From Solobacterium sp. (GTDB lineage Bacteria; Bacillota_I; Bacilli_A; Erysipelotrichales; Erysipelotrichaceae): 44,468 nucleotides of DNA. The position numbers and the translations under genes are program-made. The stretch's first letter is position 1. The number at the start of each line of letters is the position of its first letter. Location of the stretch: the NCBI GenBank assembly GCA_024698805.1, contig JAILQT010000029.1, forward strand, positions 1 to 44,468, in the 5' to 3' direction. The notes below the pieces were generated by a model. The model had not been told where the DNA came from. It saw nothing but the letters and a program-made list of their open reading frames with translations, and did not search any database. Below, one piece after another: positions 1 to 44,468 of the stretch.

Positions 1-130
1 CTCTTCATTTGATTAGCTCTCAACTCTCTCTGGAGTTGATTTTTCCATAAATAAACTTGACGTTTTGTTGTGTTCTAATTTCTGTTCAGTTTTCAAAGAT
101 CTCCGTGCTTTTCTTTGAGCACGCTCGATT
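1..130 (-). other. 5' leader of a leftward rRNA operon (16S gene lies outside the window)
   Basis: Read on the minus strand, this stretch has the parts of a Bacillota rrn leader. A hairpin pairs 104-109 with 118-123 (CGTGCT/AGCACG). A boxA-like site GATCTTTGAAAAC lies at about 88-100 and resembles the TGTTCTTTGAAAAC of Bacillus rrn leaders. An AACAAAACGTCAAG tract follows at about 55-70. A second small hairpin pairs 21-26 with 33-38 (CAACTC/GAGTTG). Bacillus leaders show the same order of elements just before 16S rRNA. The 16S gene itself is not visible, so its presence is an inference. No protein gene is seen in 1-393: the 60-residue plus-strand frame at 115-297 is low-complexity and crosses the promoters. 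Confidence 0.72.
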
Positions 131-190
131 ATCTTACCATCGTCCGCTCCCTCAGTCAAGCACTTTTTTCAGCTTTTTTTCAAGCTGTTT
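131..190 (-). promoter_or_regulatory. rrn promoter P2 with A-rich UP-like tract
   Basis: On the minus strand the -35 box TTGACT (159-154) is separated by exactly 17 bases from the -10 box TAAGAT (136-131). Directly upstream of the -35 lie runs of A (about 160-190), as in the UP elements of strong rRNA promoters. The predicted start, near 124, is just before the leader hairpin and the boxA-like site. Confidence 0.72.
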
Positions 191-269
191 TTTACCGCCT
201 CTTTCAGCCCGCGCGAAACCCTGATCTCCCAGCGCTCCGCATTGTCTGTTTTTTATCAGCGGCTTTATT

Positions 270-298
270 AAGATACCAAATACTGAAACGCTTGTAAA
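270..298 (-). promoter_or_regulatory. rrn promoter P1 (tandem, upstream)
   Basis: On the minus strand, TTTACA (298-293), a 17-base spacer and TATCTT (275-270) preceded by TGG form an extended -10 promoter. It lies about 140 bases upstream of P2 and reads the same way. Tandem promoters are usual for rRNA operons, which is the main reason to believe the weaker match. Confidence 0.5.
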
Positions 299-368
299 GC
301 ATAAATTTCATTTTTTTCAGATTTTTTTATTCTGTTCATAATTTCCGCTGTCATAAATGGATGTGAAC

Positions 369-395
369 AAAAAAAGATATATTTCCATATATCTT
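369..395 (-). terminator. intrinsic terminator of the DUF402 gene
   Basis: On the minus strand a 9-bp stem (AAGATATAT/ATATATCTT, 395-387 with 382-374) with a four-base loop is followed by a run of T. It overlaps the stop codon of the DUF402 gene and separates it from the rrn promoters. Confidence 0.75.
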
Positions 396-936
396 AATAG
401 TCCGAATACATGCCGCTCTGGATCAGGTATTCATAATAATAACTGTCGATGCATTCTTTGTTGAACGGATCGCAGCCCCTGTCCATCTCCTCGATCAGGT
501 TATTCATCTGTTTCTCGATGATCCTGCGGACACGTTCCGGATAATGCATCTCCTCGCTGTGTTCGGCATATTCATTTTCATCCAGGATCTGGTAGCCCCC
601 GTCCGGATACAGTTTTACATCCAGATCATAATCGATGTTCTTGATCGCTTCCCCGTCATAGATGCTCGGCGAGGCAAGGTTGCAGTAATAATAGATACCG
701 CTGTGACGGATCATGGAGATCACGTTATACCATCTGTTCTTATAAAAGAAACAGACTGCCGGCTCCCTTGTCAGCCACCTTCTGCCGTCGGATTCGATGA
801 CCCATGCCCTGTCCGTTACGACAACGATCTTCTGATCGTCTTCCTCAAGCACAAAAGCCTTGCACCAGGTACGGTGCAGGGATCCGTCGTGTTTGAAACT
901 CTGAATATATACGCTGTCGCCTTTTTTACAGTACAT
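394..936 (-). CDS. DUF402 family protein, probable nucleoside di/triphosphatase
   Basis: A 180-residue protein of the DUF402 family, which includes the staphylococcal nucleoside tri-/diphosphatase Ntdp and Bacillus YgaC; length and composition fit. The sequence has the usual N-terminal beta-rich part, with the family-like stretches near residues 40-75 (DRAWVIESDGRRWLTREPA, then CFFYKNRWYNVI). After it come YYYCNLASPSIYDG, the acidic metal-binding segment IDYDLDVKLYPDGGYQILDENEY (about residues 100-123) and a C-terminal helix. The known family removes phosphate from nucleotides with divalent metal; the exact substrate here is inferred. Start ATG has AGAGGA upstream. It stands alone, between its own promoter and terminator, and precedes the rRNA operon on the same strand. 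Confidence 0.85.
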   Translation of the reverse strand: MYCKKGDSVYIQSFKHDGSLHRTWCKAFVLEEDDQKIVVVTDRAWVIESDGRRWLTREPAVCFFYKNRWYNVISMIRHSGIYYYCNLASPSIYDGEAIKNIDYDLDVKLYPDGGYQILDENEYAEHSEEMHYPERVRRIIEKQMNNLIEEMDRGCDPFNKECIDSYYYEYLIQSGMYSDY

Positions 937-958
937 ACTTCCTCTTTTCCGCTGTTAT

Positions 959-1013
959 ATTTTACACGCAAATGCCGGGACTGCAAATCGTTTCGTGTTT
1001 TTTTGAAAACGAT
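959..1013 (-). promoter_or_regulatory. promoter of the DUF402 gene with an upstream inverted repeat
   Basis: Minus strand: -35 TTGCAG (986-981), 16-base spacer, -10 TAAAAT (964-959). Immediately upstream of the -35 an inverted repeat ATCGTTT/AAACGAT (987-993 and 1007-1013) has half-sites about two helical turns apart, the usual place for an activator or repressor. Which protein might bind is unknown. Confidence 0.5.
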
Positions 1014-1070
1014 CGCCTGCCGCATGACCGATCCGTGAAACGGTCAGGCTCCTTCCCCTGTACAATTGAA

Positions 1071-1091
1071 AAGATCCTGTGAAAGGATCTT
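1071..1091 (-). terminator. intrinsic terminator of the psu operon
   Basis: On the minus strand an 8-bp stem AAGATCCT/AGGATCTT with a five-base loop is followed by TTCAATTG. It lies just after the stop codon of the acetyltransferase gene. The T tract is short, so termination may be partial. Confidence 0.6.
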
Positions 1092-1095
1092 CTTT

Positions 1096-1911
1096 TCATC
1101 GGTAAAGTTCAAAAACCGTGCTCTTTTCCAGGTATTTCGTCGCTTCGTCGATCGCCTGCGCAGCCGGGAAATACTGGATATGGCAGCCGCCGTGCATCGT
1201 GTCGCGGATCATGTTCTTCCTCGTCATCAATGCGCGGACCTTTGTAAAGACGGAACAGTCCGTATTCAGATCAAGATACTTCGTCCATACGGGACCGCTT
1301 CCGGAATCGATGCATGCACCTTCGATCTTGATGCTCCTGCAGTCGCATCTGTATTCTGCCAGATGCAGGCATGTGCAGGTCTCAAACGGGGCGCCGAGCA
1401 GGAGCACATTGCCTTTCAGCTCATACAGCCTTGCGCAGGGGGATTCTTCCGCAAGCGGGAAATGCAGCGACTGCCTGTTGCACAGCAGCTTGGCATACCT
1501 TCCCCATGCCGCATAGGAAACGGAAGGATGGCTGGATATGACGACACCTTCCCTGTGACGGAAGTTCTCAACGACTGCCCCCATATCGGGGATATCGCTG
1601 GTCTTCGGGTCGAAGGACGGGATGGACTCCCGGACCTCGCGGTACAGCGAAGCGGCTACCGGCGGATTCACCCAGTTGGAGGGTTCGGAATTGTCGCAGC
1701 ACTGCATCGGCATCAGGATCGTGCCGCTCTCCGTTACAGTCTCCATCAGCGCGTCAACGACTGTTCTTGCGCCGCCGACAACATAATCAAAAGCGGAGAG
1801 CCTGGAGTGGACTTCGATGATATCCCCGCTGCCTACGCCGATCCTCTTCAGGGTCTCGATCAGCGACTGTTTCGTTACGGGGTAACCTACGGTTTTCTTC
1901 TTATTTTCCAT
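1096..1911 (-). CDS. AAC(3) family N-acetyltransferase
   Basis: A 271-residue protein of the aminoglycoside 3-N-acetyltransferase fold family, which moves acetyl from acetyl-CoA to an amino group. Visible family signatures are VHSRLSAFDYVVGGARTVVDAL, ESGTILMP near residues 60-67, and the HP-x-x-S block (SSHPSVSYAAWGRYAK) that carries the catalytic histidine. Many chromosomal members are not resistance enzymes and their substrates are unknown. The start at 1911 gives the usual family length, overlaps the psuG stop by 11 bases and has AAGG upstream. It is the last gene of the pseudouridine operon, so its substrate may be related to nucleoside salvage, but this is inference only. Confidence 0.82.
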   Translation of the reverse strand: MENKKKTVGYPVTKQSLIETLKRIGVGSGDIIEVHSRLSAFDYVVGGARTVVDALMETVTESGTILMPMQCCDNSEPSNWVNPPVAASLYREVRESIPSFDPKTSDIPDMGAVVENFRHREGVVISSHPSVSYAAWGRYAKLLCNRQSLHFPLAEESPCARLYELKGNVLLLGAPFETCTCLHLAEYRCDCRSIKIEGACIDSGSGPVWTKYLDLNTDCSVFTKVRALMTRKNMIRDTMHGGCHIQYFPAAQAIDEATKYLEKSTVFELYR

Positions 1912-2818
1912 ATGCCTTGCAGTATTCCTTTGCGATCTCTGTACCTGTTTTTGCGTTATTGAATACGAGCCTGATATTCGAAGCGAGCGATTCGCCGCCG
2001 GTGATCTCTGCGATCTTCGCAAGAAGGAACGGCGTGCATTCCTTTCCTTTGATGCCGAGACTGTCCATCTCCGCGATCGCAGACCGGATGACCGCATTGA
2101 TCTCTTCAGGGTCCATGGAGTATTCTTCCGGGATCGGGTTTGTGATCAGCACGCCCCCGTCAAGACCGAAGCTGCGCTTTGCATGGATGATCGCAGCCGC
2201 TTCCGCCGCGTCTTTCAGCGCGTGGTCCACTTTCAGGCCGGAAGTCCTTGTATAGAATGCGGGCAGTTCATCGGTCTGCCATCCGAGTACCGGGACACCT
2301 TTCGTCTCCAGTACCTCAAGTGTTTTTTCCAGATCCAGGATCGCCTTCGCGCCGGCACAGATGACCGTCACGTTCGTCCTTCCGAGTTCTTCCAGATCCG
2401 CGGAGATATCAAAGGTCTGCTCCGCACCGCGGTGGACGCCGCCGATACCGCCGGTCACGAAGAATTCGATGCCCGCAGCTGCCGCGATGATCATCGTCGT
2501 CGCGACTGTCGTTGCACCCCAGGAACCGGTCGCCATGATGACCGGCAGATCCCTTCTGGAGACCTTGGGGATCTCCTGTCCTTTCCAGCCGAACTCCCGG
2601 ATCTCCTCTTCCGTCATGCCGGCAACGCAGACGCCGCCGATAATGCCGACTGTCGCGGGAACGCCGCCGTTTTCGCGGATGATCTTTTCGACCTGCAGCG
2701 CTGTCTCGACATTCTGCGGATACGGCATGCCGTGCGATATGATCGTTGATTCGAGAGCTACGACGGGCTTTCCTTCCCGCAGCGCCTGTTCAACCTCTGC
2801 ATTCATCCTGACATTCAT
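1901..2818 (-). CDS. psuG: pseudouridine-5'-phosphate glycosidase
   Basis: A 305-residue cytosolic lyase that splits the C-C glycosidic bond of pseudouridine 5'-phosphate, giving uracil and ribose 5-phosphate. Sequence hallmarks are VALESTIISHGMPYPQN near the N-terminus, ATVGIIGG, the glycine-rich TGGIGGVHRGAEQTFDISADL loop, the CAGAKAILDL segment with the lysine used in catalysis by the family, and a C-terminal NIRLVFNNA. Length matches PsuG proteins. Start ATG at 2818 has GGAGG seven bases upstream and forms an ATGA overlap with the psuK stop, so the two are translationally coupled. An ATG four codons further in is less well placed. Confidence 0.95.
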   Translation of the reverse strand: MNVRMNAEVEQALREGKPVVALESTIISHGMPYPQNVETALQVEKIIRENGGVPATVGIIGGVCVAGMTEEEIREFGWKGQEIPKVSRRDLPVIMATGSWGATTVATTMIIAAAAGIEFFVTGGIGGVHRGAEQTFDISADLEELGRTNVTVICAGAKAILDLEKTLEVLETKGVPVLGWQTDELPAFYTRTSGLKVDHALKDAAEAAAIIHAKRSFGLDGGVLITNPIPEEYSMDPEEINAVIRSAIAEMDSLGIKGKECTPFLLAKIAEITGGESLASNIRLVFNNAKTGTEIAKEYCKAYGK

Positions 2819-3738
2819 ATTGTTTCCTCCGTGATCATCATCTGATCCATATTCGCTTCGATCCCTGCAGTACAAAGATCCCTCCTGCCTTCGATCTTCA
2901 TCACTGCTGCCGAGACTGCGAAGCGCAGTGCTTCCCTCGGCGTGCTCCCGTTCATACGGCGGATGCAGTAGGCACTGAGCAGTGTATCACCGCCCCCTGT
3001 TACATTGTCCGCCAGCACGATCCTGTGCGTCATGCGGAACTTTTCTTTGCCCGAACCGAACAGGATCCCCTTGTCCGCCATGGAAATGATCACTTCCCGG
3101 ACGCCTGCGTTCAGGAAATGATCCAGTGCCGCCGAGGCATGCGCGGGATCCGTGATCCGGATGCCGCTCATCTCCTCCGCTTCATACTGATTCGGTTTCA
3201 GGATGCTGATACGGTCCAGGCAGTTTTTCAGCCGTACTGCCTTTACGGTGCTGACCGGGTCCGCCGCTGCGGGACACGGTGCGTTTCTGAAGATGTATGC
3301 AAGGATCTCCTCCTGCAGATTGCAGTCAACAATTATCATATCATCCGGCCGTGCTTTTTCCAGCACATGCGAAACGGTATTTTTATCCAGTCTGTCAAGG
3401 ATGCGCATATCGCTCATCGCAAGCGTCATTTCCCTGTCCCTGTCCAGGATCGCAAGATAGATCGAACTGGGAAGGTCATCGGCATCGATGCTGTCGCTGC
3501 AGCGGATCCCTTCACGGATGCAGTCTTCCTTCATCAGCCTGCCGTAATGGTCGCCGGAAAAGCATGTCACGAACGAAACGTCCGCGCCGAGCGCCGCACA
3601 CCCGCGGGCAATGTTCCTGCCGACCCCGCCGAATGAAAAACTGATCTCACCGGGATTGGAGTCGAACATCCGCAGACTCCCGGTGCTCTTTCCGAGAATA
3701 TCGATATTGGCCCCGCCGATCACATATATCCTGCCCAT
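2815..3738 (-). CDS. psuK: PfkB-family pseudouridine kinase
   Basis: A 307-residue ribokinase-fold kinase that phosphorylates pseudouridine at the 5' hydroxyl with ATP. N-terminal GGANIDILG and FGGVGRNIARGCAALG (residues 37-52) are the substrate-binding PfkB part. ILKPNQYEAEEM near 179-190 and the anion-hole motif with the catalytic aspartate (D251) follow. The pairing with psuG fixes the substrate. The anion-hole motif is GGGD (248-251) instead of the usual GAGD; glycine for alanine is mild and the catalytic Asp is kept. AGGGAG precedes the start, and only one base separates it from the stop of the upstream gene. Confidence 0.92.
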   Translation of the reverse strand: MGRIYVIGGANIDILGKSTGSLRMFDSNPGEISFSFGGVGRNIARGCAALGADVSFVTCFSGDHYGRLMKEDCIREGIRCSDSIDADDLPSSIYLAILDRDREMTLAMSDMRILDRLDKNTVSHVLEKARPDDMIIVDCNLQEEILAYIFRNAPCPAAADPVSTVKAVRLKNCLDRISILKPNQYEAEEMSGIRITDPAHASAALDHFLNAGVREVIISMADKGILFGSGKEKFRMTHRIVLADNVTGGGDTLLSAYCIRRMNGSTPREALRFAVSAAVMKIEGRRDLCTAGIEANMDQMMITEETI

Positions 3739-3739
3739 A

Positions 3740-4288
3740 CTATTCTCCCTGTATCCTTACCGCCAGCATCCGCAGCACATCCACCATGTTCTTCAGGACT
3801 TCTTCATCGCTGCCGTCCTTCTGCAGATACATATACGCACCGGTGCACAGCTGCCGGAACGTATCATCCTCCATGAGGCCGGGATCGCGCTCAGCGAGAT
3901 AACCGAGCACCTGCAGCACTTCCCTGAGGTCTCCGCGCAGACGGAAGATCCGGTGTTCCTGCGAGACCTCTGTGATCAGCTGCTCCAGCGTCCAGTTTTC
4001 ATTCACGTCTGTCACTGCTGCGAATATCACATCGTCATCCGGAACGGTCCTGATCAGGTCCTTCATCTCTTCCTTCGCAAAGCCTGACGCAACGGCAAGA
4101 GGAATGCCGCGGCAGCTGCCGCAGTGATCGGTATGTTCTTCAAACAGAGTCTTCAGCGTCTGCCCCAGGCATGTATCGTCAGCCGCAAAGCAGCTGTATC
4201 CTGCATGGATAAGGTCCCGGATCTTCCCGGACCCGTATACAAGGATCTTTTTCACGCTGCTGCCGGGTATCCTGTTTTTATTTTCCAT
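3740..4288 (-). CDS. unknown protein, first gene of the pseudouridine operon
   Basis: I do not recognise this 182-residue protein. It has no signal peptide or membrane segment. It starts with a basic leader, then a short beta strand and glycine turn (KILVYGSGKIRDLIHAGY), a possible CGSC pair near residues 56-59, a strand (DDDVIFAAVTD) and a helical C-terminal half. The KILVYGSG start could be a nucleotide-binding strand-turn, but no family motif follows. Being first in the operon with psuK and psuG suggests a role in pseudouridine handling. The gene appears leaderless: its ATG lies six bases after the extended -10 box TGATAGCAT, and no Shine-Dalgarno site is visible. Confidence 0.7.
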   Translation of the reverse strand: MENKNRIPGSSVKKILVYGSGKIRDLIHAGYSCFAADDTCLGQTLKTLFEEHTDHCGSCRGIPLAVASGFAKEEMKDLIRTVPDDDVIFAAVTDVNENWTLEQLITEVSQEHRIFRLRGDLREVLQVLGYLAERDPGLMEDDTFRQLCTGAYMYLQKDGSDEEVLKNMVDVLRMLAVRIQGE

Positions 4289-4294
4289 ATAAAA

Positions 4295-4304
4295 ATGCTA
4301 TCAT
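4295..4304. promoter_or_regulatory. shared -10 element of two divergent promoters
   Basis: The ten bases ATGCTATCAT read as TGCTATCAT on the plus strand (4296-4304, for the DtxR gene) and as TGATAGCAT on the minus strand (4303-4295, for the psu operon). Both have the TGn extended -10 form. One element thus serves both directions, so RNA polymerase can open only one promoter at a time. Confidence 0.55.
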
Positions 4305-4323
4305 GTTTCATAGGAGTTGACCA

Positions 4324-4701
4324 ATGACAATGCAGATTTATGAATCATCCGAAGATTATCTTGAAGCGATACTGATCATCGCTTCCGAGAAAGGGACTGT
4401 CCACTCGGTAGATGTAGCCGAATACCTTCATTTTTCAAAAGCAAGCGTCAGTATTGCCATGAAGAAGCTGCGCGAGAACGGCTATATCCGCATGGAAAAG
4501 AACGGCGAGCTCATCCTTCTGGACAAAGGCAGGGTCATTGCGGAAAGCATCTATGAACGTCACCGTGTTCTGACGGACTTCTTTGTAAGCATCGGGGTGG
4601 ACAGGGAGACCGCCGCGAAAGACGCGTGCAAGATCGAACATGATCTCAGCGAGATCACATTTGAAAAACTGAAGCAGATGATCTATGAAGGGAAGGCGTG
4701 A
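4324..4701 (+). CDS. DtxR/MntR-type metal-dependent transcription regulator
   Basis: A 125-residue regulator with an N-terminal winged helix (EDYLEAIL, DVAEYLHFSKASVSIAMKKLRENGYI) and a dimerisation domain without the extra SH3-like domain, as in manganese-type MntR. The metal ligands expected from MntR can be seen: the N-terminal acidic residues of SSEDYLEAI, the histidine in YERHRVL (about 78) and the EH pair of ACKIEHDLSEI (about 101-102). The known family represses Mn or Fe uptake genes when metal is bound; its targets are not evident here. AGGAG stands seven bases before the first ATG; a second ATG two codons on is possible. It diverges from the psu operon. Confidence 0.88.
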   Translation: MTMQIYESSEDYLEAILIIASEKGTVHSVDVAEYLHFSKASVSIAMKKLRENGYIRMEKNGELILLDKGRVIAESIYERHRVLTDFFVSIGVDRETAAKDACKIEHDLSEITFEKLKQMIYEGKA

Positions 4702-5255
4702 CCGTCTTCCCTTTTTATCTGGATACTGCCTTCACTGCCGCGGATGAGGAATACCGTCCCGCCGCTGTTCCTGTCTTCCGTACGGACCGCATCACCCTGG
4801 TGCGAGACAGTCCGCAGATGCAGGAGGCATCCGTCACTGTCCCTGATCTCCAGATGATCGGGATGTATTTCCGTGCGCCAGGGATCGAGCCAGCCGAGCC
4901 TTCTTACCGCAGCCTTTTCCGGATCATAACCGGTCTTTTCAAGGATCCGTGACTCCGCATCCCGCATCAGCTGTTTCTGTTCGTCCGTATAATCGAAATA
5001 GAGTCTGACCTCATTGAACCGAACGGAATTATAGGAAACGCTCCTCGGATCAGCCGCTGCTTCCAGCATCCTCTCTGACGCAAAGTCCGCATCTGCGAAA
5101 CAATAGAAACGTATTCCCAGTTCGGGATCGACATAGCCGTAGGCAGCGACCGCATCCGCAGTGCTGCCGGGCCGGATAAAGCCGGCGATCTGCCTGCTTT
5201 CAATGAGCACGAAGGCATCTGTGTACATCCGGTAAACGATACTGTCCAGCCTCAT
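4683..5255 (-). CDS. unknown protein, last gene of the trhP-tldD operon
   Basis: A 190-residue protein I cannot place in a family with confidence. It is soluble, with an alpha/beta first half (DAFVLIESRQIAGFIRPG; GIRFYCFADADFASERML) and a C-terminal part rich in charged residues that ends in a strand-like EGSIQIKREDG. The start at 5255 is chosen because it forms an ATGA overlap with the SGNH hydrolase stop; nine more upstream codons are open but lie inside that gene. Its last 19 bases overlap the end of the convergent DtxR gene. It may be a partner of the esterase just upstream. Confidence 0.65.
   Translation of the reverse strand: MRLDSIVYRMYTDAFVLIESRQIAGFIRPGSTADAVAAYGYVDPELGIRFYCFADADFASERMLEAAADPRSVSYNSVRFNEVRLYFDYTDEQKQLMRDAESRILEKTGYDPEKAAVRRLGWLDPWRTEIHPDHLEIRDSDGCLLHLRTVSHQGDAVRTEDRNSGGTVFLIRGSEGSIQIKREDGHAFPS
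4690..4716 (+). terminator. intrinsic terminator of the DtxR-type gene
   Basis: Stem GGGAAG (4690-4695) and CTTCCC (4706-4711) with a ten-base loop containing the stop codon, followed by TTTTT. It lies inside the 3' end of the convergent unknown gene. Confidence 0.65.
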
Positions 5256-6424
5256 CTGCCGCCCCGCCCTGAAAACAGACATTCATATGCGGTGTCCGCC
5301 ATTGCCTTATAACCGGCATCGCTCGGATGCAGATGATCACCGCTGTCATAGTGCGGCGCAAACGCTTCCGGGTCATCGGGATCGCGCAGCGCCATGTCGA
5401 AATCGGCACAGCCGGCAAAACGTTTTTCTGTGCGCAGCCAGTCATTGAACCGGTCTTTCAGCTCATCCCGGAACGGCGCATGCGTCCGCCAGCCTTTGAT
5501 CGGCAGAAGCGTGCCTGCGTAAACGGTCAGGCCAAGGGCTTCCGCATGATCCAGATAATAGCCGGATACGCCTGCAGCGAGCTCTTCCGCTGCCGGCAGG
5601 TCGCTCCACGGCCTGAACGGGTTCACATCCGTGCCGACGGGATGGATGATGTCATTGATGCCGTGCTGGATCAGGACTGTATCCGCACCTGCCGTATTCA
5701 TCTCAAGGGGGAAGCGCAGCTCCCCTTTCGTGCCGTATGCGGCATAGGTGATGGAATCGTATTCGCGAAGGATCCTTGTCCCGCTGATCGCCCTGCGGAT
5801 GATCGAGACATTGTGCGGGCCTTCTTTTTCAATACGCAGGGAAAGCCAGTCCGGCCAGTCCTGCGCGGTGATGGAATCCCCGTAGCAGATCACGGCATGA
5901 TTCTCTTCGGACGTATGTATGTCTACCGTATTCAGGAATGTGAACCATCCGGTCTTCCTCGTCAGATCAAGCGGCAGCCCCTCTTCCTTCTCATGATCGC
6001 CGTAGGAATAGAAGCCCTTTGAAAGCGGTCCGGTGATCAGGACTGCGGAATTCATCTGCGTATAATCCTTCATGTACATACTGACAGTGAGCGTATCCTG
6101 CGCCTGTATATCCATTTCGATCACATCGCTCTGTCTCTCTTCCCCCGGCTGCAGGACAAGGTCCCTGCTGCCGTCAAAGAGGATATCCCTCACAGATCCT
6201 GTATCGATCGTTTTATCCCCTGTGCCGTATGCGCAGGAAGCGGTAAAGCGGACAGGCTCCGTACCCCGGATATTGGAAAAGCGGATACGCACCGCATCGC
6301 CGCTGAAGCACATCCGCAGCGGGTAGCGAAGTGTGAGATCCTTTGTATATGTGCAGTCTGTCTGGTCACGGATCGATGTCGCGTTCCCCCAGCAGGCGAC
6401 CCATTTCGAAAATTCCCCCATCAT
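5252..6424 (-). CDS. two-domain SGNH/GDSL hydrolase (carbohydrate-esterase-like)
   Basis: A 390-residue cytosolic hydrolase. Residues 1-170 form a beta-rich domain like those before the catalytic domain of SGNH esterases. The catalytic domain starts at YGDSITAQDW with nucleophile Ser184, followed by the block II glycine (SGT, 215), HGIND (block III, Asn257) and SGDHLHPSDAGY with Asp363 and His366. All four SGNH blocks are intact. Such enzymes remove acyl groups from sugars or other small esters; the substrate is not known. No signal peptide is seen. GAGGTGG precedes the ATG pair. The gene follows the zinc-ribbon gene by 12 bases and is coupled to the downstream unknown by an ATGA overlap. Confidence 0.9.
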   Translation of the reverse strand: MMGEFSKWVACWGNATSIRDQTDCTYTKDLTLRYPLRMCFSGDAVRIRFSNIRGTEPVRFTASCAYGTGDKTIDTGSVRDILFDGSRDLVLQPGEERQSDVIEMDIQAQDTLTVSMYMKDYTQMNSAVLITGPLSKGFYSYGDHEKEEGLPLDLTRKTGWFTFLNTVDIHTSEENHAVICYGDSITAQDWPDWLSLRIEKEGPHNVSIIRRAISGTRILREYDSITYAAYGTKGELRFPLEMNTAGADTVLIQHGINDIIHPVGTDVNPFRPWSDLPAAEELAAGVSGYYLDHAEALGLTVYAGTLLPIKGWRTHAPFRDELKDRFNDWLRTEKRFAGCADFDMALRDPDDPEAFAPHYDSGDHLHPSDAGYKAMADTAYECLFSGRGGR

Positions 6425-6436
6425 GCGGCCACCTCT

Positions 6437-6709
6437 TCAGATCCAGTCATAATTCCCTCCGGTGATCGCCAGGGAGAGGAGCGTGTCATATTTCTCAACG
6501 TTTTCCGCGCCTTCGATCACTTCCAGAAGGACAGCGGTCTCGTCTGTCTGCGGCATCTCGTCATCCGGACCGATCTCCATATCGGGCTGTACATTCCCGC
6601 AGTCCGGGCACGGCAGTGCCGGGGCGGTGCGGACATCGAGGAATCTCGAGCCGCATCTGGTGCATTCATAGAACCCGCATCTTGCTGTTCCGTCTTCCAC
6701 AAAATACAT
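6437..6709 (-). CDS. small zinc-ribbon protein
   Basis: A 90-residue protein with two CxxC knuckles, CTRC and CPDC, about 16 residues apart, which make a rubredoxin-like zinc ribbon. The acidic tail ends with LLSLAITGGNYDWI. ATG at 6709 is preferred, because AAGGAG stands eight bases upstream; a TTG two codons earlier is less likely. It lies 12 bases after pmbA and 12 bases before the SGNH hydrolase, in the same transcript. Function is unknown; proteins of this size often act as accessory or metal-binding partners. Confidence 0.75.
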   Translation of the reverse strand: MYFVEDGTARCGFYECTRCGSRFLDVRTAPALPCPDCGNVQPDMEIGPDDEMPQTDETAVLLEVIEGAENVEKYDTLLSLAITGGNYDWI

Positions 6710-6721
6710 GACCAATTCTCC

Positions 6722-8044
6722 TTATTCGCCGCTGACGGCGCATTCGCTGAACAGTATGCTCGGACATGCGACAGTCCGGAAGCCCCATTCCAGATCGCTG
6801 CCGACATATTCCGCATTCTTAAGCATCTGCAGGAAGTTGCCTGCAGCCGTAACAAGCTTTACGTCAAACGCACGTTTCCCGTCTTTTACATAGTATCCCG
6901 CGGACTGCAGCGAGAAATCACCGGTGACGGGATCAAGACCTGCATGAAGTCCCTGCAGGGATGTGATGACATAGCCTTCCTGCATGACCTCCATCAGTTC
7001 TTCGAGCGTTTTGTCTTTCGGTTCGATGCAGCAGTTATGCATCCGGATGCCTACCTTGGACGCATACGAGCCCTTGAAGCCGTTGCCGGTGGATTCCGTA
7101 CCGTCTTTCAGGGCGCTCGCGGTATTGTAGAGCAGCTGTTCCAGTACGCCGCTGCTGACGAGCTTCTTGGCTTTTGTCGGACACCCTTCATCGTCAAAGC
7201 TCAGAGCGGCAGCCGCTTCGGGATTTGCGGGATCGTCGATCACGGTGATGCAGTCCGCAAACAGTTTCTGTCCTGTCCTGCCGACGAGCGGGGAAATCCC
7301 CTTCTGTACGGATTCAGCCGAGAACATGCCGGAGAATGCCGAGAACAGCGCTGTCATCGCTTCTTTTTCAAAGATGACCCTGTATGTGCCGCTTTTAATC
7401 GTTTTTGCATTCAGCTTGCTGAGGACGTCCGTGCAGAGCTTTCTGACGAATGCATCGCAGTCAAAATCCTGCGGGTCCTGCACACGGGCATAGTGATAGC
7501 CGTTGACCACGTTCCCGCCTTCACGCGCCGCAGCACCTGCAGCGATGACGGAAACGGTATTGCCTTCCCTGAGGTCGATGCCGTTTGAATTGACGATGCT
7601 TCTTTCTTCGGATTCTTCAACATATTCCAGGAACGGGACCATGAAGATCTTCGGATCAAATCCGAGGATCTTTTTCTCCGCTTCGGAAAGAAGGCTTTTT
7701 ACTGTTTCAACAGACACGGGCACAGGGGCAGGCGTTTCCTTCACGGAAACTTCCTGCGGCTGTCGCAGACTGACGACATCCTCAGAACTGATCGCTTCGG
7801 CCTGTGCTTTCATCTCGCCGACCAGGTCTTCCATCTTCTCCCCATCCGGCGCTTCGGTAGCCGCGTAGACCATCTTGCCGCCGGTCTCGCCGCGGAACGC
7901 TGTCCCGCATACACGGCTCTCGACATAGCTTTCGATATTGCCTTCATACCAGTTTACGGTCTTCTCCGCACTTGTCTTCTGGTAGATCTCAAAACTGTCA
8001 AACCCGTTGTTCAGCGCATAGCTGATCCATTCCTTTTTATTCAT
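6722..8044 (-). CDS. pmbA: TldD/PmbA family protein (TldE-like partner)
   Basis: A 440-residue member of the PmbA/TldE family. In Escherichia coli TldD and TldE form a heterodimeric metalloprotease that trims unfolded peptides such as microcin B17 precursors; TldE has no active zinc site. Here the HExxxH motif of TldD is absent at the matching place, as expected for TldE. The protein starts at MNKKEWISYALNNGFDSFEIYQ, and the C-terminal half carries the family stretches (GFKGSYASKVGIRMHN, GDFSLQSAGYYVKDG). It overlaps the tldD stop by 8 bases and has GGAGG upstream, so tldD and pmbA are co-translated and probably form one complex. Confidence 0.93.
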   Translation of the reverse strand: MNKKEWISYALNNGFDSFEIYQKTSAEKTVNWYEGNIESYVESRVCGTAFRGETGGKMVYAATEAPDGEKMEDLVGEMKAQAEAISSEDVVSLRQPQEVSVKETPAPVPVSVETVKSLLSEAEKKILGFDPKIFMVPFLEYVEESEERSIVNSNGIDLREGNTVSVIAAGAAAREGGNVVNGYHYARVQDPQDFDCDAFVRKLCTDVLSKLNAKTIKSGTYRVIFEKEAMTALFSAFSGMFSAESVQKGISPLVGRTGQKLFADCITVIDDPANPEAAAALSFDDEGCPTKAKKLVSSGVLEQLLYNTASALKDGTESTGNGFKGSYASKVGIRMHNCCIEPKDKTLEELMEVMQEGYVITSLQGLHAGLDPVTGDFSLQSAGYYVKDGKRAFDVKLVTAAGNFLQMLKNAEYVGSDLEWGFRTVACPSILFSECAVSGE

Positions 8045-9425
8045 TGGATGTTCCTCCGACCGTGATCCGGCTGATCCGGATGGCAGGCTGACCGACGTCT
8101 GTCGGGATACTGCCGCTGGCTGCGCCGCACATACCCTGGCCTCTTGCAAGGTTGGACGCGACCTTTTCAATGTTCATGATGATCTCTCTCCCGCTCCCGA
8201 TCAGGGCTGCGCCTTTGACAGGACAGGTGACTTTGCCGTTCTCGATCAGGTATCCTTCCAGGACGGAGAAGTTGAACTCGCCTGTCTGCGGATTGACGCT
8301 GCCGCCGCCCATCGTCCTGGCGTACAGGCCTTTTTCGATCCCTTCGAAGAGTTCTTCATAGGATGAATCGCCTGCAGCGATATAAGTGTTCGTCATTCTC
8401 GAAGTCGGCTCGAACTTGTAGGATTCCCTGCGCGAGCTTGACGTGCTCTCCGCATTCATGCGGCGTCCGTTCAGCCTGTCGATCAGGTAGGACTTCAGAA
8501 TGCCGTTTTCGATCAGGACGCGTTTCTTCTGGAAATTGCCTTCATCGTCGATATTCTGCGAGCCCCAGGCATTGGGGATCGTGCCGTCATCGATCGCCGT
8601 AACGCAATCCGAAGCGACCTTCTGGCCGATCAGGTTGGAGAAGACGCTCTGGTTCTTGGAAACGACACTGGCTTCCAGGCCGTGCCCGCAGGCTTCATGG
8701 AAGATGACGCCGCCGAAGGCATTGTCGATGACGACAGGCATCATGCCGGAAGGACACGGACGGGCGCTGAGATTGACGACAGCGATCCTGGCAGCTTCCC
8801 TGCCAGCTTCTTCGGGTGTGAATTCCTCAAAGAATTCCGGGCCTTTGCCGGCGCCCGGCCTGCAGCCGCCGCCCTGTCTGTTGTCACCTTCCTGTGCGAG
8901 GGCATCGACCATCATGCGGGTGCGCACGCGGGTATCGGATATCAGTCTGCCTTCACTGTTGGAGATCTGGACCTCCTGGCGTACATTCAGTAGCGAAGCC
9001 TGCACTTTGGCGATCCTCTCATCGCTGTTCTTTGCCGCATCCGTAGCGCGTCGGAGCAGGTCAGATTTTTCGACCGCGCTCATATCCCGGAAGTCAGTTT
9101 TCGCAGGATGACGGTTCTCATATTCCACCCGTTCCAGGGTGACTGTCCCGGTCTCGTCACTTCTGCCGATCGCATCGCGAAGATCATCGATCAGGCCGGC
9201 AAGCACATCCTCTGCCGTATCATTCGTATAGGCGTAGACCGTCTGCAGACCCTTGTACAGCCTGATGCCGACACCTGCGGTATGCGTCCGGTTCACATTC
9301 TCTGTCTTTCCCTCTGTCATGGAGATCGTCTCGCTGATCTCGTCTTCTTCATAGATCTCCGCGAAATCAGCCTGTGACGACATGCACAGGGACAGGTACT
9401 TCTCCAGTCGTGTTTTATCCAGCAT
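8037..9425 (-). CDS. tldD: metalloprotease TldD
   Basis: A 462-residue TldD with the zinc site HEACGH at residues 243-248 (His243, Glu244, His248) in the conserved NAFGGVIFHEACGHGLEA block. The C-terminal region has the expected MGGGSVNPQTGEFNFSV and LIENGKVTCPVKGAALIGSG stretches. Full length. Known TldD works with TldE/PmbA to degrade small unstructured peptides. GGGAGG lies before the ATG, inside the tail of the methyltransferase gene (11-base overlap). No antibiotic-peptide genes are nearby, so a housekeeping peptide-trimming role is likelier than bacteriocin maturation. Confidence 0.96.
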   Translation of the reverse strand: MLDKTRLEKYLSLCMSSQADFAEIYEEDEISETISMTEGKTENVNRTHTAGVGIRLYKGLQTVYAYTNDTAEDVLAGLIDDLRDAIGRSDETGTVTLERVEYENRHPAKTDFRDMSAVEKSDLLRRATDAAKNSDERIAKVQASLLNVRQEVQISNSEGRLISDTRVRTRMMVDALAQEGDNRQGGGCRPGAGKGPEFFEEFTPEEAGREAARIAVVNLSARPCPSGMMPVVIDNAFGGVIFHEACGHGLEASVVSKNQSVFSNLIGQKVASDCVTAIDDGTIPNAWGSQNIDDEGNFQKKRVLIENGILKSYLIDRLNGRRMNAESTSSSRRESYKFEPTSRMTNTYIAAGDSSYEELFEGIEKGLYARTMGGGSVNPQTGEFNFSVLEGYLIENGKVTCPVKGAALIGSGREIIMNIEKVASNLARGQGMCGAASGSIPTDVGQPAIRISRITVGGTSNE

Positions 9426-10161
9426 GATTCCTCCCTTTCACAGCCTCAGAGCGCTGTCTGTATGTTTCAAATCCGATGACTGCCGCGGCTGCCGAAGCAT
9501 TGAGCGCATTGCGGAAATCATTCGCATACGGTATATAGATATTCTTTTCTGTCTCTTTCAGCACGCCTGCCGAAAGGCCCCTCATCTCACCACCGAGTGC
9601 GATCAGCACCGGTCCCGTGAGGTCCGCTTCATACAGGGACACGGCGTCTTTTCGCATCGCCGCAAGGCATCTGCATCCTCTGTCCCGGAAATACCGGACA
9701 GCCTGTGCCGGATCGGGGCACATGACGATGTTCATATATTCAGACGCGCCTGCGCTTGACCGCAGGATCGTGCTTTCCGCATTTGTCCAGTCCCGCTCAG
9801 GCATGATAAGGCCTGTGCATCCCGCACTGTACAGGGAGCGGGCGATATAACCGAAATTGAACGGATCCTGCACGCCTTCCGCAAGAACGGCAAATGTCTC
9901 CGCCCCTTTCAGGCATTCCTGCAGGTCCTGGTACGTCCTTCCTGAACATTCCGCAATGATGCCGCCGTGTGTATTTCCCTGCGCATGCGCATCGATCTCT
10001 TCCCTGGCGACCCTGTGCACGGCGATGCCGGCTGCGGCGGCTTTTGCGAGGATGAACGCGGTATCCCTGTCCTTCTTTTTCACGTCTGCGTATACAGCGG
10101 TGACTTCCCTTCTTGCGCCGAGCATTGCTGCCTTGACGCTGATCCTTCCTTCGATGATCAT
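9415..10161 (-). CDS. SpoU/TrmH family RNA 2'-O-methyltransferase
   Basis: A 248-residue SPOUT enzyme using S-adenosylmethionine to methylate a ribose of rRNA or tRNA. The three SpoU motifs are present: motif 1 EGVQDPFNFGYIARSLYSAG (about 94-113), motif 2 LIALGGEMRGLS, and motif 3 IPYANDFRNALNASAAAAVIGFE, which form the trefoil knot. The N-terminal part (EGRISVKAAMLGARREVTAVY) is the usual substrate-binding domain. Motif 1 has N-x-G-Y in place of the more common N-x-G-A. The target nucleotide cannot be told from sequence. GGAGG precedes the ATG, which overlaps the trhP2 stop (ATGA), linking it to tRNA U34 modification genes. Confidence 0.92.
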   Translation of the reverse strand: MIIEGRISVKAAMLGARREVTAVYADVKKKDRDTAFILAKAAAAGIAVHRVAREEIDAHAQGNTHGGIIAECSGRTYQDLQECLKGAETFAVLAEGVQDPFNFGYIARSLYSAGCTGLIMPERDWTNAESTILRSSAGASEYMNIVMCPDPAQAVRYFRDRGCRCLAAMRKDAVSLYEADLTGPVLIALGGEMRGLSAGVLKETEKNIYIPYANDFRNALNASAAAAVIGFETYRQRSEAVKGRNHAG

Positions 10162-11366
10162 CGGATCCTCCGGATGATCGCGTCTTTCTGTACTTCGAAC
10201 GGTACAGGTACGACCAGCTGTTTCATGGGATGCCTGGAGTCCTCGATATACATGCCTTCCGTATCCCGGATCCAGTCAAATACAAACGACCTGTTTCCCT
10301 TCTGCATGGAGATGACTTCCGCCTTTTCAAAGCGTGAGAACGGGTTCCTCGTCTCGATCAGCGCGGTATGCGCATCTTTGTCGTAACTGAGTACGACCGC
10401 CAGGAAATCATGACGGACATCATCCGACGCGTCCGTATAGATCAGGGAATCCGGTCCGGCTTCACCGTTATAGAAGCCTGTGCAGACTTCGCGGTTGAAG
10501 GAGCGGGCGATGTCTTCTTCGTGGATGCGCATCTCTTCTTCGGAAAGGGGTGCCTGTTTCTCATAGATATGGTCGATCAGGCGGCGGTATGCGCTGACGA
10601 CGCAGGCAACGTAGTATTCCGTTTTCATCCTGCCTTCAATCTTCAGCGAGCTGACGCCTGCTTCCATCAGGTCACAGATCATGGAGGCTGCGCAGAGGTC
10701 CTTTGACCCCATGGTCATAAGGGTGTCGGCACAGATCTCTTCACCGCCGTCATAGACATGGTATCTCCAGCGGCAGCTCTGGGCGCATCCGCCCCGGTTG
10801 GCGTCGCGCAGCGTCATCCGGTTGGACAGCGTGCATCTGCCGGAATAGTTGACGCACATACCGCCGTGGATGAAAGCCTCTGTCTCAATGCCGCAGTTTT
10901 TCGTGATATTGCGCACATCCTCCATCGTGCATTCGCGTGCGAGGACGACGCGGTCCGCTCCCAGCGCATCGCGCAGGAACACCGCCGCGGAAGAATTCGT
11001 AACTGACATCTGCGTGGAGCAGTGGATCTGCAGTTCCGGCGCTGTCCTCGCGGCGATCTCCATGACTGCCGCGGAAGCGGCGATGATCGCATCGACGCCT
11101 GCATCCTGCAGTTCCCGGAGGTATTCTTCCAGGCCTTCAAGATCCTCCTCATGCGGGATCATATTCACAGTCACGTGGATGCGGGCTCCGTGCGCATGCG
11201 CAAAAGCACAGGCATCACGGATATCCTGCAGGGAGAAATTCGAAGCCCGCGAGCGCAGGGAAAAGCGCTGACCGCCGATATACACCGCGTCAGCACCGTA
11301 CCGTATCGCTGTTTTGCACCGGACCAGATCCCCTGCCGGTGCCAGTAATTCACATTTTTTCAGCAT
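10158..11366 (-). CDS. trhP2: U32 family protein, tRNA U34 hydroxylation protein P2
   Basis: A 402-residue U32 protein resembling Bacillus YrrO (TrhP2), which with TrhP1 makes 5-hydroxyuridine at tRNA position 34 using prephenate. It opens with ELLAPAGD and GADAVYIGG. The conserved cysteine group GGMCVNYSGRCTLSNRM...GGCAQSCRW, expected to bind an Fe-S cluster, is followed by SLKIEGRMKTEYYVA. These proteins were long called collagenases or peptidases. ATG at 11366 is chosen because AGGTGA stands five bases before it; an in-frame GTG at 11375 has a poorer site. It overlaps the trhP1 end region and the next gene by 4 bases. Confidence 0.87.
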   Translation of the reverse strand: MLKKCELLAPAGDLVRCKTAIRYGADAVYIGGQRFSLRSRASNFSLQDIRDACAFAHAHGARIHVTVNMIPHEEDLEGLEEYLRELQDAGVDAIIAASAAVMEIAARTAPELQIHCSTQMSVTNSSAAVFLRDALGADRVVLARECTMEDVRNITKNCGIETEAFIHGGMCVNYSGRCTLSNRMTLRDANRGGCAQSCRWRYHVYDGGEEICADTLMTMGSKDLCAASMICDLMEAGVSSLKIEGRMKTEYYVACVVSAYRRLIDHIYEKQAPLSEEEMRIHEEDIARSFNREVCTGFYNGEAGPDSLIYTDASDDVRHDFLAVVLSYDKDAHTALIETRNPFSRFEKAEVISMQKGNRSFVFDWIRDTEGMYIEDSRHPMKQLVVPVPFEVQKDAIIRRIR

Positions 11367-11371
11367 TCCGT

Positions 11372-12223
11372 TCACCTGATCGTTTTCTGCGTATAGTAGC
11401 CTTCTTCAAGAGGCAGATCCCTGTATTTTTCCAGATACGCATCCGTATCCGGCATCCCGCCGTCAAGGAGCGCACGGTACAGCCTCACCGTATCAAGCAG
11501 CTGTTCATCCTCCGTCAGCAGGCTGTTGATCTCGCAGCGGACGATATCACCGCGCACCTGCGGAAGCAGGCGGAAAGAATGCAGGACATAATCCGTCCAC
11601 ACCGTCGTACCGTATGTATTCTCAAAGACAGGCATCAGGCCTTCGCGTTTTTCCTCCCGCAGCACAGCTGTCTTCGGTACGCTTTTCCCGATGACCGTTT
11701 CATATGCATGAAGCAGCTTCCTGGCGGATACGCTCATCAGCTGCCTGCCGTGTATGCACAGGGACAGGCCTTTCACGCTGCGGACGATCGCTTCCGTCTC
11801 TTCATACGTAAGCAGCGGGGAAACATAGACGGAGCCGAATCCCTGCCGCATCCACCACGCCGCATCCGCCGCATTGGTGATCAGCGCAGCAGGCCTGAAT
11901 ATGAGCTTCCCCGTGTTGCCGGCAGCGAAGCGGACCAGCCCCGGATCGGCGATCTGCACCGTATCCGCATATTCCAGCAGACACTGCAGTTTCCTTCCTG
12001 CTTCTTCGATCTCGCCTTCGCTGAACAGCCTGTCCGCGATGACGCCCGCCTCCATGCCGTCCTGATGAACGGTCTGTATCATTTTTTCTGTTTCTTCTTC
12101 ACTGAACGAAGCAGCCGCATGGAAGGAAAGGTCACTGCGGACGATCAGCGCTTCATCCGCACCGGCTTCCTTCAGGTCTTCTGCCAGTTCTGCTTTTTCC
12201 AGTATTACCGATAATTTTGCCAT
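11372..12223 (-). CDS. trhP1: U32 family protein, tRNA U34 hydroxylation protein P1
   Basis: A 283-residue, shorter U32-like protein placed directly before the larger one, as Bacillus yrrN precedes yrrO. It has the TIM-barrel-like repeats (ILEKAELAEDLKEAGADEALI, ADTVQIADPGLVRF) but lacks the cysteine cluster of the larger protein, as does YrrN. The known pair is needed for 5-hydroxyuridine at the wobble base of tRNAs. ATG at 12223 is preferred over 12235, because the latter lies within the -10 box. The gene seems leaderless: TGATATGAT ends seven bases before the ATG and no Shine-Dalgarno site is present. It is the first gene of the eight-gene operon. Confidence 0.8.
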   Translation of the reverse strand: MAKLSVILEKAELAEDLKEAGADEALIVRSDLSFHAAASFSEEETEKMIQTVHQDGMEAGVIADRLFSEGEIEEAGRKLQCLLEYADTVQIADPGLVRFAAGNTGKLIFRPAALITNAADAAWWMRQGFGSVYVSPLLTYEETEAIVRSVKGLSLCIHGRQLMSVSARKLLHAYETVIGKSVPKTAVLREEKREGLMPVFENTYGTTVWTDYVLHSFRLLPQVRGDIVRCEINSLLTEDEQLLDTVRLYRALLDGGMPDTDAYLEKYRDLPLEEGYYTQKTIR

Positions 12224-12230
12224 ATGTTTA

Positions 12231-12239
12231 ATCATATCA
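12231..12239 (-). promoter_or_regulatory. extended -10 promoter of the trhP1 operon (leaderless)
   Basis: TGATATGAT on the minus strand, with seven bases between it and the trhP1 ATG. No -35 match is seen 17 bases upstream. The predicted start is the A of the ATG. Confidence 0.6.
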
Positions 12240-12245
12240 TAATTA

Positions 12246-12273
12246 TTGACAGGGCCACGTGTTGTGTTATGCT
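12246..12273 (+). promoter_or_regulatory. folT promoter
   Basis: TTGACA (12246-12251), 16-base spacer, TATGCT (12268-12273). The predicted start near 12280 is exactly the 5' edge of the THF riboswitch. Confidence 0.75.
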
Positions 12274-12277
12274 TCAG

Positions 12278-12356
12278 TTGACAGTCAGCGTTAAGTGCCG
12301 CAAGTTGGGGACCTGCGGACGAAAAGCTGTGCTTGCGGTTGGCTGTATGATCCCAT
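12278..12356 (+). promoter_or_regulatory. tetrahydrofolate (THF) riboswitch
   Basis: The stretch matches the THF (folT) aptamer. An outer stem pairs CAGTCA (12282-12287) with TGGCTG (12340-12345). The conserved GCGTTAAGTG follows at 12288-12297. A stem pairs CCGCA (12298-12302) with TGCGG (12314-12318), and its loop has TGGGG (12306-12310), which can pair with TCCCA (12351-12355) as the pseudoknot. The conserved ACGAA, a small hairpin AAGC/GCTT (12324-12334) and GCGGT follow. The order and conserved letters agree with the Eubacterium siraeum folT aptamer. The gene downstream is folT. High folate is expected to lower expression. Confidence 0.9.
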
Positions 12357-12370
12357 TAAGTGAATTGAAG

Positions 12371-12403
12371 ACCTCCTTTCACTGATGGAGAAAGGAGGTT
12401 TTT
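12371..12403 (+). promoter_or_regulatory. expression platform: hairpin hiding the folT Shine-Dalgarno site
   Basis: A perfect 10-bp stem pairs ACCTCCTTTC (12371-12380) with GAAAGGAGGT (12390-12399). The 3' arm holds AAAGGAGG, the Shine-Dalgarno site, five bases before the folT ATG. The stem is also followed by TTTTT, so it could act as a terminator. It can thus block translation, transcription or both when folate is bound upstream. Confidence 0.82.
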
Positions 12404-12976
12404 ATGTTTAAAAGAATAACATCGTCTGCGGCGCATCTGAAAGATGTGCGGTACCTTGCACTGATGGCCCTGTTCATCGCAATGAGAACTGCTCTTTCTT
12501 CACTCTATATCCCTGTAGGTGAGAACCTGCGCATCCTTGTGACATTCATCCCCGCTGCCCTGGAGGCTTCGATCATCGGGCCGATCCCCGCACTCGTATC
12601 CGGTGCGCTCAGCGACCTCATCGGCTATATGCTGTTTCCGAGCGGCGCATTTTTCCCGGGATATACGGTCTCGGCGATGGCCGGGAGCTTCATCTACGCG
12701 CTGTTCTTTTATGAGAGGAACATCAGCGTACTGCGCATCGCCCTCGCAAAGCTGATCGTCAATGCATTCGTCAATGTCGGTCTCGGCTCCCTGTGGTCGG
12801 CGATCCAGTTCTCAAAAGGATATATCTACTATATGGCAAAGAGCGTCGTAAAGAATTCGATCCTGCTGCCGATCGAGATCATTATCCTGATCCTGATGTT
12901 CAACCTGCTGCTGCCTGTAATGAAAAAAAGGAAGCTTGTCTATTCCGGACAGGTACTGCCTGTACCCTGGAAGTGA
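12404..12976 (+). CDS. folT: folate-specific S component of an ECF transporter
   Basis: A 190-residue integral membrane protein with five or six hydrophobic segments. It shows the S-component features of the family: LALMALFIAMRTALS in the first helix (the stretch that contacts the EcfT subunit) and PAALEASIIGPIPALVSGALSDLIGYMLFPSGAFFPGY typical of FolT. It captures folates and uses the shared EcfAT energising module, encoded elsewhere. The THF riboswitch upstream fixes the substrate. The gene is monocistronic: an intrinsic terminator overlaps its stop codon. Confidence 0.94.
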   Translation: MFKRITSSAAHLKDVRYLALMALFIAMRTALSSLYIPVGENLRILVTFIPAALEASIIGPIPALVSGALSDLIGYMLFPSGAFFPGYTVSAMAGSFIYALFFYERNISVLRIALAKLIVNAFVNVGLGSLWSAIQFSKGYIYYMAKSVVKNSILLPIEIIILILMFNLLLPVMKKRKLVYSGQVLPVPWK

Positions 12977-12991
12977 CAACTTCCTTTTTTT
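12969..12991 (+). terminator. intrinsic terminator of folT
   Basis: Stem GGAAGT (12969-12974) with ACTTCC (12979-12984), GACA loop, then seven T. The folT stop codon is within it. Confidence 0.8.
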
Positions 12992-13004
12992 GTGATTGAG
13001 ACAA

Positions 13005-13013
13005 TGCTATAAT
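13005..13013 (+). promoter_or_regulatory. extended -10 promoter of the yggS-like gene (leaderless)
   Basis: TGCTATAAT, a near-perfect extended -10, ends seven bases before the ATG at 13021. No -35 box and no Shine-Dalgarno site are seen. Confidence 0.68.
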
Positions 13014-13020
13014 CTTCACG

Positions 13021-13671
13021 ATGATACAGAAACATTATGAACATGTAAAAGATATATGCGGCGAAGCAGAACTGTGCATCGTCACCAAGAAGCGCAGCAT
13101 TGAAGAGATCATGTCCTATTATGACGCAGGTGAGCGTGTATTCGGCGAGAACCACGCTGCCGAGCTGAAGAAAAAGGCGTCTGTCCTTCCGCAGGACATC
13201 CGCTGGAACTTTATCGGCCACCTGCAGACGAACAAGGTCAGGATGATCATGCCGTTCGTTTCGATGATCCAGTCCCTGGATTCGATGCATCTGGCGGAAG
13301 TGGTCGAAAAGGAAGCGGCACGCACCGGCAGGACTGTCGATGTCCTGGCCGAGGTGCATCTCGCCGAAGAGGATACGAACAAATCCGGCCTGGAGCCTGA
13401 AGAACTGGATGGTTTCCTTGCCGGGCTCGCATCACTGCCGCATCTTCACGTCAGGGGGATGATGGTCATGGGACCGCATACGGATGACGAAGACAGGATC
13501 CGGGAAGTATTCCGGAAAGCGCATGAACTGTTCCTTGCGCATCAGAAAGAGAACAGTGATTTCCGCATCCTTTCCATGGGCATGAGCGATGATTACCCGC
13601 TCGCCGTCCAGGAAGGAAGCACCATGGTGCGGATCGGCACCTATCTGTTTGAAACGGGAGACGGCGAATGA
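13021..13671 (+). CDS. YggS/PLPBP family pyridoxal-phosphate homeostasis protein
   Basis: A 216-residue single-domain PLP-binding TIM-barrel protein (YggS, YlmE, human PROSC). The PLP lysine is expected at K23 in CIVTKKRS. FGENHAAEL, WNFIGHLQTNKV and the C-terminal phosphate-binding block SMGMSDDYPLAVQEGSTMVRIGTYLF are classic. It has no enzyme activity in known cases and buffers PLP. The predicted transcript starts at the ATG itself. The next gene follows after 34 bases and probably shares the transcript. Confidence 0.93.
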   Translation: MIQKHYEHVKDICGEAELCIVTKKRSIEEIMSYYDAGERVFGENHAAELKKKASVLPQDIRWNFIGHLQTNKVRMIMPFVSMIQSLDSMHLAEVVEKEAARTGRTVDVLAEVHLAEEDTNKSGLEPEELDGFLAGLASLPHLHVRGMMVMGPHTDDEDRIREVFRKAHELFLAHQKENSDFRILSMGMSDDYPLAVQEGSTMVRIGTYLFETGDGE

Positions 13672-13705
13672 TATACGGAAACACATTGAAAGGGGGTACG
13701 TTCTG

Positions 13706-14578
13706 ATGCCTGCTGCTACGACACATGTTGAATTTGCGAGGGATGTACTTGCCCTTCTTGATAAGGAAACTGCCAAACAGATCACGGATCTGAAAGCATA
13801 TTACCTCGGATCACAGGGTCCTGACTTCCTGTTCTTTTCGCGTGCCTCCGTCCTGCCGGGCTCACTGAAAAAACACGGTAATCTGCTGCATGACGAAAAG
13901 GTCCTGCAGGTCATCCGCTATTTTGAATCCAGATGTGCTGCAGACGATGATCTCTGGAGCTATTTCCTCGGCTATCTCTGCCATTACAGTCTCGACAGTG
14001 TTGCCCATCCGCTTGTATTCGCGGTGGCAAAGTACGAACACGACCTGACAGGCATCGACGAAGGTGAATCGCACGTTACCCTCGAGGCGCATATCGACGC
14101 ATGGCTCCTGCACCAGAAAGGCAGGACGATCGATTCCTACGATGTATACAAAGACATCCGGGTCCGTCCGAAGACTGCACTGAAGATCGCACGCCTGTAC
14201 CATGAGATGTACAAAGACATCTTCTCGCTCGATATCCCGGTGCGCACGATCTTCCTCTCCGTATACGAAGTCAGCTTCCTGCTGGAGGCGATGAGCCCCG
14301 GCAAACATAAGAACACGATCGTACGGAAAGCGGAAAGCCTGGCCGGCATGCCCCACTCCATCAGCGGGATGTTCCTGTACGGCAAGAGCGACATCACGAT
14401 CATCAATCTTGAACACCGCAGGTATCCGCTGCGGAAAGATCCGGAAAGATTCGTTTCGGATTCCTTCCCCGAACTCTACGGCAGGGCTGTCACGAAAGCG
14501 CTTAAGATCCTGCCGGAAAGGGAAGATTCTGATTTTTCCCTCAATTTTGAAGGTGAGGAATACGGACAGGAGGACTGA
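13706..14578 (+). CDS. zinc-dependent phospholipase C-like protein
   Basis: A 290-residue protein of the zinc-dependent phospholipase C domain family found in many Bacillota. Candidate metal ligands are in the early THVEFARDVL, in GSQGPDFLFF, and in the helical LCHYSLDSVAHPLVFAVAKYEHD and SHVTLEAHIDAWLL segments, where histidine and aspartate repeat as in the S1/P1-like fold. There is no signal peptide, so an extracellular lipase role is unlikely. The true substrate is unknown. ATG at 13706 follows AAGGGGG; the open frame further upstream overlaps the yggS-like gene and looks non-coding. Confidence 0.82.
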   Translation: MPAATTHVEFARDVLALLDKETAKQITDLKAYYLGSQGPDFLFFSRASVLPGSLKKHGNLLHDEKVLQVIRYFESRCAADDDLWSYFLGYLCHYSLDSVAHPLVFAVAKYEHDLTGIDEGESHVTLEAHIDAWLLHQKGRTIDSYDVYKDIRVRPKTALKIARLYHEMYKDIFSLDIPVRTIFLSVYEVSFLLEAMSPGKHKNTIVRKAESLAGMPHSISGMFLYGKSDITIINLEHRRYPLRKDPERFVSDSFPELYGRAVTKALKILPEREDSDFSLNFEGEEYGQED

Positions 14579-14594
14579 GTCCTTCTGTTTTTTT
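14566..14594 (+). terminator. intrinsic terminator after the phospholipase-like gene
   Basis: Ten-pair stem (one G-U) ACAGGAGGAC (14566-14575) with GTCCTTCTGT (14579-14588); the TGA stop codon forms the loop; then a run of seven T. Confidence 0.8.
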
Positions 14595-14600
14595 CTGCGG

Positions 14601-14625
14601 AAAAGAAAACAGTCCGAAGACTGTT
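14601..14625 (-). terminator. intrinsic terminator of the pyrophosphatase-like gene
   Basis: On the minus strand a 7-bp stem AACAGTC/GACTGTT closed by a TTCG tetraloop is followed by TTCTTTT. It overlaps the stop codon. Confidence 0.75.
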
Positions 14626-15016
14626 AATTCTCTGTGATCCCCCATGTCGGTATCTGAGTGCCCCTTCTGATCAGCACTGTTTTCTGATAATCCGTCTGAT
14701 TCAGGAAACGGAGTACAGTTTCCACTTCTTCTTCCGTACAGCCGATCAGGACTTTGATATCCAGTTCCTTGGAAAGGATATCCGCCGCGCATACAAGCGC
14801 TGTGATCGAATACCGGTTACCGGATCCAGCATACACGGATACGCCTTCACCGCTTATGCTCTGCGTATCTGTAAGATGTCCGTAATCCGTAGGATAGATC
14901 AGGTTCTTAAAAACCGGGTGGACTTCACCTTTTTTCCTTGTAAGGTTGAATCCGCTGGAGAGGAAAAGTGTATCTACCTTCTGCCAGAAAAAAGCATTGT
15001 TTTCATATTCAGCCAT
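14624..15016 (-). CDS. short inorganic pyrophosphatase-like protein
   Basis: A 130-residue protein resembling the short pyrophosphatase-like family of Bacillota. The motif NLIYPTDYGHLTDTQSISGEGVSVYAGSG corresponds to the YPxDYGYL-x-T-x-SxDGGGIDVW stretch of that family, and VLIGCTEEEVETVLRFLNQ to its C-terminal helix. It is shorter than classic family I enzymes (about 175 residues). The acidic residues used for metal in true pyrophosphatases are reduced (GEGVSVY instead of GDGxDVD-like), so activity is uncertain. It has AAAGAGG upstream, its own promoter and its own terminator. Confidence 0.72.
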   Translation of the reverse strand: MAEYENNAFFWQKVDTLFLSSGFNLTRKKGEVHPVFKNLIYPTDYGHLTDTQSISGEGVSVYAGSGNRYSITALVCAADILSKELDIKVLIGCTEEEVETVLRFLNQTDYQKTVLIRRGTQIPTWGITEN

Positions 15017-15044
15017 CAGTTACCTCTTTATCGAACTATATGAC

Positions 15045-15073
15045 ATTATACATGGTTATGACTTTTGTGTAAA
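15045..15073 (-). promoter_or_regulatory. promoter of the pyrophosphatase-like gene
   Basis: Minus strand: TTTACA (15073-15068), 17-base spacer, TATAAT (15050-15045). Start expected near 15038, giving a leader of about 22 bases with AAAGAGG. Confidence 0.75.
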
Positions 15074-15097
15074 CGAGTTTTCATTTTGCATGTAAAT

Positions 15098-15127
15098 TGT
15101 TTCAGAATTATTCAAATACCTGAAACA
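15098..15127. repeat. inverted repeat between two leftward genes
   Basis: TGTTTCAG (15098-15105) and CTGAAACA (15120-15127), separated by 14 AT-rich bases. It lies after the transglutaminase stop and upstream of the -35 box of the next gene. It has no clear T tract, so it may be an operator or a weak transcript end. Confidence 0.4.
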
Positions 15128-15143
15128 TGCACGCATAGGAGTT

Positions 15144-17210
15144 TCACAGCCGGATCAGCGGTACAAGGATCTTTCCCCAAAGATCCTTTTCGCTGCAGCG
15201 TTTCAGGAATGCCGCGTAGTGCCCCTGCATCTTCTGCATATCTTCAGCCGTCATGACACGGTCCGAGAAAGCAGCTTCGAGCGCCAGCTGTGCGGCGTCT
15301 TCATCCGGGACGGTGCGCAGCAGGCGTGATGCACGCCGCATATGCCTGTACACCTTCCGGACCCTGTCATTGACCGTGCCGTACGATACATACAGTCTGC
15401 GCAGGTATTTCAGGATCAGGAAGACCGCCGCAGCACCGAGGATATATATGACCGTGCGGAGGACATCCTTCAGCCAGCTGAGATCCGCCTTCTCCTGCAC
15501 AGGTTCTTCATAGGCAGGCTCACCGGCAGGTTCATCTGTCTCTGAAGGGATATAACTTTCTTCTTCCTGCGGTTCAGGCGTTTCTGTCTCCTGTACCGCT
15601 TCTTCTGCCCCGGCTTCCTGCGGGGAGGCAGGCGTCGGATCCATGCGGCGCCAGCCGATGCCGTCGATATAGTATTCGACCCATGCGTGCGCATGCTTTG
15701 CCTGGACGGAATTCCAGATGCCGGCTTCCGCCTTGAACATATAGCCGGACACATATCTCGCAGGTATGCCCTTCATCCGCAGCAGGATCACGGCTGCGCT
15801 TGCGAAATGAACGCAGTAGCCGGTATCGCTGTCCTGCAGGAACCAGGTCACAAAGTCCCTTCCTGCCGGTACGGACGGGGTATCCAGATCATAGACCGCA
15901 CTGCCGCGGACATATTCGCAGACCGCGTCAGCGGAATACAGGGCATCTGCTGTCTGCTGCAGTGCAGCGCGTGTCGTTTCGGGCACCTGCAGATAGCTGT
16001 CATATACATAATTCCTGTACGCTGCCGTGCCCTGCGGTAGCGTATCCGTCCTGCTGAACCTGTGCGTATACTGGGGAACGGCATTGGTATTGCGTAAATA
16101 GGCATCGCGTACGGGCCAGCCGCTGCTGCTGATCTCCGTGATGCCGTAAGGGATATACATCACGGATATATGTCCCGGCATCTTCACCGTGATCCTGTGT
16201 GCTTCTGCTTCAGCCGGTCCTGTATCTGTCCAGCGGACATCACTGCTGTCCAGGGTCCAAGTCTCATCAGGCAGGTGCTGCCAGCTGTTGTTTTCATAGG
16301 TCTCCCAGGATGAACCGCGCAGATAGACCGTACCGGAAATATCCGTGCTGACCTGCAGTTCTTCTCTTTCCGACCTGCTCCTGGGACCGAGGGAGGAAAG
16401 CCGTACGCTGCCGAGCCCGCTGTTCCACTGCTCACTGCCGGCCGTATCCCTGCGGACCGGGGAGATCATGCGCATATCCCCGGTGTCTTCGTCATAATGG
16501 AAGATCGCATGTTCTTCGCTGAAATTCCTCAGTCTGTCCGTAAAGGAGTCTGCCCATTCCATCCGTACATAGCCTGAAGGCTGTACGAACAGGAACGGCA
16601 CCAGCACGCATACCGCCAGGAAGACGGCAGTGATCCATGACGCCTTTCCGTTCTCCTGCCTGTCCCGGAAGGTCAGCGGCGGATAGATCATGCCGGCTGT
16701 CAGCGCGACCAGGGGCAGCGCCGAGGGGTACTTGTCAGTCTCCAGCAGGCACAGCATCGCCGCAAACGCACTGAAAATGATATGGAACGGGAGGATGAAC
16801 GTACCGGTCAGGGCCAGGTAACAGATCACGGCGCTGACACAGGAAAAAGACAGGAAGGCAGCAGTCGTATCGGCTGCAGGCACGGAGATGCTGAGATCGC
16901 TGAATGCGGGATAAGCGCTGATCAGGTCGGTCAGGAATCTCTCGGCGATGGTCATCCAGCCGGCTGTGATCTCCCTGCGCAGATACCACCCGGCGGCCAG
17001 CAGGATCACAAGGACCGCGAAGAATACCGTCTTTCTCTGTTTCAGAACGGCGACAGCACCGAGCATTGCGGAAAGGATCAGGATCCACCCCGGAAGGAGG
17101 AACCTGTCCGGGCTGAAGCCGTATGCGCTGACCAGGCAGAAGACAGTACCGTATGCGGACAGGAAAACAGCCAGGAAAGTCTGCAGGAAAACAGAAACAT
17201 TCTTTTTCAT
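15144..17210 (-). CDS. membrane-bound transglutaminase-like protein (TgpA type)
   Basis: A 688-residue membrane protein. About seven hydrophobic segments fill residues 1-205. A large extracytoplasmic part carries the transglutaminase core with the Cys-His-Asp triad: GYCVHFA (Cys466), HAHAW (His508) and RMDPTP (Asp524). A proline/glutamate-rich linker, one more membrane segment (about 580-600) and a cytoplasmic C-terminal domain of DUF4129 type follow. Such proteins are encoded with MoxR and DUF58 proteins; their substrates are mostly unknown, with cell-envelope protein processing the common proposal. The triad is complete. Its ATG overlaps the DUF58 stop and has a G-rich Shine-Dalgarno-like run before it. 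Confidence 0.93.
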   Translation of the reverse strand: MKKNVSVFLQTFLAVFLSAYGTVFCLVSAYGFSPDRFLLPGWILILSAMLGAVAVLKQRKTVFFAVLVILLAAGWYLRREITAGWMTIAERFLTDLISAYPAFSDLSISVPAADTTAAFLSFSCVSAVICYLALTGTFILPFHIIFSAFAAMLCLLETDKYPSALPLVALTAGMIYPPLTFRDRQENGKASWITAVFLAVCVLVPFLFVQPSGYVRMEWADSFTDRLRNFSEEHAIFHYDEDTGDMRMISPVRRDTAGSEQWNSGLGSVRLSSLGPRSRSEREELQVSTDISGTVYLRGSSWETYENNSWQHLPDETWTLDSSDVRWTDTGPAEAEAHRITVKMPGHISVMYIPYGITEISSSGWPVRDAYLRNTNAVPQYTHRFSRTDTLPQGTAAYRNYVYDSYLQVPETTRAALQQTADALYSADAVCEYVRGSAVYDLDTPSVPAGRDFVTWFLQDSDTGYCVHFASAAVILLRMKGIPARYVSGYMFKAEAGIWNSVQAKHAHAWVEYYIDGIGWRRMDPTPASPQEAGAEEAVQETETPEPQEEESYIPSETDEPAGEPAYEEPVQEKADLSWLKDVLRTVIYILGAAAVFLILKYLRRLYVSYGTVNDRVRKVYRHMRRASRLLRTVPDEDAAQLALEAAFSDRVMTAEDMQKMQGHYAAFLKRCSEKDLWGKILVPLIRL

Positions 17211-18127
17211 CGTTCCGTCCCCCCTGTGACCACCCGGAAGTAATCCTCTTTATCCGGTGCATCTGTTTCCGTGACCTTCGTACGCAGGATCCCATCCATC
17301 GCTTTTTCCAGATCATCATCGGAAGCGACCGGGAAGACCAGCTTCTGCGACGGACATACAAGCACGTATTTTCGCGAAGCCTCTGTCATCCTGGCCTGGA
17401 TGCCTTTCAGTTTTGCCAGCGCCCTGTCGTTTGCCGGGCCGTCCGAAGTCAGCACCAGCAGGATGCGGAGCTCCTTCTCCGCTGTCTCCTGCGGCTCGCG
17501 GACGATCATGGAATCCCGCTTCTGCGAGAGTTTCCAGTTGATGCTGCGGATCGGGTCGGAAGGCCGGTAATCCCTGTATTCGTAGATCTCGGAATAGGAA
17601 AAATCCGGTTTCGGCCTGAAGGCATGCGGCAGCAGGTCCTGCAGAGAAGGAATGTCCTGATCCGCAGATGTCTGCGGCCTTACGGTCAGGGCAGTTTCCC
17701 TGTCGCCCCTGAGGCGCATGGAAAACAGGCCGAACGGGTCCTGCAGGGATGCTTTCAGGATGCGTACCGTATATGTGCCGCAGTGTCCCAGTCCGAGCGG
17801 GCAGTATGTATCACGGTCCGTGACCATATAGTTTTCCGTTTTCTTCCTGTCCAGCATCAGGTCGTTCACTTCGATCCGGATCGTGAGGGACGTCAGCAAA
17901 GCCGGCTTTTCAATACGGATCAGAAGACGCGCAGAAGACACGTCAGATGCTTCGGCGAAAGCATGTATGCGCATCAGGCTGACAGAAAGAAACAGATACA
18001 GCAGCGAAAGCAGGGGCACGCCCAGTGCAAAGACCATGAAGTATAAAGAGATCCAGCCGTCATACGCAACGAAAAAAAGACCGGCAGCGATAAGACATAC
18101 AATGTACAGGAGCCGGTTCAGGAACAT
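17207..18127 (-). CDS. DUF58 domain protein
   Basis: A 306-residue protein with two N-terminal membrane segments (LLYIVCLIAAGLFFVAY; GVPLLSLLYLFLSV). DUF58 signatures follow: DPFGLFSMR, then EYRDYRPSDPIRSINWKLSQKRDSMIVREPQ, and a C-terminal half like a von Willebrand A fold (LRILLVLTSDGPANDRALAKLKG). It is the middle gene of the conserved MoxR - DUF58 - transglutaminase set, where DUF58 is taken to be the client or adaptor of the MoxR ATPase. It begins one base after the MoxR stop without a clear ribosome site, so translational coupling is likely. Confidence 0.93.
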   Translation of the reverse strand: MFLNRLLYIVCLIAAGLFFVAYDGWISLYFMVFALGVPLLSLLYLFLSVSLMRIHAFAEASDVSSARLLIRIEKPALLTSLTIRIEVNDLMLDRKKTENYMVTDRDTYCPLGLGHCGTYTVRILKASLQDPFGLFSMRLRGDRETALTVRPQTSADQDIPSLQDLLPHAFRPKPDFSYSEIYEYRDYRPSDPIRSINWKLSQKRDSMIVREPQETAEKELRILLVLTSDGPANDRALAKLKGIQARMTEASRKYVLVCPSQKLVFPVASDDDLEKAMDGILRTKVTETDAPDKEDYFRVVTGGTER

Positions 18128-18128
18128 A

Positions 18129-19055
18129 TCAGATGACGGGGGCCTTTACAGAAGCCAGGATCTCCTTCAGGAGATGTGATGCGGACAGATGATTCATCTG
18201 TGCATCCTTGCTGAGGATCAGCCTGTGTGCGGCCGTCTTCTCCAGGACAAACGCCACGTCATCCGGTATGACATAGTTTCGGTTGGAGATAAAAGCGGTG
18301 GCTTTCGCCATGGACACGACCGCAAGCGTTGCCCTGGGGCTGGCTCCCTGCCGGATCATCGGGTGCGTCCTTGTGCAGTTCATGATATCAACGACGTACC
18401 GGATCACTTCCGGTTTGATATAGATCATGCTGATCTGTTTCTGCAGTTCCGCAAGCCTTTCCCTGTCCAGCACCTGTCTCAGTGCCTGCACGGGATCGCT
18501 GCCCATCCTGTTCTGCACCATCTCGACCTCGGATGCCGCATCGGGATAGCCCATGGTAAGGCGGATCATGAACCGGTCCGTCTGCGAATCGGGAAGGAGC
18601 TGCGTGCCTGCCGCGCCTGCCGGATTCTGCGTCGCGATCACGAAGAACGGGTCCGGCAGTGCCCTTGTGACACCGTCCACGGTGACGCTTTTCTCTTCCA
18701 TCGCTTCAAGGAGCGCTGACTGCGTTCTTGAGACGGCACGGTTCAGCTCATCTGCCATGAACAGGTTTGCAAAGATCGCGCCGGGAACATAGCGGAGGGT
18801 GCCGGATTCCTTTTCATAAACGGAAAAGCCCGTGATATCGGAAGGCAGCACATCCGGCGTGAACTGCATGCGTGATACGCTTAAGCCGAGCACACGTGAA
18901 AAAGCACGGACCATCGTCGTCTTTCCTACGCCCGGGATGTCCTCGATCAGGACATGCCCGCCCGCAAGCAGCGCCATAAGGATCCATGCGATCTCTTCTG
19001 TTTTGCCTGAAACGGCTTTTTTGACTTCATTCAGAACGGATGTAAATTCATTCAT
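18129..19055 (-). CDS. MoxR family AAA+ ATPase
   Basis: A 308-residue AAA+ ATPase. The Walker A is present but altered: GVGKTT in DIPGVGKTTMVRAFS. Walker B is LFMADELNRA, sensor 1 is VIATQNPAGAAGT, and the arginine finger region RFMIRLTMGYPD and the C-terminal lid (GASPRATLAVVSMAKATAFI) are those of MoxR. It is a chaperone-like ATPase thought to mature the products of the following genes. It heads the three-gene operon. Its ATG lies six bases after the extended -10 box TGATATTCT with no Shine-Dalgarno site, so the mRNA is predicted to be leaderless. Confidence 0.95.
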   Translation of the reverse strand: MNEFTSVLNEVKKAVSGKTEEIAWILMALLAGGHVLIEDIPGVGKTTMVRAFSRVLGLSVSRMQFTPDVLPSDITGFSVYEKESGTLRYVPGAIFANLFMADELNRAVSRTQSALLEAMEEKSVTVDGVTRALPDPFFVIATQNPAGAAGTQLLPDSQTDRFMIRLTMGYPDAASEVEMVQNRMGSDPVQALRQVLDRERLAELQKQISMIYIKPEVIRYVVDIMNCTRTHPMIRQGASPRATLAVVSMAKATAFISNRNYVIPDDVAFVLEKTAAHRLILSKDAQMNHLSASHLLKEILASVKAPVI

Positions 19056-19061
19056 GGATAT

Positions 19062-19070
19062 AGAATATCA
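19062..19070 (-). promoter_or_regulatory. extended -10 promoter of the MoxR operon (leaderless)
   Basis: TGATATTCT on the minus strand, six bases before the MoxR ATG; no -35 match at 17 bases (AACAGA there). Confidence 0.55.
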
Positions 19071-19101
19071 CTTTAAGCCTGTTTTCTGTTCTTAAGTTTC
19101 G

Positions 19102-19662
19102 TTAAAAGAGCTGTTTTATCCGGACGCCGCAGATCTGCAGCATCTTCTCGGGATCGAACTCCTCTGTCAGGTTCATCGCGTTAACGGCGATCATCAGGCA
19201 GCCGTATGCGTCGCTGTCCGCTTTATGATGATCCAGCTCGACATGCATGTAATCGCAGACGATATTCAGCTTGTGGCTGTCCAGTGCCGGGAATATCGCG
19301 CGGCTGAGCTGGACGGTATCGAAATACCGCAGGTGCGGTACGGGAAGACCGCTGTTCAGACAGGCTGCCTTCAGGCATTTCATGTCAAACGCCGCATTGT
19401 GCGCCGTTACAAGCGAACCTTCGAGCAGGCCTGTGATGTCATCGTAAATATCACAAAAGGAAGGCGCGTTCCTGACATCTGCAGGATAGATGCCGTGGAC
19501 CGCGATATTCCATTTTGAAAACCGGCTGACATTATCCGCCGGCCGGATCAGTGTTGTATATGTATCCAGGATACAGCCGTCTTCCATCACGGCGATGCCT
19601 ACGGAACAGACGCTTGCCGGATTCTCATTGGCTGTTTCAAAATCGATCGCGCAGATTCTCAC
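19102..19662 (-). CDS. DEDDh 3'-5' exonuclease (DnaQ/RNase T-like)
   Basis: A 186-residue exonuclease domain protein. The DEDDh residues are seen as IDFET (Asp7, Glu9), HNAAFDMKCL (Asp of ExoII) and HHKADSDA (His and Asp of ExoIII). Its size and sequence resemble the stand-alone PolC-type proofreading-like exonucleases of Bacillota. The start codon is GTG, with AAGGAG before it, two bases after the ArsR stop, so the two genes form one unit. Why a metal-sensing repressor is linked with a nuclease is not clear. Confidence 0.9.
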   Translation of the reverse strand: MRICAIDFETANENPASVCSVGIAVMEDGCILDTYTTLIRPADNVSRFSKWNIAVHGIYPADVRNAPSFCDIYDDITGLLEGSLVTAHNAAFDMKCLKAACLNSGLPVPHLRYFDTVQLSRAIFPALDSHKLNIVCDYMHVELDHHKADSDAYGCLMIAVNAMNLTEEFDPEKMLQICGVRIKQLF

Positions 19663-19664
19663 CG

Positions 19665-19994
19665 TTACTCCTTAATATGTTCGTATGCCATCTTGTAGAT
19701 ATTGTAGATATGTTCATCCGCCATTGAATAATAGACATGCTTGCCGATCTTCCTGGTCGTGACAAGCTTTGTCTTTTTCAGGGATGCGAGCTGGTGGCTC
19801 ACGGCGCTCGTACTCATTTCCAGCAGCGCTGCCAGATCACCGACACAGAGTTCATGCGTGAACAGCGCATTCATGATCTTCAGCCTCGTGCTGTCACCGA
19901 ACATGTCAAAGATGATGCTCATATCGTCATAGTCTTTTTCGCTTATCATCGCGTTTCTGCATTCTTCAACAGCTTTTTCGTCTATCAGTTTCAT
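19665..19994 (-). CDS. ArsR/SmtB family metal-sensing repressor, zinc-type site
   Basis: A 109-residue winged-helix repressor. The DNA-binding helix is MSTSAVSHQLASLKKTKLV and the wing TTRKIGKHVYYSM. The last helix carries D-x-H...H-x-x-E (DEHIYNIYKMAYEHIKE), with the same spacing as the alpha-5 zinc site of SmtB (D104, H106, H117, E120). The alpha-3 cysteine site is reduced to one Cys in ELCVGDL, so this looks like a zinc/cobalt alpha-5 sensor and not an arsenic or cadmium alpha-3 sensor. Its start overlaps the preceding gene by 4 bases. Confidence 0.9.
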   Translation of the reverse strand: MKLIDEKAVEECRNAMISEKDYDDMSIIFDMFGDSTRLKIMNALFTHELCVGDLAALLEMSTSAVSHQLASLKKTKLVTTRKIGKHVYYSMADEHIYNIYKMAYEHIKE

Positions 19995-20437
19995 TTCTGC
20001 CTGCCCTTTATTTCCTTTCCGGGGATATACTGTTCTACATACTTTTTTACCGCATTCCTTGAAAACATCTCCTGGATCTGCGTCGTACCGTCCGTAAGCG
20101 TAAAGACCAGGTGATCCACCCCTGTCTTTTTCTCATAACGCCAGGAAACGATATCCTCCCAGTAGATGACCATGCAGTCGTCGCGGTCATGCTGGTTGAA
20201 AAGCACGATATAGCCCGGCGTAAACTCGCACAGGTCCCTGTCCGGCATGACCAGGATCGCAAACAGCGCCAGCAGCATGATCGTTATGCCCGCCGGCAGC
20301 ATATACGGCTTCATCACGATGAGAAGCGCACCCGCAAACAGCAGGATCCACAGGATCAGCGTCGGCTTGACATGGACCAGCTTCATGATCTTCCTGTTCC
20401 CGTCCAGGTTGTGTTTCCTTATCATTTTTGATTTCAT
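19991..20437 (-). CDS. two-helix membrane protein with a PH-like domain
   Basis: A 148-residue protein with a basic N-terminus, two adjacent membrane helices (PTLILWILLFAGALLIVM and ITIMLLALFAILVM, about residues 26-62) and a C-terminal beta-rich domain (YIVLFNQHDRDDCMVIYWEDIVSWRYEKKTG). The latter resembles the bacterial PH/YcxB-like fold seen in many small membrane proteins. Function is unknown. It is the first gene of the ArsR-exonuclease unit and is predicted leaderless: TGATATAAT ends six bases before the ATG and no ribosome site is seen. Confidence 0.72.
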   Translation of the reverse strand: MKSKMIRKHNLDGNRKIMKLVHVKPTLILWILLFAGALLIVMKPYMLPAGITIMLLALFAILVMPDRDLCEFTPGYIVLFNQHDRDDCMVIYWEDIVSWRYEKKTGVDHLVFTLTDGTTQIQEMFSRNAVKKYVEQYIPGKEIKGRQK

Positions 20438-20443
20438 GGAATT

Positions 20444-20452
20444 ATTATATCA
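20444..20452 (-). promoter_or_regulatory. extended -10 promoter of the PH-like/ArsR/exonuclease operon (leaderless)
   Basis: TGATATAAT on the minus strand, six bases before the ATG at 20437; consensus extended -10 with no -35. Confidence 0.65.
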
Positions 20453-20466
20453 TGACTGACAGTGCA

Positions 20467-21655
<1,189 letters not shown>

Positions 21656-21656
<1 letters not shown>

Positions 21657-22687
21657 TGAAAACAAGCGATTTTGATTATGAACTCCCGCAGGAACTGATC
21701 GCGCAGACACCGCTCGGCGACAGGGCATCCAGCAGGATGATGATCATACACAAAGACAGGGGTACATTTGAGGACAGTTCCTTCCGGCATATCACGGAGC
21801 TGTTCCATGAAGACGACGTCCTTGTACGCAACAATACGCGCGTCATCCCCGCCAGACTGTTCGGCACAAAGGAAGAAACAGGCGCGCATGTCGAGCTGCT
21901 GCTGCTCAGGCAGATGGAGGATGACGTATGGGAATGCCTGGCAGGAAATGCAAAGGTCATCAAACCCGGCACAGTCATCTCCTTCCATGACGGCAGGCTG
22001 CGCGCGCAGTGCACCGGGGTCGGTGAAAAAGGACTGAGGAAAATGAAGATGCTGTATGAAGGCATCTTCAATGAGATCCTCGATGAACTGGGAAACGTCC
22101 CCCTGCCCCCGTATATCCGCGAGAAGCTGGATGACCCGGAAAGATACCAGACAGTCTATGCGAAGGTGCGCGGTTCCGCCGCAGCGCCGACAGCCGGCCT
22201 GCACTTCACCGATGAAGTATTTGAGCAGCTTCGTGCGAAAGGCGTGATCATCACCGATGTCACCCTGCATGTCGGACTCGGTACGTTCCGGCCGATGAAT
22301 ACGGAAAATATCGAAGACCATGACATGCACGAGGAAGTCTATTTCATGCCCGCAGAAACGGCAGATATCCTGAATCTTGCGAAAAAGGAGAACCGCAGGA
22401 TCATTGCCGTAGGGACGACTTCCGTCCGTACGCTTGAGTCAGTCTGGAACAGATTCGGTGAATTCCGGGAATGCACCGGGGAAACGAAACTGTTCATCTA
22501 CCCCGGCTATGAATGGCATACGATCGACTGCATGCTGACGAACTTCCATCTGCCGAAGTCGACGCTGATCATGATGATCGCTTCCTTTGCGGGCTATGAC
22601 CTCACATTCGAAGCGTACAGGCACGCGGTACAGGAGCGTTACCGTTTCTTCTCCTTCGGTGACTGCATGTTTATCACCAATGAATGA
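21656..22687 (+). CDS. queA: S-adenosylmethionine:tRNA ribosyltransferase-isomerase
   Basis: A 343-residue enzyme that moves the ribosyl part of S-adenosylmethionine to preQ1 in tRNA, forming epoxyqueuosine. N-terminal FDYELPQELIAQTPLGDRASSRM, RNNTRVIPARLFG, then GSAAAPTAGLHFTDEV, TLHVGLGTFRPM, GTTSVRTLES and the C-terminal NFHLPKSTLIMMIASFAG are all QueA hallmarks. Full length. It overlaps tgt by one base and queH by eight. Confidence 0.97.
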
Positions 22688-23363
22688 CGAAGCGTATATT
22701 GCCTACCGGAAAGGCAGGAAGGCATCCGATAAAAAGAATTATTATCTGGAATCCCTGAAGGAGATCGAAAAGATACGGAAGGAATATGACAGGAAGCCGC
22801 GCCTGCTGCTGCACGCATGCTGCGGGCCGTGCGCAGGATGGCCGCTTGAGTTCCTCGCTGACGTATTCGATATCACGATCCTGTACAACAATTCCAACAT
22901 ATGGCCTGCCGAGGAATACAGGCGCAGGCGGGACGAGCTGGTAAGGCTTGTTCACGAAGCCTGGGATGACCGCTTTGCGATCATCATCCCGCCCTATGAC
23001 AACGAAAGCTATACAAAAGAACTGGAACCGATGAAGGATGAGCCCGAGGGCTGGACAAGGTGCTTCTTCTGCTACGCGAAGCGCATGAAGGAAGGCTTTG
23101 CATACGCTGAAGCCAACGGGTTCGATTACTATACGACCGTTATGACGATCTCCAGACAGAAGGATTCGCAGAAGCTCAACGAGATCGGTCTGAAGCTGGC
23201 AGAACAGTTTCCTTCCGTACGGTATTTCACATCGGACTTCAAGAAAAAAGGCGGTCAGGTCCGCAGGGATGAGATCGTCAGGGAATATGATATGTATGCG
23301 CAGGATTACTGCGGATGTATCTATTCCGCAATGGAAAGGCAAAAGAAAAGCGGAGAGAGCTGA
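22680..23363 (+). CDS. queH: epoxyqueuosine reductase QueH
   Basis: A 227-residue enzyme catalysing the last step of queuosine synthesis, reduction of epoxyqueuosine in tRNA. It is the non-cobalamin type that replaces QueG. The cysteines known for the Fe-S cluster and nearby metal are visible: HACCGPCAG (Cys47, Cys48, Cys51), RCFFC (Cys128, Cys131) and the C-terminal CGC (Cys211, Cys213). Start ATG at 22680 overlaps the queA end; an ATG four bases later is out of frame. No preQ1 synthesis genes (queCDEF) are in the window, so preQ1 may be made elsewhere or imported. Confidence 0.95.
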   Translation: MNDEAYIAYRKGRKASDKKNYYLESLKEIEKIRKEYDRKPRLLLHACCGPCAGWPLEFLADVFDITILYNNSNIWPAEEYRRRRDELVRLVHEAWDDRFAIIIPPYDNESYTKELEPMKDEPEGWTRCFFCYAKRMKEGFAYAEANGFDYYTTVMTISRQKDSQKLNEIGLKLAEQFPSVRYFTSDFKKKGGQVRRDEIVREYDMYAQDYCGCIYSAMERQKKSGES

Positions 23364-23380
23364 TACAGCCCTCTCCGAAT
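23351..23380. terminator. bidirectional terminator between queH and mglC
   Basis: Stem CGGAGAG (23351-23357) with CTCTCCG (23371-23377), extended inward by GCTG/CAGC around an ATA loop. It is followed by AATTTTT on the plus side and CTTTTCTTTT on the minus side. The queH stop lies inside the hairpin. Confidence 0.75.
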
Positions 23381-23394
23381 TTTTATGTGAAGAA

Positions 23395-24405
23395 TTATTT
23401 CTTCTGCAGGTTCTTTCTGATATCGAGTGCGACAGCAACGATAATGACGACACCCTGGACGATGAAGTTGTAGTACGGGTTGACACCGAGGAACTGAAGG
23501 ACGATCTTCAGAAGCTCGAATACCAGGACACCGACGAGGACGCCGGAAACTTTACCGATACCACCGGTCGTGGAGACGCCGCCGATCGTACAGCCGGCGA
23601 TCGCTTCAAGCTCATAGCCCTGACCAAGACCGGAGGAAGCACCGCCGGACTTCGCAGCCAGCAGCCAGCCTGCTACAGCGTACATGATACCTGCTGTCAT
23701 ATAGATCAGCATCGTTGTCTGCTTTGTGTTGACACCGGATACTTCTGCAGCGACTTCGTTTCCGCCGATCGCATACATGTATTTACCATGACGCATCTGG
23801 TTGTAGAGGAACCAGAAGAATACGCCGAACAGTGCAGCGATGATCAGCAGGTAAGGGATCTGGAAACCGTTGTTGGATCCGAACTTGCCGGATACGAACT
23901 TCGTATATGCACTCTGGAAGCCGCCGATCGGCTGTGCGTTCGTGAGAACGAGGCAGCAGCCGTAAACGATCGTCTGTGTACCAAGTGTTGTGATGAACGG
24001 GGGGACTTTCAGCTGTGAAATGATCACACCGTTGAACAGACCGATCACGGCACCGATCACGATGACGATCAGCAGGACGAGCCAGATGTTCATTTCCGGG
24101 ATATTCGGGAACAGACGGGCACTGTAATCACCTCTCTGGCAGAGGATACCTGCGATACAAGCTGCAAGACCTACCTGACGACCTGCGGAAAGGTCTGTAC
24201 CTTTCGTGATCAGACAGCCGGAAACACCAAGCGCGATGATGAAACGGACAGCTGTATTACTAACCAGGTTATTGAAGTTGCCCCATGAGAAGAAGTTATT
24301 CGTTGTAAAGCCGACGATAATGGATACGATCGCAAGCATGACAACGATCGGATTCGATTTTGCGTAATCGATTACTTTTGCACCAAAGTTATTATTCTCT
24401 TTCAT
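23395..24405 (-). CDS. mglC: galactose/methyl-galactoside ABC transporter permease
   Basis: A 336-residue inner-membrane permease of the ribose/galactose (CUT2) class, with about ten hydrophobic segments. It has the signature GLFNGVIISQLKVPPFITTLGTQTIVYG and the ATPase-contacting loop near AIGGNEVAAEVSGVNTKQTTMLIY. It starts with a soluble leader (MKENNNFGAKVIDYAKSNPI) typical of MglC. AAGGAAAT precedes the ATG. It is the last gene of mglBAC, 18 bases after mglA. Confidence 0.95.
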   Translation of the reverse strand: MKENNNFGAKVIDYAKSNPIVVMLAIVSIIVGFTTNNFFSWGNFNNLVSNTAVRFIIALGVSGCLITKGTDLSAGRQVGLAACIAGILCQRGDYSARLFPNIPEMNIWLVLLIVIVIGAVIGLFNGVIISQLKVPPFITTLGTQTIVYGCCLVLTNAQPIGGFQSAYTKFVSGKFGSNNGFQIPYLLIIAALFGVFFWFLYNQMRHGKYMYAIGGNEVAAEVSGVNTKQTTMLIYMTAGIMYAVAGWLLAAKSGGASSGLGQGYELEAIAGCTIGGVSTTGGIGKVSGVLVGVLVFELLKIVLQFLGVNPYYNFIVQGVVIIVAVALDIRKNLQKK

Positions 24406-24423
24406 TTTCTTAATTTCCTTTCA

Positions 24424-25935
24424 TCACGCTTCGAACTGCGTTGCGAGTTCCATGATGTTCTCCTGTGTCGCTTCATTTCCCTCAATGAATCCTGTGACAC
24501 GTCCGTCACACATGACCATGATACGGTCGGACATACCGATCAGCTCGCCCATTTCGGAGGAGATCATAATGATGCTCTTACCCTGTTTTGCAAGGTCTGC
24601 GATAATGCAGTAGATCTCATATTTGGCACCGACGTCGATACCTCTTGTCGGCTCGTCAAGGATCAGTACTTCAGGGTCATTCGCAAGCCATCTTCCGATC
24701 AGGACCTTCTGCTGGTTGCCGCCGGAGAGTGACTGGATCGGGGTTTTCGAAGAAGGTGTCTTGGTGTTCATCTGTTTGATGTTATCCTGTACAAGTTCTT
24801 CGATCTTTTTATTATTCAGCTTGAAGCCATAATCCAAATAATGGTTGAGTGAAGCGATGGAAATATTATCCGCGATCGAAAGGACACCCATGATTCCGCT
24901 GGCACGTCTGTCTTCCGTCAGCATCGCAACACCGTTATCAATGGCATCTTTCGGCCGATTGATCTTCAGCTCCTTCCCCCTCAGGAAGACCCTTCCTGAT
25001 GTCGTGGAACGGATTCCGAAGATGCCTTCCATCAGTTCTGTCCTCTGGGCGCCGACAAGGCCGGCAACACCGAGGATCTCACCTTTCCTTACTATCATGG
25101 AACAGTGACGGAAACTCTTCGGGTTGATCGAAGTAAAGTCATGTACTTCAAAATTGATGTCTCCCGGAACATTCTCTCTCGGAGGGTAGAGGTTCGTCAG
25201 TTCACGACCGACCATCTTCGTAATGATGAAATCTGTTGTCAGCCCTTTCGCATCCCATGTACCGATGTATGTACCGTCTCGCATGATCGTGACTTCATCA
25301 CTGATACGGAGGATCTCATCCATCTTATGTGAGATGTAAACGATCGCAACACCTTTTGCCTTCAGGTCTTCAACGATAGAGAACAGTGCTTCTACTTCAT
25401 TCTGTGTCAGTGAGGAAGTAGGTTCGTCGAGGATCAGAACGCGGCAGTTTGCGGATACCGCTTTCGCGATCTCTACAGACTGCATCTGTGATACGCTCAG
25501 TTCGCCCAGTTTCTTCCTGGGGTCAAAGTCCAGCTTGACTTCTTTCAGTACTGCTTCTGCATCAGCGTACATCTTTTCGTGATCGACCAGTTTGATCGGT
25601 CCGATACTCTTCAGCGGATAACGACCCAGATAGATATTTTCTCCGATCGTTCTAGCCGGGATCGGCTGCAGTTCCTGATGCACCATCGCAATACCCTTGC
25701 TTAACGCTTCAAGCGGATTATGGATCTCTACCTTCTCACCGTCGATAAAGATCTCCCCTTCATCCATCTTATAGATACCGAACATGCATTTCATCAGCGT
25801 CGATTTGCCGGCACCGTTTTCACCCATCAGTGCGTGAACAGTACCGGGTTTCAGCTGTAATTTGACATGATTCAGTGCTATAACGCCGGGGAATGCCTTA
25901 TAGACATCTTTCATTTCCAAAACAAATTCAGACAT
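24424..25935 (-). CDS. mglA: galactose/methyl-galactoside ABC transporter ATPase (tandem)
   Basis: A 503-residue protein with two ABC domains, as usual for sugar importers of the CUT2 class. Domain 1 has Walker A GENGAGKST, signature LSVSQMQSVEIAKA (degenerate) and Walker B VLILDEPTSSL. Domain 2 has a non-canonical Walker A region (GLVGAQRTELMEGIFG), an intact signature LSGGNQQKVLIGRW and Walker B VLILDEPTRGID. One degenerate site per protein is normal for this class. ATG at 25935 (MSEFVLEMKD) has AGGAG upstream; a longer frame to 25971 runs into the terminator hairpin and is rejected. Confidence 0.96.
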   Translation of the reverse strand: MSEFVLEMKDVYKAFPGVIALNHVKLQLKPGTVHALMGENGAGKSTLMKCMFGIYKMDEGEIFIDGEKVEIHNPLEALSKGIAMVHQELQPIPARTIGENIYLGRYPLKSIGPIKLVDHEKMYADAEAVLKEVKLDFDPRKKLGELSVSQMQSVEIAKAVSANCRVLILDEPTSSLTQNEVEALFSIVEDLKAKGVAIVYISHKMDEILRISDEVTIMRDGTYIGTWDAKGLTTDFIITKMVGRELTNLYPPRENVPGDINFEVHDFTSINPKSFRHCSMIVRKGEILGVAGLVGAQRTELMEGIFGIRSTTSGRVFLRGKELKINRPKDAIDNGVAMLTEDRRASGIMGVLSIADNISIASLNHYLDYGFKLNNKKIEELVQDNIKQMNTKTPSSKTPIQSLSGGNQQKVLIGRWLANDPEVLILDEPTRGIDVGAKYEIYCIIADLAKQGKSIIMISSEMGELIGMSDRIMVMCDGRVTGFIEGNEATQENIMELATQFEA

Positions 25936-25969
25936 ATATATCTCCTGTCTATCCGAAAACAAATGATTC

Positions 25970-26005
25970 AAAAAAATGAGGGCAAGTCATCAGACTCACC
26001 CTCAT
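25970..26005 (-). terminator. attenuator-type terminator between mglB and mglA
   Basis: On the minus strand a 13-pair stem (two G-U) pairs 26005-25993 with 25988-25976 around a four-base loop, then a run of T. It lies between mglB and mglA, so part of the transcripts should end here. That would give more of the binding protein than of the ATPase and permease. Confidence 0.8.
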
Positions 26006-26025
26006 GTCTAAATAACCCGAATGAA

Positions 26026-27057
26026 TTATTCTTTCGTGACCTTTACGTAGTCTACCCAGTAGTAGTTCTCGATAGCTTCGCCATTGAGGAGCTTAACTGC
26101 TACGTCAACTGCTGTGTGGGACTGGCCGATTGCGTCGTTCAGGACTGTACCTGTCATTGTGCCGTTGTTGACCATTTCAACACACTCGTCAAGAGCGTCT
26201 ACACCAAGCAGGTAGATGTCTTCGCCGACTTTACGTCCAGCTGCGTCGATCGCCGCAAAAGCACCGAGTGCCATAGCGTCGTTGTTGCAGAATACGACTT
26301 CGATCTTGTCGCCATACTGTGCCAGAGCGTTAGCGCAGATTTCCTGACCCTTTGTCTGGTCCCAGTTACCGATCTGGTCATCGATGCATTCAACTGTGAT
26401 GCCTGCATCTTCAAGAGCCTTGATGGAGAACTGTGTTCTGTACTGTGCATCAGGGTTCTCAGGGTCGCCTTCGATCATGAGGTAGGATACCTTGCCGTCG
26501 CCGTTGAGGTCGCCCTTGTCGGGGAGTTCAGCAACGATCTCGCCCTGGTATGTACCGGACTGACGAGCGTCAGCACCGACATAGCATACTGTAGCGTTGT
26601 CGAGGATGCCTGCATAGGACTCATCGCCGTTGTCGCCGAGAGGTTCACGGTTGATCAGAACGAGCGGGATGCCTGCGCCCATAACTTTTTCGATCGCTGC
26701 ATCTGCAGAGGATGTCTGAACGAGGTTGAGGATGATTACATCCATGCCCTGTGTAATGAAGCTGTCGATCTGGTTGGACTGTTCAGCCATGTCGTTCTTA
26801 CCGTCAACGATCTGAACGTTGTACTTGACTGTGTCTGTTTCGAGTGTCTTGAAGTAAGCTTCGATCTCGTTTCTGTACAGTGTCATGAAGTTGTCATTGA
26901 ACTGGTAGATCGCTACGCCTACGTTGTAAGTCTTTGCATCGCCGGATGCTTCGCCGCCTTCAGAAGCAGCACTTCCGGAACCAGCAGGTGTTGTGCTGCT
27001 GCAGCCTGCCAGCATAGCAACTGTCAGAGCGGAAGCTAAGAGTTTTTTGAAATTCAT
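26026..27057 (-). CDS. mglB: galactose/glucose-binding lipoprotein
   Basis: A 343-residue substrate-binding protein. It has a lipoprotein signal: MNFKKLLASALTVAMLAGCSS, with the lipidated Cys in LAGC, followed by a Ser/Gly/Glu-rich linker. The mature part begins YNVGVAIYQFNDNFM, and the periplasmic-binding fold (VDGKNDMAEQSNQIDSFITQGMDVIILN, CNNDAMALGAFAAIDAAGR) matches MglB, including the aspartates and asparagines that bind galactose. GGAGG precedes ATG 27057. It heads mglBAC, under a strong promoter with a cre site in it. Codon choice here is more AT-rich than in neighbours, as in highly expressed genes. Confidence 0.95.
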   Translation of the reverse strand: MNFKKLLASALTVAMLAGCSSTTPAGSGSAASEGGEASGDAKTYNVGVAIYQFNDNFMTLYRNEIEAYFKTLETDTVKYNVQIVDGKNDMAEQSNQIDSFITQGMDVIILNLVQTSSADAAIEKVMGAGIPLVLINREPLGDNGDESYAGILDNATVCYVGADARQSGTYQGEIVAELPDKGDLNGDGKVSYLMIEGDPENPDAQYRTQFSIKALEDAGITVECIDDQIGNWDQTKGQEICANALAQYGDKIEVVFCNNDAMALGAFAAIDAAGRKVGEDIYLLGVDALDECVEMVNNGTMTGTVLNDAIGQSHTAVDVAVKLLNGEAIENYYWVDYVKVTKE

Positions 27058-27103
27058 TTTTCCCTCCAATAAGCGCATTGATTGCGCAACTCTTGTTAAT
27101 AGT

Positions 27104-27139
27104 ATAGAACCAAATGAAAACGTTTACAATCAAAATAAC
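27104..27139 (-). promoter_or_regulatory. mglB promoter
   Basis: On the minus strand: -35 TTGTAA, 17-base spacer, -10 TATACT (near 27107). The 14-base cre site covers the end of the -35 and the spacer. Between this promoter and the start codon lies an inverted repeat GCGCA/TGCGC (27073-27087), which may be a further operator. Confidence 0.7.
27115..27128. promoter_or_regulatory. catabolite-responsive element (cre) for CcpA
   Basis: TGAAAACGTTTACA matches the cre consensus TGWAANCGNTNWCA at every position. It lies within the mglB promoter, where CcpA binding blocks polymerase. Glucose repression of galactose uptake is the expected outcome. Confidence 0.85.
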
Positions 27140-27232
27140 CGGAAAATAAGTGACTTAAATTTTCGGAAAAGTTTTCATTTTTTTACGCACAGAACGAATG
27201 TGTGCATTTGCCATAAGAGTGTTTGCATATGT

Positions 27233-27254
27233 AAAAAAGCACTGTTTCCAGTGC
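27233..27254 (-). terminator. intrinsic terminator of the TetR operon
   Basis: On the minus strand, stem GCACTG (27254-27249) with CAGTGC (27244-27239) and a four-base loop, then TTTTTT. The region 27129-27232 between this and the mgl promoter is AT-rich, and I see nothing further in it. Confidence 0.82.
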
Positions 27255-27257
27255 TCT

Positions 27258-27563
27258 CTATTCAAGGTTATCCAGTTTTTCGTTGAGCAGTTCGATCAGT
27301 TTTTCCTTGGAACGGATCAGGTCCATCGTATCATTCTCGGATTCGATCGCGACGCCGGTCACCTTCTTATTGTAATAGTCCCTTCCCAGCTTTTCGTAGA
27401 TCCTGGACAGGTCTCTTGCGATATGTCCGATATCGGAACGGATCTCAGCTTTCTGCTTCTCAATATCAAGTTTCGACAGGACTGATTTCCCTGAATCCTG
27501 CAGGATCTTAACGTATTTGTCGGCTGTCTCCTGAATTTTTGTAGTGATGTCTTTTTCTTCCAT
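27258..27563 (-). CDS. small coiled-coil protein of unknown function
   Basis: A 101-residue, highly charged, almost wholly helical protein. Heptad-like spacing runs through residues 1-65 (ITTKIQETADKYVKILQD...IEKQKAEIRSDIGHIARDLSRIYEKLGRDYY) and again in the last 20 residues. There is no signal peptide or membrane helix. AAAGGA precedes the ATG, four bases after the TetR stop, and the two share a terminator. It may be what the TetR protein controls. A similar architecture is seen in small helical phage-shock or cell-shape adaptors, but no family can be named. Confidence 0.7.
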   Translation of the reverse strand: MEEKDITTKIQETADKYVKILQDSGKSVLSKLDIEKQKAEIRSDIGHIARDLSRIYEKLGRDYYNKKVTGVAIESENDTMDLIRSKEKLIELLNEKLDNLE

Positions 27564-27566
27564 TTT

Positions 27567-28133
27567 TCATTCCTTTCCTGACTGTCTGATTAGATCTGTA
27601 ATGATGTCTGTGATCTCTTCGGCTGTCGCCTCTCCTTTTTTCGCAAGTTCCGTAAGTCCGCCTGCCAGCATGTCAGCCAGATATTTCTCATACCTTGCGT
27701 GCAGTTCACCGAGCCTGTTCCCTTCGCGGATCAGTTCCTCGAGTCTGGAAGAGATCGCCTCCCTGGCGTCTTTGATCGAACGCATGCTGAGGGGCGTTAG
27801 GTCCACTCCCTCATCCGTCGTGTGCAGCCTGTTCAGCAGATCGATAAACGATCTGACCGAAGTCTCCACTGTCCTTTCAAGCATATCCGCAAAATCCGGG
27901 CATTCTTCCTGCTGGGCCATCATGGAGCGGAATGCGCTGCTGTACTTTTCGCTGATCGCTTCGATCACGTCTTCCTTGGAGTTGAAGTAATAGTAGAACA
28001 GCCCTTTCGCAACGTTCATTTCCTTAACGATGGAATTGATCGTCGTATCCATGATGCCGTTCTGGCGGAACAGCTTTTCCGCCGCGTCTACGAATTCATT
28101 CCTGCGTTCTGCAGATTCCTTGTTTTCGCGCAA
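27567..28133 (-). CDS. TetR family transcription repressor
   Basis: A 188-residue TetR protein. The helix-turn-helix is clear (AAEKLFRQNGIMDTTINSIVKEMNVAKGLFYYYFNSKEDVIEAI), and the C-terminal ligand domain is helical. The start is uncertain. An ATG at 28154 lies only three bases after the -10 box, so the predicted RNA would begin inside it. The TTG at 28133 has AAAGGAG eight bases upstream and is preferred (seven residues shorter). A perfect inverted repeat lies in its promoter, so it probably represses itself and the coiled-coil gene. Confidence 0.88.
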   Translation of the reverse strand: MRENKESAERRNEFVDAAEKLFRQNGIMDTTINSIVKEMNVAKGLFYYYFNSKEDVIEAISEKYSSAFRSMMAQQEECPDFADMLERTVETSVRSFIDLLNRLHTTDEGVDLTPLSMRSIKDAREAISSRLEELIREGNRLGELHARYEKYLADMLAGGLTELAKKGEATAEEITDIITDLIRQSGKE

Positions 28134-28157
28134 TTCTCTCACTCCTTTCTCCATGAT

Positions 28158-28187
28158 ACTATATCAGCGGACTGACCATCAGTCAAA
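28158..28187 (-). promoter_or_regulatory. TetR promoter and operator
   Basis: Minus strand: TTGACT, 17-base spacer, extended -10 TGATATAGT (28166-28158). The perfect inverted repeat GACTGA-TGG-TCAGTC (28184-28170) overlaps the -35 and the spacer, the right place for autorepression. Confidence 0.75.
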
Positions 28188-28230
28188 TTTTTGCAGATCA
28201 ATTAATCAAATATGAAGAAATACGCGGACA

Positions 28231-28239
28231 TGGTATACT
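28231..28239 (+). promoter_or_regulatory. extended -10 promoter of rlmA (leaderless)
   Basis: TGGTATACT, six bases before the ATG at 28246; no -35 and no Shine-Dalgarno site. Confidence 0.62.
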
Positions 28240-28245
28240 TCTCAT

Positions 28246-29025
28246 ATGCTGTACACATGCCCCCTATGCGGAAACAGACTGATCAAAGACAATAAACGGG
28301 CCGTATGTGCATCCGGTCACAGTTTTGATTTTGCGAAAAGCGGTTATCTGAACCTGCTGATATCCAATTCATCCGTCCACGGCGATGCGCCGGATATGAT
28401 CCGTGCGAGGACAAGGTTCCTGCAGACAGGCAGCTACGGCTTCCTCAGGGACAGGCTGGCGCAGATCACGGACGAGCTTTCGCCTGAAGTCCTCCTGGAC
28501 CTTGGCTGCGGCGAAGGCTATTACACCTCTGCATTGCACGGAGAAGAAAAATACGGCTTCGACCTGTCCAAGGATGCGCTGATCCATGCGTCAAAGCACG
28601 ATAGATCCACGCAGTATGCAGTCGCATCCATATTCTCGCTGCCGCTGCCGGACGCAAGTGCGGATGCGGTGCTGACATGCTTCGCGCCGTATGCCCAAGC
28701 CGAGATCGGCAGGATCCTCAAAAGCGGCGGCAGGTTCATCTTCGTGACACCGGGAAGAAAACACCTGTTTGAAATGAAGGAGATCCTCTATGAAAAGCCT
28801 TATGAGAACAGGACCGATCCCCTGGAAACGGATCTGGCAATGATCCATGAGGAGTGCATCAGCGATACCTTCACTGTCGGAAACGAAGCCCTGCAGGATC
28901 TCTTCGCGATGACGCCGTATGCAAGGCATACGCCTCCCGAAGGAAGGGAGAAGCTCTCGCAGGTCCGTGAGATGCAGGTCACGGCTTCCTTCATCATCCG
29001 TATATATCAGAAAACAGACAGCTGA
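28246..29025 (+). CDS. rlmA: 23S rRNA guanine-N1 methyltransferase, RlmA type
   Basis: A 259-residue methyltransferase. The N-terminal zinc finger C-x2-C...C-x3-H (YTCPLCGNRL, AVCASGHSFDFAKSGYLNLL) is typical of RlmA, as is DAPDMIRARTRFLQTGSY. The S-adenosylmethionine fold begins LLDLGCGEGYYTSAL and continues with FDLSKDALIHASK. The known family methylates N1 of G745 or G748 in 23S rRNA; which of the two cannot be told here, and the TlrB subgroup gives tylosin resistance. The transcript is predicted to start at the ATG. It diverges from the TetR gene and is single. Confidence 0.9.
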   Translation: MLYTCPLCGNRLIKDNKRAVCASGHSFDFAKSGYLNLLISNSSVHGDAPDMIRARTRFLQTGSYGFLRDRLAQITDELSPEVLLDLGCGEGYYTSALHGEEKYGFDLSKDALIHASKHDRSTQYAVASIFSLPLPDASADAVLTCFAPYAQAEIGRILKSGGRFIFVTPGRKHLFEMKEILYEKPYENRTDPLETDLAMIHEECISDTFTVGNEALQDLFAMTPYARHTPPEGREKLSQVREMQVTASFIIRIYQKTDS

Positions 29026-29040
29026 AACGGCTGTCTGCTT
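29015..29040. terminator. terminator after rlmA
   Basis: 8-bp stem CAGACAGC (29015-29022) with GCTGTCTG (29030-29037), then CTTTGCTTT. The stop codon of rlmA is in the loop. It also lies just past the end of the convergent gene and may serve both. Confidence 0.7.
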
Positions 29041-29044
29041 TGCT

Positions 29045-29401
29045 TTACCATATCTCGATCAACTCGTGCAGGACCTCTTTTTTGTTCCTGTCTGTGACCC
29101 TCATTACGATCGAACAGGGGACCACGCTGCCGTTTTTGTAGGAAGGCCGGCAGTCATACCCCTTCACCTTTCCTTCGATCAGCAGCTGTTCGACAACATC
29201 GTCAAAATGCTCCTTCACTGCCGCTGTACCGGCCGGTACATACAGGCAGTTATCCATTTTTTCCGAACCGCCGAAACGCGGATCGACAAGATACAGGAGT
29301 TCCAGTTCGCCTTTTTCCAGCATCCCCTGTGCTTCGGCCTGCGTGATGCCGCTGAAGTCCGGACTGTTTTTCTTTTTTTTCAGTCTGTCAGGCAAACCCA
29401 T
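29045..29401 (-). CDS. unknown protein, last gene of the fumarase operon
   Basis: A 118-residue soluble protein that I do not recognise. A lysine-rich start (RLKKKKNSPDFSG) is followed by an alpha/beta region: LELLYLVDPRFGGSEKMDNCLYVPAGTAAVKEHFDDVVEQLLIEGKVKGYDCRPSYKNG, then a hydrophobic strand SIVMRVTDR and a helix. No metal or catalytic motif is seen. It lies six bases after the DUF1622 gene, on the same transcript. Confidence 0.62.
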   Translation of the reverse strand: MGLPDRLKKKKNSPDFSGITQAEAQGMLEKGELELLYLVDPRFGGSEKMDNCLYVPAGTAAVKEHFDDVVEQLLIEGKVKGYDCRPSYKNGSVVPCSIVMRVTDRNKKEVLHELIEIW

Positions 29402-29407
29402 GGACTC

Positions 29408-29749
29408 TCACTCGCCGTGTTCTGCTTCTTTTTCGCTCCTCAGTTCAAGGTGGATCTCCAGCGTCATCAGTCCGCGCAGGATGACCAGCGAGCCGAGGAC
29501 CATCAGGTCGGACAGCTGTTTTGCCAGGACGGTATGCAGCACCTCGGCTGCGAGCAGGAACTCAAGCGTCAGGGCGATGCCTTCCGCCAGTTCATGACCG
29601 CTGTTCTTTTTGCCTGCAAGCCATTTCACCAGGCACTGGATGCCTGTCTTGACCATGACCAGGAGCGCGAACAGTTCAAGGATCGTTCCGCCCATCTCGA
29701 CAAAAACGGTCAGGATATTATGCAGTACCTCTACATATGTCTCTAACAT
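29408..29749 (-). CDS. DUF1622 family membrane protein
   Basis: A 113-residue membrane protein with three hydrophobic helices: MLETYVEVLHNILTVFVEMGGTILELFALLVMV, then GIALTLEFLLAAEVLHTVLA, then LSDLMVLGSLVILRGLMTLEIHLEL. It matches DUF1622 in length and in the LE-rich helices. Function is unknown. AAAGGG stands before the ATG. It directly follows the malic enzyme gene, so it may be related to C4-acid metabolism, but DUF1622 genes occur in varied settings. Confidence 0.83.
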   Translation of the reverse strand: MLETYVEVLHNILTVFVEMGGTILELFALLVMVKTGIQCLVKWLAGKKNSGHELAEGIALTLEFLLAAEVLHTVLAKQLSDLMVLGSLVILRGLMTLEIHLELRSEKEAEHGE

Positions 29750-29751
29750 GC

Positions 29752-30933
29752 TTATCCCTTTCTGACATACCCTTCACGTATGCATTCTTCTGCGACTGCC
29801 TTCGATACAGCTGGAACGACTCTTTCATCGAACGGGGAAACGATGACATGGTCGGGCGTCAGTTCCTCATCCGACACGAGGGAAGCGATGGCCTTTGAGG
29901 CAGCGATCTTCATGTTTTCACTGATCCTCGTTGCCCTGCAGTCAAGAGCTCCCCGGAAGATACCCGGGAAAGCAAGGAGGTTGTTTACCTGGTTTGGATA
30001 ATCGCTCCTGCCGGTACCGACGATATATGCGCCGGCTGCCTTCGCATCCTCATAGGATACTTCCGGCTCCGGGTTCGCCATCGGGAATACCATGCAGCCG
30101 GGATTCATCGTTTCGACCATCTCCTTTGTGACAACGCCCGGGGAACTGACGCCGATAAAGATATCGGCACCCTTCAGGCCTTCTGCGATATTCGCATAAT
30201 CCTGATCATCAAGGTTCGTGTAGTCGAGAAGTTCCCTCTTCAGGTCCGTATAGCGGTCATAGTTCTTCTTTGCGATACATCCTTTGGAATCAAATGCATA
30301 GATCCTTGTAAAACCGTATTTATACAGCATGCGGATGATCGAGGAACCGGCAGCGCCGCAGCCGCTGACGACGACCTTCATATCCGCAGGATCTGTTTTC
30401 TTAAGCCGCATGCAGTTGATCAGGGCAGCCAGGACGACGATCGCTGTTCCGTGCTGGTCATCATGGAATACCGGTATATCCAGTTCTTCGATCAGTCTTC
30501 TTTCGATCGTGACGCAGCGCGGCGCACTGATATCTTCCAGATTGATCGCACCGATGGAGGGTGCCATCAGCTTGCAGAATTCAATGATCTTTTCCGGATC
30601 CTTCGTATCCAGGCAGACCGGCCATGCGTCCAGACCTGCAAACCTCTTCATCAGGAGTGCTTTGCCTTCCATGACAGGGAGACCGGCTTCCGGTCCGATA
30701 TCCCCGAGTCCGAGCACGGCAGTGCCGTCGGTGATGACAGCCACGGTATTGCCTTTGCCGGTATATCTGTAGACATCTTCCCTGTTTTTGTGGATCTGAC
30801 GGCAGGGCTCCGCAACGCCGGGAGTATATGCAAGACTGAGATCATACGCATTCTGGCAGGGTACCTTCGATTCCACCGTCAGTTTGCCCCTGTGCTGTTC
30901 GTGAAGCTTTAATGCTTCATCATAAATACTCAT
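29752..30933 (-). CDS. NAD(P)-dependent malic enzyme (decarboxylating)
   Basis: A 393-residue short-form malic enzyme that turns L-malate into pyruvate, CO2 and NAD(P)H. SLAYTPGVAEPCRQI, GDIGPEAGLPVMEGKALLMKRFAG with the catalytic Lys, and INLEDISAPRC give the active site. DIPVFHDDQHGTAIVVLAAL has the metal-binding Asp pair, and VVVSGCGAAGSSI is the Rossmann dinucleotide site (GxGxxG variant). It overlaps the fumarase beta subunit stop as ATGA, so fumarate is converted through malate to pyruvate by one operon. Confidence 0.95.
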   Translation of the reverse strand: MSIYDEALKLHEQHRGKLTVESKVPCQNAYDLSLAYTPGVAEPCRQIHKNREDVYRYTGKGNTVAVITDGTAVLGLGDIGPEAGLPVMEGKALLMKRFAGLDAWPVCLDTKDPEKIIEFCKLMAPSIGAINLEDISAPRCVTIERRLIEELDIPVFHDDQHGTAIVVLAALINCMRLKKTDPADMKVVVSGCGAAGSSIIRMLYKYGFTRIYAFDSKGCIAKKNYDRYTDLKRELLDYTNLDDQDYANIAEGLKGADIFIGVSSPGVVTKEMVETMNPGCMVFPMANPEPEVSYEDAKAAGAYIVGTGRSDYPNQVNNLLAFPGIFRGALDCRATRISENMKIAASKAIASLVSDEELTPDHVIVSPFDERVVPAVSKAVAEECIREGYVRKG

Positions 30934-31466
30934 TTTTCTTCCTCCATGTCATAGATATCGTTCCCGCTGCAGTCGATGCCGACAAAGCAGGGAAAATCCT
31001 TTACTTCCAGTCTTGTGACCGCTTCGCTAAGCAGATCCTCAAAAGCGACCGGTTCTCTTTTGATAATACTTTTGGAAAGCAGTGCACCTGCCCCTCCCGG
31101 GGCAATAAAATATATGCCCCCGTGACGGACGACTGCTTCTTTCACCGCATCGCTTCTGCGGCCTTTGCCGATCATGCCGGTCATACCGTGTTCCATCAGT
31201 TCAGGTACATACGGGTCCATCCGTGAAGCGGTCGTAGGACCGGCAGAACCGATCACCTGCCCTTTTTTCGCGGGTGTGGGACCGACATAGTAGATCACGG
31301 CATTATTGAGATCGAACGGCAGTTCTTCACCTTTTGCGATCATTTCATGCAGGCGTTTGTGTGCTGCATCCCTGGCGGTATAGATGACGCCGCTCAGGAG
31401 TACAGGATCGCCTGCTTTCAGTTCTCTGCGTTCCTCCGCAGATAAAGGGAGCTGCAGTTTTTTCAT
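30930..31466 (-). CDS. class I fumarate hydratase, beta subunit
   Basis: A 178-residue C-terminal domain of class I (Fe-S) fumarases. LPLSAEERRELKAGDPVLLSGVIYTARDAAHKRLHEM, YYVGPTPAKKGQVIGSAGPTTASRMD and MIGKGRR are classic for the beta part. Fumarate is hydrated to malate together with the alpha subunit. L-tartrate dehydratase is an alternative with the same fold, but the malic enzyme downstream favours fumarase. The start at 31466 forms a TGATG overlap with the alpha subunit. Confidence 0.93.
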   Translation of the reverse strand: MKKLQLPLSAEERRELKAGDPVLLSGVIYTARDAAHKRLHEMIAKGEELPFDLNNAVIYYVGPTPAKKGQVIGSAGPTTASRMDPYVPELMEHGMTGMIGKGRRSDAVKEAVVRHGGIYFIAPGGAGALLSKSIIKREPVAFEDLLSEAVTRLEVKDFPCFVGIDCSGNDIYDMEEEK

Positions 31467-32311
31467 CAGATCACCGCCTTTGCATGCCTGCACACATGGC
31501 AGCACATATTCACAGCACAGGGAAGACCGGCGATATGCGTCGGCGCATATTCGATCTGCACTTTCAGTGCGGTTGTCTTTCCATGGAATCCCATGGGACC
31601 TACCTTCAGCCGGTTTGCGGCCTCAAGAAGTTCATCCTCCAGCTTTCTGTAGCGGGGATCACTGTTTCCTTCATGCAGGGGTCTGAGCAGGGCACGCTTG
31701 GAAAGGACTGCGCACGAATCGAATGTGCCGCCGATGCCTACCCCTACGATAAACGGGGGACATGCGTTCGGTCCCGCGTTTCTGATCGTGTCCAGGACAA
31801 ATGCCCTGACGCCTTCTTCCCCTTCTGCAGGTGTCAGCATCTTTACAGCCGACTTGTTCTCCGAACCGAATCCCTTCGCCATCAGTTCGATGACGACCCG
31901 GTCCCCTTCCGTGATCTCGGTATAGATCACTGCAGGCGTATTGTCCTTTGTATTTTTTCTGTCAAACAGCGGATCATCCACAGCGGAAGCACGCAGGCAG
32001 TTCTCCGTATAGCTTCTGCGGACGCCGTTGTGCACGGCTTCATACAGGCTGCCGTTTACGAAATGGACCTCCTGCCCGACCTTCAGCCATACAATGACAA
32101 GTCCTGTGTCCTGGCAGATTGGGATCCTTTCTTTTTCAGCGATCTCTGCGTTTTCCAGCAGCATCTTCACAGCTGCCCTGGACCGTTCATCCGTTTCCTC
32201 TTCATATGCTTTCCGGAAACCTTCCAGGATCCCCGGGTCATACTGCACGGCTATCCTGCCGCATTCTTCGAAGACCTTATCTTCGACCAGTTTTACATCT
32301 ATTTCACGCAT
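31466..32311 (-). CDS. class I fumarate hydratase, alpha subunit
   Basis: A 281-residue N-terminal domain of class I fumarases with the three cluster cysteines in PICQDTG, NACPPFIVGVGIGG and CCHVC near the end. KGFGSENKSAVKML and GPMGFHGKTTALKVQIEYAPTHIAGLPCAVNM are the conserved substrate and subunit contacts. It is oxygen-sensitive in known cases, suiting an anaerobe. It is the first gene of a five-gene operon. It appears leaderless: TGCTAAAAT ends six bases before the ATG, and no Shine-Dalgarno site is present. Confidence 0.94.
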   Translation of the reverse strand: MREIDVKLVEDKVFEECGRIAVQYDPGILEGFRKAYEEETDERSRAAVKMLLENAEIAEKERIPICQDTGLVIVWLKVGQEVHFVNGSLYEAVHNGVRRSYTENCLRASAVDDPLFDRKNTKDNTPAVIYTEITEGDRVVIELMAKGFGSENKSAVKMLTPAEGEEGVRAFVLDTIRNAGPNACPPFIVGVGIGGTFDSCAVLSKRALLRPLHEGNSDPRYRKLEDELLEAANRLKVGPMGFHGKTTALKVQIEYAPTHIAGLPCAVNMCCHVCRHAKAVI

Positions 32312-32317
32312 GCAGTT

Positions 32318-32326
32318 ATTTTAGCA
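32318..32326 (-). promoter_or_regulatory. extended -10 promoter of the fumarase operon (leaderless)
   Basis: TGCTAAAAT on the minus strand, six bases before the alpha subunit ATG, in the 36 bases between it and the XRE gene. Confidence 0.58.
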
Positions 32327-32347
32327 CATTACACAGGGTAAAAACAC

Positions 32348-32560
32348 TCACAGCAATTCATCGAAAGATATACCAAAGTAATTGACCAGCCGCATACAGT
32401 GCACCGCCGAAGGCAGGTATTCCCCTTTTTCATAACAGGAGATCACCTGCGGTGATACGTCAATGGCAGCGGCCACCTCCTTCTGTGTCTTGCGCCGTTC
32501 CTTTCTTAAGGAACGCAGTCTGGAGCCGAATCGCTTCCTGCAGTCATCAATGATTTTCAT
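32348..32560 (-). CDS. small XRE-family transcription regulator
   Basis: A 70-residue protein that is nearly all helix-turn-helix: FGSRLRSLRKERRKTQKEVAAAIDVSPQVISCYEKGEYLPSAVHCMRLVNYFGISFDELL, the usual HTH_3 layout. ATG at 32560 is chosen because AAGGAGAGG stands before it; the open frame upstream runs into the htpG promoter. Its stop lies 36 bases before the fumarase operon, so it may control it, or share its transcript. It diverges from htpG. Confidence 0.88.
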   Translation of the reverse strand: MKIIDDCRKRFGSRLRSLRKERRKTQKEVAAAIDVSPQVISCYEKGEYLPSAVHCMRLVNYFGISFDELL

Positions 32561-32584
32561 TTTTTTCCTCTCCTTAAAACATAT

Positions 32585-32613
32585 TTGCATTCCCTGCACT
32601 CCGGTGCTATGAT
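32585..32613 (+). promoter_or_regulatory. htpG promoter
   Basis: -35 TTGCAT (32585-32590), 17-base spacer, extended -10 TGCTATGAT (32605-32613). The start is expected near 32620, inside the CIRCE box. Confidence 0.8.
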
Positions 32614-32615
32614 AG

Positions 32616-32642
32616 TTAGCAGTCAAACGACTAGAGTGCTAA
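32616..32642. promoter_or_regulatory. CIRCE operator (HrcA box) before htpG
   Basis: TTAGCAGTC-N9-GAGTGCTAA. It matches the CIRCE consensus TTAGCACTC-N9-GAGTGCTAA in 17 of 18 bases, with one change in the left arm (G for C). It covers the predicted start site and touches the Shine-Dalgarno site AAGGAGG. HrcA is expected to repress htpG at normal temperature. Confidence 0.9.
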
Positions 32643-32651
32643 GGAGGTATT

Positions 32652-34541
32652 ATGGCTAAGAAACAATTCAAAACAGAGTCAAAGCGTCTTCTTGAACTGA
32701 TGATCAATTCGATCTATACAAACAGAGAGATCTTCCTTCGTGAACTGATCTCAAATGCGTCGGATGCCCTCGACAAGAGATACTGGCTGTCCCTGACAGA
32801 CCCGGACAAGAAAGTCGACCGCAGTGAACTGAAGATCCGTATCGAAAGACATGAAGACACCCGTCAGCTTGTCATTGAAGATACCGGCATCGGTCTGACC
32901 GCCGATGAAATGGAAAAGAATCTGGGAACGATCGCAAAGAGCGGTTCCGATGAGTTCAAAAAACAGCTGGAAAAGGCTGAGGAGAACATCGATATCATCG
33001 GTCAGTTCGGCGTCGGCTTCTACAGCGGCTTCATGGTCGCGAAAAAGATCGAAGTCCTCTCCCGTTCCGCGGAAGACGGCAGTACGCATCTCTGGACAAG
33101 CACCGGGGAAGACGGCTATACGATCCAGGAAGCTGAAAAGGATACGGTCGGCACAAGGATCACACTGGACCTCAAAGACGATACAGATGAGGACAACTAC
33201 AGTCATTTCCTGGAGGAATACACGGTACGCGACCTGATCAGGCGTTATTCCGACTATGTCCGTTATCCGATCGTGATGGATACCGTCAAATCGATCCCCG
33301 ATCCTACAGATGATGCGAAGACCATCGATACAGTCGAAGAGGAAACGCTGAACTCCATGATCCCGGTCTGGAAGAAAAAGAAGAACGAGATCAAAGAAGA
33401 GGAATACAACGAGTTCTACAAAGCCAATTTCGGCGACTGGGAAGACCCGCAGAAGGTGATCCACTACACACTGGAAGGAAACGTCACCTATACAGCACTG
33501 CTGTTCATCCCTTCCAGGACACCGTATAACTTCTATTACCAGGATTTCGAACCCGGTCTCAGGCTGTATTCAAAAGGCGTATTCATCATGGATAAGGCCA
33601 AGGACCTCATCCCGGATGAATTCCGTTTCGTACAGGGCCTGATCGACAGCGACGACCTGAACCTGAACATCTCCAGGGAGATCCTGCAGCAGGACAGACA
33701 GGTAAAGGCGCTCGCACGCTCGGTCGAGAAGAAGATCAAATCCTCGCTTGAGGATATGCTGAAGGAAGACCGTGAAGGTTATGAGAAGTTCTTCGACAAC
33801 TTCGGTCTGAATCTGAAATACGGCGTTTATGCGAACTACGGCGCACACAAGGATAAGGTGCAGGATCTGATCCTGTTCAAATCCAGCAAAGAAGGCAAAT
33901 ACGTCACATTGAAGGAATATACGGACCGCATGAAGGATGACCAGAAGGACATCTACTATGCATGCGGGTCTGCCATCGATGAGATCGAAAAGCTGCCGGC
34001 ACTGAACAAGGTGCTCGACAAGGGCTATGAAGTCCTCTATTTCCTGGATGAAAGGGATGAATTCGTCGCAGGCATCATGCGTGAATACGCAGGCAAGACA
34101 TTCTGCTCGATCTCCAATGCAAAGCTTGACCTTGATTCCGAAGAAGAAAAGAAGGAAAAGGAAGAGAAGACCGAGGAGAACAAAGGACTGCTCGAAGCGA
34201 TGAAGGATTCCCTGAACGGTGAAGTAAAGGAAGTCAGGATCTCATCCCGTCTGAAGGATGACCCTGTCTGCATCGTCGCGGATGAAGGCGTATCCCTTGA
34301 AATGGAAAGATATATGGCAAACGATCCGATGAACAAGGGGAATGTGAAGGCTGTCAAGATCCTTGAGATCAATCCTGATCATCCGATCTTCACAAAGCTG
34401 CAGCAGGTATATGCGGATGATCCTTCGAAGCTCAATGACTATACGGACATCCTGTACAACGCAGCGCGTATGATCCAGGGACTCGCAGTCGAGGATCCTG
34501 CCGCGTACGCAAGAAAGATCACAGAACTGCTTGTCGGTTAA
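32652..34541 (+). CDS. htpG: molecular chaperone HtpG (bacterial Hsp90)
   Basis: A 629-residue cytosolic ATP-dependent chaperone. The GHKL ATPase has ELISNASDALDK, EDTGIGLTADEM, GQFGVGFYSGFMVA and GTRITLDL. The middle domain has FEPGLRLYSKGVFIMDKAKDLIPDEFRFVQGLIDSDDLNLNISREILQQD with the conserved catalytic-loop Arg. A charged linker of about 15 Glu/Lys residues (near 498-515) precedes the C-terminal dimerisation domain. AAGGAGG is directly before the ATG, at the edge of CIRCE. It is monocistronic, with a clear terminator. Confidence 0.97.
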   Translation: MAKKQFKTESKRLLELMINSIYTNREIFLRELISNASDALDKRYWLSLTDPDKKVDRSELKIRIERHEDTRQLVIEDTGIGLTADEMEKNLGTIAKSGSDEFKKQLEKAEENIDIIGQFGVGFYSGFMVAKKIEVLSRSAEDGSTHLWTSTGEDGYTIQEAEKDTVGTRITLDLKDDTDEDNYSHFLEEYTVRDLIRRYSDYVRYPIVMDTVKSIPDPTDDAKTIDTVEEETLNSMIPVWKKKKNEIKEEEYNEFYKANFGDWEDPQKVIHYTLEGNVTYTALLFIPSRTPYNFYYQDFEPGLRLYSKGVFIMDKAKDLIPDEFRFVQGLIDSDDLNLNISREILQQDRQVKALARSVEKKIKSSLEDMLKEDREGYEKFFDNFGLNLKYGVYANYGAHKDKVQDLILFKSSKEGKYVTLKEYTDRMKDDQKDIYYACGSAIDEIEKLPALNKVLDKGYEVLYFLDERDEFVAGIMREYAGKTFCSISNAKLDLDSEEEKKEKEEKTEENKGLLEAMKDSLNGEVKEVRISSRLKDDPVCIVADEGVSLEMERYMANDPMNKGNVKAVKILEINPDHPIFTKLQQVYADDPSKLNDYTDILYNAARMIQGLAVEDPAAYARKITELLVG

Positions 34542-34549
34542 ACTTCATG

Positions 34550-34576
34550 CAGCAGAGGCTTTCCCTCTGCTGTTTT
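34550..34576 (+). terminator. intrinsic terminator of htpG
   Basis: 9-bp stem CAGCAGAGG (34550-34558) with CCTCTGCTG (34564-34572), then TTTTCATTT. Confidence 0.8.
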
Positions 34577-34653
34577 CATTTGCAGTTCCCCGAACGGACA
34601 CCCGGGATCAAAGTGCTGAAAACCATATCTCTGCATATATATTTCTTTGTTTC

Positions 34654-34671
34654 TGATATATTTTTATATCA
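34654..34671. repeat. AT-rich inverted repeat in the htpG-eamA gap
   Basis: TGATATA-TTTT-TATATCA, with a direct repeat TCTGCATA on both sides (34630-34637 and 34672-34679). The gap 34577-34700 between two terminators has no gene, and its function is not apparent. Confidence 0.4.
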
Positions 34672-34700
34672 TCTGCATACACAAAAAACATGACAGGCAG

Positions 34701-34730
34701 AAAAAAAGCCCGGACGCCGGGTCCGGACTG
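34701..34730 (-). terminator. intrinsic terminator of the DMT exporter gene
   Basis: On the minus strand, stem CCGGAC (34726-34721 side) with GTCCGG (34715-34710), then a run of seven T (34707-34701). Confidence 0.75.
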
Positions 34731-34761
34731 TCAGTACTGTCCGTATGAGTGATTCTGTATG

Positions 34762-35640
34762 TTACTGTTCTGCTGTCTGTGAAGTCACCGTCAGGATGAC
34801 AGCCGCAAACATCAGCACGCAGCCGGAGAGTTCCCTCGGCGTCATGGTCTGGTGCAGGATGATAAAGCCGGAGAGTGCCGCAAATACCGATTCCAGCGAA
34901 AGCAGGATGCCTGCTTCGGAAGGGTCGGTATTTTTCTGTCCCGCGATCTGCAGCGTATAGGCGATGCCGCAGCTGCATATACCTGTGTACAGGAGTGCAG
35001 GAAGCGCACCGAGGATATTCTCCGCAGACGGTCTTTCCAGGATGCACATCGGCGCCATGCACAGGATACCCATCAGCAGGAACTGCAGACAGGACAGCCG
35101 CACGCTGTCCGCTGCGGAGAACCGGTCGATCAGGATGATATGGATCGCGAACAGGAGGCCGCAGCCGATCAGCAGGAGGTCATACGCCGAGAATGAAGCT
35201 TTGCCTGAAACACTCAGGAAATACAGGCCTGCCAGTGCTGTCAGCACTGCAAGCCAGAGTCTTTTTGTGATCTTCCTGCCGAGGAATACCGACAGGAACG
35301 GGACGAACAGGATATACAGCGATGTCAGGAAACCTGCTTTTCCTGCAGTCGAGCCGGCGATGCCTGCCTGCTGCAGCATGCTCGCCGCAGTCAGAACGCA
35401 GCCGCACGCCGTACCTGCTTTGAACAGATACCGCTTTTCCCCTGCCGCAGGTGCAGGGATCCCCCGCATCCTGTCCAGGAACGGCAAAGATACATACAGT
35501 GTCAGCGCGCCGATCAGCCCGCGGATGCAGTTGAACGTCCACGGTCCGATATACTCTGTGCCTGCGGACTGGGCGCTGAATGCACAGCCCCAGATCATCG
35601 CTGCCGCAAGCAGCTTCCACCTTCCGCTTCCCTGTTTCAT
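34762..35640 (-). CDS. EamA/DMT family transporter
   Basis: A 292-residue drug/metabolite transporter with ten predicted membrane helices in two five-helix repeats. The first starts WKLLAAAMIWGCAFSAQSAG; the second has PALLYTGICSCGIAYTLQIAGQKNTDPSEAGILLSLESVFAALSGFIIL, the EamA signature with the conserved EP/ES pair. The substrate is unknown. ATG at 35640 gives the family length; a longer frame into the CDF gene is rejected. It starts one base after the stop of the CDF gene, so the two are co-transcribed. Confidence 0.9.
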   Translation of the reverse strand: MKQGSGRWKLLAAAMIWGCAFSAQSAGTEYIGPWTFNCIRGLIGALTLYVSLPFLDRMRGIPAPAAGEKRYLFKAGTACGCVLTAASMLQQAGIAGSTAGKAGFLTSLYILFVPFLSVFLGRKITKRLWLAVLTALAGLYFLSVSGKASFSAYDLLLIGCGLLFAIHIILIDRFSAADSVRLSCLQFLLMGILCMAPMCILERPSAENILGALPALLYTGICSCGIAYTLQIAGQKNTDPSEAGILLSLESVFAALSGFIILHQTMTPRELSGCVLMFAAVILTVTSQTAEQ

Positions 35641-35641
35641 A

Positions 35642-36799
35642 TCATTCACCGCTGTAAGGATGATGCAGATGGATGTCTGTCCGCAGTCCTTTTCTCTGCG
35701 CGTATCTTTCCAGTACTTCTTCGATCCTTTCATTCGGCACGCCGCAGTTGAAAGGAACGAGGACATCAAAGGAGAGCACATCGTCATCCAGGGAGAAATC
35801 ATGCAGGGAGAGGGATGAATCCAGCTCGGAAAGGATGCGCATGCAGTCCTGCCTGCTCGTCACGGATCTTTCATCATCCTTCTTTACGGGATCGGGATGG
35901 ATCGTCAGGTCGATATGAAGCTGCCTGCTCACTTCCTTTTCGGCGCGGTCGATGATCTCGTGTACTTCGCGGAACGGCAGTGCTTCATCCAGTTCCGCAT
36001 GCGCTGTCCCGATGATCACGGAAGGTCCGTAATCATGAAGCAGGATATCATGCACGTCGCTGATCGCTTCTTCACTGAGGAGGATCTGTCTGACCTGCTC
36101 AATCATCCCGTTATTGACCGGGCTTCCGATGATCTTGGCAAGTACGTCTTTCATCAGGTCGATTCCCGACCGGATGATGAACAGTGACAGGATCAGACCG
36201 GCGACCGCGTCGAACGGTATGCCCGGCACGAGAACGGACATCACCATGCCGAACGCTGCGATGAGTGTGGAGAAGACATCGTTGCGGGCATCGTCCGCCG
36301 TCGCCCTGAGAAGCGGGCTGTCGATCAGGATGCCGATCTTTTTATAGAATCCGGAAAGGAGCACTTTAACGGCAGCCGACACCAGCAGCAGGATGAACGG
36401 CAGGACGGAGAATATGACCGGCTGGGGATGGATGATCCTGCCGGCACAGACCCACAGCAGCTGCGCGCCGGTCCAGATGACCAGGCCGCAGACGATCAGG
36501 GAGAACAGGTATTCCAGTCTGCCGTGCCCGAACGGATGCTCGCTGTCTGCCGGCCTTACGGAGATCCGGAAGCCGATCAGGGAGAAACACGCCGCAAGCA
36601 TATCCGTGAGGTTGTTGAAGGCATCGGAGATGACAGATACCGCATGCATCACGATGCCGATCCACAGTTTCACCAGGAACAGCATCAGATTGACGCAGAT
36701 CCCTGTCACACTGCACAGCAGCCCGTATCTTCCCCGGACGGTCTCGTCACGGATATCATCGGCGTTTTTGATCAGTTTTCGAAGCAGTTTTTCACCCAT
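35642..36799 (-). CDS. cation diffusion facilitator, manganese-type metal site
   Basis: A 385-residue cation/proton antiporter of the CDF family with six membrane helices and a long cytoplasmic tail. The TM2 site reads SDAFNNLTDM (N-x3-D) and the TM5 site ADDARNDV (D-x3-D). This N-D / D-D set marks manganese exporters such as streptococcal MntE, in contrast to the H-D / H-D of zinc types. The tail has the ferredoxin-like domain (HDILLHDYGPSVIIGTAHAELDEALPFREVHEIIDRAEKEV) and about 75 extra residues that carry another domain of unknown role. No Shine-Dalgarno site is seen; an extended -10 TGATACAAT ends eight bases before the ATG. Confidence 0.9.
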   Translation of the reverse strand: MGEKLLRKLIKNADDIRDETVRGRYGLLCSVTGICVNLMLFLVKLWIGIVMHAVSVISDAFNNLTDMLAACFSLIGFRISVRPADSEHPFGHGRLEYLFSLIVCGLVIWTGAQLLWVCAGRIIHPQPVIFSVLPFILLLVSAAVKVLLSGFYKKIGILIDSPLLRATADDARNDVFSTLIAAFGMVMSVLVPGIPFDAVAGLILSLFIIRSGIDLMKDVLAKIIGSPVNNGMIEQVRQILLSEEAISDVHDILLHDYGPSVIIGTAHAELDEALPFREVHEIIDRAEKEVSRQLHIDLTIHPDPVKKDDERSVTSRQDCMRILSELDSSLSLHDFSLDDDVLSFDVLVPFNCGVPNERIEEVLERYAQRKGLRTDIHLHHPYSGE

Positions 36800-36807
36800 A
36801 CAGGGTT

Positions 36808-36816
36808 ATTGTATCA
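36808..36816 (-). promoter_or_regulatory. possible extended -10 promoter of the CDF gene
   Basis: TGATACAAT on the minus strand, with an eight-base gap to the ATG. Its TGA is also the stop codon of the upstream gene. The spacing is longer than in the other leaderless candidates. Confidence 0.4.
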
Positions 36817-37308
36817 CTCCGTTGTCCGGAATACGCCGATGAGTTCATTCTCCGCAAAGCAGCGAAGCACATACGGGAATGTGAACGGGGCGAAGATCAG
36901 GACGACCAGCACCATCAGCGGGACAGGGGGCAGCGCCGCAGACGGCATGAACATGGCTGCGAAGCAGAAGATGACCATGGCGCCCATCAGCAGGTGGTAG
37001 ACAGATGAATTCTCTTTATAATCGCCGATCCACAGTTCGCTGACGCATACGCCGCAGTAGATGCATACGCATACGCCGCGCAGCAGCGAAGGAAGCCCGC
37101 ACAGGAATGCAGCCGCGACCCCTGCTGCTGTCCGGATGACGCACCGGAACATCACGCGGCTGAGCCTGTCGTATCCCCTGCAGAGGACAGCCGTGAACAG
37201 AGACGCGCACGCTGCCAGAAAGGAAGCGGGGTGATTCCCGATGACCGCAAATGCATATCCCAGCATGAGGAGACTGATATCGAATGTGAACAATGCTTTC
37301 TTTTCCAT
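36814..37308 (-). CDS. unknown membrane protein
   Basis: A 164-residue hydrophobic protein with about five membrane helices (ISLLMLGYAFAVIG; FLAACASLFTAVLC; TAAGVAAAFLCGLPSLL; VCVCIYCGVCV; LLMGAMVIFCFAAMFM; PLMVLVVLIFAPFTF). It is unusually rich in cysteine (about nine), with a CVCIYCGVC cluster in a helix, which could bind metal or be redox active. No family is recognised. AGAGG precedes the ATG. It diverges from the WYL regulator and lies 14 bases before the CDF exporter. Confidence 0.68.
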   Translation of the reverse strand: MEKKALFTFDISLLMLGYAFAVIGNHPASFLAACASLFTAVLCRGYDRLSRVMFRCVIRTAAGVAAAFLCGLPSLLRGVCVCIYCGVCVSELWIGDYKENSSVYHLLMGAMVIFCFAAMFMPSAALPPVPLMVLVVLIFAPFTFPYVLRCFAENELIGVFRTTE

Positions 37309-37354
37309 GATGCACCTCTCTTTTCTGTGCTCATTTTATGATCTGCCGCTTTAT

Positions 37355-37378
37355 TCAGAGTGCCTAATTAGGTACAAT
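37355..37378. promoter_or_regulatory. palindromic operator at the WYL regulator promoter
   Basis: GTGCCTAATTAGGTAC (37360-37375) contains the perfect palindrome CCTAATTAGG. It overlaps the probable -10 box TACAAT (37373-37378) of the WYL gene and lies between divergent genes. It is the likely binding site of the WYL protein or of another dimeric regulator. Confidence 0.5.
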
Positions 37379-37396
37379 AATAAAAAGAGTGAAAAA

Positions 37397-38413
37397 ATGA
37401 GAAAATCAGGAACCGAATATATTGCATCATATCTTTATATCTATCTGAAAGAACACAGCGACAGGGATCACCGCCTCACGACCGCGCAGATCTGTTCTTT
37501 CCTGGAGGAGAACGACCTCCCTTCGGAAAGACGATCCGTATACAAGGCTGTCGATATCCTGCGTTCTGCCGGTGCCGATATCCGCTACCAGCGTTCCCGG
37601 AACAGCACGGGCTTCTGGCTTGAGGGCCGTTTCACCCCGGCGGAATGCCTGTTCCTGAAGCAGTCTGCGGAAACATCCTATGCAATCAGTCCGGAAGGCA
37701 CAAAAAAGCTTTCCGAAAAGATCGGTTCCCTGCTCAGCGAACACCAGCGCCGGATGATCGGGATGAATGACATCGAAGCTTCCAAGACGGATAACCCGCA
37801 TGTGCTGGAATATGCCGATATCCTGATCACGGCGGCTTCCAGGCAGAGGATCGTGGAATTCATGTATTATGACCTGACGCTGAACCGTGTGCGCACCTAC
37901 CGCGGCTCGGACAGGAAATACCGGATGATGCCGTACGGCGTCGTTACCGACAACGGCAGGTATTACTGCATCATGTATTCGAAGGAACACGGTTCCTTTG
38001 TCAATTTCAGGATCGACAAGATGGACCGTCTTGAGCTGACAGGAGAAACGGAGCAGCGGAAGCCCTTCGACCTGCAGTCGCATATGCGTTCCTCGTTCCG
38101 CATGTACCACGGGGAAGCGCAGACAGTGATCATCCGGTTCAATATAAACATGGCGCAGATCGTGCTGGATGAATTCGGCACGGATATGATCATCACAGCT
38201 GTGGACGACCGTTCCTTCACGGCGGCGCTGCGCACGGCTGTCACCCCTACCCTGATCGGCTGGCTGCTGCAGTTTGAAGACAGACTGACAGTCCTCAGCC
38301 CGGCGGAAACGATCAATAAACTGCGTTCTGTCGCAGTCCGAATACTTGCATCATATCCAGAAGAGGAGGAGAACAATGGAAGACAAGATCCAGGAGCTTC
38401 AGAAGATCATTGA
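37397..38413 (+). CDS. WYL-domain transcription regulator
   Basis: A 338-residue regulator. An N-terminal winged helix (HRLTTAQICSFLEENDLPSERRSVYKAVDILRSAGADIRYQRSRNSTGFWL) is followed by the WYL domain (AASRQRIVEFMYYDLTLNRVRTYRGSDRKYRMMPYGVVTDNGRYYCIMYSKEHGSFVNFRIDKMDRLEL), which in known cases binds nucleic acid or a small molecule, and a WCX-like C-terminal domain. The usual W-Y-L signature is here G-R-Y-Y-C, so the tryptophan is not kept. The last 38 bases overlap the sirtuin gene, whose ribosome site lies inside this frame, so the two should be coupled. Confidence 0.9.
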   Translation: MRKSGTEYIASYLYIYLKEHSDRDHRLTTAQICSFLEENDLPSERRSVYKAVDILRSAGADIRYQRSRNSTGFWLEGRFTPAECLFLKQSAETSYAISPEGTKKLSEKIGSLLSEHQRRMIGMNDIEASKTDNPHVLEYADILITAASRQRIVEFMYYDLTLNRVRTYRGSDRKYRMMPYGVVTDNGRYYCIMYSKEHGSFVNFRIDKMDRLELTGETEQRKPFDLQSHMRSSFRMYHGEAQTVIIRFNINMAQIVLDEFGTDMIITAVDDRSFTAALRTAVTPTLIGWLLQFEDRLTVLSPAETINKLRSVAVRILASYPEEEENNGRQDPGASEDH

Positions 38414-39101
38414 CGAAGCCAGACACATCGTATTCTTTACCGGCGCCGGCGTTTCCACCGACAGCGGCATTCCCGATTTCCGAAGTCAGGACGGACTGTA
38501 TAACCTGCATTACAAATATCCCCCTGAAACGATCATTTCGCATTCCTTCTTCGAAGCGAATACGGAGGAGTTCTACAGATTCTACAAAGACAAGATGCTC
38601 TTCCTGGATACAGAGCCCAACTATACCCACAAATTCATGGCTGAGCTCGAGAAGAAGGGAAAGAGCCTCGGCGTCGTCACGCAGAATATCGACGGCCTGC
38701 ACCAGAAAGCCGGTTCCAAAAGGGTCTATGAACTGCACGGCTCCGTACTGCGCAACTACTGCACGCGCTGCGGCAAATTCTTCCCGGCGGAGTATATCAA
38801 AAACGCCCCGGGTGTCCCGAAATGCGACAGCTGCGGTTCGCTGGTCAAGCCGGATGTCGTCCTCTATGAAGAAGGCCTCAGCTCGGCCGTGATCAACGGC
38901 GCTGTCGCCGCGATCCAGAGCGCGGATGTCCTCATCGTCCTCGGCACCTCCCTTGTCGTCTATCCTGCCGCAGGCCTGATCCGGTATTTCGCAGGCAAGT
39001 ATCTCGTCCTCATCAACAGGTCTGTCACGCCGTATGACGCAAATGCGGACCTCCTGATCCAGGACAGCTTCGCAAACGTGCTCCCGAAGATCAGGATCTA
39101 G
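38376..39101 (+). CDS. NAD-dependent protein deacylase, Sir2 family
   Basis: A 241-residue sirtuin that removes acyl groups from lysines using NAD. GAGVSTDSGIPDFRSQDGLY binds NAD, TQNIDGLHQKAG and ELHGSV hold the catalytic His, and the zinc cysteines are C-T-R-C...C-D-S-C. VLGTSLVVYPAAGL and the C-terminal LVLINRSVTPYDANADL complete the fold. ATG at 38376 has AGGAGGAG before it. The residues that select for succinyl or malonyl groups (class III Tyr/Arg) are not seen in the Ala-containing stretch, so a class II-like deacetylase is likeliest. Confidence 0.95.
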   Translation: MEDKIQELQKIIDEARHIVFFTGAGVSTDSGIPDFRSQDGLYNLHYKYPPETIISHSFFEANTEEFYRFYKDKMLFLDTEPNYTHKFMAELEKKGKSLGVVTQNIDGLHQKAGSKRVYELHGSVLRNYCTRCGKFFPAEYIKNAPGVPKCDSCGSLVKPDVVLYEEGLSSAVINGAVAAIQSADVLIVLGTSLVVYPAAGLIRYFAGKYLVLINRSVTPYDANADLLIQDSFANVLPKIRI

Positions 39102-39103
39102 AT

Positions 39104-39580
39104 ATGTTCAGGGAACTGACAAGGAAGAAGCAGCAGCTTCCCGCAGAGGAATGCATCGACGTGCTGAAAACGGCACTGCGGGGCGTGCTCGCCGTGAACG
39201 GGGATGGCGGCTACCCGTATGCGGTGCCGGTCAATCACTATTACGATGAAGAAGAAGGACTGCTGTATTTCCACGGCGGGAAGACCGGGCATAAGATCGA
39301 TGCCCTGCGGCGGGACGCAAAAGTTTCCTTCGCCGTCTTTGACGAGGGGCACAGGAACGAAGGTGAATGGTTCCTGACCTTCCGTTCCGTCATCGTCTTC
39401 GGCATCGCCGAAGAGGTCACCGACCATGACAAAGCCATGGATGTATCCCGGAAACTGAGTTACAAATTCACGCAGGATGAGGCATACATAGATAACGAGA
39501 TCCTGCATTCCGGTCCCGGTACGCTCTGCTTTGCGATCAGGCCGGAGAACATCACCGGCAAACTGGTCCGCGAAAGATAA
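39104..39580 (+). CDS. pyridoxamine 5'-phosphate oxidase-like flavoprotein (NimA type)
   Basis: A 158-residue split-barrel FMN-binding protein resembling nitroimidazole-resistance NimA proteins. The signatures are RGVLAVNGDGGYPYAVPVNHYYDEEEGLLYFHGGKTGHKIDALRRDAKVSFAVFDE. The family often binds FMN or heme, and some members reduce nitroimidazoles; most chromosomal copies have unknown roles. It is two bases after the sirtuin stop and ends at a strong terminator. Confidence 0.87.
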   Translation: MFRELTRKKQQLPAEECIDVLKTALRGVLAVNGDGGYPYAVPVNHYYDEEEGLLYFHGGKTGHKIDALRRDAKVSFAVFDEGHRNEGEWFLTFRSVIVFGIAEEVTDHDKAMDVSRKLSYKFTQDEAYIDNEILHSGPGTLCFAIRPENITGKLVRER

Positions 39581-39591
39581 CGGATCTGAAA

Positions 39592-39627
39592 AAGCCTGCA
39601 GGCATCCGGGTGTGATGCTGCAGGCTT
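39592..39627. terminator. bidirectional terminator
   Basis: Stem AAGCCTGCAG...CTGCAGGCTT extended inward by CATC/GATG with one bulged G, followed by CCTTTT on the plus side and by TTTTCAG on the minus side. It separates the convergent nimA-like gene and the six-gene operon. Confidence 0.82.
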
Positions 39628-39632
39628 CCTTT

Positions 39633-40214
39633 TCATTCTTCCCAGTATTCCGGCCCGTTCTCGATCAGGCGCAGGTACACCGTGCGCATGATGCGGTACA
39701 GGTCTTCAAATTCTTTATCCCTGCCGTACAGTGCGGGGAGTTTTTTTGTAATGAGCAGGACCTCATCCCGGATCTTGCGTGCAAGATGCACGTCTTTCAT
39801 GGGGATGATGCCCAGGATCGCGCGGTAGGAGCCGGATGTCGCGCAGATCGTCAGATATCTGGCTGCGAAGTCCTCCCATTCCTTTTCCAGCACCGCATCC
39901 CTTTCACAGTCCGTGATGCATAATTCCCGCATCCATTCCGCATACTCCCTTTCCTTCCGTTTCCGGTTCAGGAAATTCGGCTTCTCATTCTGCGATGCCA
40001 GCATCATCATCCAGGCGTGAAAGAACATGTCGTCCTGTTTCTTCCCGGCGAAGCGTCTTTCCAGGATCTCCGCCCTGCGCAGGTCGTCTCTCTCGCCGTA
40101 CTGCGCGATGCGTTCCTGCAGGATCTTTTTCCGTTCGCCGATATTCTCGATCTCAAAGTAATGCAGGGGCCAGTCTTCGGTGAGATCCGTCTGTGCTTTT
40201 TCCTTAACCAGCAT
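39633..40214 (-). CDS. unknown helical protein
   Basis: A 193-residue soluble, nearly all-helical protein of a type that I have seen only as an uncharacterised family in Clostridia and Erysipelotrichia-like genomes. Conserved-looking parts are DDLRRAEILERRFAGKKQDDMFFHAWMMML, a basic stretch (NFLNRKRKEREYAEWMREL), and KDVHLARKIRDEVLLITKKLPALYG. No catalytic motif is seen. GGAGG lies before the ATG, inside the preceding gene (11-base overlap). It is the last gene of its operon. Confidence 0.7.
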   Translation of the reverse strand: MLVKEKAQTDLTEDWPLHYFEIENIGERKKILQERIAQYGERDDLRRAEILERRFAGKKQDDMFFHAWMMMLASQNEKPNFLNRKRKEREYAEWMRELCITDCERDAVLEKEWEDFAARYLTICATSGSYRAILGIIPMKDVHLARKIRDEVLLITKKLPALYGRDKEFEDLYRIMRTVYLRLIENGPEYWEE

Positions 40215-41016
40215 ATCCGCCCCTCCGAAATCCGTAGAAATGGATGATGTTCATGTCTTCCTCCATGTCGAGGCCGTGCGAGCCGAGATTGCCGTCGATC
40301 TCATGACAGCCGTGGTCCGGCAGGAACGTTACGACACAGTTTTTGTCTTTCCAGACCTCGAATGCCCTGTCGCTGAGCATTTTGAATGCCGCGGCGTTAT
40401 GGTCGATCTGGGCAAGCGATTCTTCCGCTTCCGGGCCCCATCTGTGCATCGTGCTGTCAAAATTCGCATTGTAGCACAGGATGATATCATATCTGTCTTC
40501 ACTTAAGGCCTGCATCGTCTTTTCGTTGCATTCATCCGGCGTCTCACACTCGATATAGTCCATGTCCCGTTCCCTGAAGATCTCCGTCAGGCTGTCCCCG
40601 GCCGTTGAGATGATGACCGGCTTTTTTCCTGCGCGGATCGCAGCGTCAAACAGGGAATCGCACTTCAGCACAGGCTTGACGTATGCCCGGATGCCGTGAT
40701 CCGCAGGCATGAGGCCTGTATACATCGATGCGAAACATACGGGCGTGACCGAAGGCATGACGGAATGGACAGGGAGCGCAAGCTTCGTATTCCGCATGAC
40801 GGGGATAAACTTTTCCGTATATTTCTGATACAGCCACAGGGCGACTGCGTCCGGGTTATACAGCAGAACCTTTTCAGCCGGTCCGCCCTGGAATATATCC
40901 TGTGCTGCCTGCATGACGGCCGGATTGGACACATCCGCCTTTTGCGGCGCCTCGAACTGCATCAGCTCTGCGATCGTCCTGCATGTCATCGTGATGCGCA
41001 TCGCATTCCTGATCAT
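40204..41016 (-). CDS. alkaline-phosphatase-superfamily protein
   Basis: A 270-residue protein related to nucleotide pyrophosphatases/phosphodiesterases of the alkaline phosphatase superfamily. The nucleophile region is VMPSVTPVCFASMYTGLMPADHGIRAY, with a Thr/Ser at the expected place. DNH-like metal residues follow in FDSTMHRWG, IDHNAA, LPDHGCHEIDG and GSHGLD. Other members have about 400 residues, so this is a compact form. No signal peptide is seen, so it would act in the cytosol. The substrate is unknown. It overlaps the GNAT stop as ATGA and has GGAGG before its start. Confidence 0.82.
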   Translation of the reverse strand: MIRNAMRITMTCRTIAELMQFEAPQKADVSNPAVMQAAQDIFQGGPAEKVLLYNPDAVALWLYQKYTEKFIPVMRNTKLALPVHSVMPSVTPVCFASMYTGLMPADHGIRAYVKPVLKCDSLFDAAIRAGKKPVIISTAGDSLTEIFRERDMDYIECETPDECNEKTMQALSEDRYDIILCYNANFDSTMHRWGPEAEESLAQIDHNAAAFKMLSDRAFEVWKDKNCVVTFLPDHGCHEIDGNLGSHGLDMEEDMNIIHFYGFRRGGYAG

Positions 41017-41456
41017 AGATGTCCTCCGTATTCCATGCGTACGTGCGGGATCCCGTCTTCAAGGAACTCATCCGACACAACCGCAAAGCCTTCCCTCTCA
41101 TAGAAGCCGACTGCATAGGTCTGTGCTTCCAGGACGATATCGTCCCGCTTCAGTTCCTGTTTGATGAAGCGCATGACCTCTTCCAGCAGTTCCCCGCCGA
41201 GACCGATGCCCCTCTCTTTTGTGCATACCCTGCCGACCTGCAGTTTCCCGTCCGCATTCTCAAAGATACGCGCATATGCAGAGACCCTTTTGTCCGCATC
41301 ACAGGTGAAAATATGGACACTGTGGTAATCGATATCATCCAGGTCCGGATAGATACATTCCTGTTCCACGATGAATACGTCCTGTCTGAGTTTCAGCAGC
41401 CCGTACAGTTCATATGCGCTCAGTTCCTCAAAACGCTTAATGGTCCACCTGCGCAT
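41013..41456 (-). CDS. GNAT family N-acetyltransferase (ElaA-like)
   Basis: A 147-residue GNAT protein. LRQDVFIVEQECIYPDLDDIDYHSVHIF is the ElaA-type N-terminal half, and VGRVCTKERGIGLGGELLEEVMRFI holds the acetyl-CoA pyrophosphate loop (R-x-x-G-x-G variant). The C-terminal FYEREGF is typical. The acceptor is unknown. The start at 41456, four bases after the PHP stop, is preferred over a longer frame that runs into the PHP gene. Confidence 0.88.
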   Translation of the reverse strand: MRRWTIKRFEELSAYELYGLLKLRQDVFIVEQECIYPDLDDIDYHSVHIFTCDADKRVSAYARIFENADGKLQVGRVCTKERGIGLGGELLEEVMRFIKQELKRDDIVLEAQTYAVGFYEREGFAVVSDEFLEDGIPHVRMEYGGHL

Positions 41457-41460
41457 AACA

Positions 41461-42282
41461 TCACCGGAACAGATCGATATCTGTTTCTTCAAACCCTTCT
41501 TCTGTCTTTTTCATCATCGTCCTGTAGCCGCAGGCTTTGATCAGTTCCAGCGACTCCGCAAAGAAACAGTCAAGCCAGTCGGCGTTGTGGCAGTCGCTGT
41601 TCAGGCAGATCTGCACATTCTTCGCATGCATATATTCCAGCAGGTTCCTGTAAGGATACGGTGATCTCCTGTAGCCCCTGCCGATCGCGCCGGTATTGAC
41701 CTCCATGATCTTAACGCCGGCAAAGGCGTCGACCGTATCGGTCGCTGCCCGGACATAAGCGGGATCGTCAAAGCGGATGAAGGATTCATCTTCATTGAAC
41801 TTTGTGATCAGGTCGAGGTGGCCGACGATGTCCACTTCATCCCACGAGCGCATCTGCCGGATATCCGCATAATAGTCTTCCGCCATCTTTGCGAAGCTTC
41901 CGGAATACCACGCATCCTGCATGTATTCCAGGATGCCGCTGTTGTAGTCGATGGGGAGCGCCATGCCGTTATGCCTGAGGAAATGGACGCTGCCGATCAC
42001 GAATTCAAACGGCTCCTTCACGGACAGGCGGTTCAGGGAATCCTCCTCGATCCCGAGGAAGATCTGCAGTTTCCCGGCATAGGCTTCCCGCAGTCTCTGC
42101 ACGTCTTTGATATAGCTGCGGGTACCTTCGACGCTCATCGCCCAGGTCTCGCTCTCATTGATATAGCTGTGGCCGGAGAATCCGAGGATATCGAATCCTT
42201 TTTCAACGGCTTTTTCACACATATGGTCCAGCGTATCGATACCGTCGCAGTATACGGAATGCGTATGAAGATTCTGACGCAT
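41461..42282 (-). CDS. PHP-domain phosphatase (histidinol-phosphatase-like)
   Basis: A 273-residue metal-dependent PHP phosphoesterase. Metal ligands are visible in LHTHSVYCDG, GFSGHSY, GIEEDS (Glu), IGSVHFL, VDIVGHLDL and NSDCHNADW, the seven-motif pattern of the HisJ class. Histidinol phosphate is the reference substrate, but no histidine synthesis genes are near, so a general phosphatase role is possible. GAGGTAG precedes the ATG. It follows the sugar kinase by four bases. Confidence 0.9.
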   Translation of the reverse strand: MRQNLHTHSVYCDGIDTLDHMCEKAVEKGFDILGFSGHSYINESETWAMSVEGTRSYIKDVQRLREAYAGKLQIFLGIEEDSLNRLSVKEPFEFVIGSVHFLRHNGMALPIDYNSGILEYMQDAWYSGSFAKMAEDYYADIRQMRSWDEVDIVGHLDLITKFNEDESFIRFDDPAYVRAATDTVDAFAGVKIMEVNTGAIGRGYRRSPYPYRNLLEYMHAKNVQICLNSDCHNADWLDCFFAESLELIKACGYRTMMKKTEEGFEETDIDLFR

Positions 42283-42286
42283 ACGG

Positions 42287-43189
42287 CTACCTCACGCTTT
42301 CCCTGACTTTCCGGATCATTTCCGTATCCGCAAGGCCTTCGGAGAATGCGCTTGCGCTGCCGGTGATCACAGCTGCTTCAAATGCCTTTTTACAGTCATG
42401 TTCTTTCAGCCACGAATCGATGAAGCCGGCGACCATGGAGTCACCTGCGCCGATCGGGTTGATCATCTTTCCCCGCGGTGCCTGCATGCGGTATGTACTG
42501 CCGTTTTCATCCATCATGAACGCGCCGTCACCGCCCATGGACACAAGGATATTGCGTGCGCCCTTCTCCTGCAGTTTTTTGCAGTACAGCGGCAGTTCTT
42601 CTTCCCCTATCTGCACACGGAACAGGCCTTCCAGTTCATGGATGTTCGGCTTGATCAGGAACGGGTGCAGGTCCAGCGTGCTGCTGAGCAGTTCGTTCTC
42701 CGCATCGACCGCGGTTAGGACATCCTTCTCCTGCACGCACTGCATCAGTTCCCGGTAGATGCGGCTGCCCGCACCGGCAGGGACATTGCCGGAAAGGACC
42801 AGCACGTCACCGTTTTCCAGTTTCCCCAGTTTCTGTTTCAGCTGTTCTATATCCGCAGGAGTCAGTACGGGACCCCTGCCGTTGATCTCTGTTTCATCCC
42901 TGTCATGGAGCTTGACATTGATGCGCGTGAAGCCGTCTGCCAGGCGGATGAAATCCGTCCGGATGCCGCTGTTTTCCAGCATCTTCTCCAGCATGCCGCC
43001 GGTAGGTCCGGCCGCGAAGCCAAGCGCGCAGGTGTCGTTGCCGAGCGTATGCAGGACGAGGGAGACGTTGATGCCTTTGCCGCCGGGGAAGATCTGCTGC
43101 CGGAGGGCCCTGTTCAGTTCACCTCTTTCAAAGCCTTCCGTGAATACGGAGAGGTCAAGCGAGGGATTCATCGTTACCGTGCAGATCAT
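42287..43189 (-). CDS. PfkB-family 1-phosphofructokinase/tagatose-6-phosphate kinase
   Basis: A 300-residue PfkB kinase. MNPSLDLSV, the first signature FPGGKGINVSLVLHTLG (GGKG 36-39), TRINVKL, KPNIHELE and the second signature NPIGAGDSMVAG (Asp250 catalytic) place it with the 1-phosphofructokinase/tagatose-6-phosphate kinase group. The fructose PTS partner gene (fruA) and the FruR gene are not next to it, so the substrate is uncertain. TGATG overlap with the cyclophilin gene shows translational coupling. Confidence 0.9.
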   Translation of the reverse strand: MICTVTMNPSLDLSVFTEGFERGELNRALRQQIFPGGKGINVSLVLHTLGNDTCALGFAAGPTGGMLEKMLENSGIRTDFIRLADGFTRINVKLHDRDETEINGRGPVLTPADIEQLKQKLGKLENGDVLVLSGNVPAGAGSRIYRELMQCVQEKDVLTAVDAENELLSSTLDLHPFLIKPNIHELEGLFRVQIGEEELPLYCKKLQEKGARNILVSMGGDGAFMMDENGSTYRMQAPRGKMINPIGAGDSMVAGFIDSWLKEHDCKKAFEAAVITGSASAFSEGLADTEMIRKVRESVR

Positions 43190-43785
43190 CAGTCGATCAC
43201 CTTTACCGTCTCAATGACAGGCTGCTGTTCCCTGGGGATCGTACCGTTGTTGTCGACCGGTTCAGCCTCGGCTGCGATCTTCATCGCGATATCCAGGCCT
43301 TCCGTCACATGGCCGAATGCCGCATACTCGCCGTCGAGCCAGTCCGCATCGCCGACCATGATGAAGAACTGCGAGGTCGCGCTGTCTTTATCCATTGCCC
43401 TTGCCATGGAGATGACGCCCGCCACATGTCTGATATTGTTTTCCACACCGTTGGATGCGAATTCGCCTTTGATGTTTTTAACGGTGCCGGAATTGTCGGC
43501 GCCGCCCTGGATCATGAACCCGTCCATGATCCTGTGGAATGTCTTCCCGTCATAGAATCCCGATTCTGCGAGCTTCATGAAATTGCCGACAGAAACAGGC
43601 GCCGTATCGCCGTCAAGCTCGACTTTGATCGTACCGTAATCCTTTATCTGTATCTCCGCATGGTGGATACCGGTCATCTCAGCAGTTTCTTCCGCTTCGG
43701 AAGAAGCTGCCTCCGGCTTAGCGCATCCGCCTGTCAAAAGCGGGATCATGCACATCAGGCAGATCATCTGGATGATTTTTCTCAT
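43189..43785 (-). CDS. lipoprotein peptidyl-prolyl isomerase, cyclophilin type
   Basis: A 198-residue cyclophilin with a lipoprotein signal (MRKIIQMICLMCMIPLLTGGCAK, lipobox LTGGC). It is therefore anchored on the outer face of the membrane. The cyclophilin core shows FHRIMDGFMIQGG (catalytic Arg), ISMARAMDKDSATSQFFIM and YAAFGHVTEGLDI. It helps to fold exported proteins. GGAGG precedes ATG 43785. A TATAAT (43815-43810) lies upstream without a good -35. It heads a six-gene operon of otherwise cytosolic enzymes. Confidence 0.93.
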   Translation of the reverse strand: MRKIIQMICLMCMIPLLTGGCAKPEAASSEAEETAEMTGIHHAEIQIKDYGTIKVELDGDTAPVSVGNFMKLAESGFYDGKTFHRIMDGFMIQGGADNSGTVKNIKGEFASNGVENNIRHVAGVISMARAMDKDSATSQFFIMVGDADWLDGEYAAFGHVTEGLDIAMKIAAEAEPVDNNGTIPREQQPVIETVKVID

Positions 43786-43825
43786 ATTGCCTCCGTAATG
43801 TCTGAATGAATTATACACTGAAACA

Positions 43826-43857
43826 GAAAAACATGACCGACTTAATGTCAGCCATGT
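43826..43857 (-). terminator. intrinsic terminator of the MATE gene
   Basis: On the minus strand an 11-pair stem (two G-U) joins 43857-43847 with 43841-43831 around a five-base loop, then TTTTT. It lies between the MATE stop and the cyclophilin promoter. Confidence 0.75.
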
Positions 43858-43870
43858 CTGTGTCATATTT

Positions 43871-44468
43871 TTAAACTGCAGGGATACGGTCCAGCCATTT
43901 CCCCCTCTTCATGCGGATCAGGAACAGTACGCCTCTGAAACAGAGTTCGAACGCCATCGCGATCCACATGCCCTTTAACCCGATCCTCGGTGTCAGATAA
44001 TACCCGAGCGTCAGGCGGACGCCCCAGATGCTGATGAGGTTCATGATGCCGGGCACAAGCGTATCACCGGCTCCGCGCAGTGCGCCGGTAGCGACGATGG
44101 ATGCCGCAAACAGGGGTTCCGCGAGCAGTTCGATGCGCAGCACCTGCACGCCGAGGGCACGGACCTGCAGATCCGGCGTCAGGAACGCAAATACATACGG
44201 GCAGAGAAAATACATCAGTATGCCTGCAGCAGTCATGAGCGCGACGCCCGTGAATGTCGTCAGCCAGGCAAAGCTCTCTGCCAGGTCTTTCCGCTTCGCA
44301 CCGATCGCCTGGCCGACGATCGTCGTCGAAGCCGAAGATATGCCGTAACCGGGCATATAACAGACGGATTCCGCTGTGATCGCGAAGGAATTCGCAGCGA
44401 TCGCGACGGTGCCGAGCGGGGCAACGATGCCGGTGGAGACGATCTGCGCAAGTGTCAGGGCAGACTGT
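43871..44468 (-). CDS. MATE family efflux transporter (5' part outside the window)
   Basis: The open frame continues to the right edge, so only about the last 199 residues are visible; the full family length is about 450. Helices and loops match the second half of a MATE sodium- or proton-coupled drug exporter: APLGTVAIAANSFAITAESVCYMPGYGISSASTTIVGQAIGAKRKDLAESFAW, then RIELLAEPLFAASIVATGALRGAGDTLVPGIMNLISIWGVRL. A later ATG at 44356 is internal and is not the start. The substrate is unknown. Confidence 0.92.
   Translation of the reverse strand, partial: QSALTLAQIVSTGIVAPLGTVAIAANSFAITAESVCYMPGYGISSASTTIVGQAIGAKRKDLAESFAWLTTFTGVALMTAAGILMYFLCPYVFAFLTPDLQVRALGVQVLRIELLAEPLFAASIVATGALRGAGDTLVPGIMNLISIWGVRLTLGYYLTPRIGLKGMWIAMAFELCFRGVLFLIRMKRGKWLDRIPAV

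Follow-up and report, generated by a model that had tools for sequence, protein, structure and literature searches.

The window analysed here, a single stretch of 44,468 nucleotides, carries seven genes in which an extended -10 element (TGnTAnnnT) precedes an ATG by 6 or 7 bases, and an additional, weaker case with a gap of 8. The original prediction had assigned the first layout to six operon heads and the fumarase alpha gene and the second to a CDF gene, and every quoted box and gap was found in the window sequence, as follows:

4286..4303, minus strand: extended -10 TGATAGCAT (box 4303-4295) and ATG 4288, gap 6; DUF3783 protein (PF12646), head of the psu operon
12221..12239, minus strand: extended -10 TGATATGAT (box 12239-12231) and ATG 12223, gap 7; peptidase U32, trhP-like (PF01136)
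12969..13023, plus strand: extended -10 TGCTATAAT (box 13005-13013) and ATG 13021, gap 7; yggS-like gene (PF01168, alanine-racemase N-domain)
19053..19070, minus strand: extended -10 TGATATTCT (box 19070-19062) and ATG 19055, gap 6; moxR (PF07726, MoxR-type AAA)
20435..20452, minus strand: extended -10 TGATATAAT (box 20452-20444) and ATG 20437, gap 6; small gene named 'PH-like' in the original prediction
28231..28248, plus strand: extended -10 TGGTATACT (box 28231-28239) and ATG 28246, gap 6; rlmA (PF21302, RlmA zinc ribbon, plus methyltransferase)
32309..32326, minus strand: extended -10 TGCTAAAAT (box 32326-32318) and ATG 32311, gap 6; fumarase alpha (PF05681)
36797..36816, minus strand: weaker case TGATACAAT (box 36816-36808) and ATG 36799, gap 8; CDF transporter (PF01545, cation efflux)

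Several of these loci have further features. Upstream of the yggS-like gene, a terminator-like hairpin (12969-12984), located where the preceding gene ends (this gene was earlier named folT), is followed by a T-run to 12991, by 13 bases and then by the box, which leaves little space for anything except the promoter and the ATG. The trhP-like ATG at 12223 is the second of two in-frame ATGs; the start of the longest open reading frame, at 12235, overlaps the box, and several homologues start at the residue corresponding to 12223 (offset 0). For the PH-like gene, a Pfam search returned no match, and the gene caller favoured the next ATG, 20425, over 20437. The box of the CDF gene and the end of the preceding reading frame overlap. 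The window has 8 strict matches to the pattern at gap 6-7, and no other individual gap between 3 and 11 has more than 2; the eighth strict match (gap 6, ATG 20512, plus strand) is out of frame and lies ahead of tgt. The mini-ORF ahead of tgt reads ATG AAA GAG GTA TTA TGA.

The possibility that the window is a misbinned contig of another organism was rejected on its tetranucleotide profile, which correlated at 0.956-0.981 with those of 20 sampled stretches of the same genome. The mean correlation of the window, 0.968, was above the mean of every sampled stretch (0.936-0.966).

The sample consisted of 20 further stretches of 20 kb, or 14% of the 2.8 Mb genome, which has a GC content of 53%. Genes were called with a simple codon-usage script, yielding 419 genes in the window and the 20 stretches. 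A scan for the layout against shuffled controls, as proposed with the original prediction, revealed an excess: among operon heads outside the window, 13/178 had a -10 box at gap 6-7 of the called start, versus a mean of 2.9 and a maximum of 6 in 30 dinucleotide shuffles, and the box was found at this gap in 0/167 operon-internal genes of the sample. When alternative in-frame ATGs were allowed, the 178 heads included 10 genes at gap 6 and 5 at gap 7, while in the same profile gaps 0-5 held 0-3 genes and gaps 8-12 held 1-3. With the window included, and again allowing alternative in-frame ATGs, 20/195 heads carried a box 6 or 7 bases away, where the neighbouring gaps would predict 3.4. Roughly a tenth of the genome's operon heads are built with the box at this spacing.

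Strict matches in the window and sample coincided with in-frame gene starts in 16/23 cases at gap 6-7 (9/15 outside the window), compared to 1/18 and 0/14 at the control gaps 3-4 and 10-11, respectively. In the whole genome, TGNTATAMT followed by an ATG within 15 bases gave 68 matches; gaps 6, 7 and 8 accounted for 11, 10 and 6 of them, and every remaining gap between 0 and 15 for 1-5. The looser pattern TGNTANNNT was barely in excess at gap 6-7 (125 matches in the whole genome vs 97 for the reversed control). Overall, -10 hexamers that end 6-8 bases ahead of the start codon are more frequent than chance would predict.

These counts bear on the explanation that -10-like words lie everywhere upstream of genes and that those beside ATGs were simply picked. 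It draws some support from the little excess of the loose pattern and from the window, which is a favourable one, being richer than the genome sample in genes with a gap of 6-8 (8/50 vs 18/346; p 0.01, test run with 345). However, the sample outside the window peaks far above both the dinucleotide shuffles and the neighbouring gaps, and the head counts, the in-frame strict matches and the homologue gaps described below (20/111 at gap 6) contradict chance, which we regard as extremely improbable.

We then compared the leaderless-type genes, i.e., those with a gap of 6-8 (26/396 genes in the window and sample), with other genes. A pyrimidine is expected at position -1 of a transcription start site, and the base before the ATG was C or T in 23/26 leaderless-type genes versus 214/370 other genes (p 0.0016), as would be the case if transcription began at the A of the ATG. 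A TGn preceded 17/26 leaderless-type boxes versus 25/75 boxes at gaps 20-45 (p 0.006); in the window, TGn stood directly before the hexamer in 8/8 genes, which had been selected for it. The claim that these promoters lack a -35 box held in the window, where 7/8 genes matched TTGACA at three or fewer positions and the best match was 4/6 in one gene, but not genome-wide, where 10/26 leaderless-type promoters matched at four or more of the six positions versus 13.6% in shuffles. A Shine-Dalgarno motif (AGGA, GGAG or GAGG at -20 to -3) was likewise claimed to be missing from these starts, and it was found in 0/8 window genes and 0/26 overall (Fisher p 2e-11), a result that arises partly by construction. 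Because a box at gap 6 occupies much of the stretch searched, this absence was not used as independent proof. In the sample, 93/178 heads and 114/167 internal genes had Shine-Dalgarno matches. The 16S rRNA gene was sought in the genome for its anti-Shine-Dalgarno tail and was not found.

Homologues of moxR were searched in 60 relatives, and those of rlmA, yggS, trhP and, as a control, htpG in 77 genomes of the family. The numbers of genomes with matches were 33 for moxR, 67 for rlmA, 47 for yggS, 69 for trhP and 71 for htpG, and the best-scoring 30 loci of each were examined; the gene's own locus, rows with no tblastn hit and rows with no usable ATG were left out of the counts. Among named genomes scanned with moxR, the best match had 50% identity and came from 'Bacillota bacterium isolate RGIG3509'. 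Among these best-scoring homologues, a box at gap 6-7 was present in 12/29 for rlmA (all 12 at exactly gap 6), 4/29 for yggS, 5/25 for trhP and 1/28 for moxR, while the best-scoring htpG loci had the box in 0/29 and a Shine-Dalgarno match in 29/29. When the best-scoring loci of the four genes were pooled, in rows that are related and hence not independent, 20/111 had the box at gap 6 and 2/111 at gap 7, and no other gap between 0 and 14 had more than 2; at gaps 15-30 there were 2-8 at each gap, as expected for short leaders. The spacing of the box recurs in homologues. A gap-6/7 box and a Shine-Dalgarno match occurred together in 0/111 homologues, which is partly by construction, and 21/111 had neither. 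In a tree of 30 rlmA rows, 13 of them labelled leaderless, 6 state changes were counted versus 10.0 for shuffled labels; at least 5 of the 6 were forced by well-supported branches, a rough figure since many forks are weak. One row in this tree that was not labelled leaderless (L102) carries a weaker gap-6 box.

The homologues also address whether the ATGs were misassigned, such that the true starts lie downstream behind a Shine-Dalgarno leader and each box lies upstream of an ordinary leader. Four genes have one later in-frame start each with a four-base Shine-Dalgarno match, 33 bases downstream for the psu gene, 51 for the PH-like gene, 63 for fumarase and 141 for moxR, whereas no start of this type lies within 150 bases in trhP, yggS, rlmA or CDF. 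Furthermore, rlmA matches start at query residue 1-4 in the 30 best-scoring loci from the 67 matched genomes, the fumarase alternative (residue 22) would cut a Pfam domain that starts at residue 12, and the moxR alternative would cut sequence common to the closest homologues. In the psu and PH-like genes, translation may instead begin at the downstream start. Misassignment would also give no peak at exactly 6, and we judge it very unlikely.

The 21/111 homologues with neither feature suggest that other modes may exist, and hence that the genes might use leaders with no Shine-Dalgarno site, transcribed from promoters further upstream, with the boxes recurring for some other reason such as repressor binding. 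However, the exact spacing of 6, the TG in 17/26 boxes and the pyrimidine at -1 are features of start sites, and the closeness of the terminator-like T-run to the yggS box also speaks against this explanation, which appears highly unlikely.

RNA polymerase carrying the housekeeping sigma factor initiates about 7 bases past the -10 hexamer, and start-site choice commonly varies by one or two bases. The former distance agrees with the start-site map of Mesoplasma florum. With a gap of 6, the usual start point of the polymerase would be the A of the ATG, and the mRNA would begin with AUG and be free of a 5' leader. Translation would then be initiated straight on the 5'-terminal AUG by a ribosome that carries initiator tRNA. 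The occurrence of gaps 7 and 8, together with such variation, could instead mean that the boxes are functional and that the RNA starts slightly upstream of the ATG or within it, so that the leader would be 1-5 bases long or the transcript would miss its start codon. Nevertheless, gap 6 is the commonest both in the genome's own genes and in the homologues, and leaders of fewer than 8 or fewer than 10 bases are still termed leaderless in the definitions given in two reports (PMC10783764, PMC7724050); we consider a start of this kind unlikely.

The best explanation of the layout is very probably that these are ordinary sigma-A-type promoters, usually extended by TGn, that are set to produce leaderless mRNA. 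The prediction of leaderless mRNAs is supported by an enrichment that is specific to the gap, by the recurrence of that gap in diverged homologues and by the pyrimidine before the ATG, and it is from such sequence features that we infer where the RNAs begin and how ribosomes enter. Counted against the leaderless reading were the loose pattern near its control level, the low moxR count among homologues, the small counts in two of the three other samples from the genus and the lack of a clear peak in the samples from outside it.

Next, we counted strict matches in one set of 60 genomes, at gap 6-7 and, as a control, at gap 10-11. Genus and family membership follow the labels of the search tool, and the placement of the genome in the Bacillota rests on the original prediction and on its relatives. 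The genome under study (G000) had 14 versus 7. The genus as a whole (this genome plus 35 others) had 541 versus 237, with the gap 6-7 count higher in 34/36 genomes, whereas the sister family (24 genomes) had 481 versus 461, with the gap 6-7 count the higher one in 11 genomes and the lower one in 10. The excess at gap 6-7 is a lineage trait, strong in the genus and absent in the sister family. The gene-start samples agree with this contrast only in part. In the genus, operon heads with the box at gap 6-7 numbered 8/82 (1.7 predicted from flanking gaps) in G181, 3/61 (0.6) in G007 and 2/77 (0.6) in G034; in the five genomes sampled outside the genus, no clear peak at gap 6-7 was observed among operon heads, with 0/91 (2.3 predicted) in G245, 1/102 (4.0) in G050, 5/112 (3.1) in G041, 1/76 (1.4) in G203 and 1/115 (1.1) in Oceanobacillus.

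A candidate view in which the layout is common to all relatives was weakened by the gap 10-11 control, which removed the excess in the sister family. Against the reversed pattern, the excess had looked order-wide because that control is a poor one. The nine genomes behind the named records and the phylum draw had this control only and were set aside for the lineage claim; their counts, which have little bearing on gap preference, included 17 versus 2 in RGIG3509 (a goat rumen Bacillota isolate), 37 versus 14 in a member of the Vallitaleaceae, 16 versus 7 in Oceanobacillus, 11 versus 8 in Paenibacillus and 5 versus 5 in Lachnospira.

The original prediction had described leaderless mRNAs as rare in Bacillota, which is true of some groups and not of others. 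In two enterococci the reported share is below 1% (PMC7724050), and C. difficile is reported to have 15 such genes (PMC7438776), but among mapped transcriptomes leaderless mRNAs reach 8.6% for S. pyogenes, with a figure of about 9% for both S. agalactiae and S. pneumoniae (PMC6431027). Zheng et al. 2011 predicted leaderless genes in 56/209 Firmicutes genomes, with a mean of 4.2%, mainly in Lactobacillales and Mycoplasma and with a strong TG peak in Lactococcus (PMC3160421). According to one report, 21.6% of bacterial species were predicted by a gene finder to use leaderless transcription (PMC9581028), and leaderless cases are known from the literature in several other lineages.

Three described systems resemble the present one. 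The streptococci are also Bacillota in which leaderless mRNAs form a minority (about 9%) beside leadered ones, and different species have much of the set in common (S. agalactiae has 81% of that of S. pyogenes); however, their 5' ends were mapped, while ours are inferred, and the homologues in relatives of our genome often do not have the layout (PMC6431027). The 'TA-led' genes of the Lactococcus type have a TATAAT-like box with a TG extension just before the start codon, but their TG peak was reported in low-GC genomes, unlike the genome studied here (PMC3160421). In Mesoplasma florum, an extended element and -10 box are followed by start sites at a distance of mainly 6 or 7 bases, and some of these sites coincide exactly with the start codon, but this organism is a near-minimal Mollicute for which few leaderless cases are reported in the account cited (PMC7745072). 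Altogether, this kind of arrangement is already known; the finding is real, and its leaderless reading is very likely right.

The results would extend leaderless transcription of the streptococcal type, as a prediction, to an uncultured Bacillota lineage. They also suggest a rule for gene finders, in which an ATG 6-7 bases past a TGnTATAAT-like box is accepted whether or not it has a Shine-Dalgarno site. Differences between leaderless and leadered mRNAs are described in the literature cited: some antibiotics can affect the two differently (PMC9581028), and in E. coli they can differ in the response to cold or MazF stress (PMC6431027). More tentatively, and with rather less confidence than we place in the leaderless reading itself, it is possible, though less likely than not, that leaderless initiation has expanded in one Bacillota lineage, probably neither streptococcal nor mycoplasma, in which single genes flip between a leaderless state, with the gap at exactly 6, and a state with a Shine-Dalgarno leader, with little in between. 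With homologues that switch modes, the costs and benefits of losing a leader become testable, and if the flips track lifestyle or ribosome traits, they would constitute a natural experiment on why bacteria retain leaderless genes.

The psu-operon gene, which encodes a DUF3783 protein, heads the psu operon and starts at ATG 4288 (-), probably shares a promoter region with the divergent DtxR-like gene:

4286-4326: putative divergent promoter region of the psu-operon gene (-) and the DtxR-like gene (+), with overlapping -10 boxes
4303-4295, - strand: -10 box TGATAGCAT of the leaderless-type psu-operon gene
4296-4304, + strand: -10 box TGCTATCAT of the DtxR-like gene

As read from the sequence, the psu-operon side of this overlapping pair would be leaderless, and the DtxR-like side would carry a leader of ~12 bases with AGGAG at its beginning. 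Bidirectional promoters were described in E. coli (PMC12825309), and the pair looks like a promoter of this kind.

An extended -10 box also precedes an out-of-frame ATG upstream of tgt:

20497-20529, + strand: box TGCTATACT, 6 bases 5' of ATG 20512, with a mini-ORF and the tgt start

ATG 20512, which is out of frame with tgt, opens a five-codon mini-ORF (ATG AAA GAG GTA TTA TGA) that contains GAGGT 5' of tgt and whose stop overlaps the tgt ATG (20526). Judged from this arrangement, the mini-ORF may act as an upstream ORF that is leaderless and coupled to tgt, but it may equally be a chance occurrence. Two layouts outside the window resemble the tgt case:

L071:8441, - strand: strict box (TGn-extended -10 pattern) 6-7 bases 5' of an out-of-frame ATG, just upstream of a called gene
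L088:18960, - strand: the same arrangement, just upstream of a called gene

Among the matches listed in homologue searches, rlmA (leaderless-type) and htpG (the Shine-Dalgarno control) lay on one contig, ~10 kb or less apart, in several family genomes, including G181, G239, G229, G246 and G259; the window showed the same closeness (28246-34541).

Finally, GC content ranged from 36% to 53% across samples of four genomes sharing one genus label, and the best MoxR matches within that genus were often only ~40% identical. Together, these values represent a wide spread for a single genus label.
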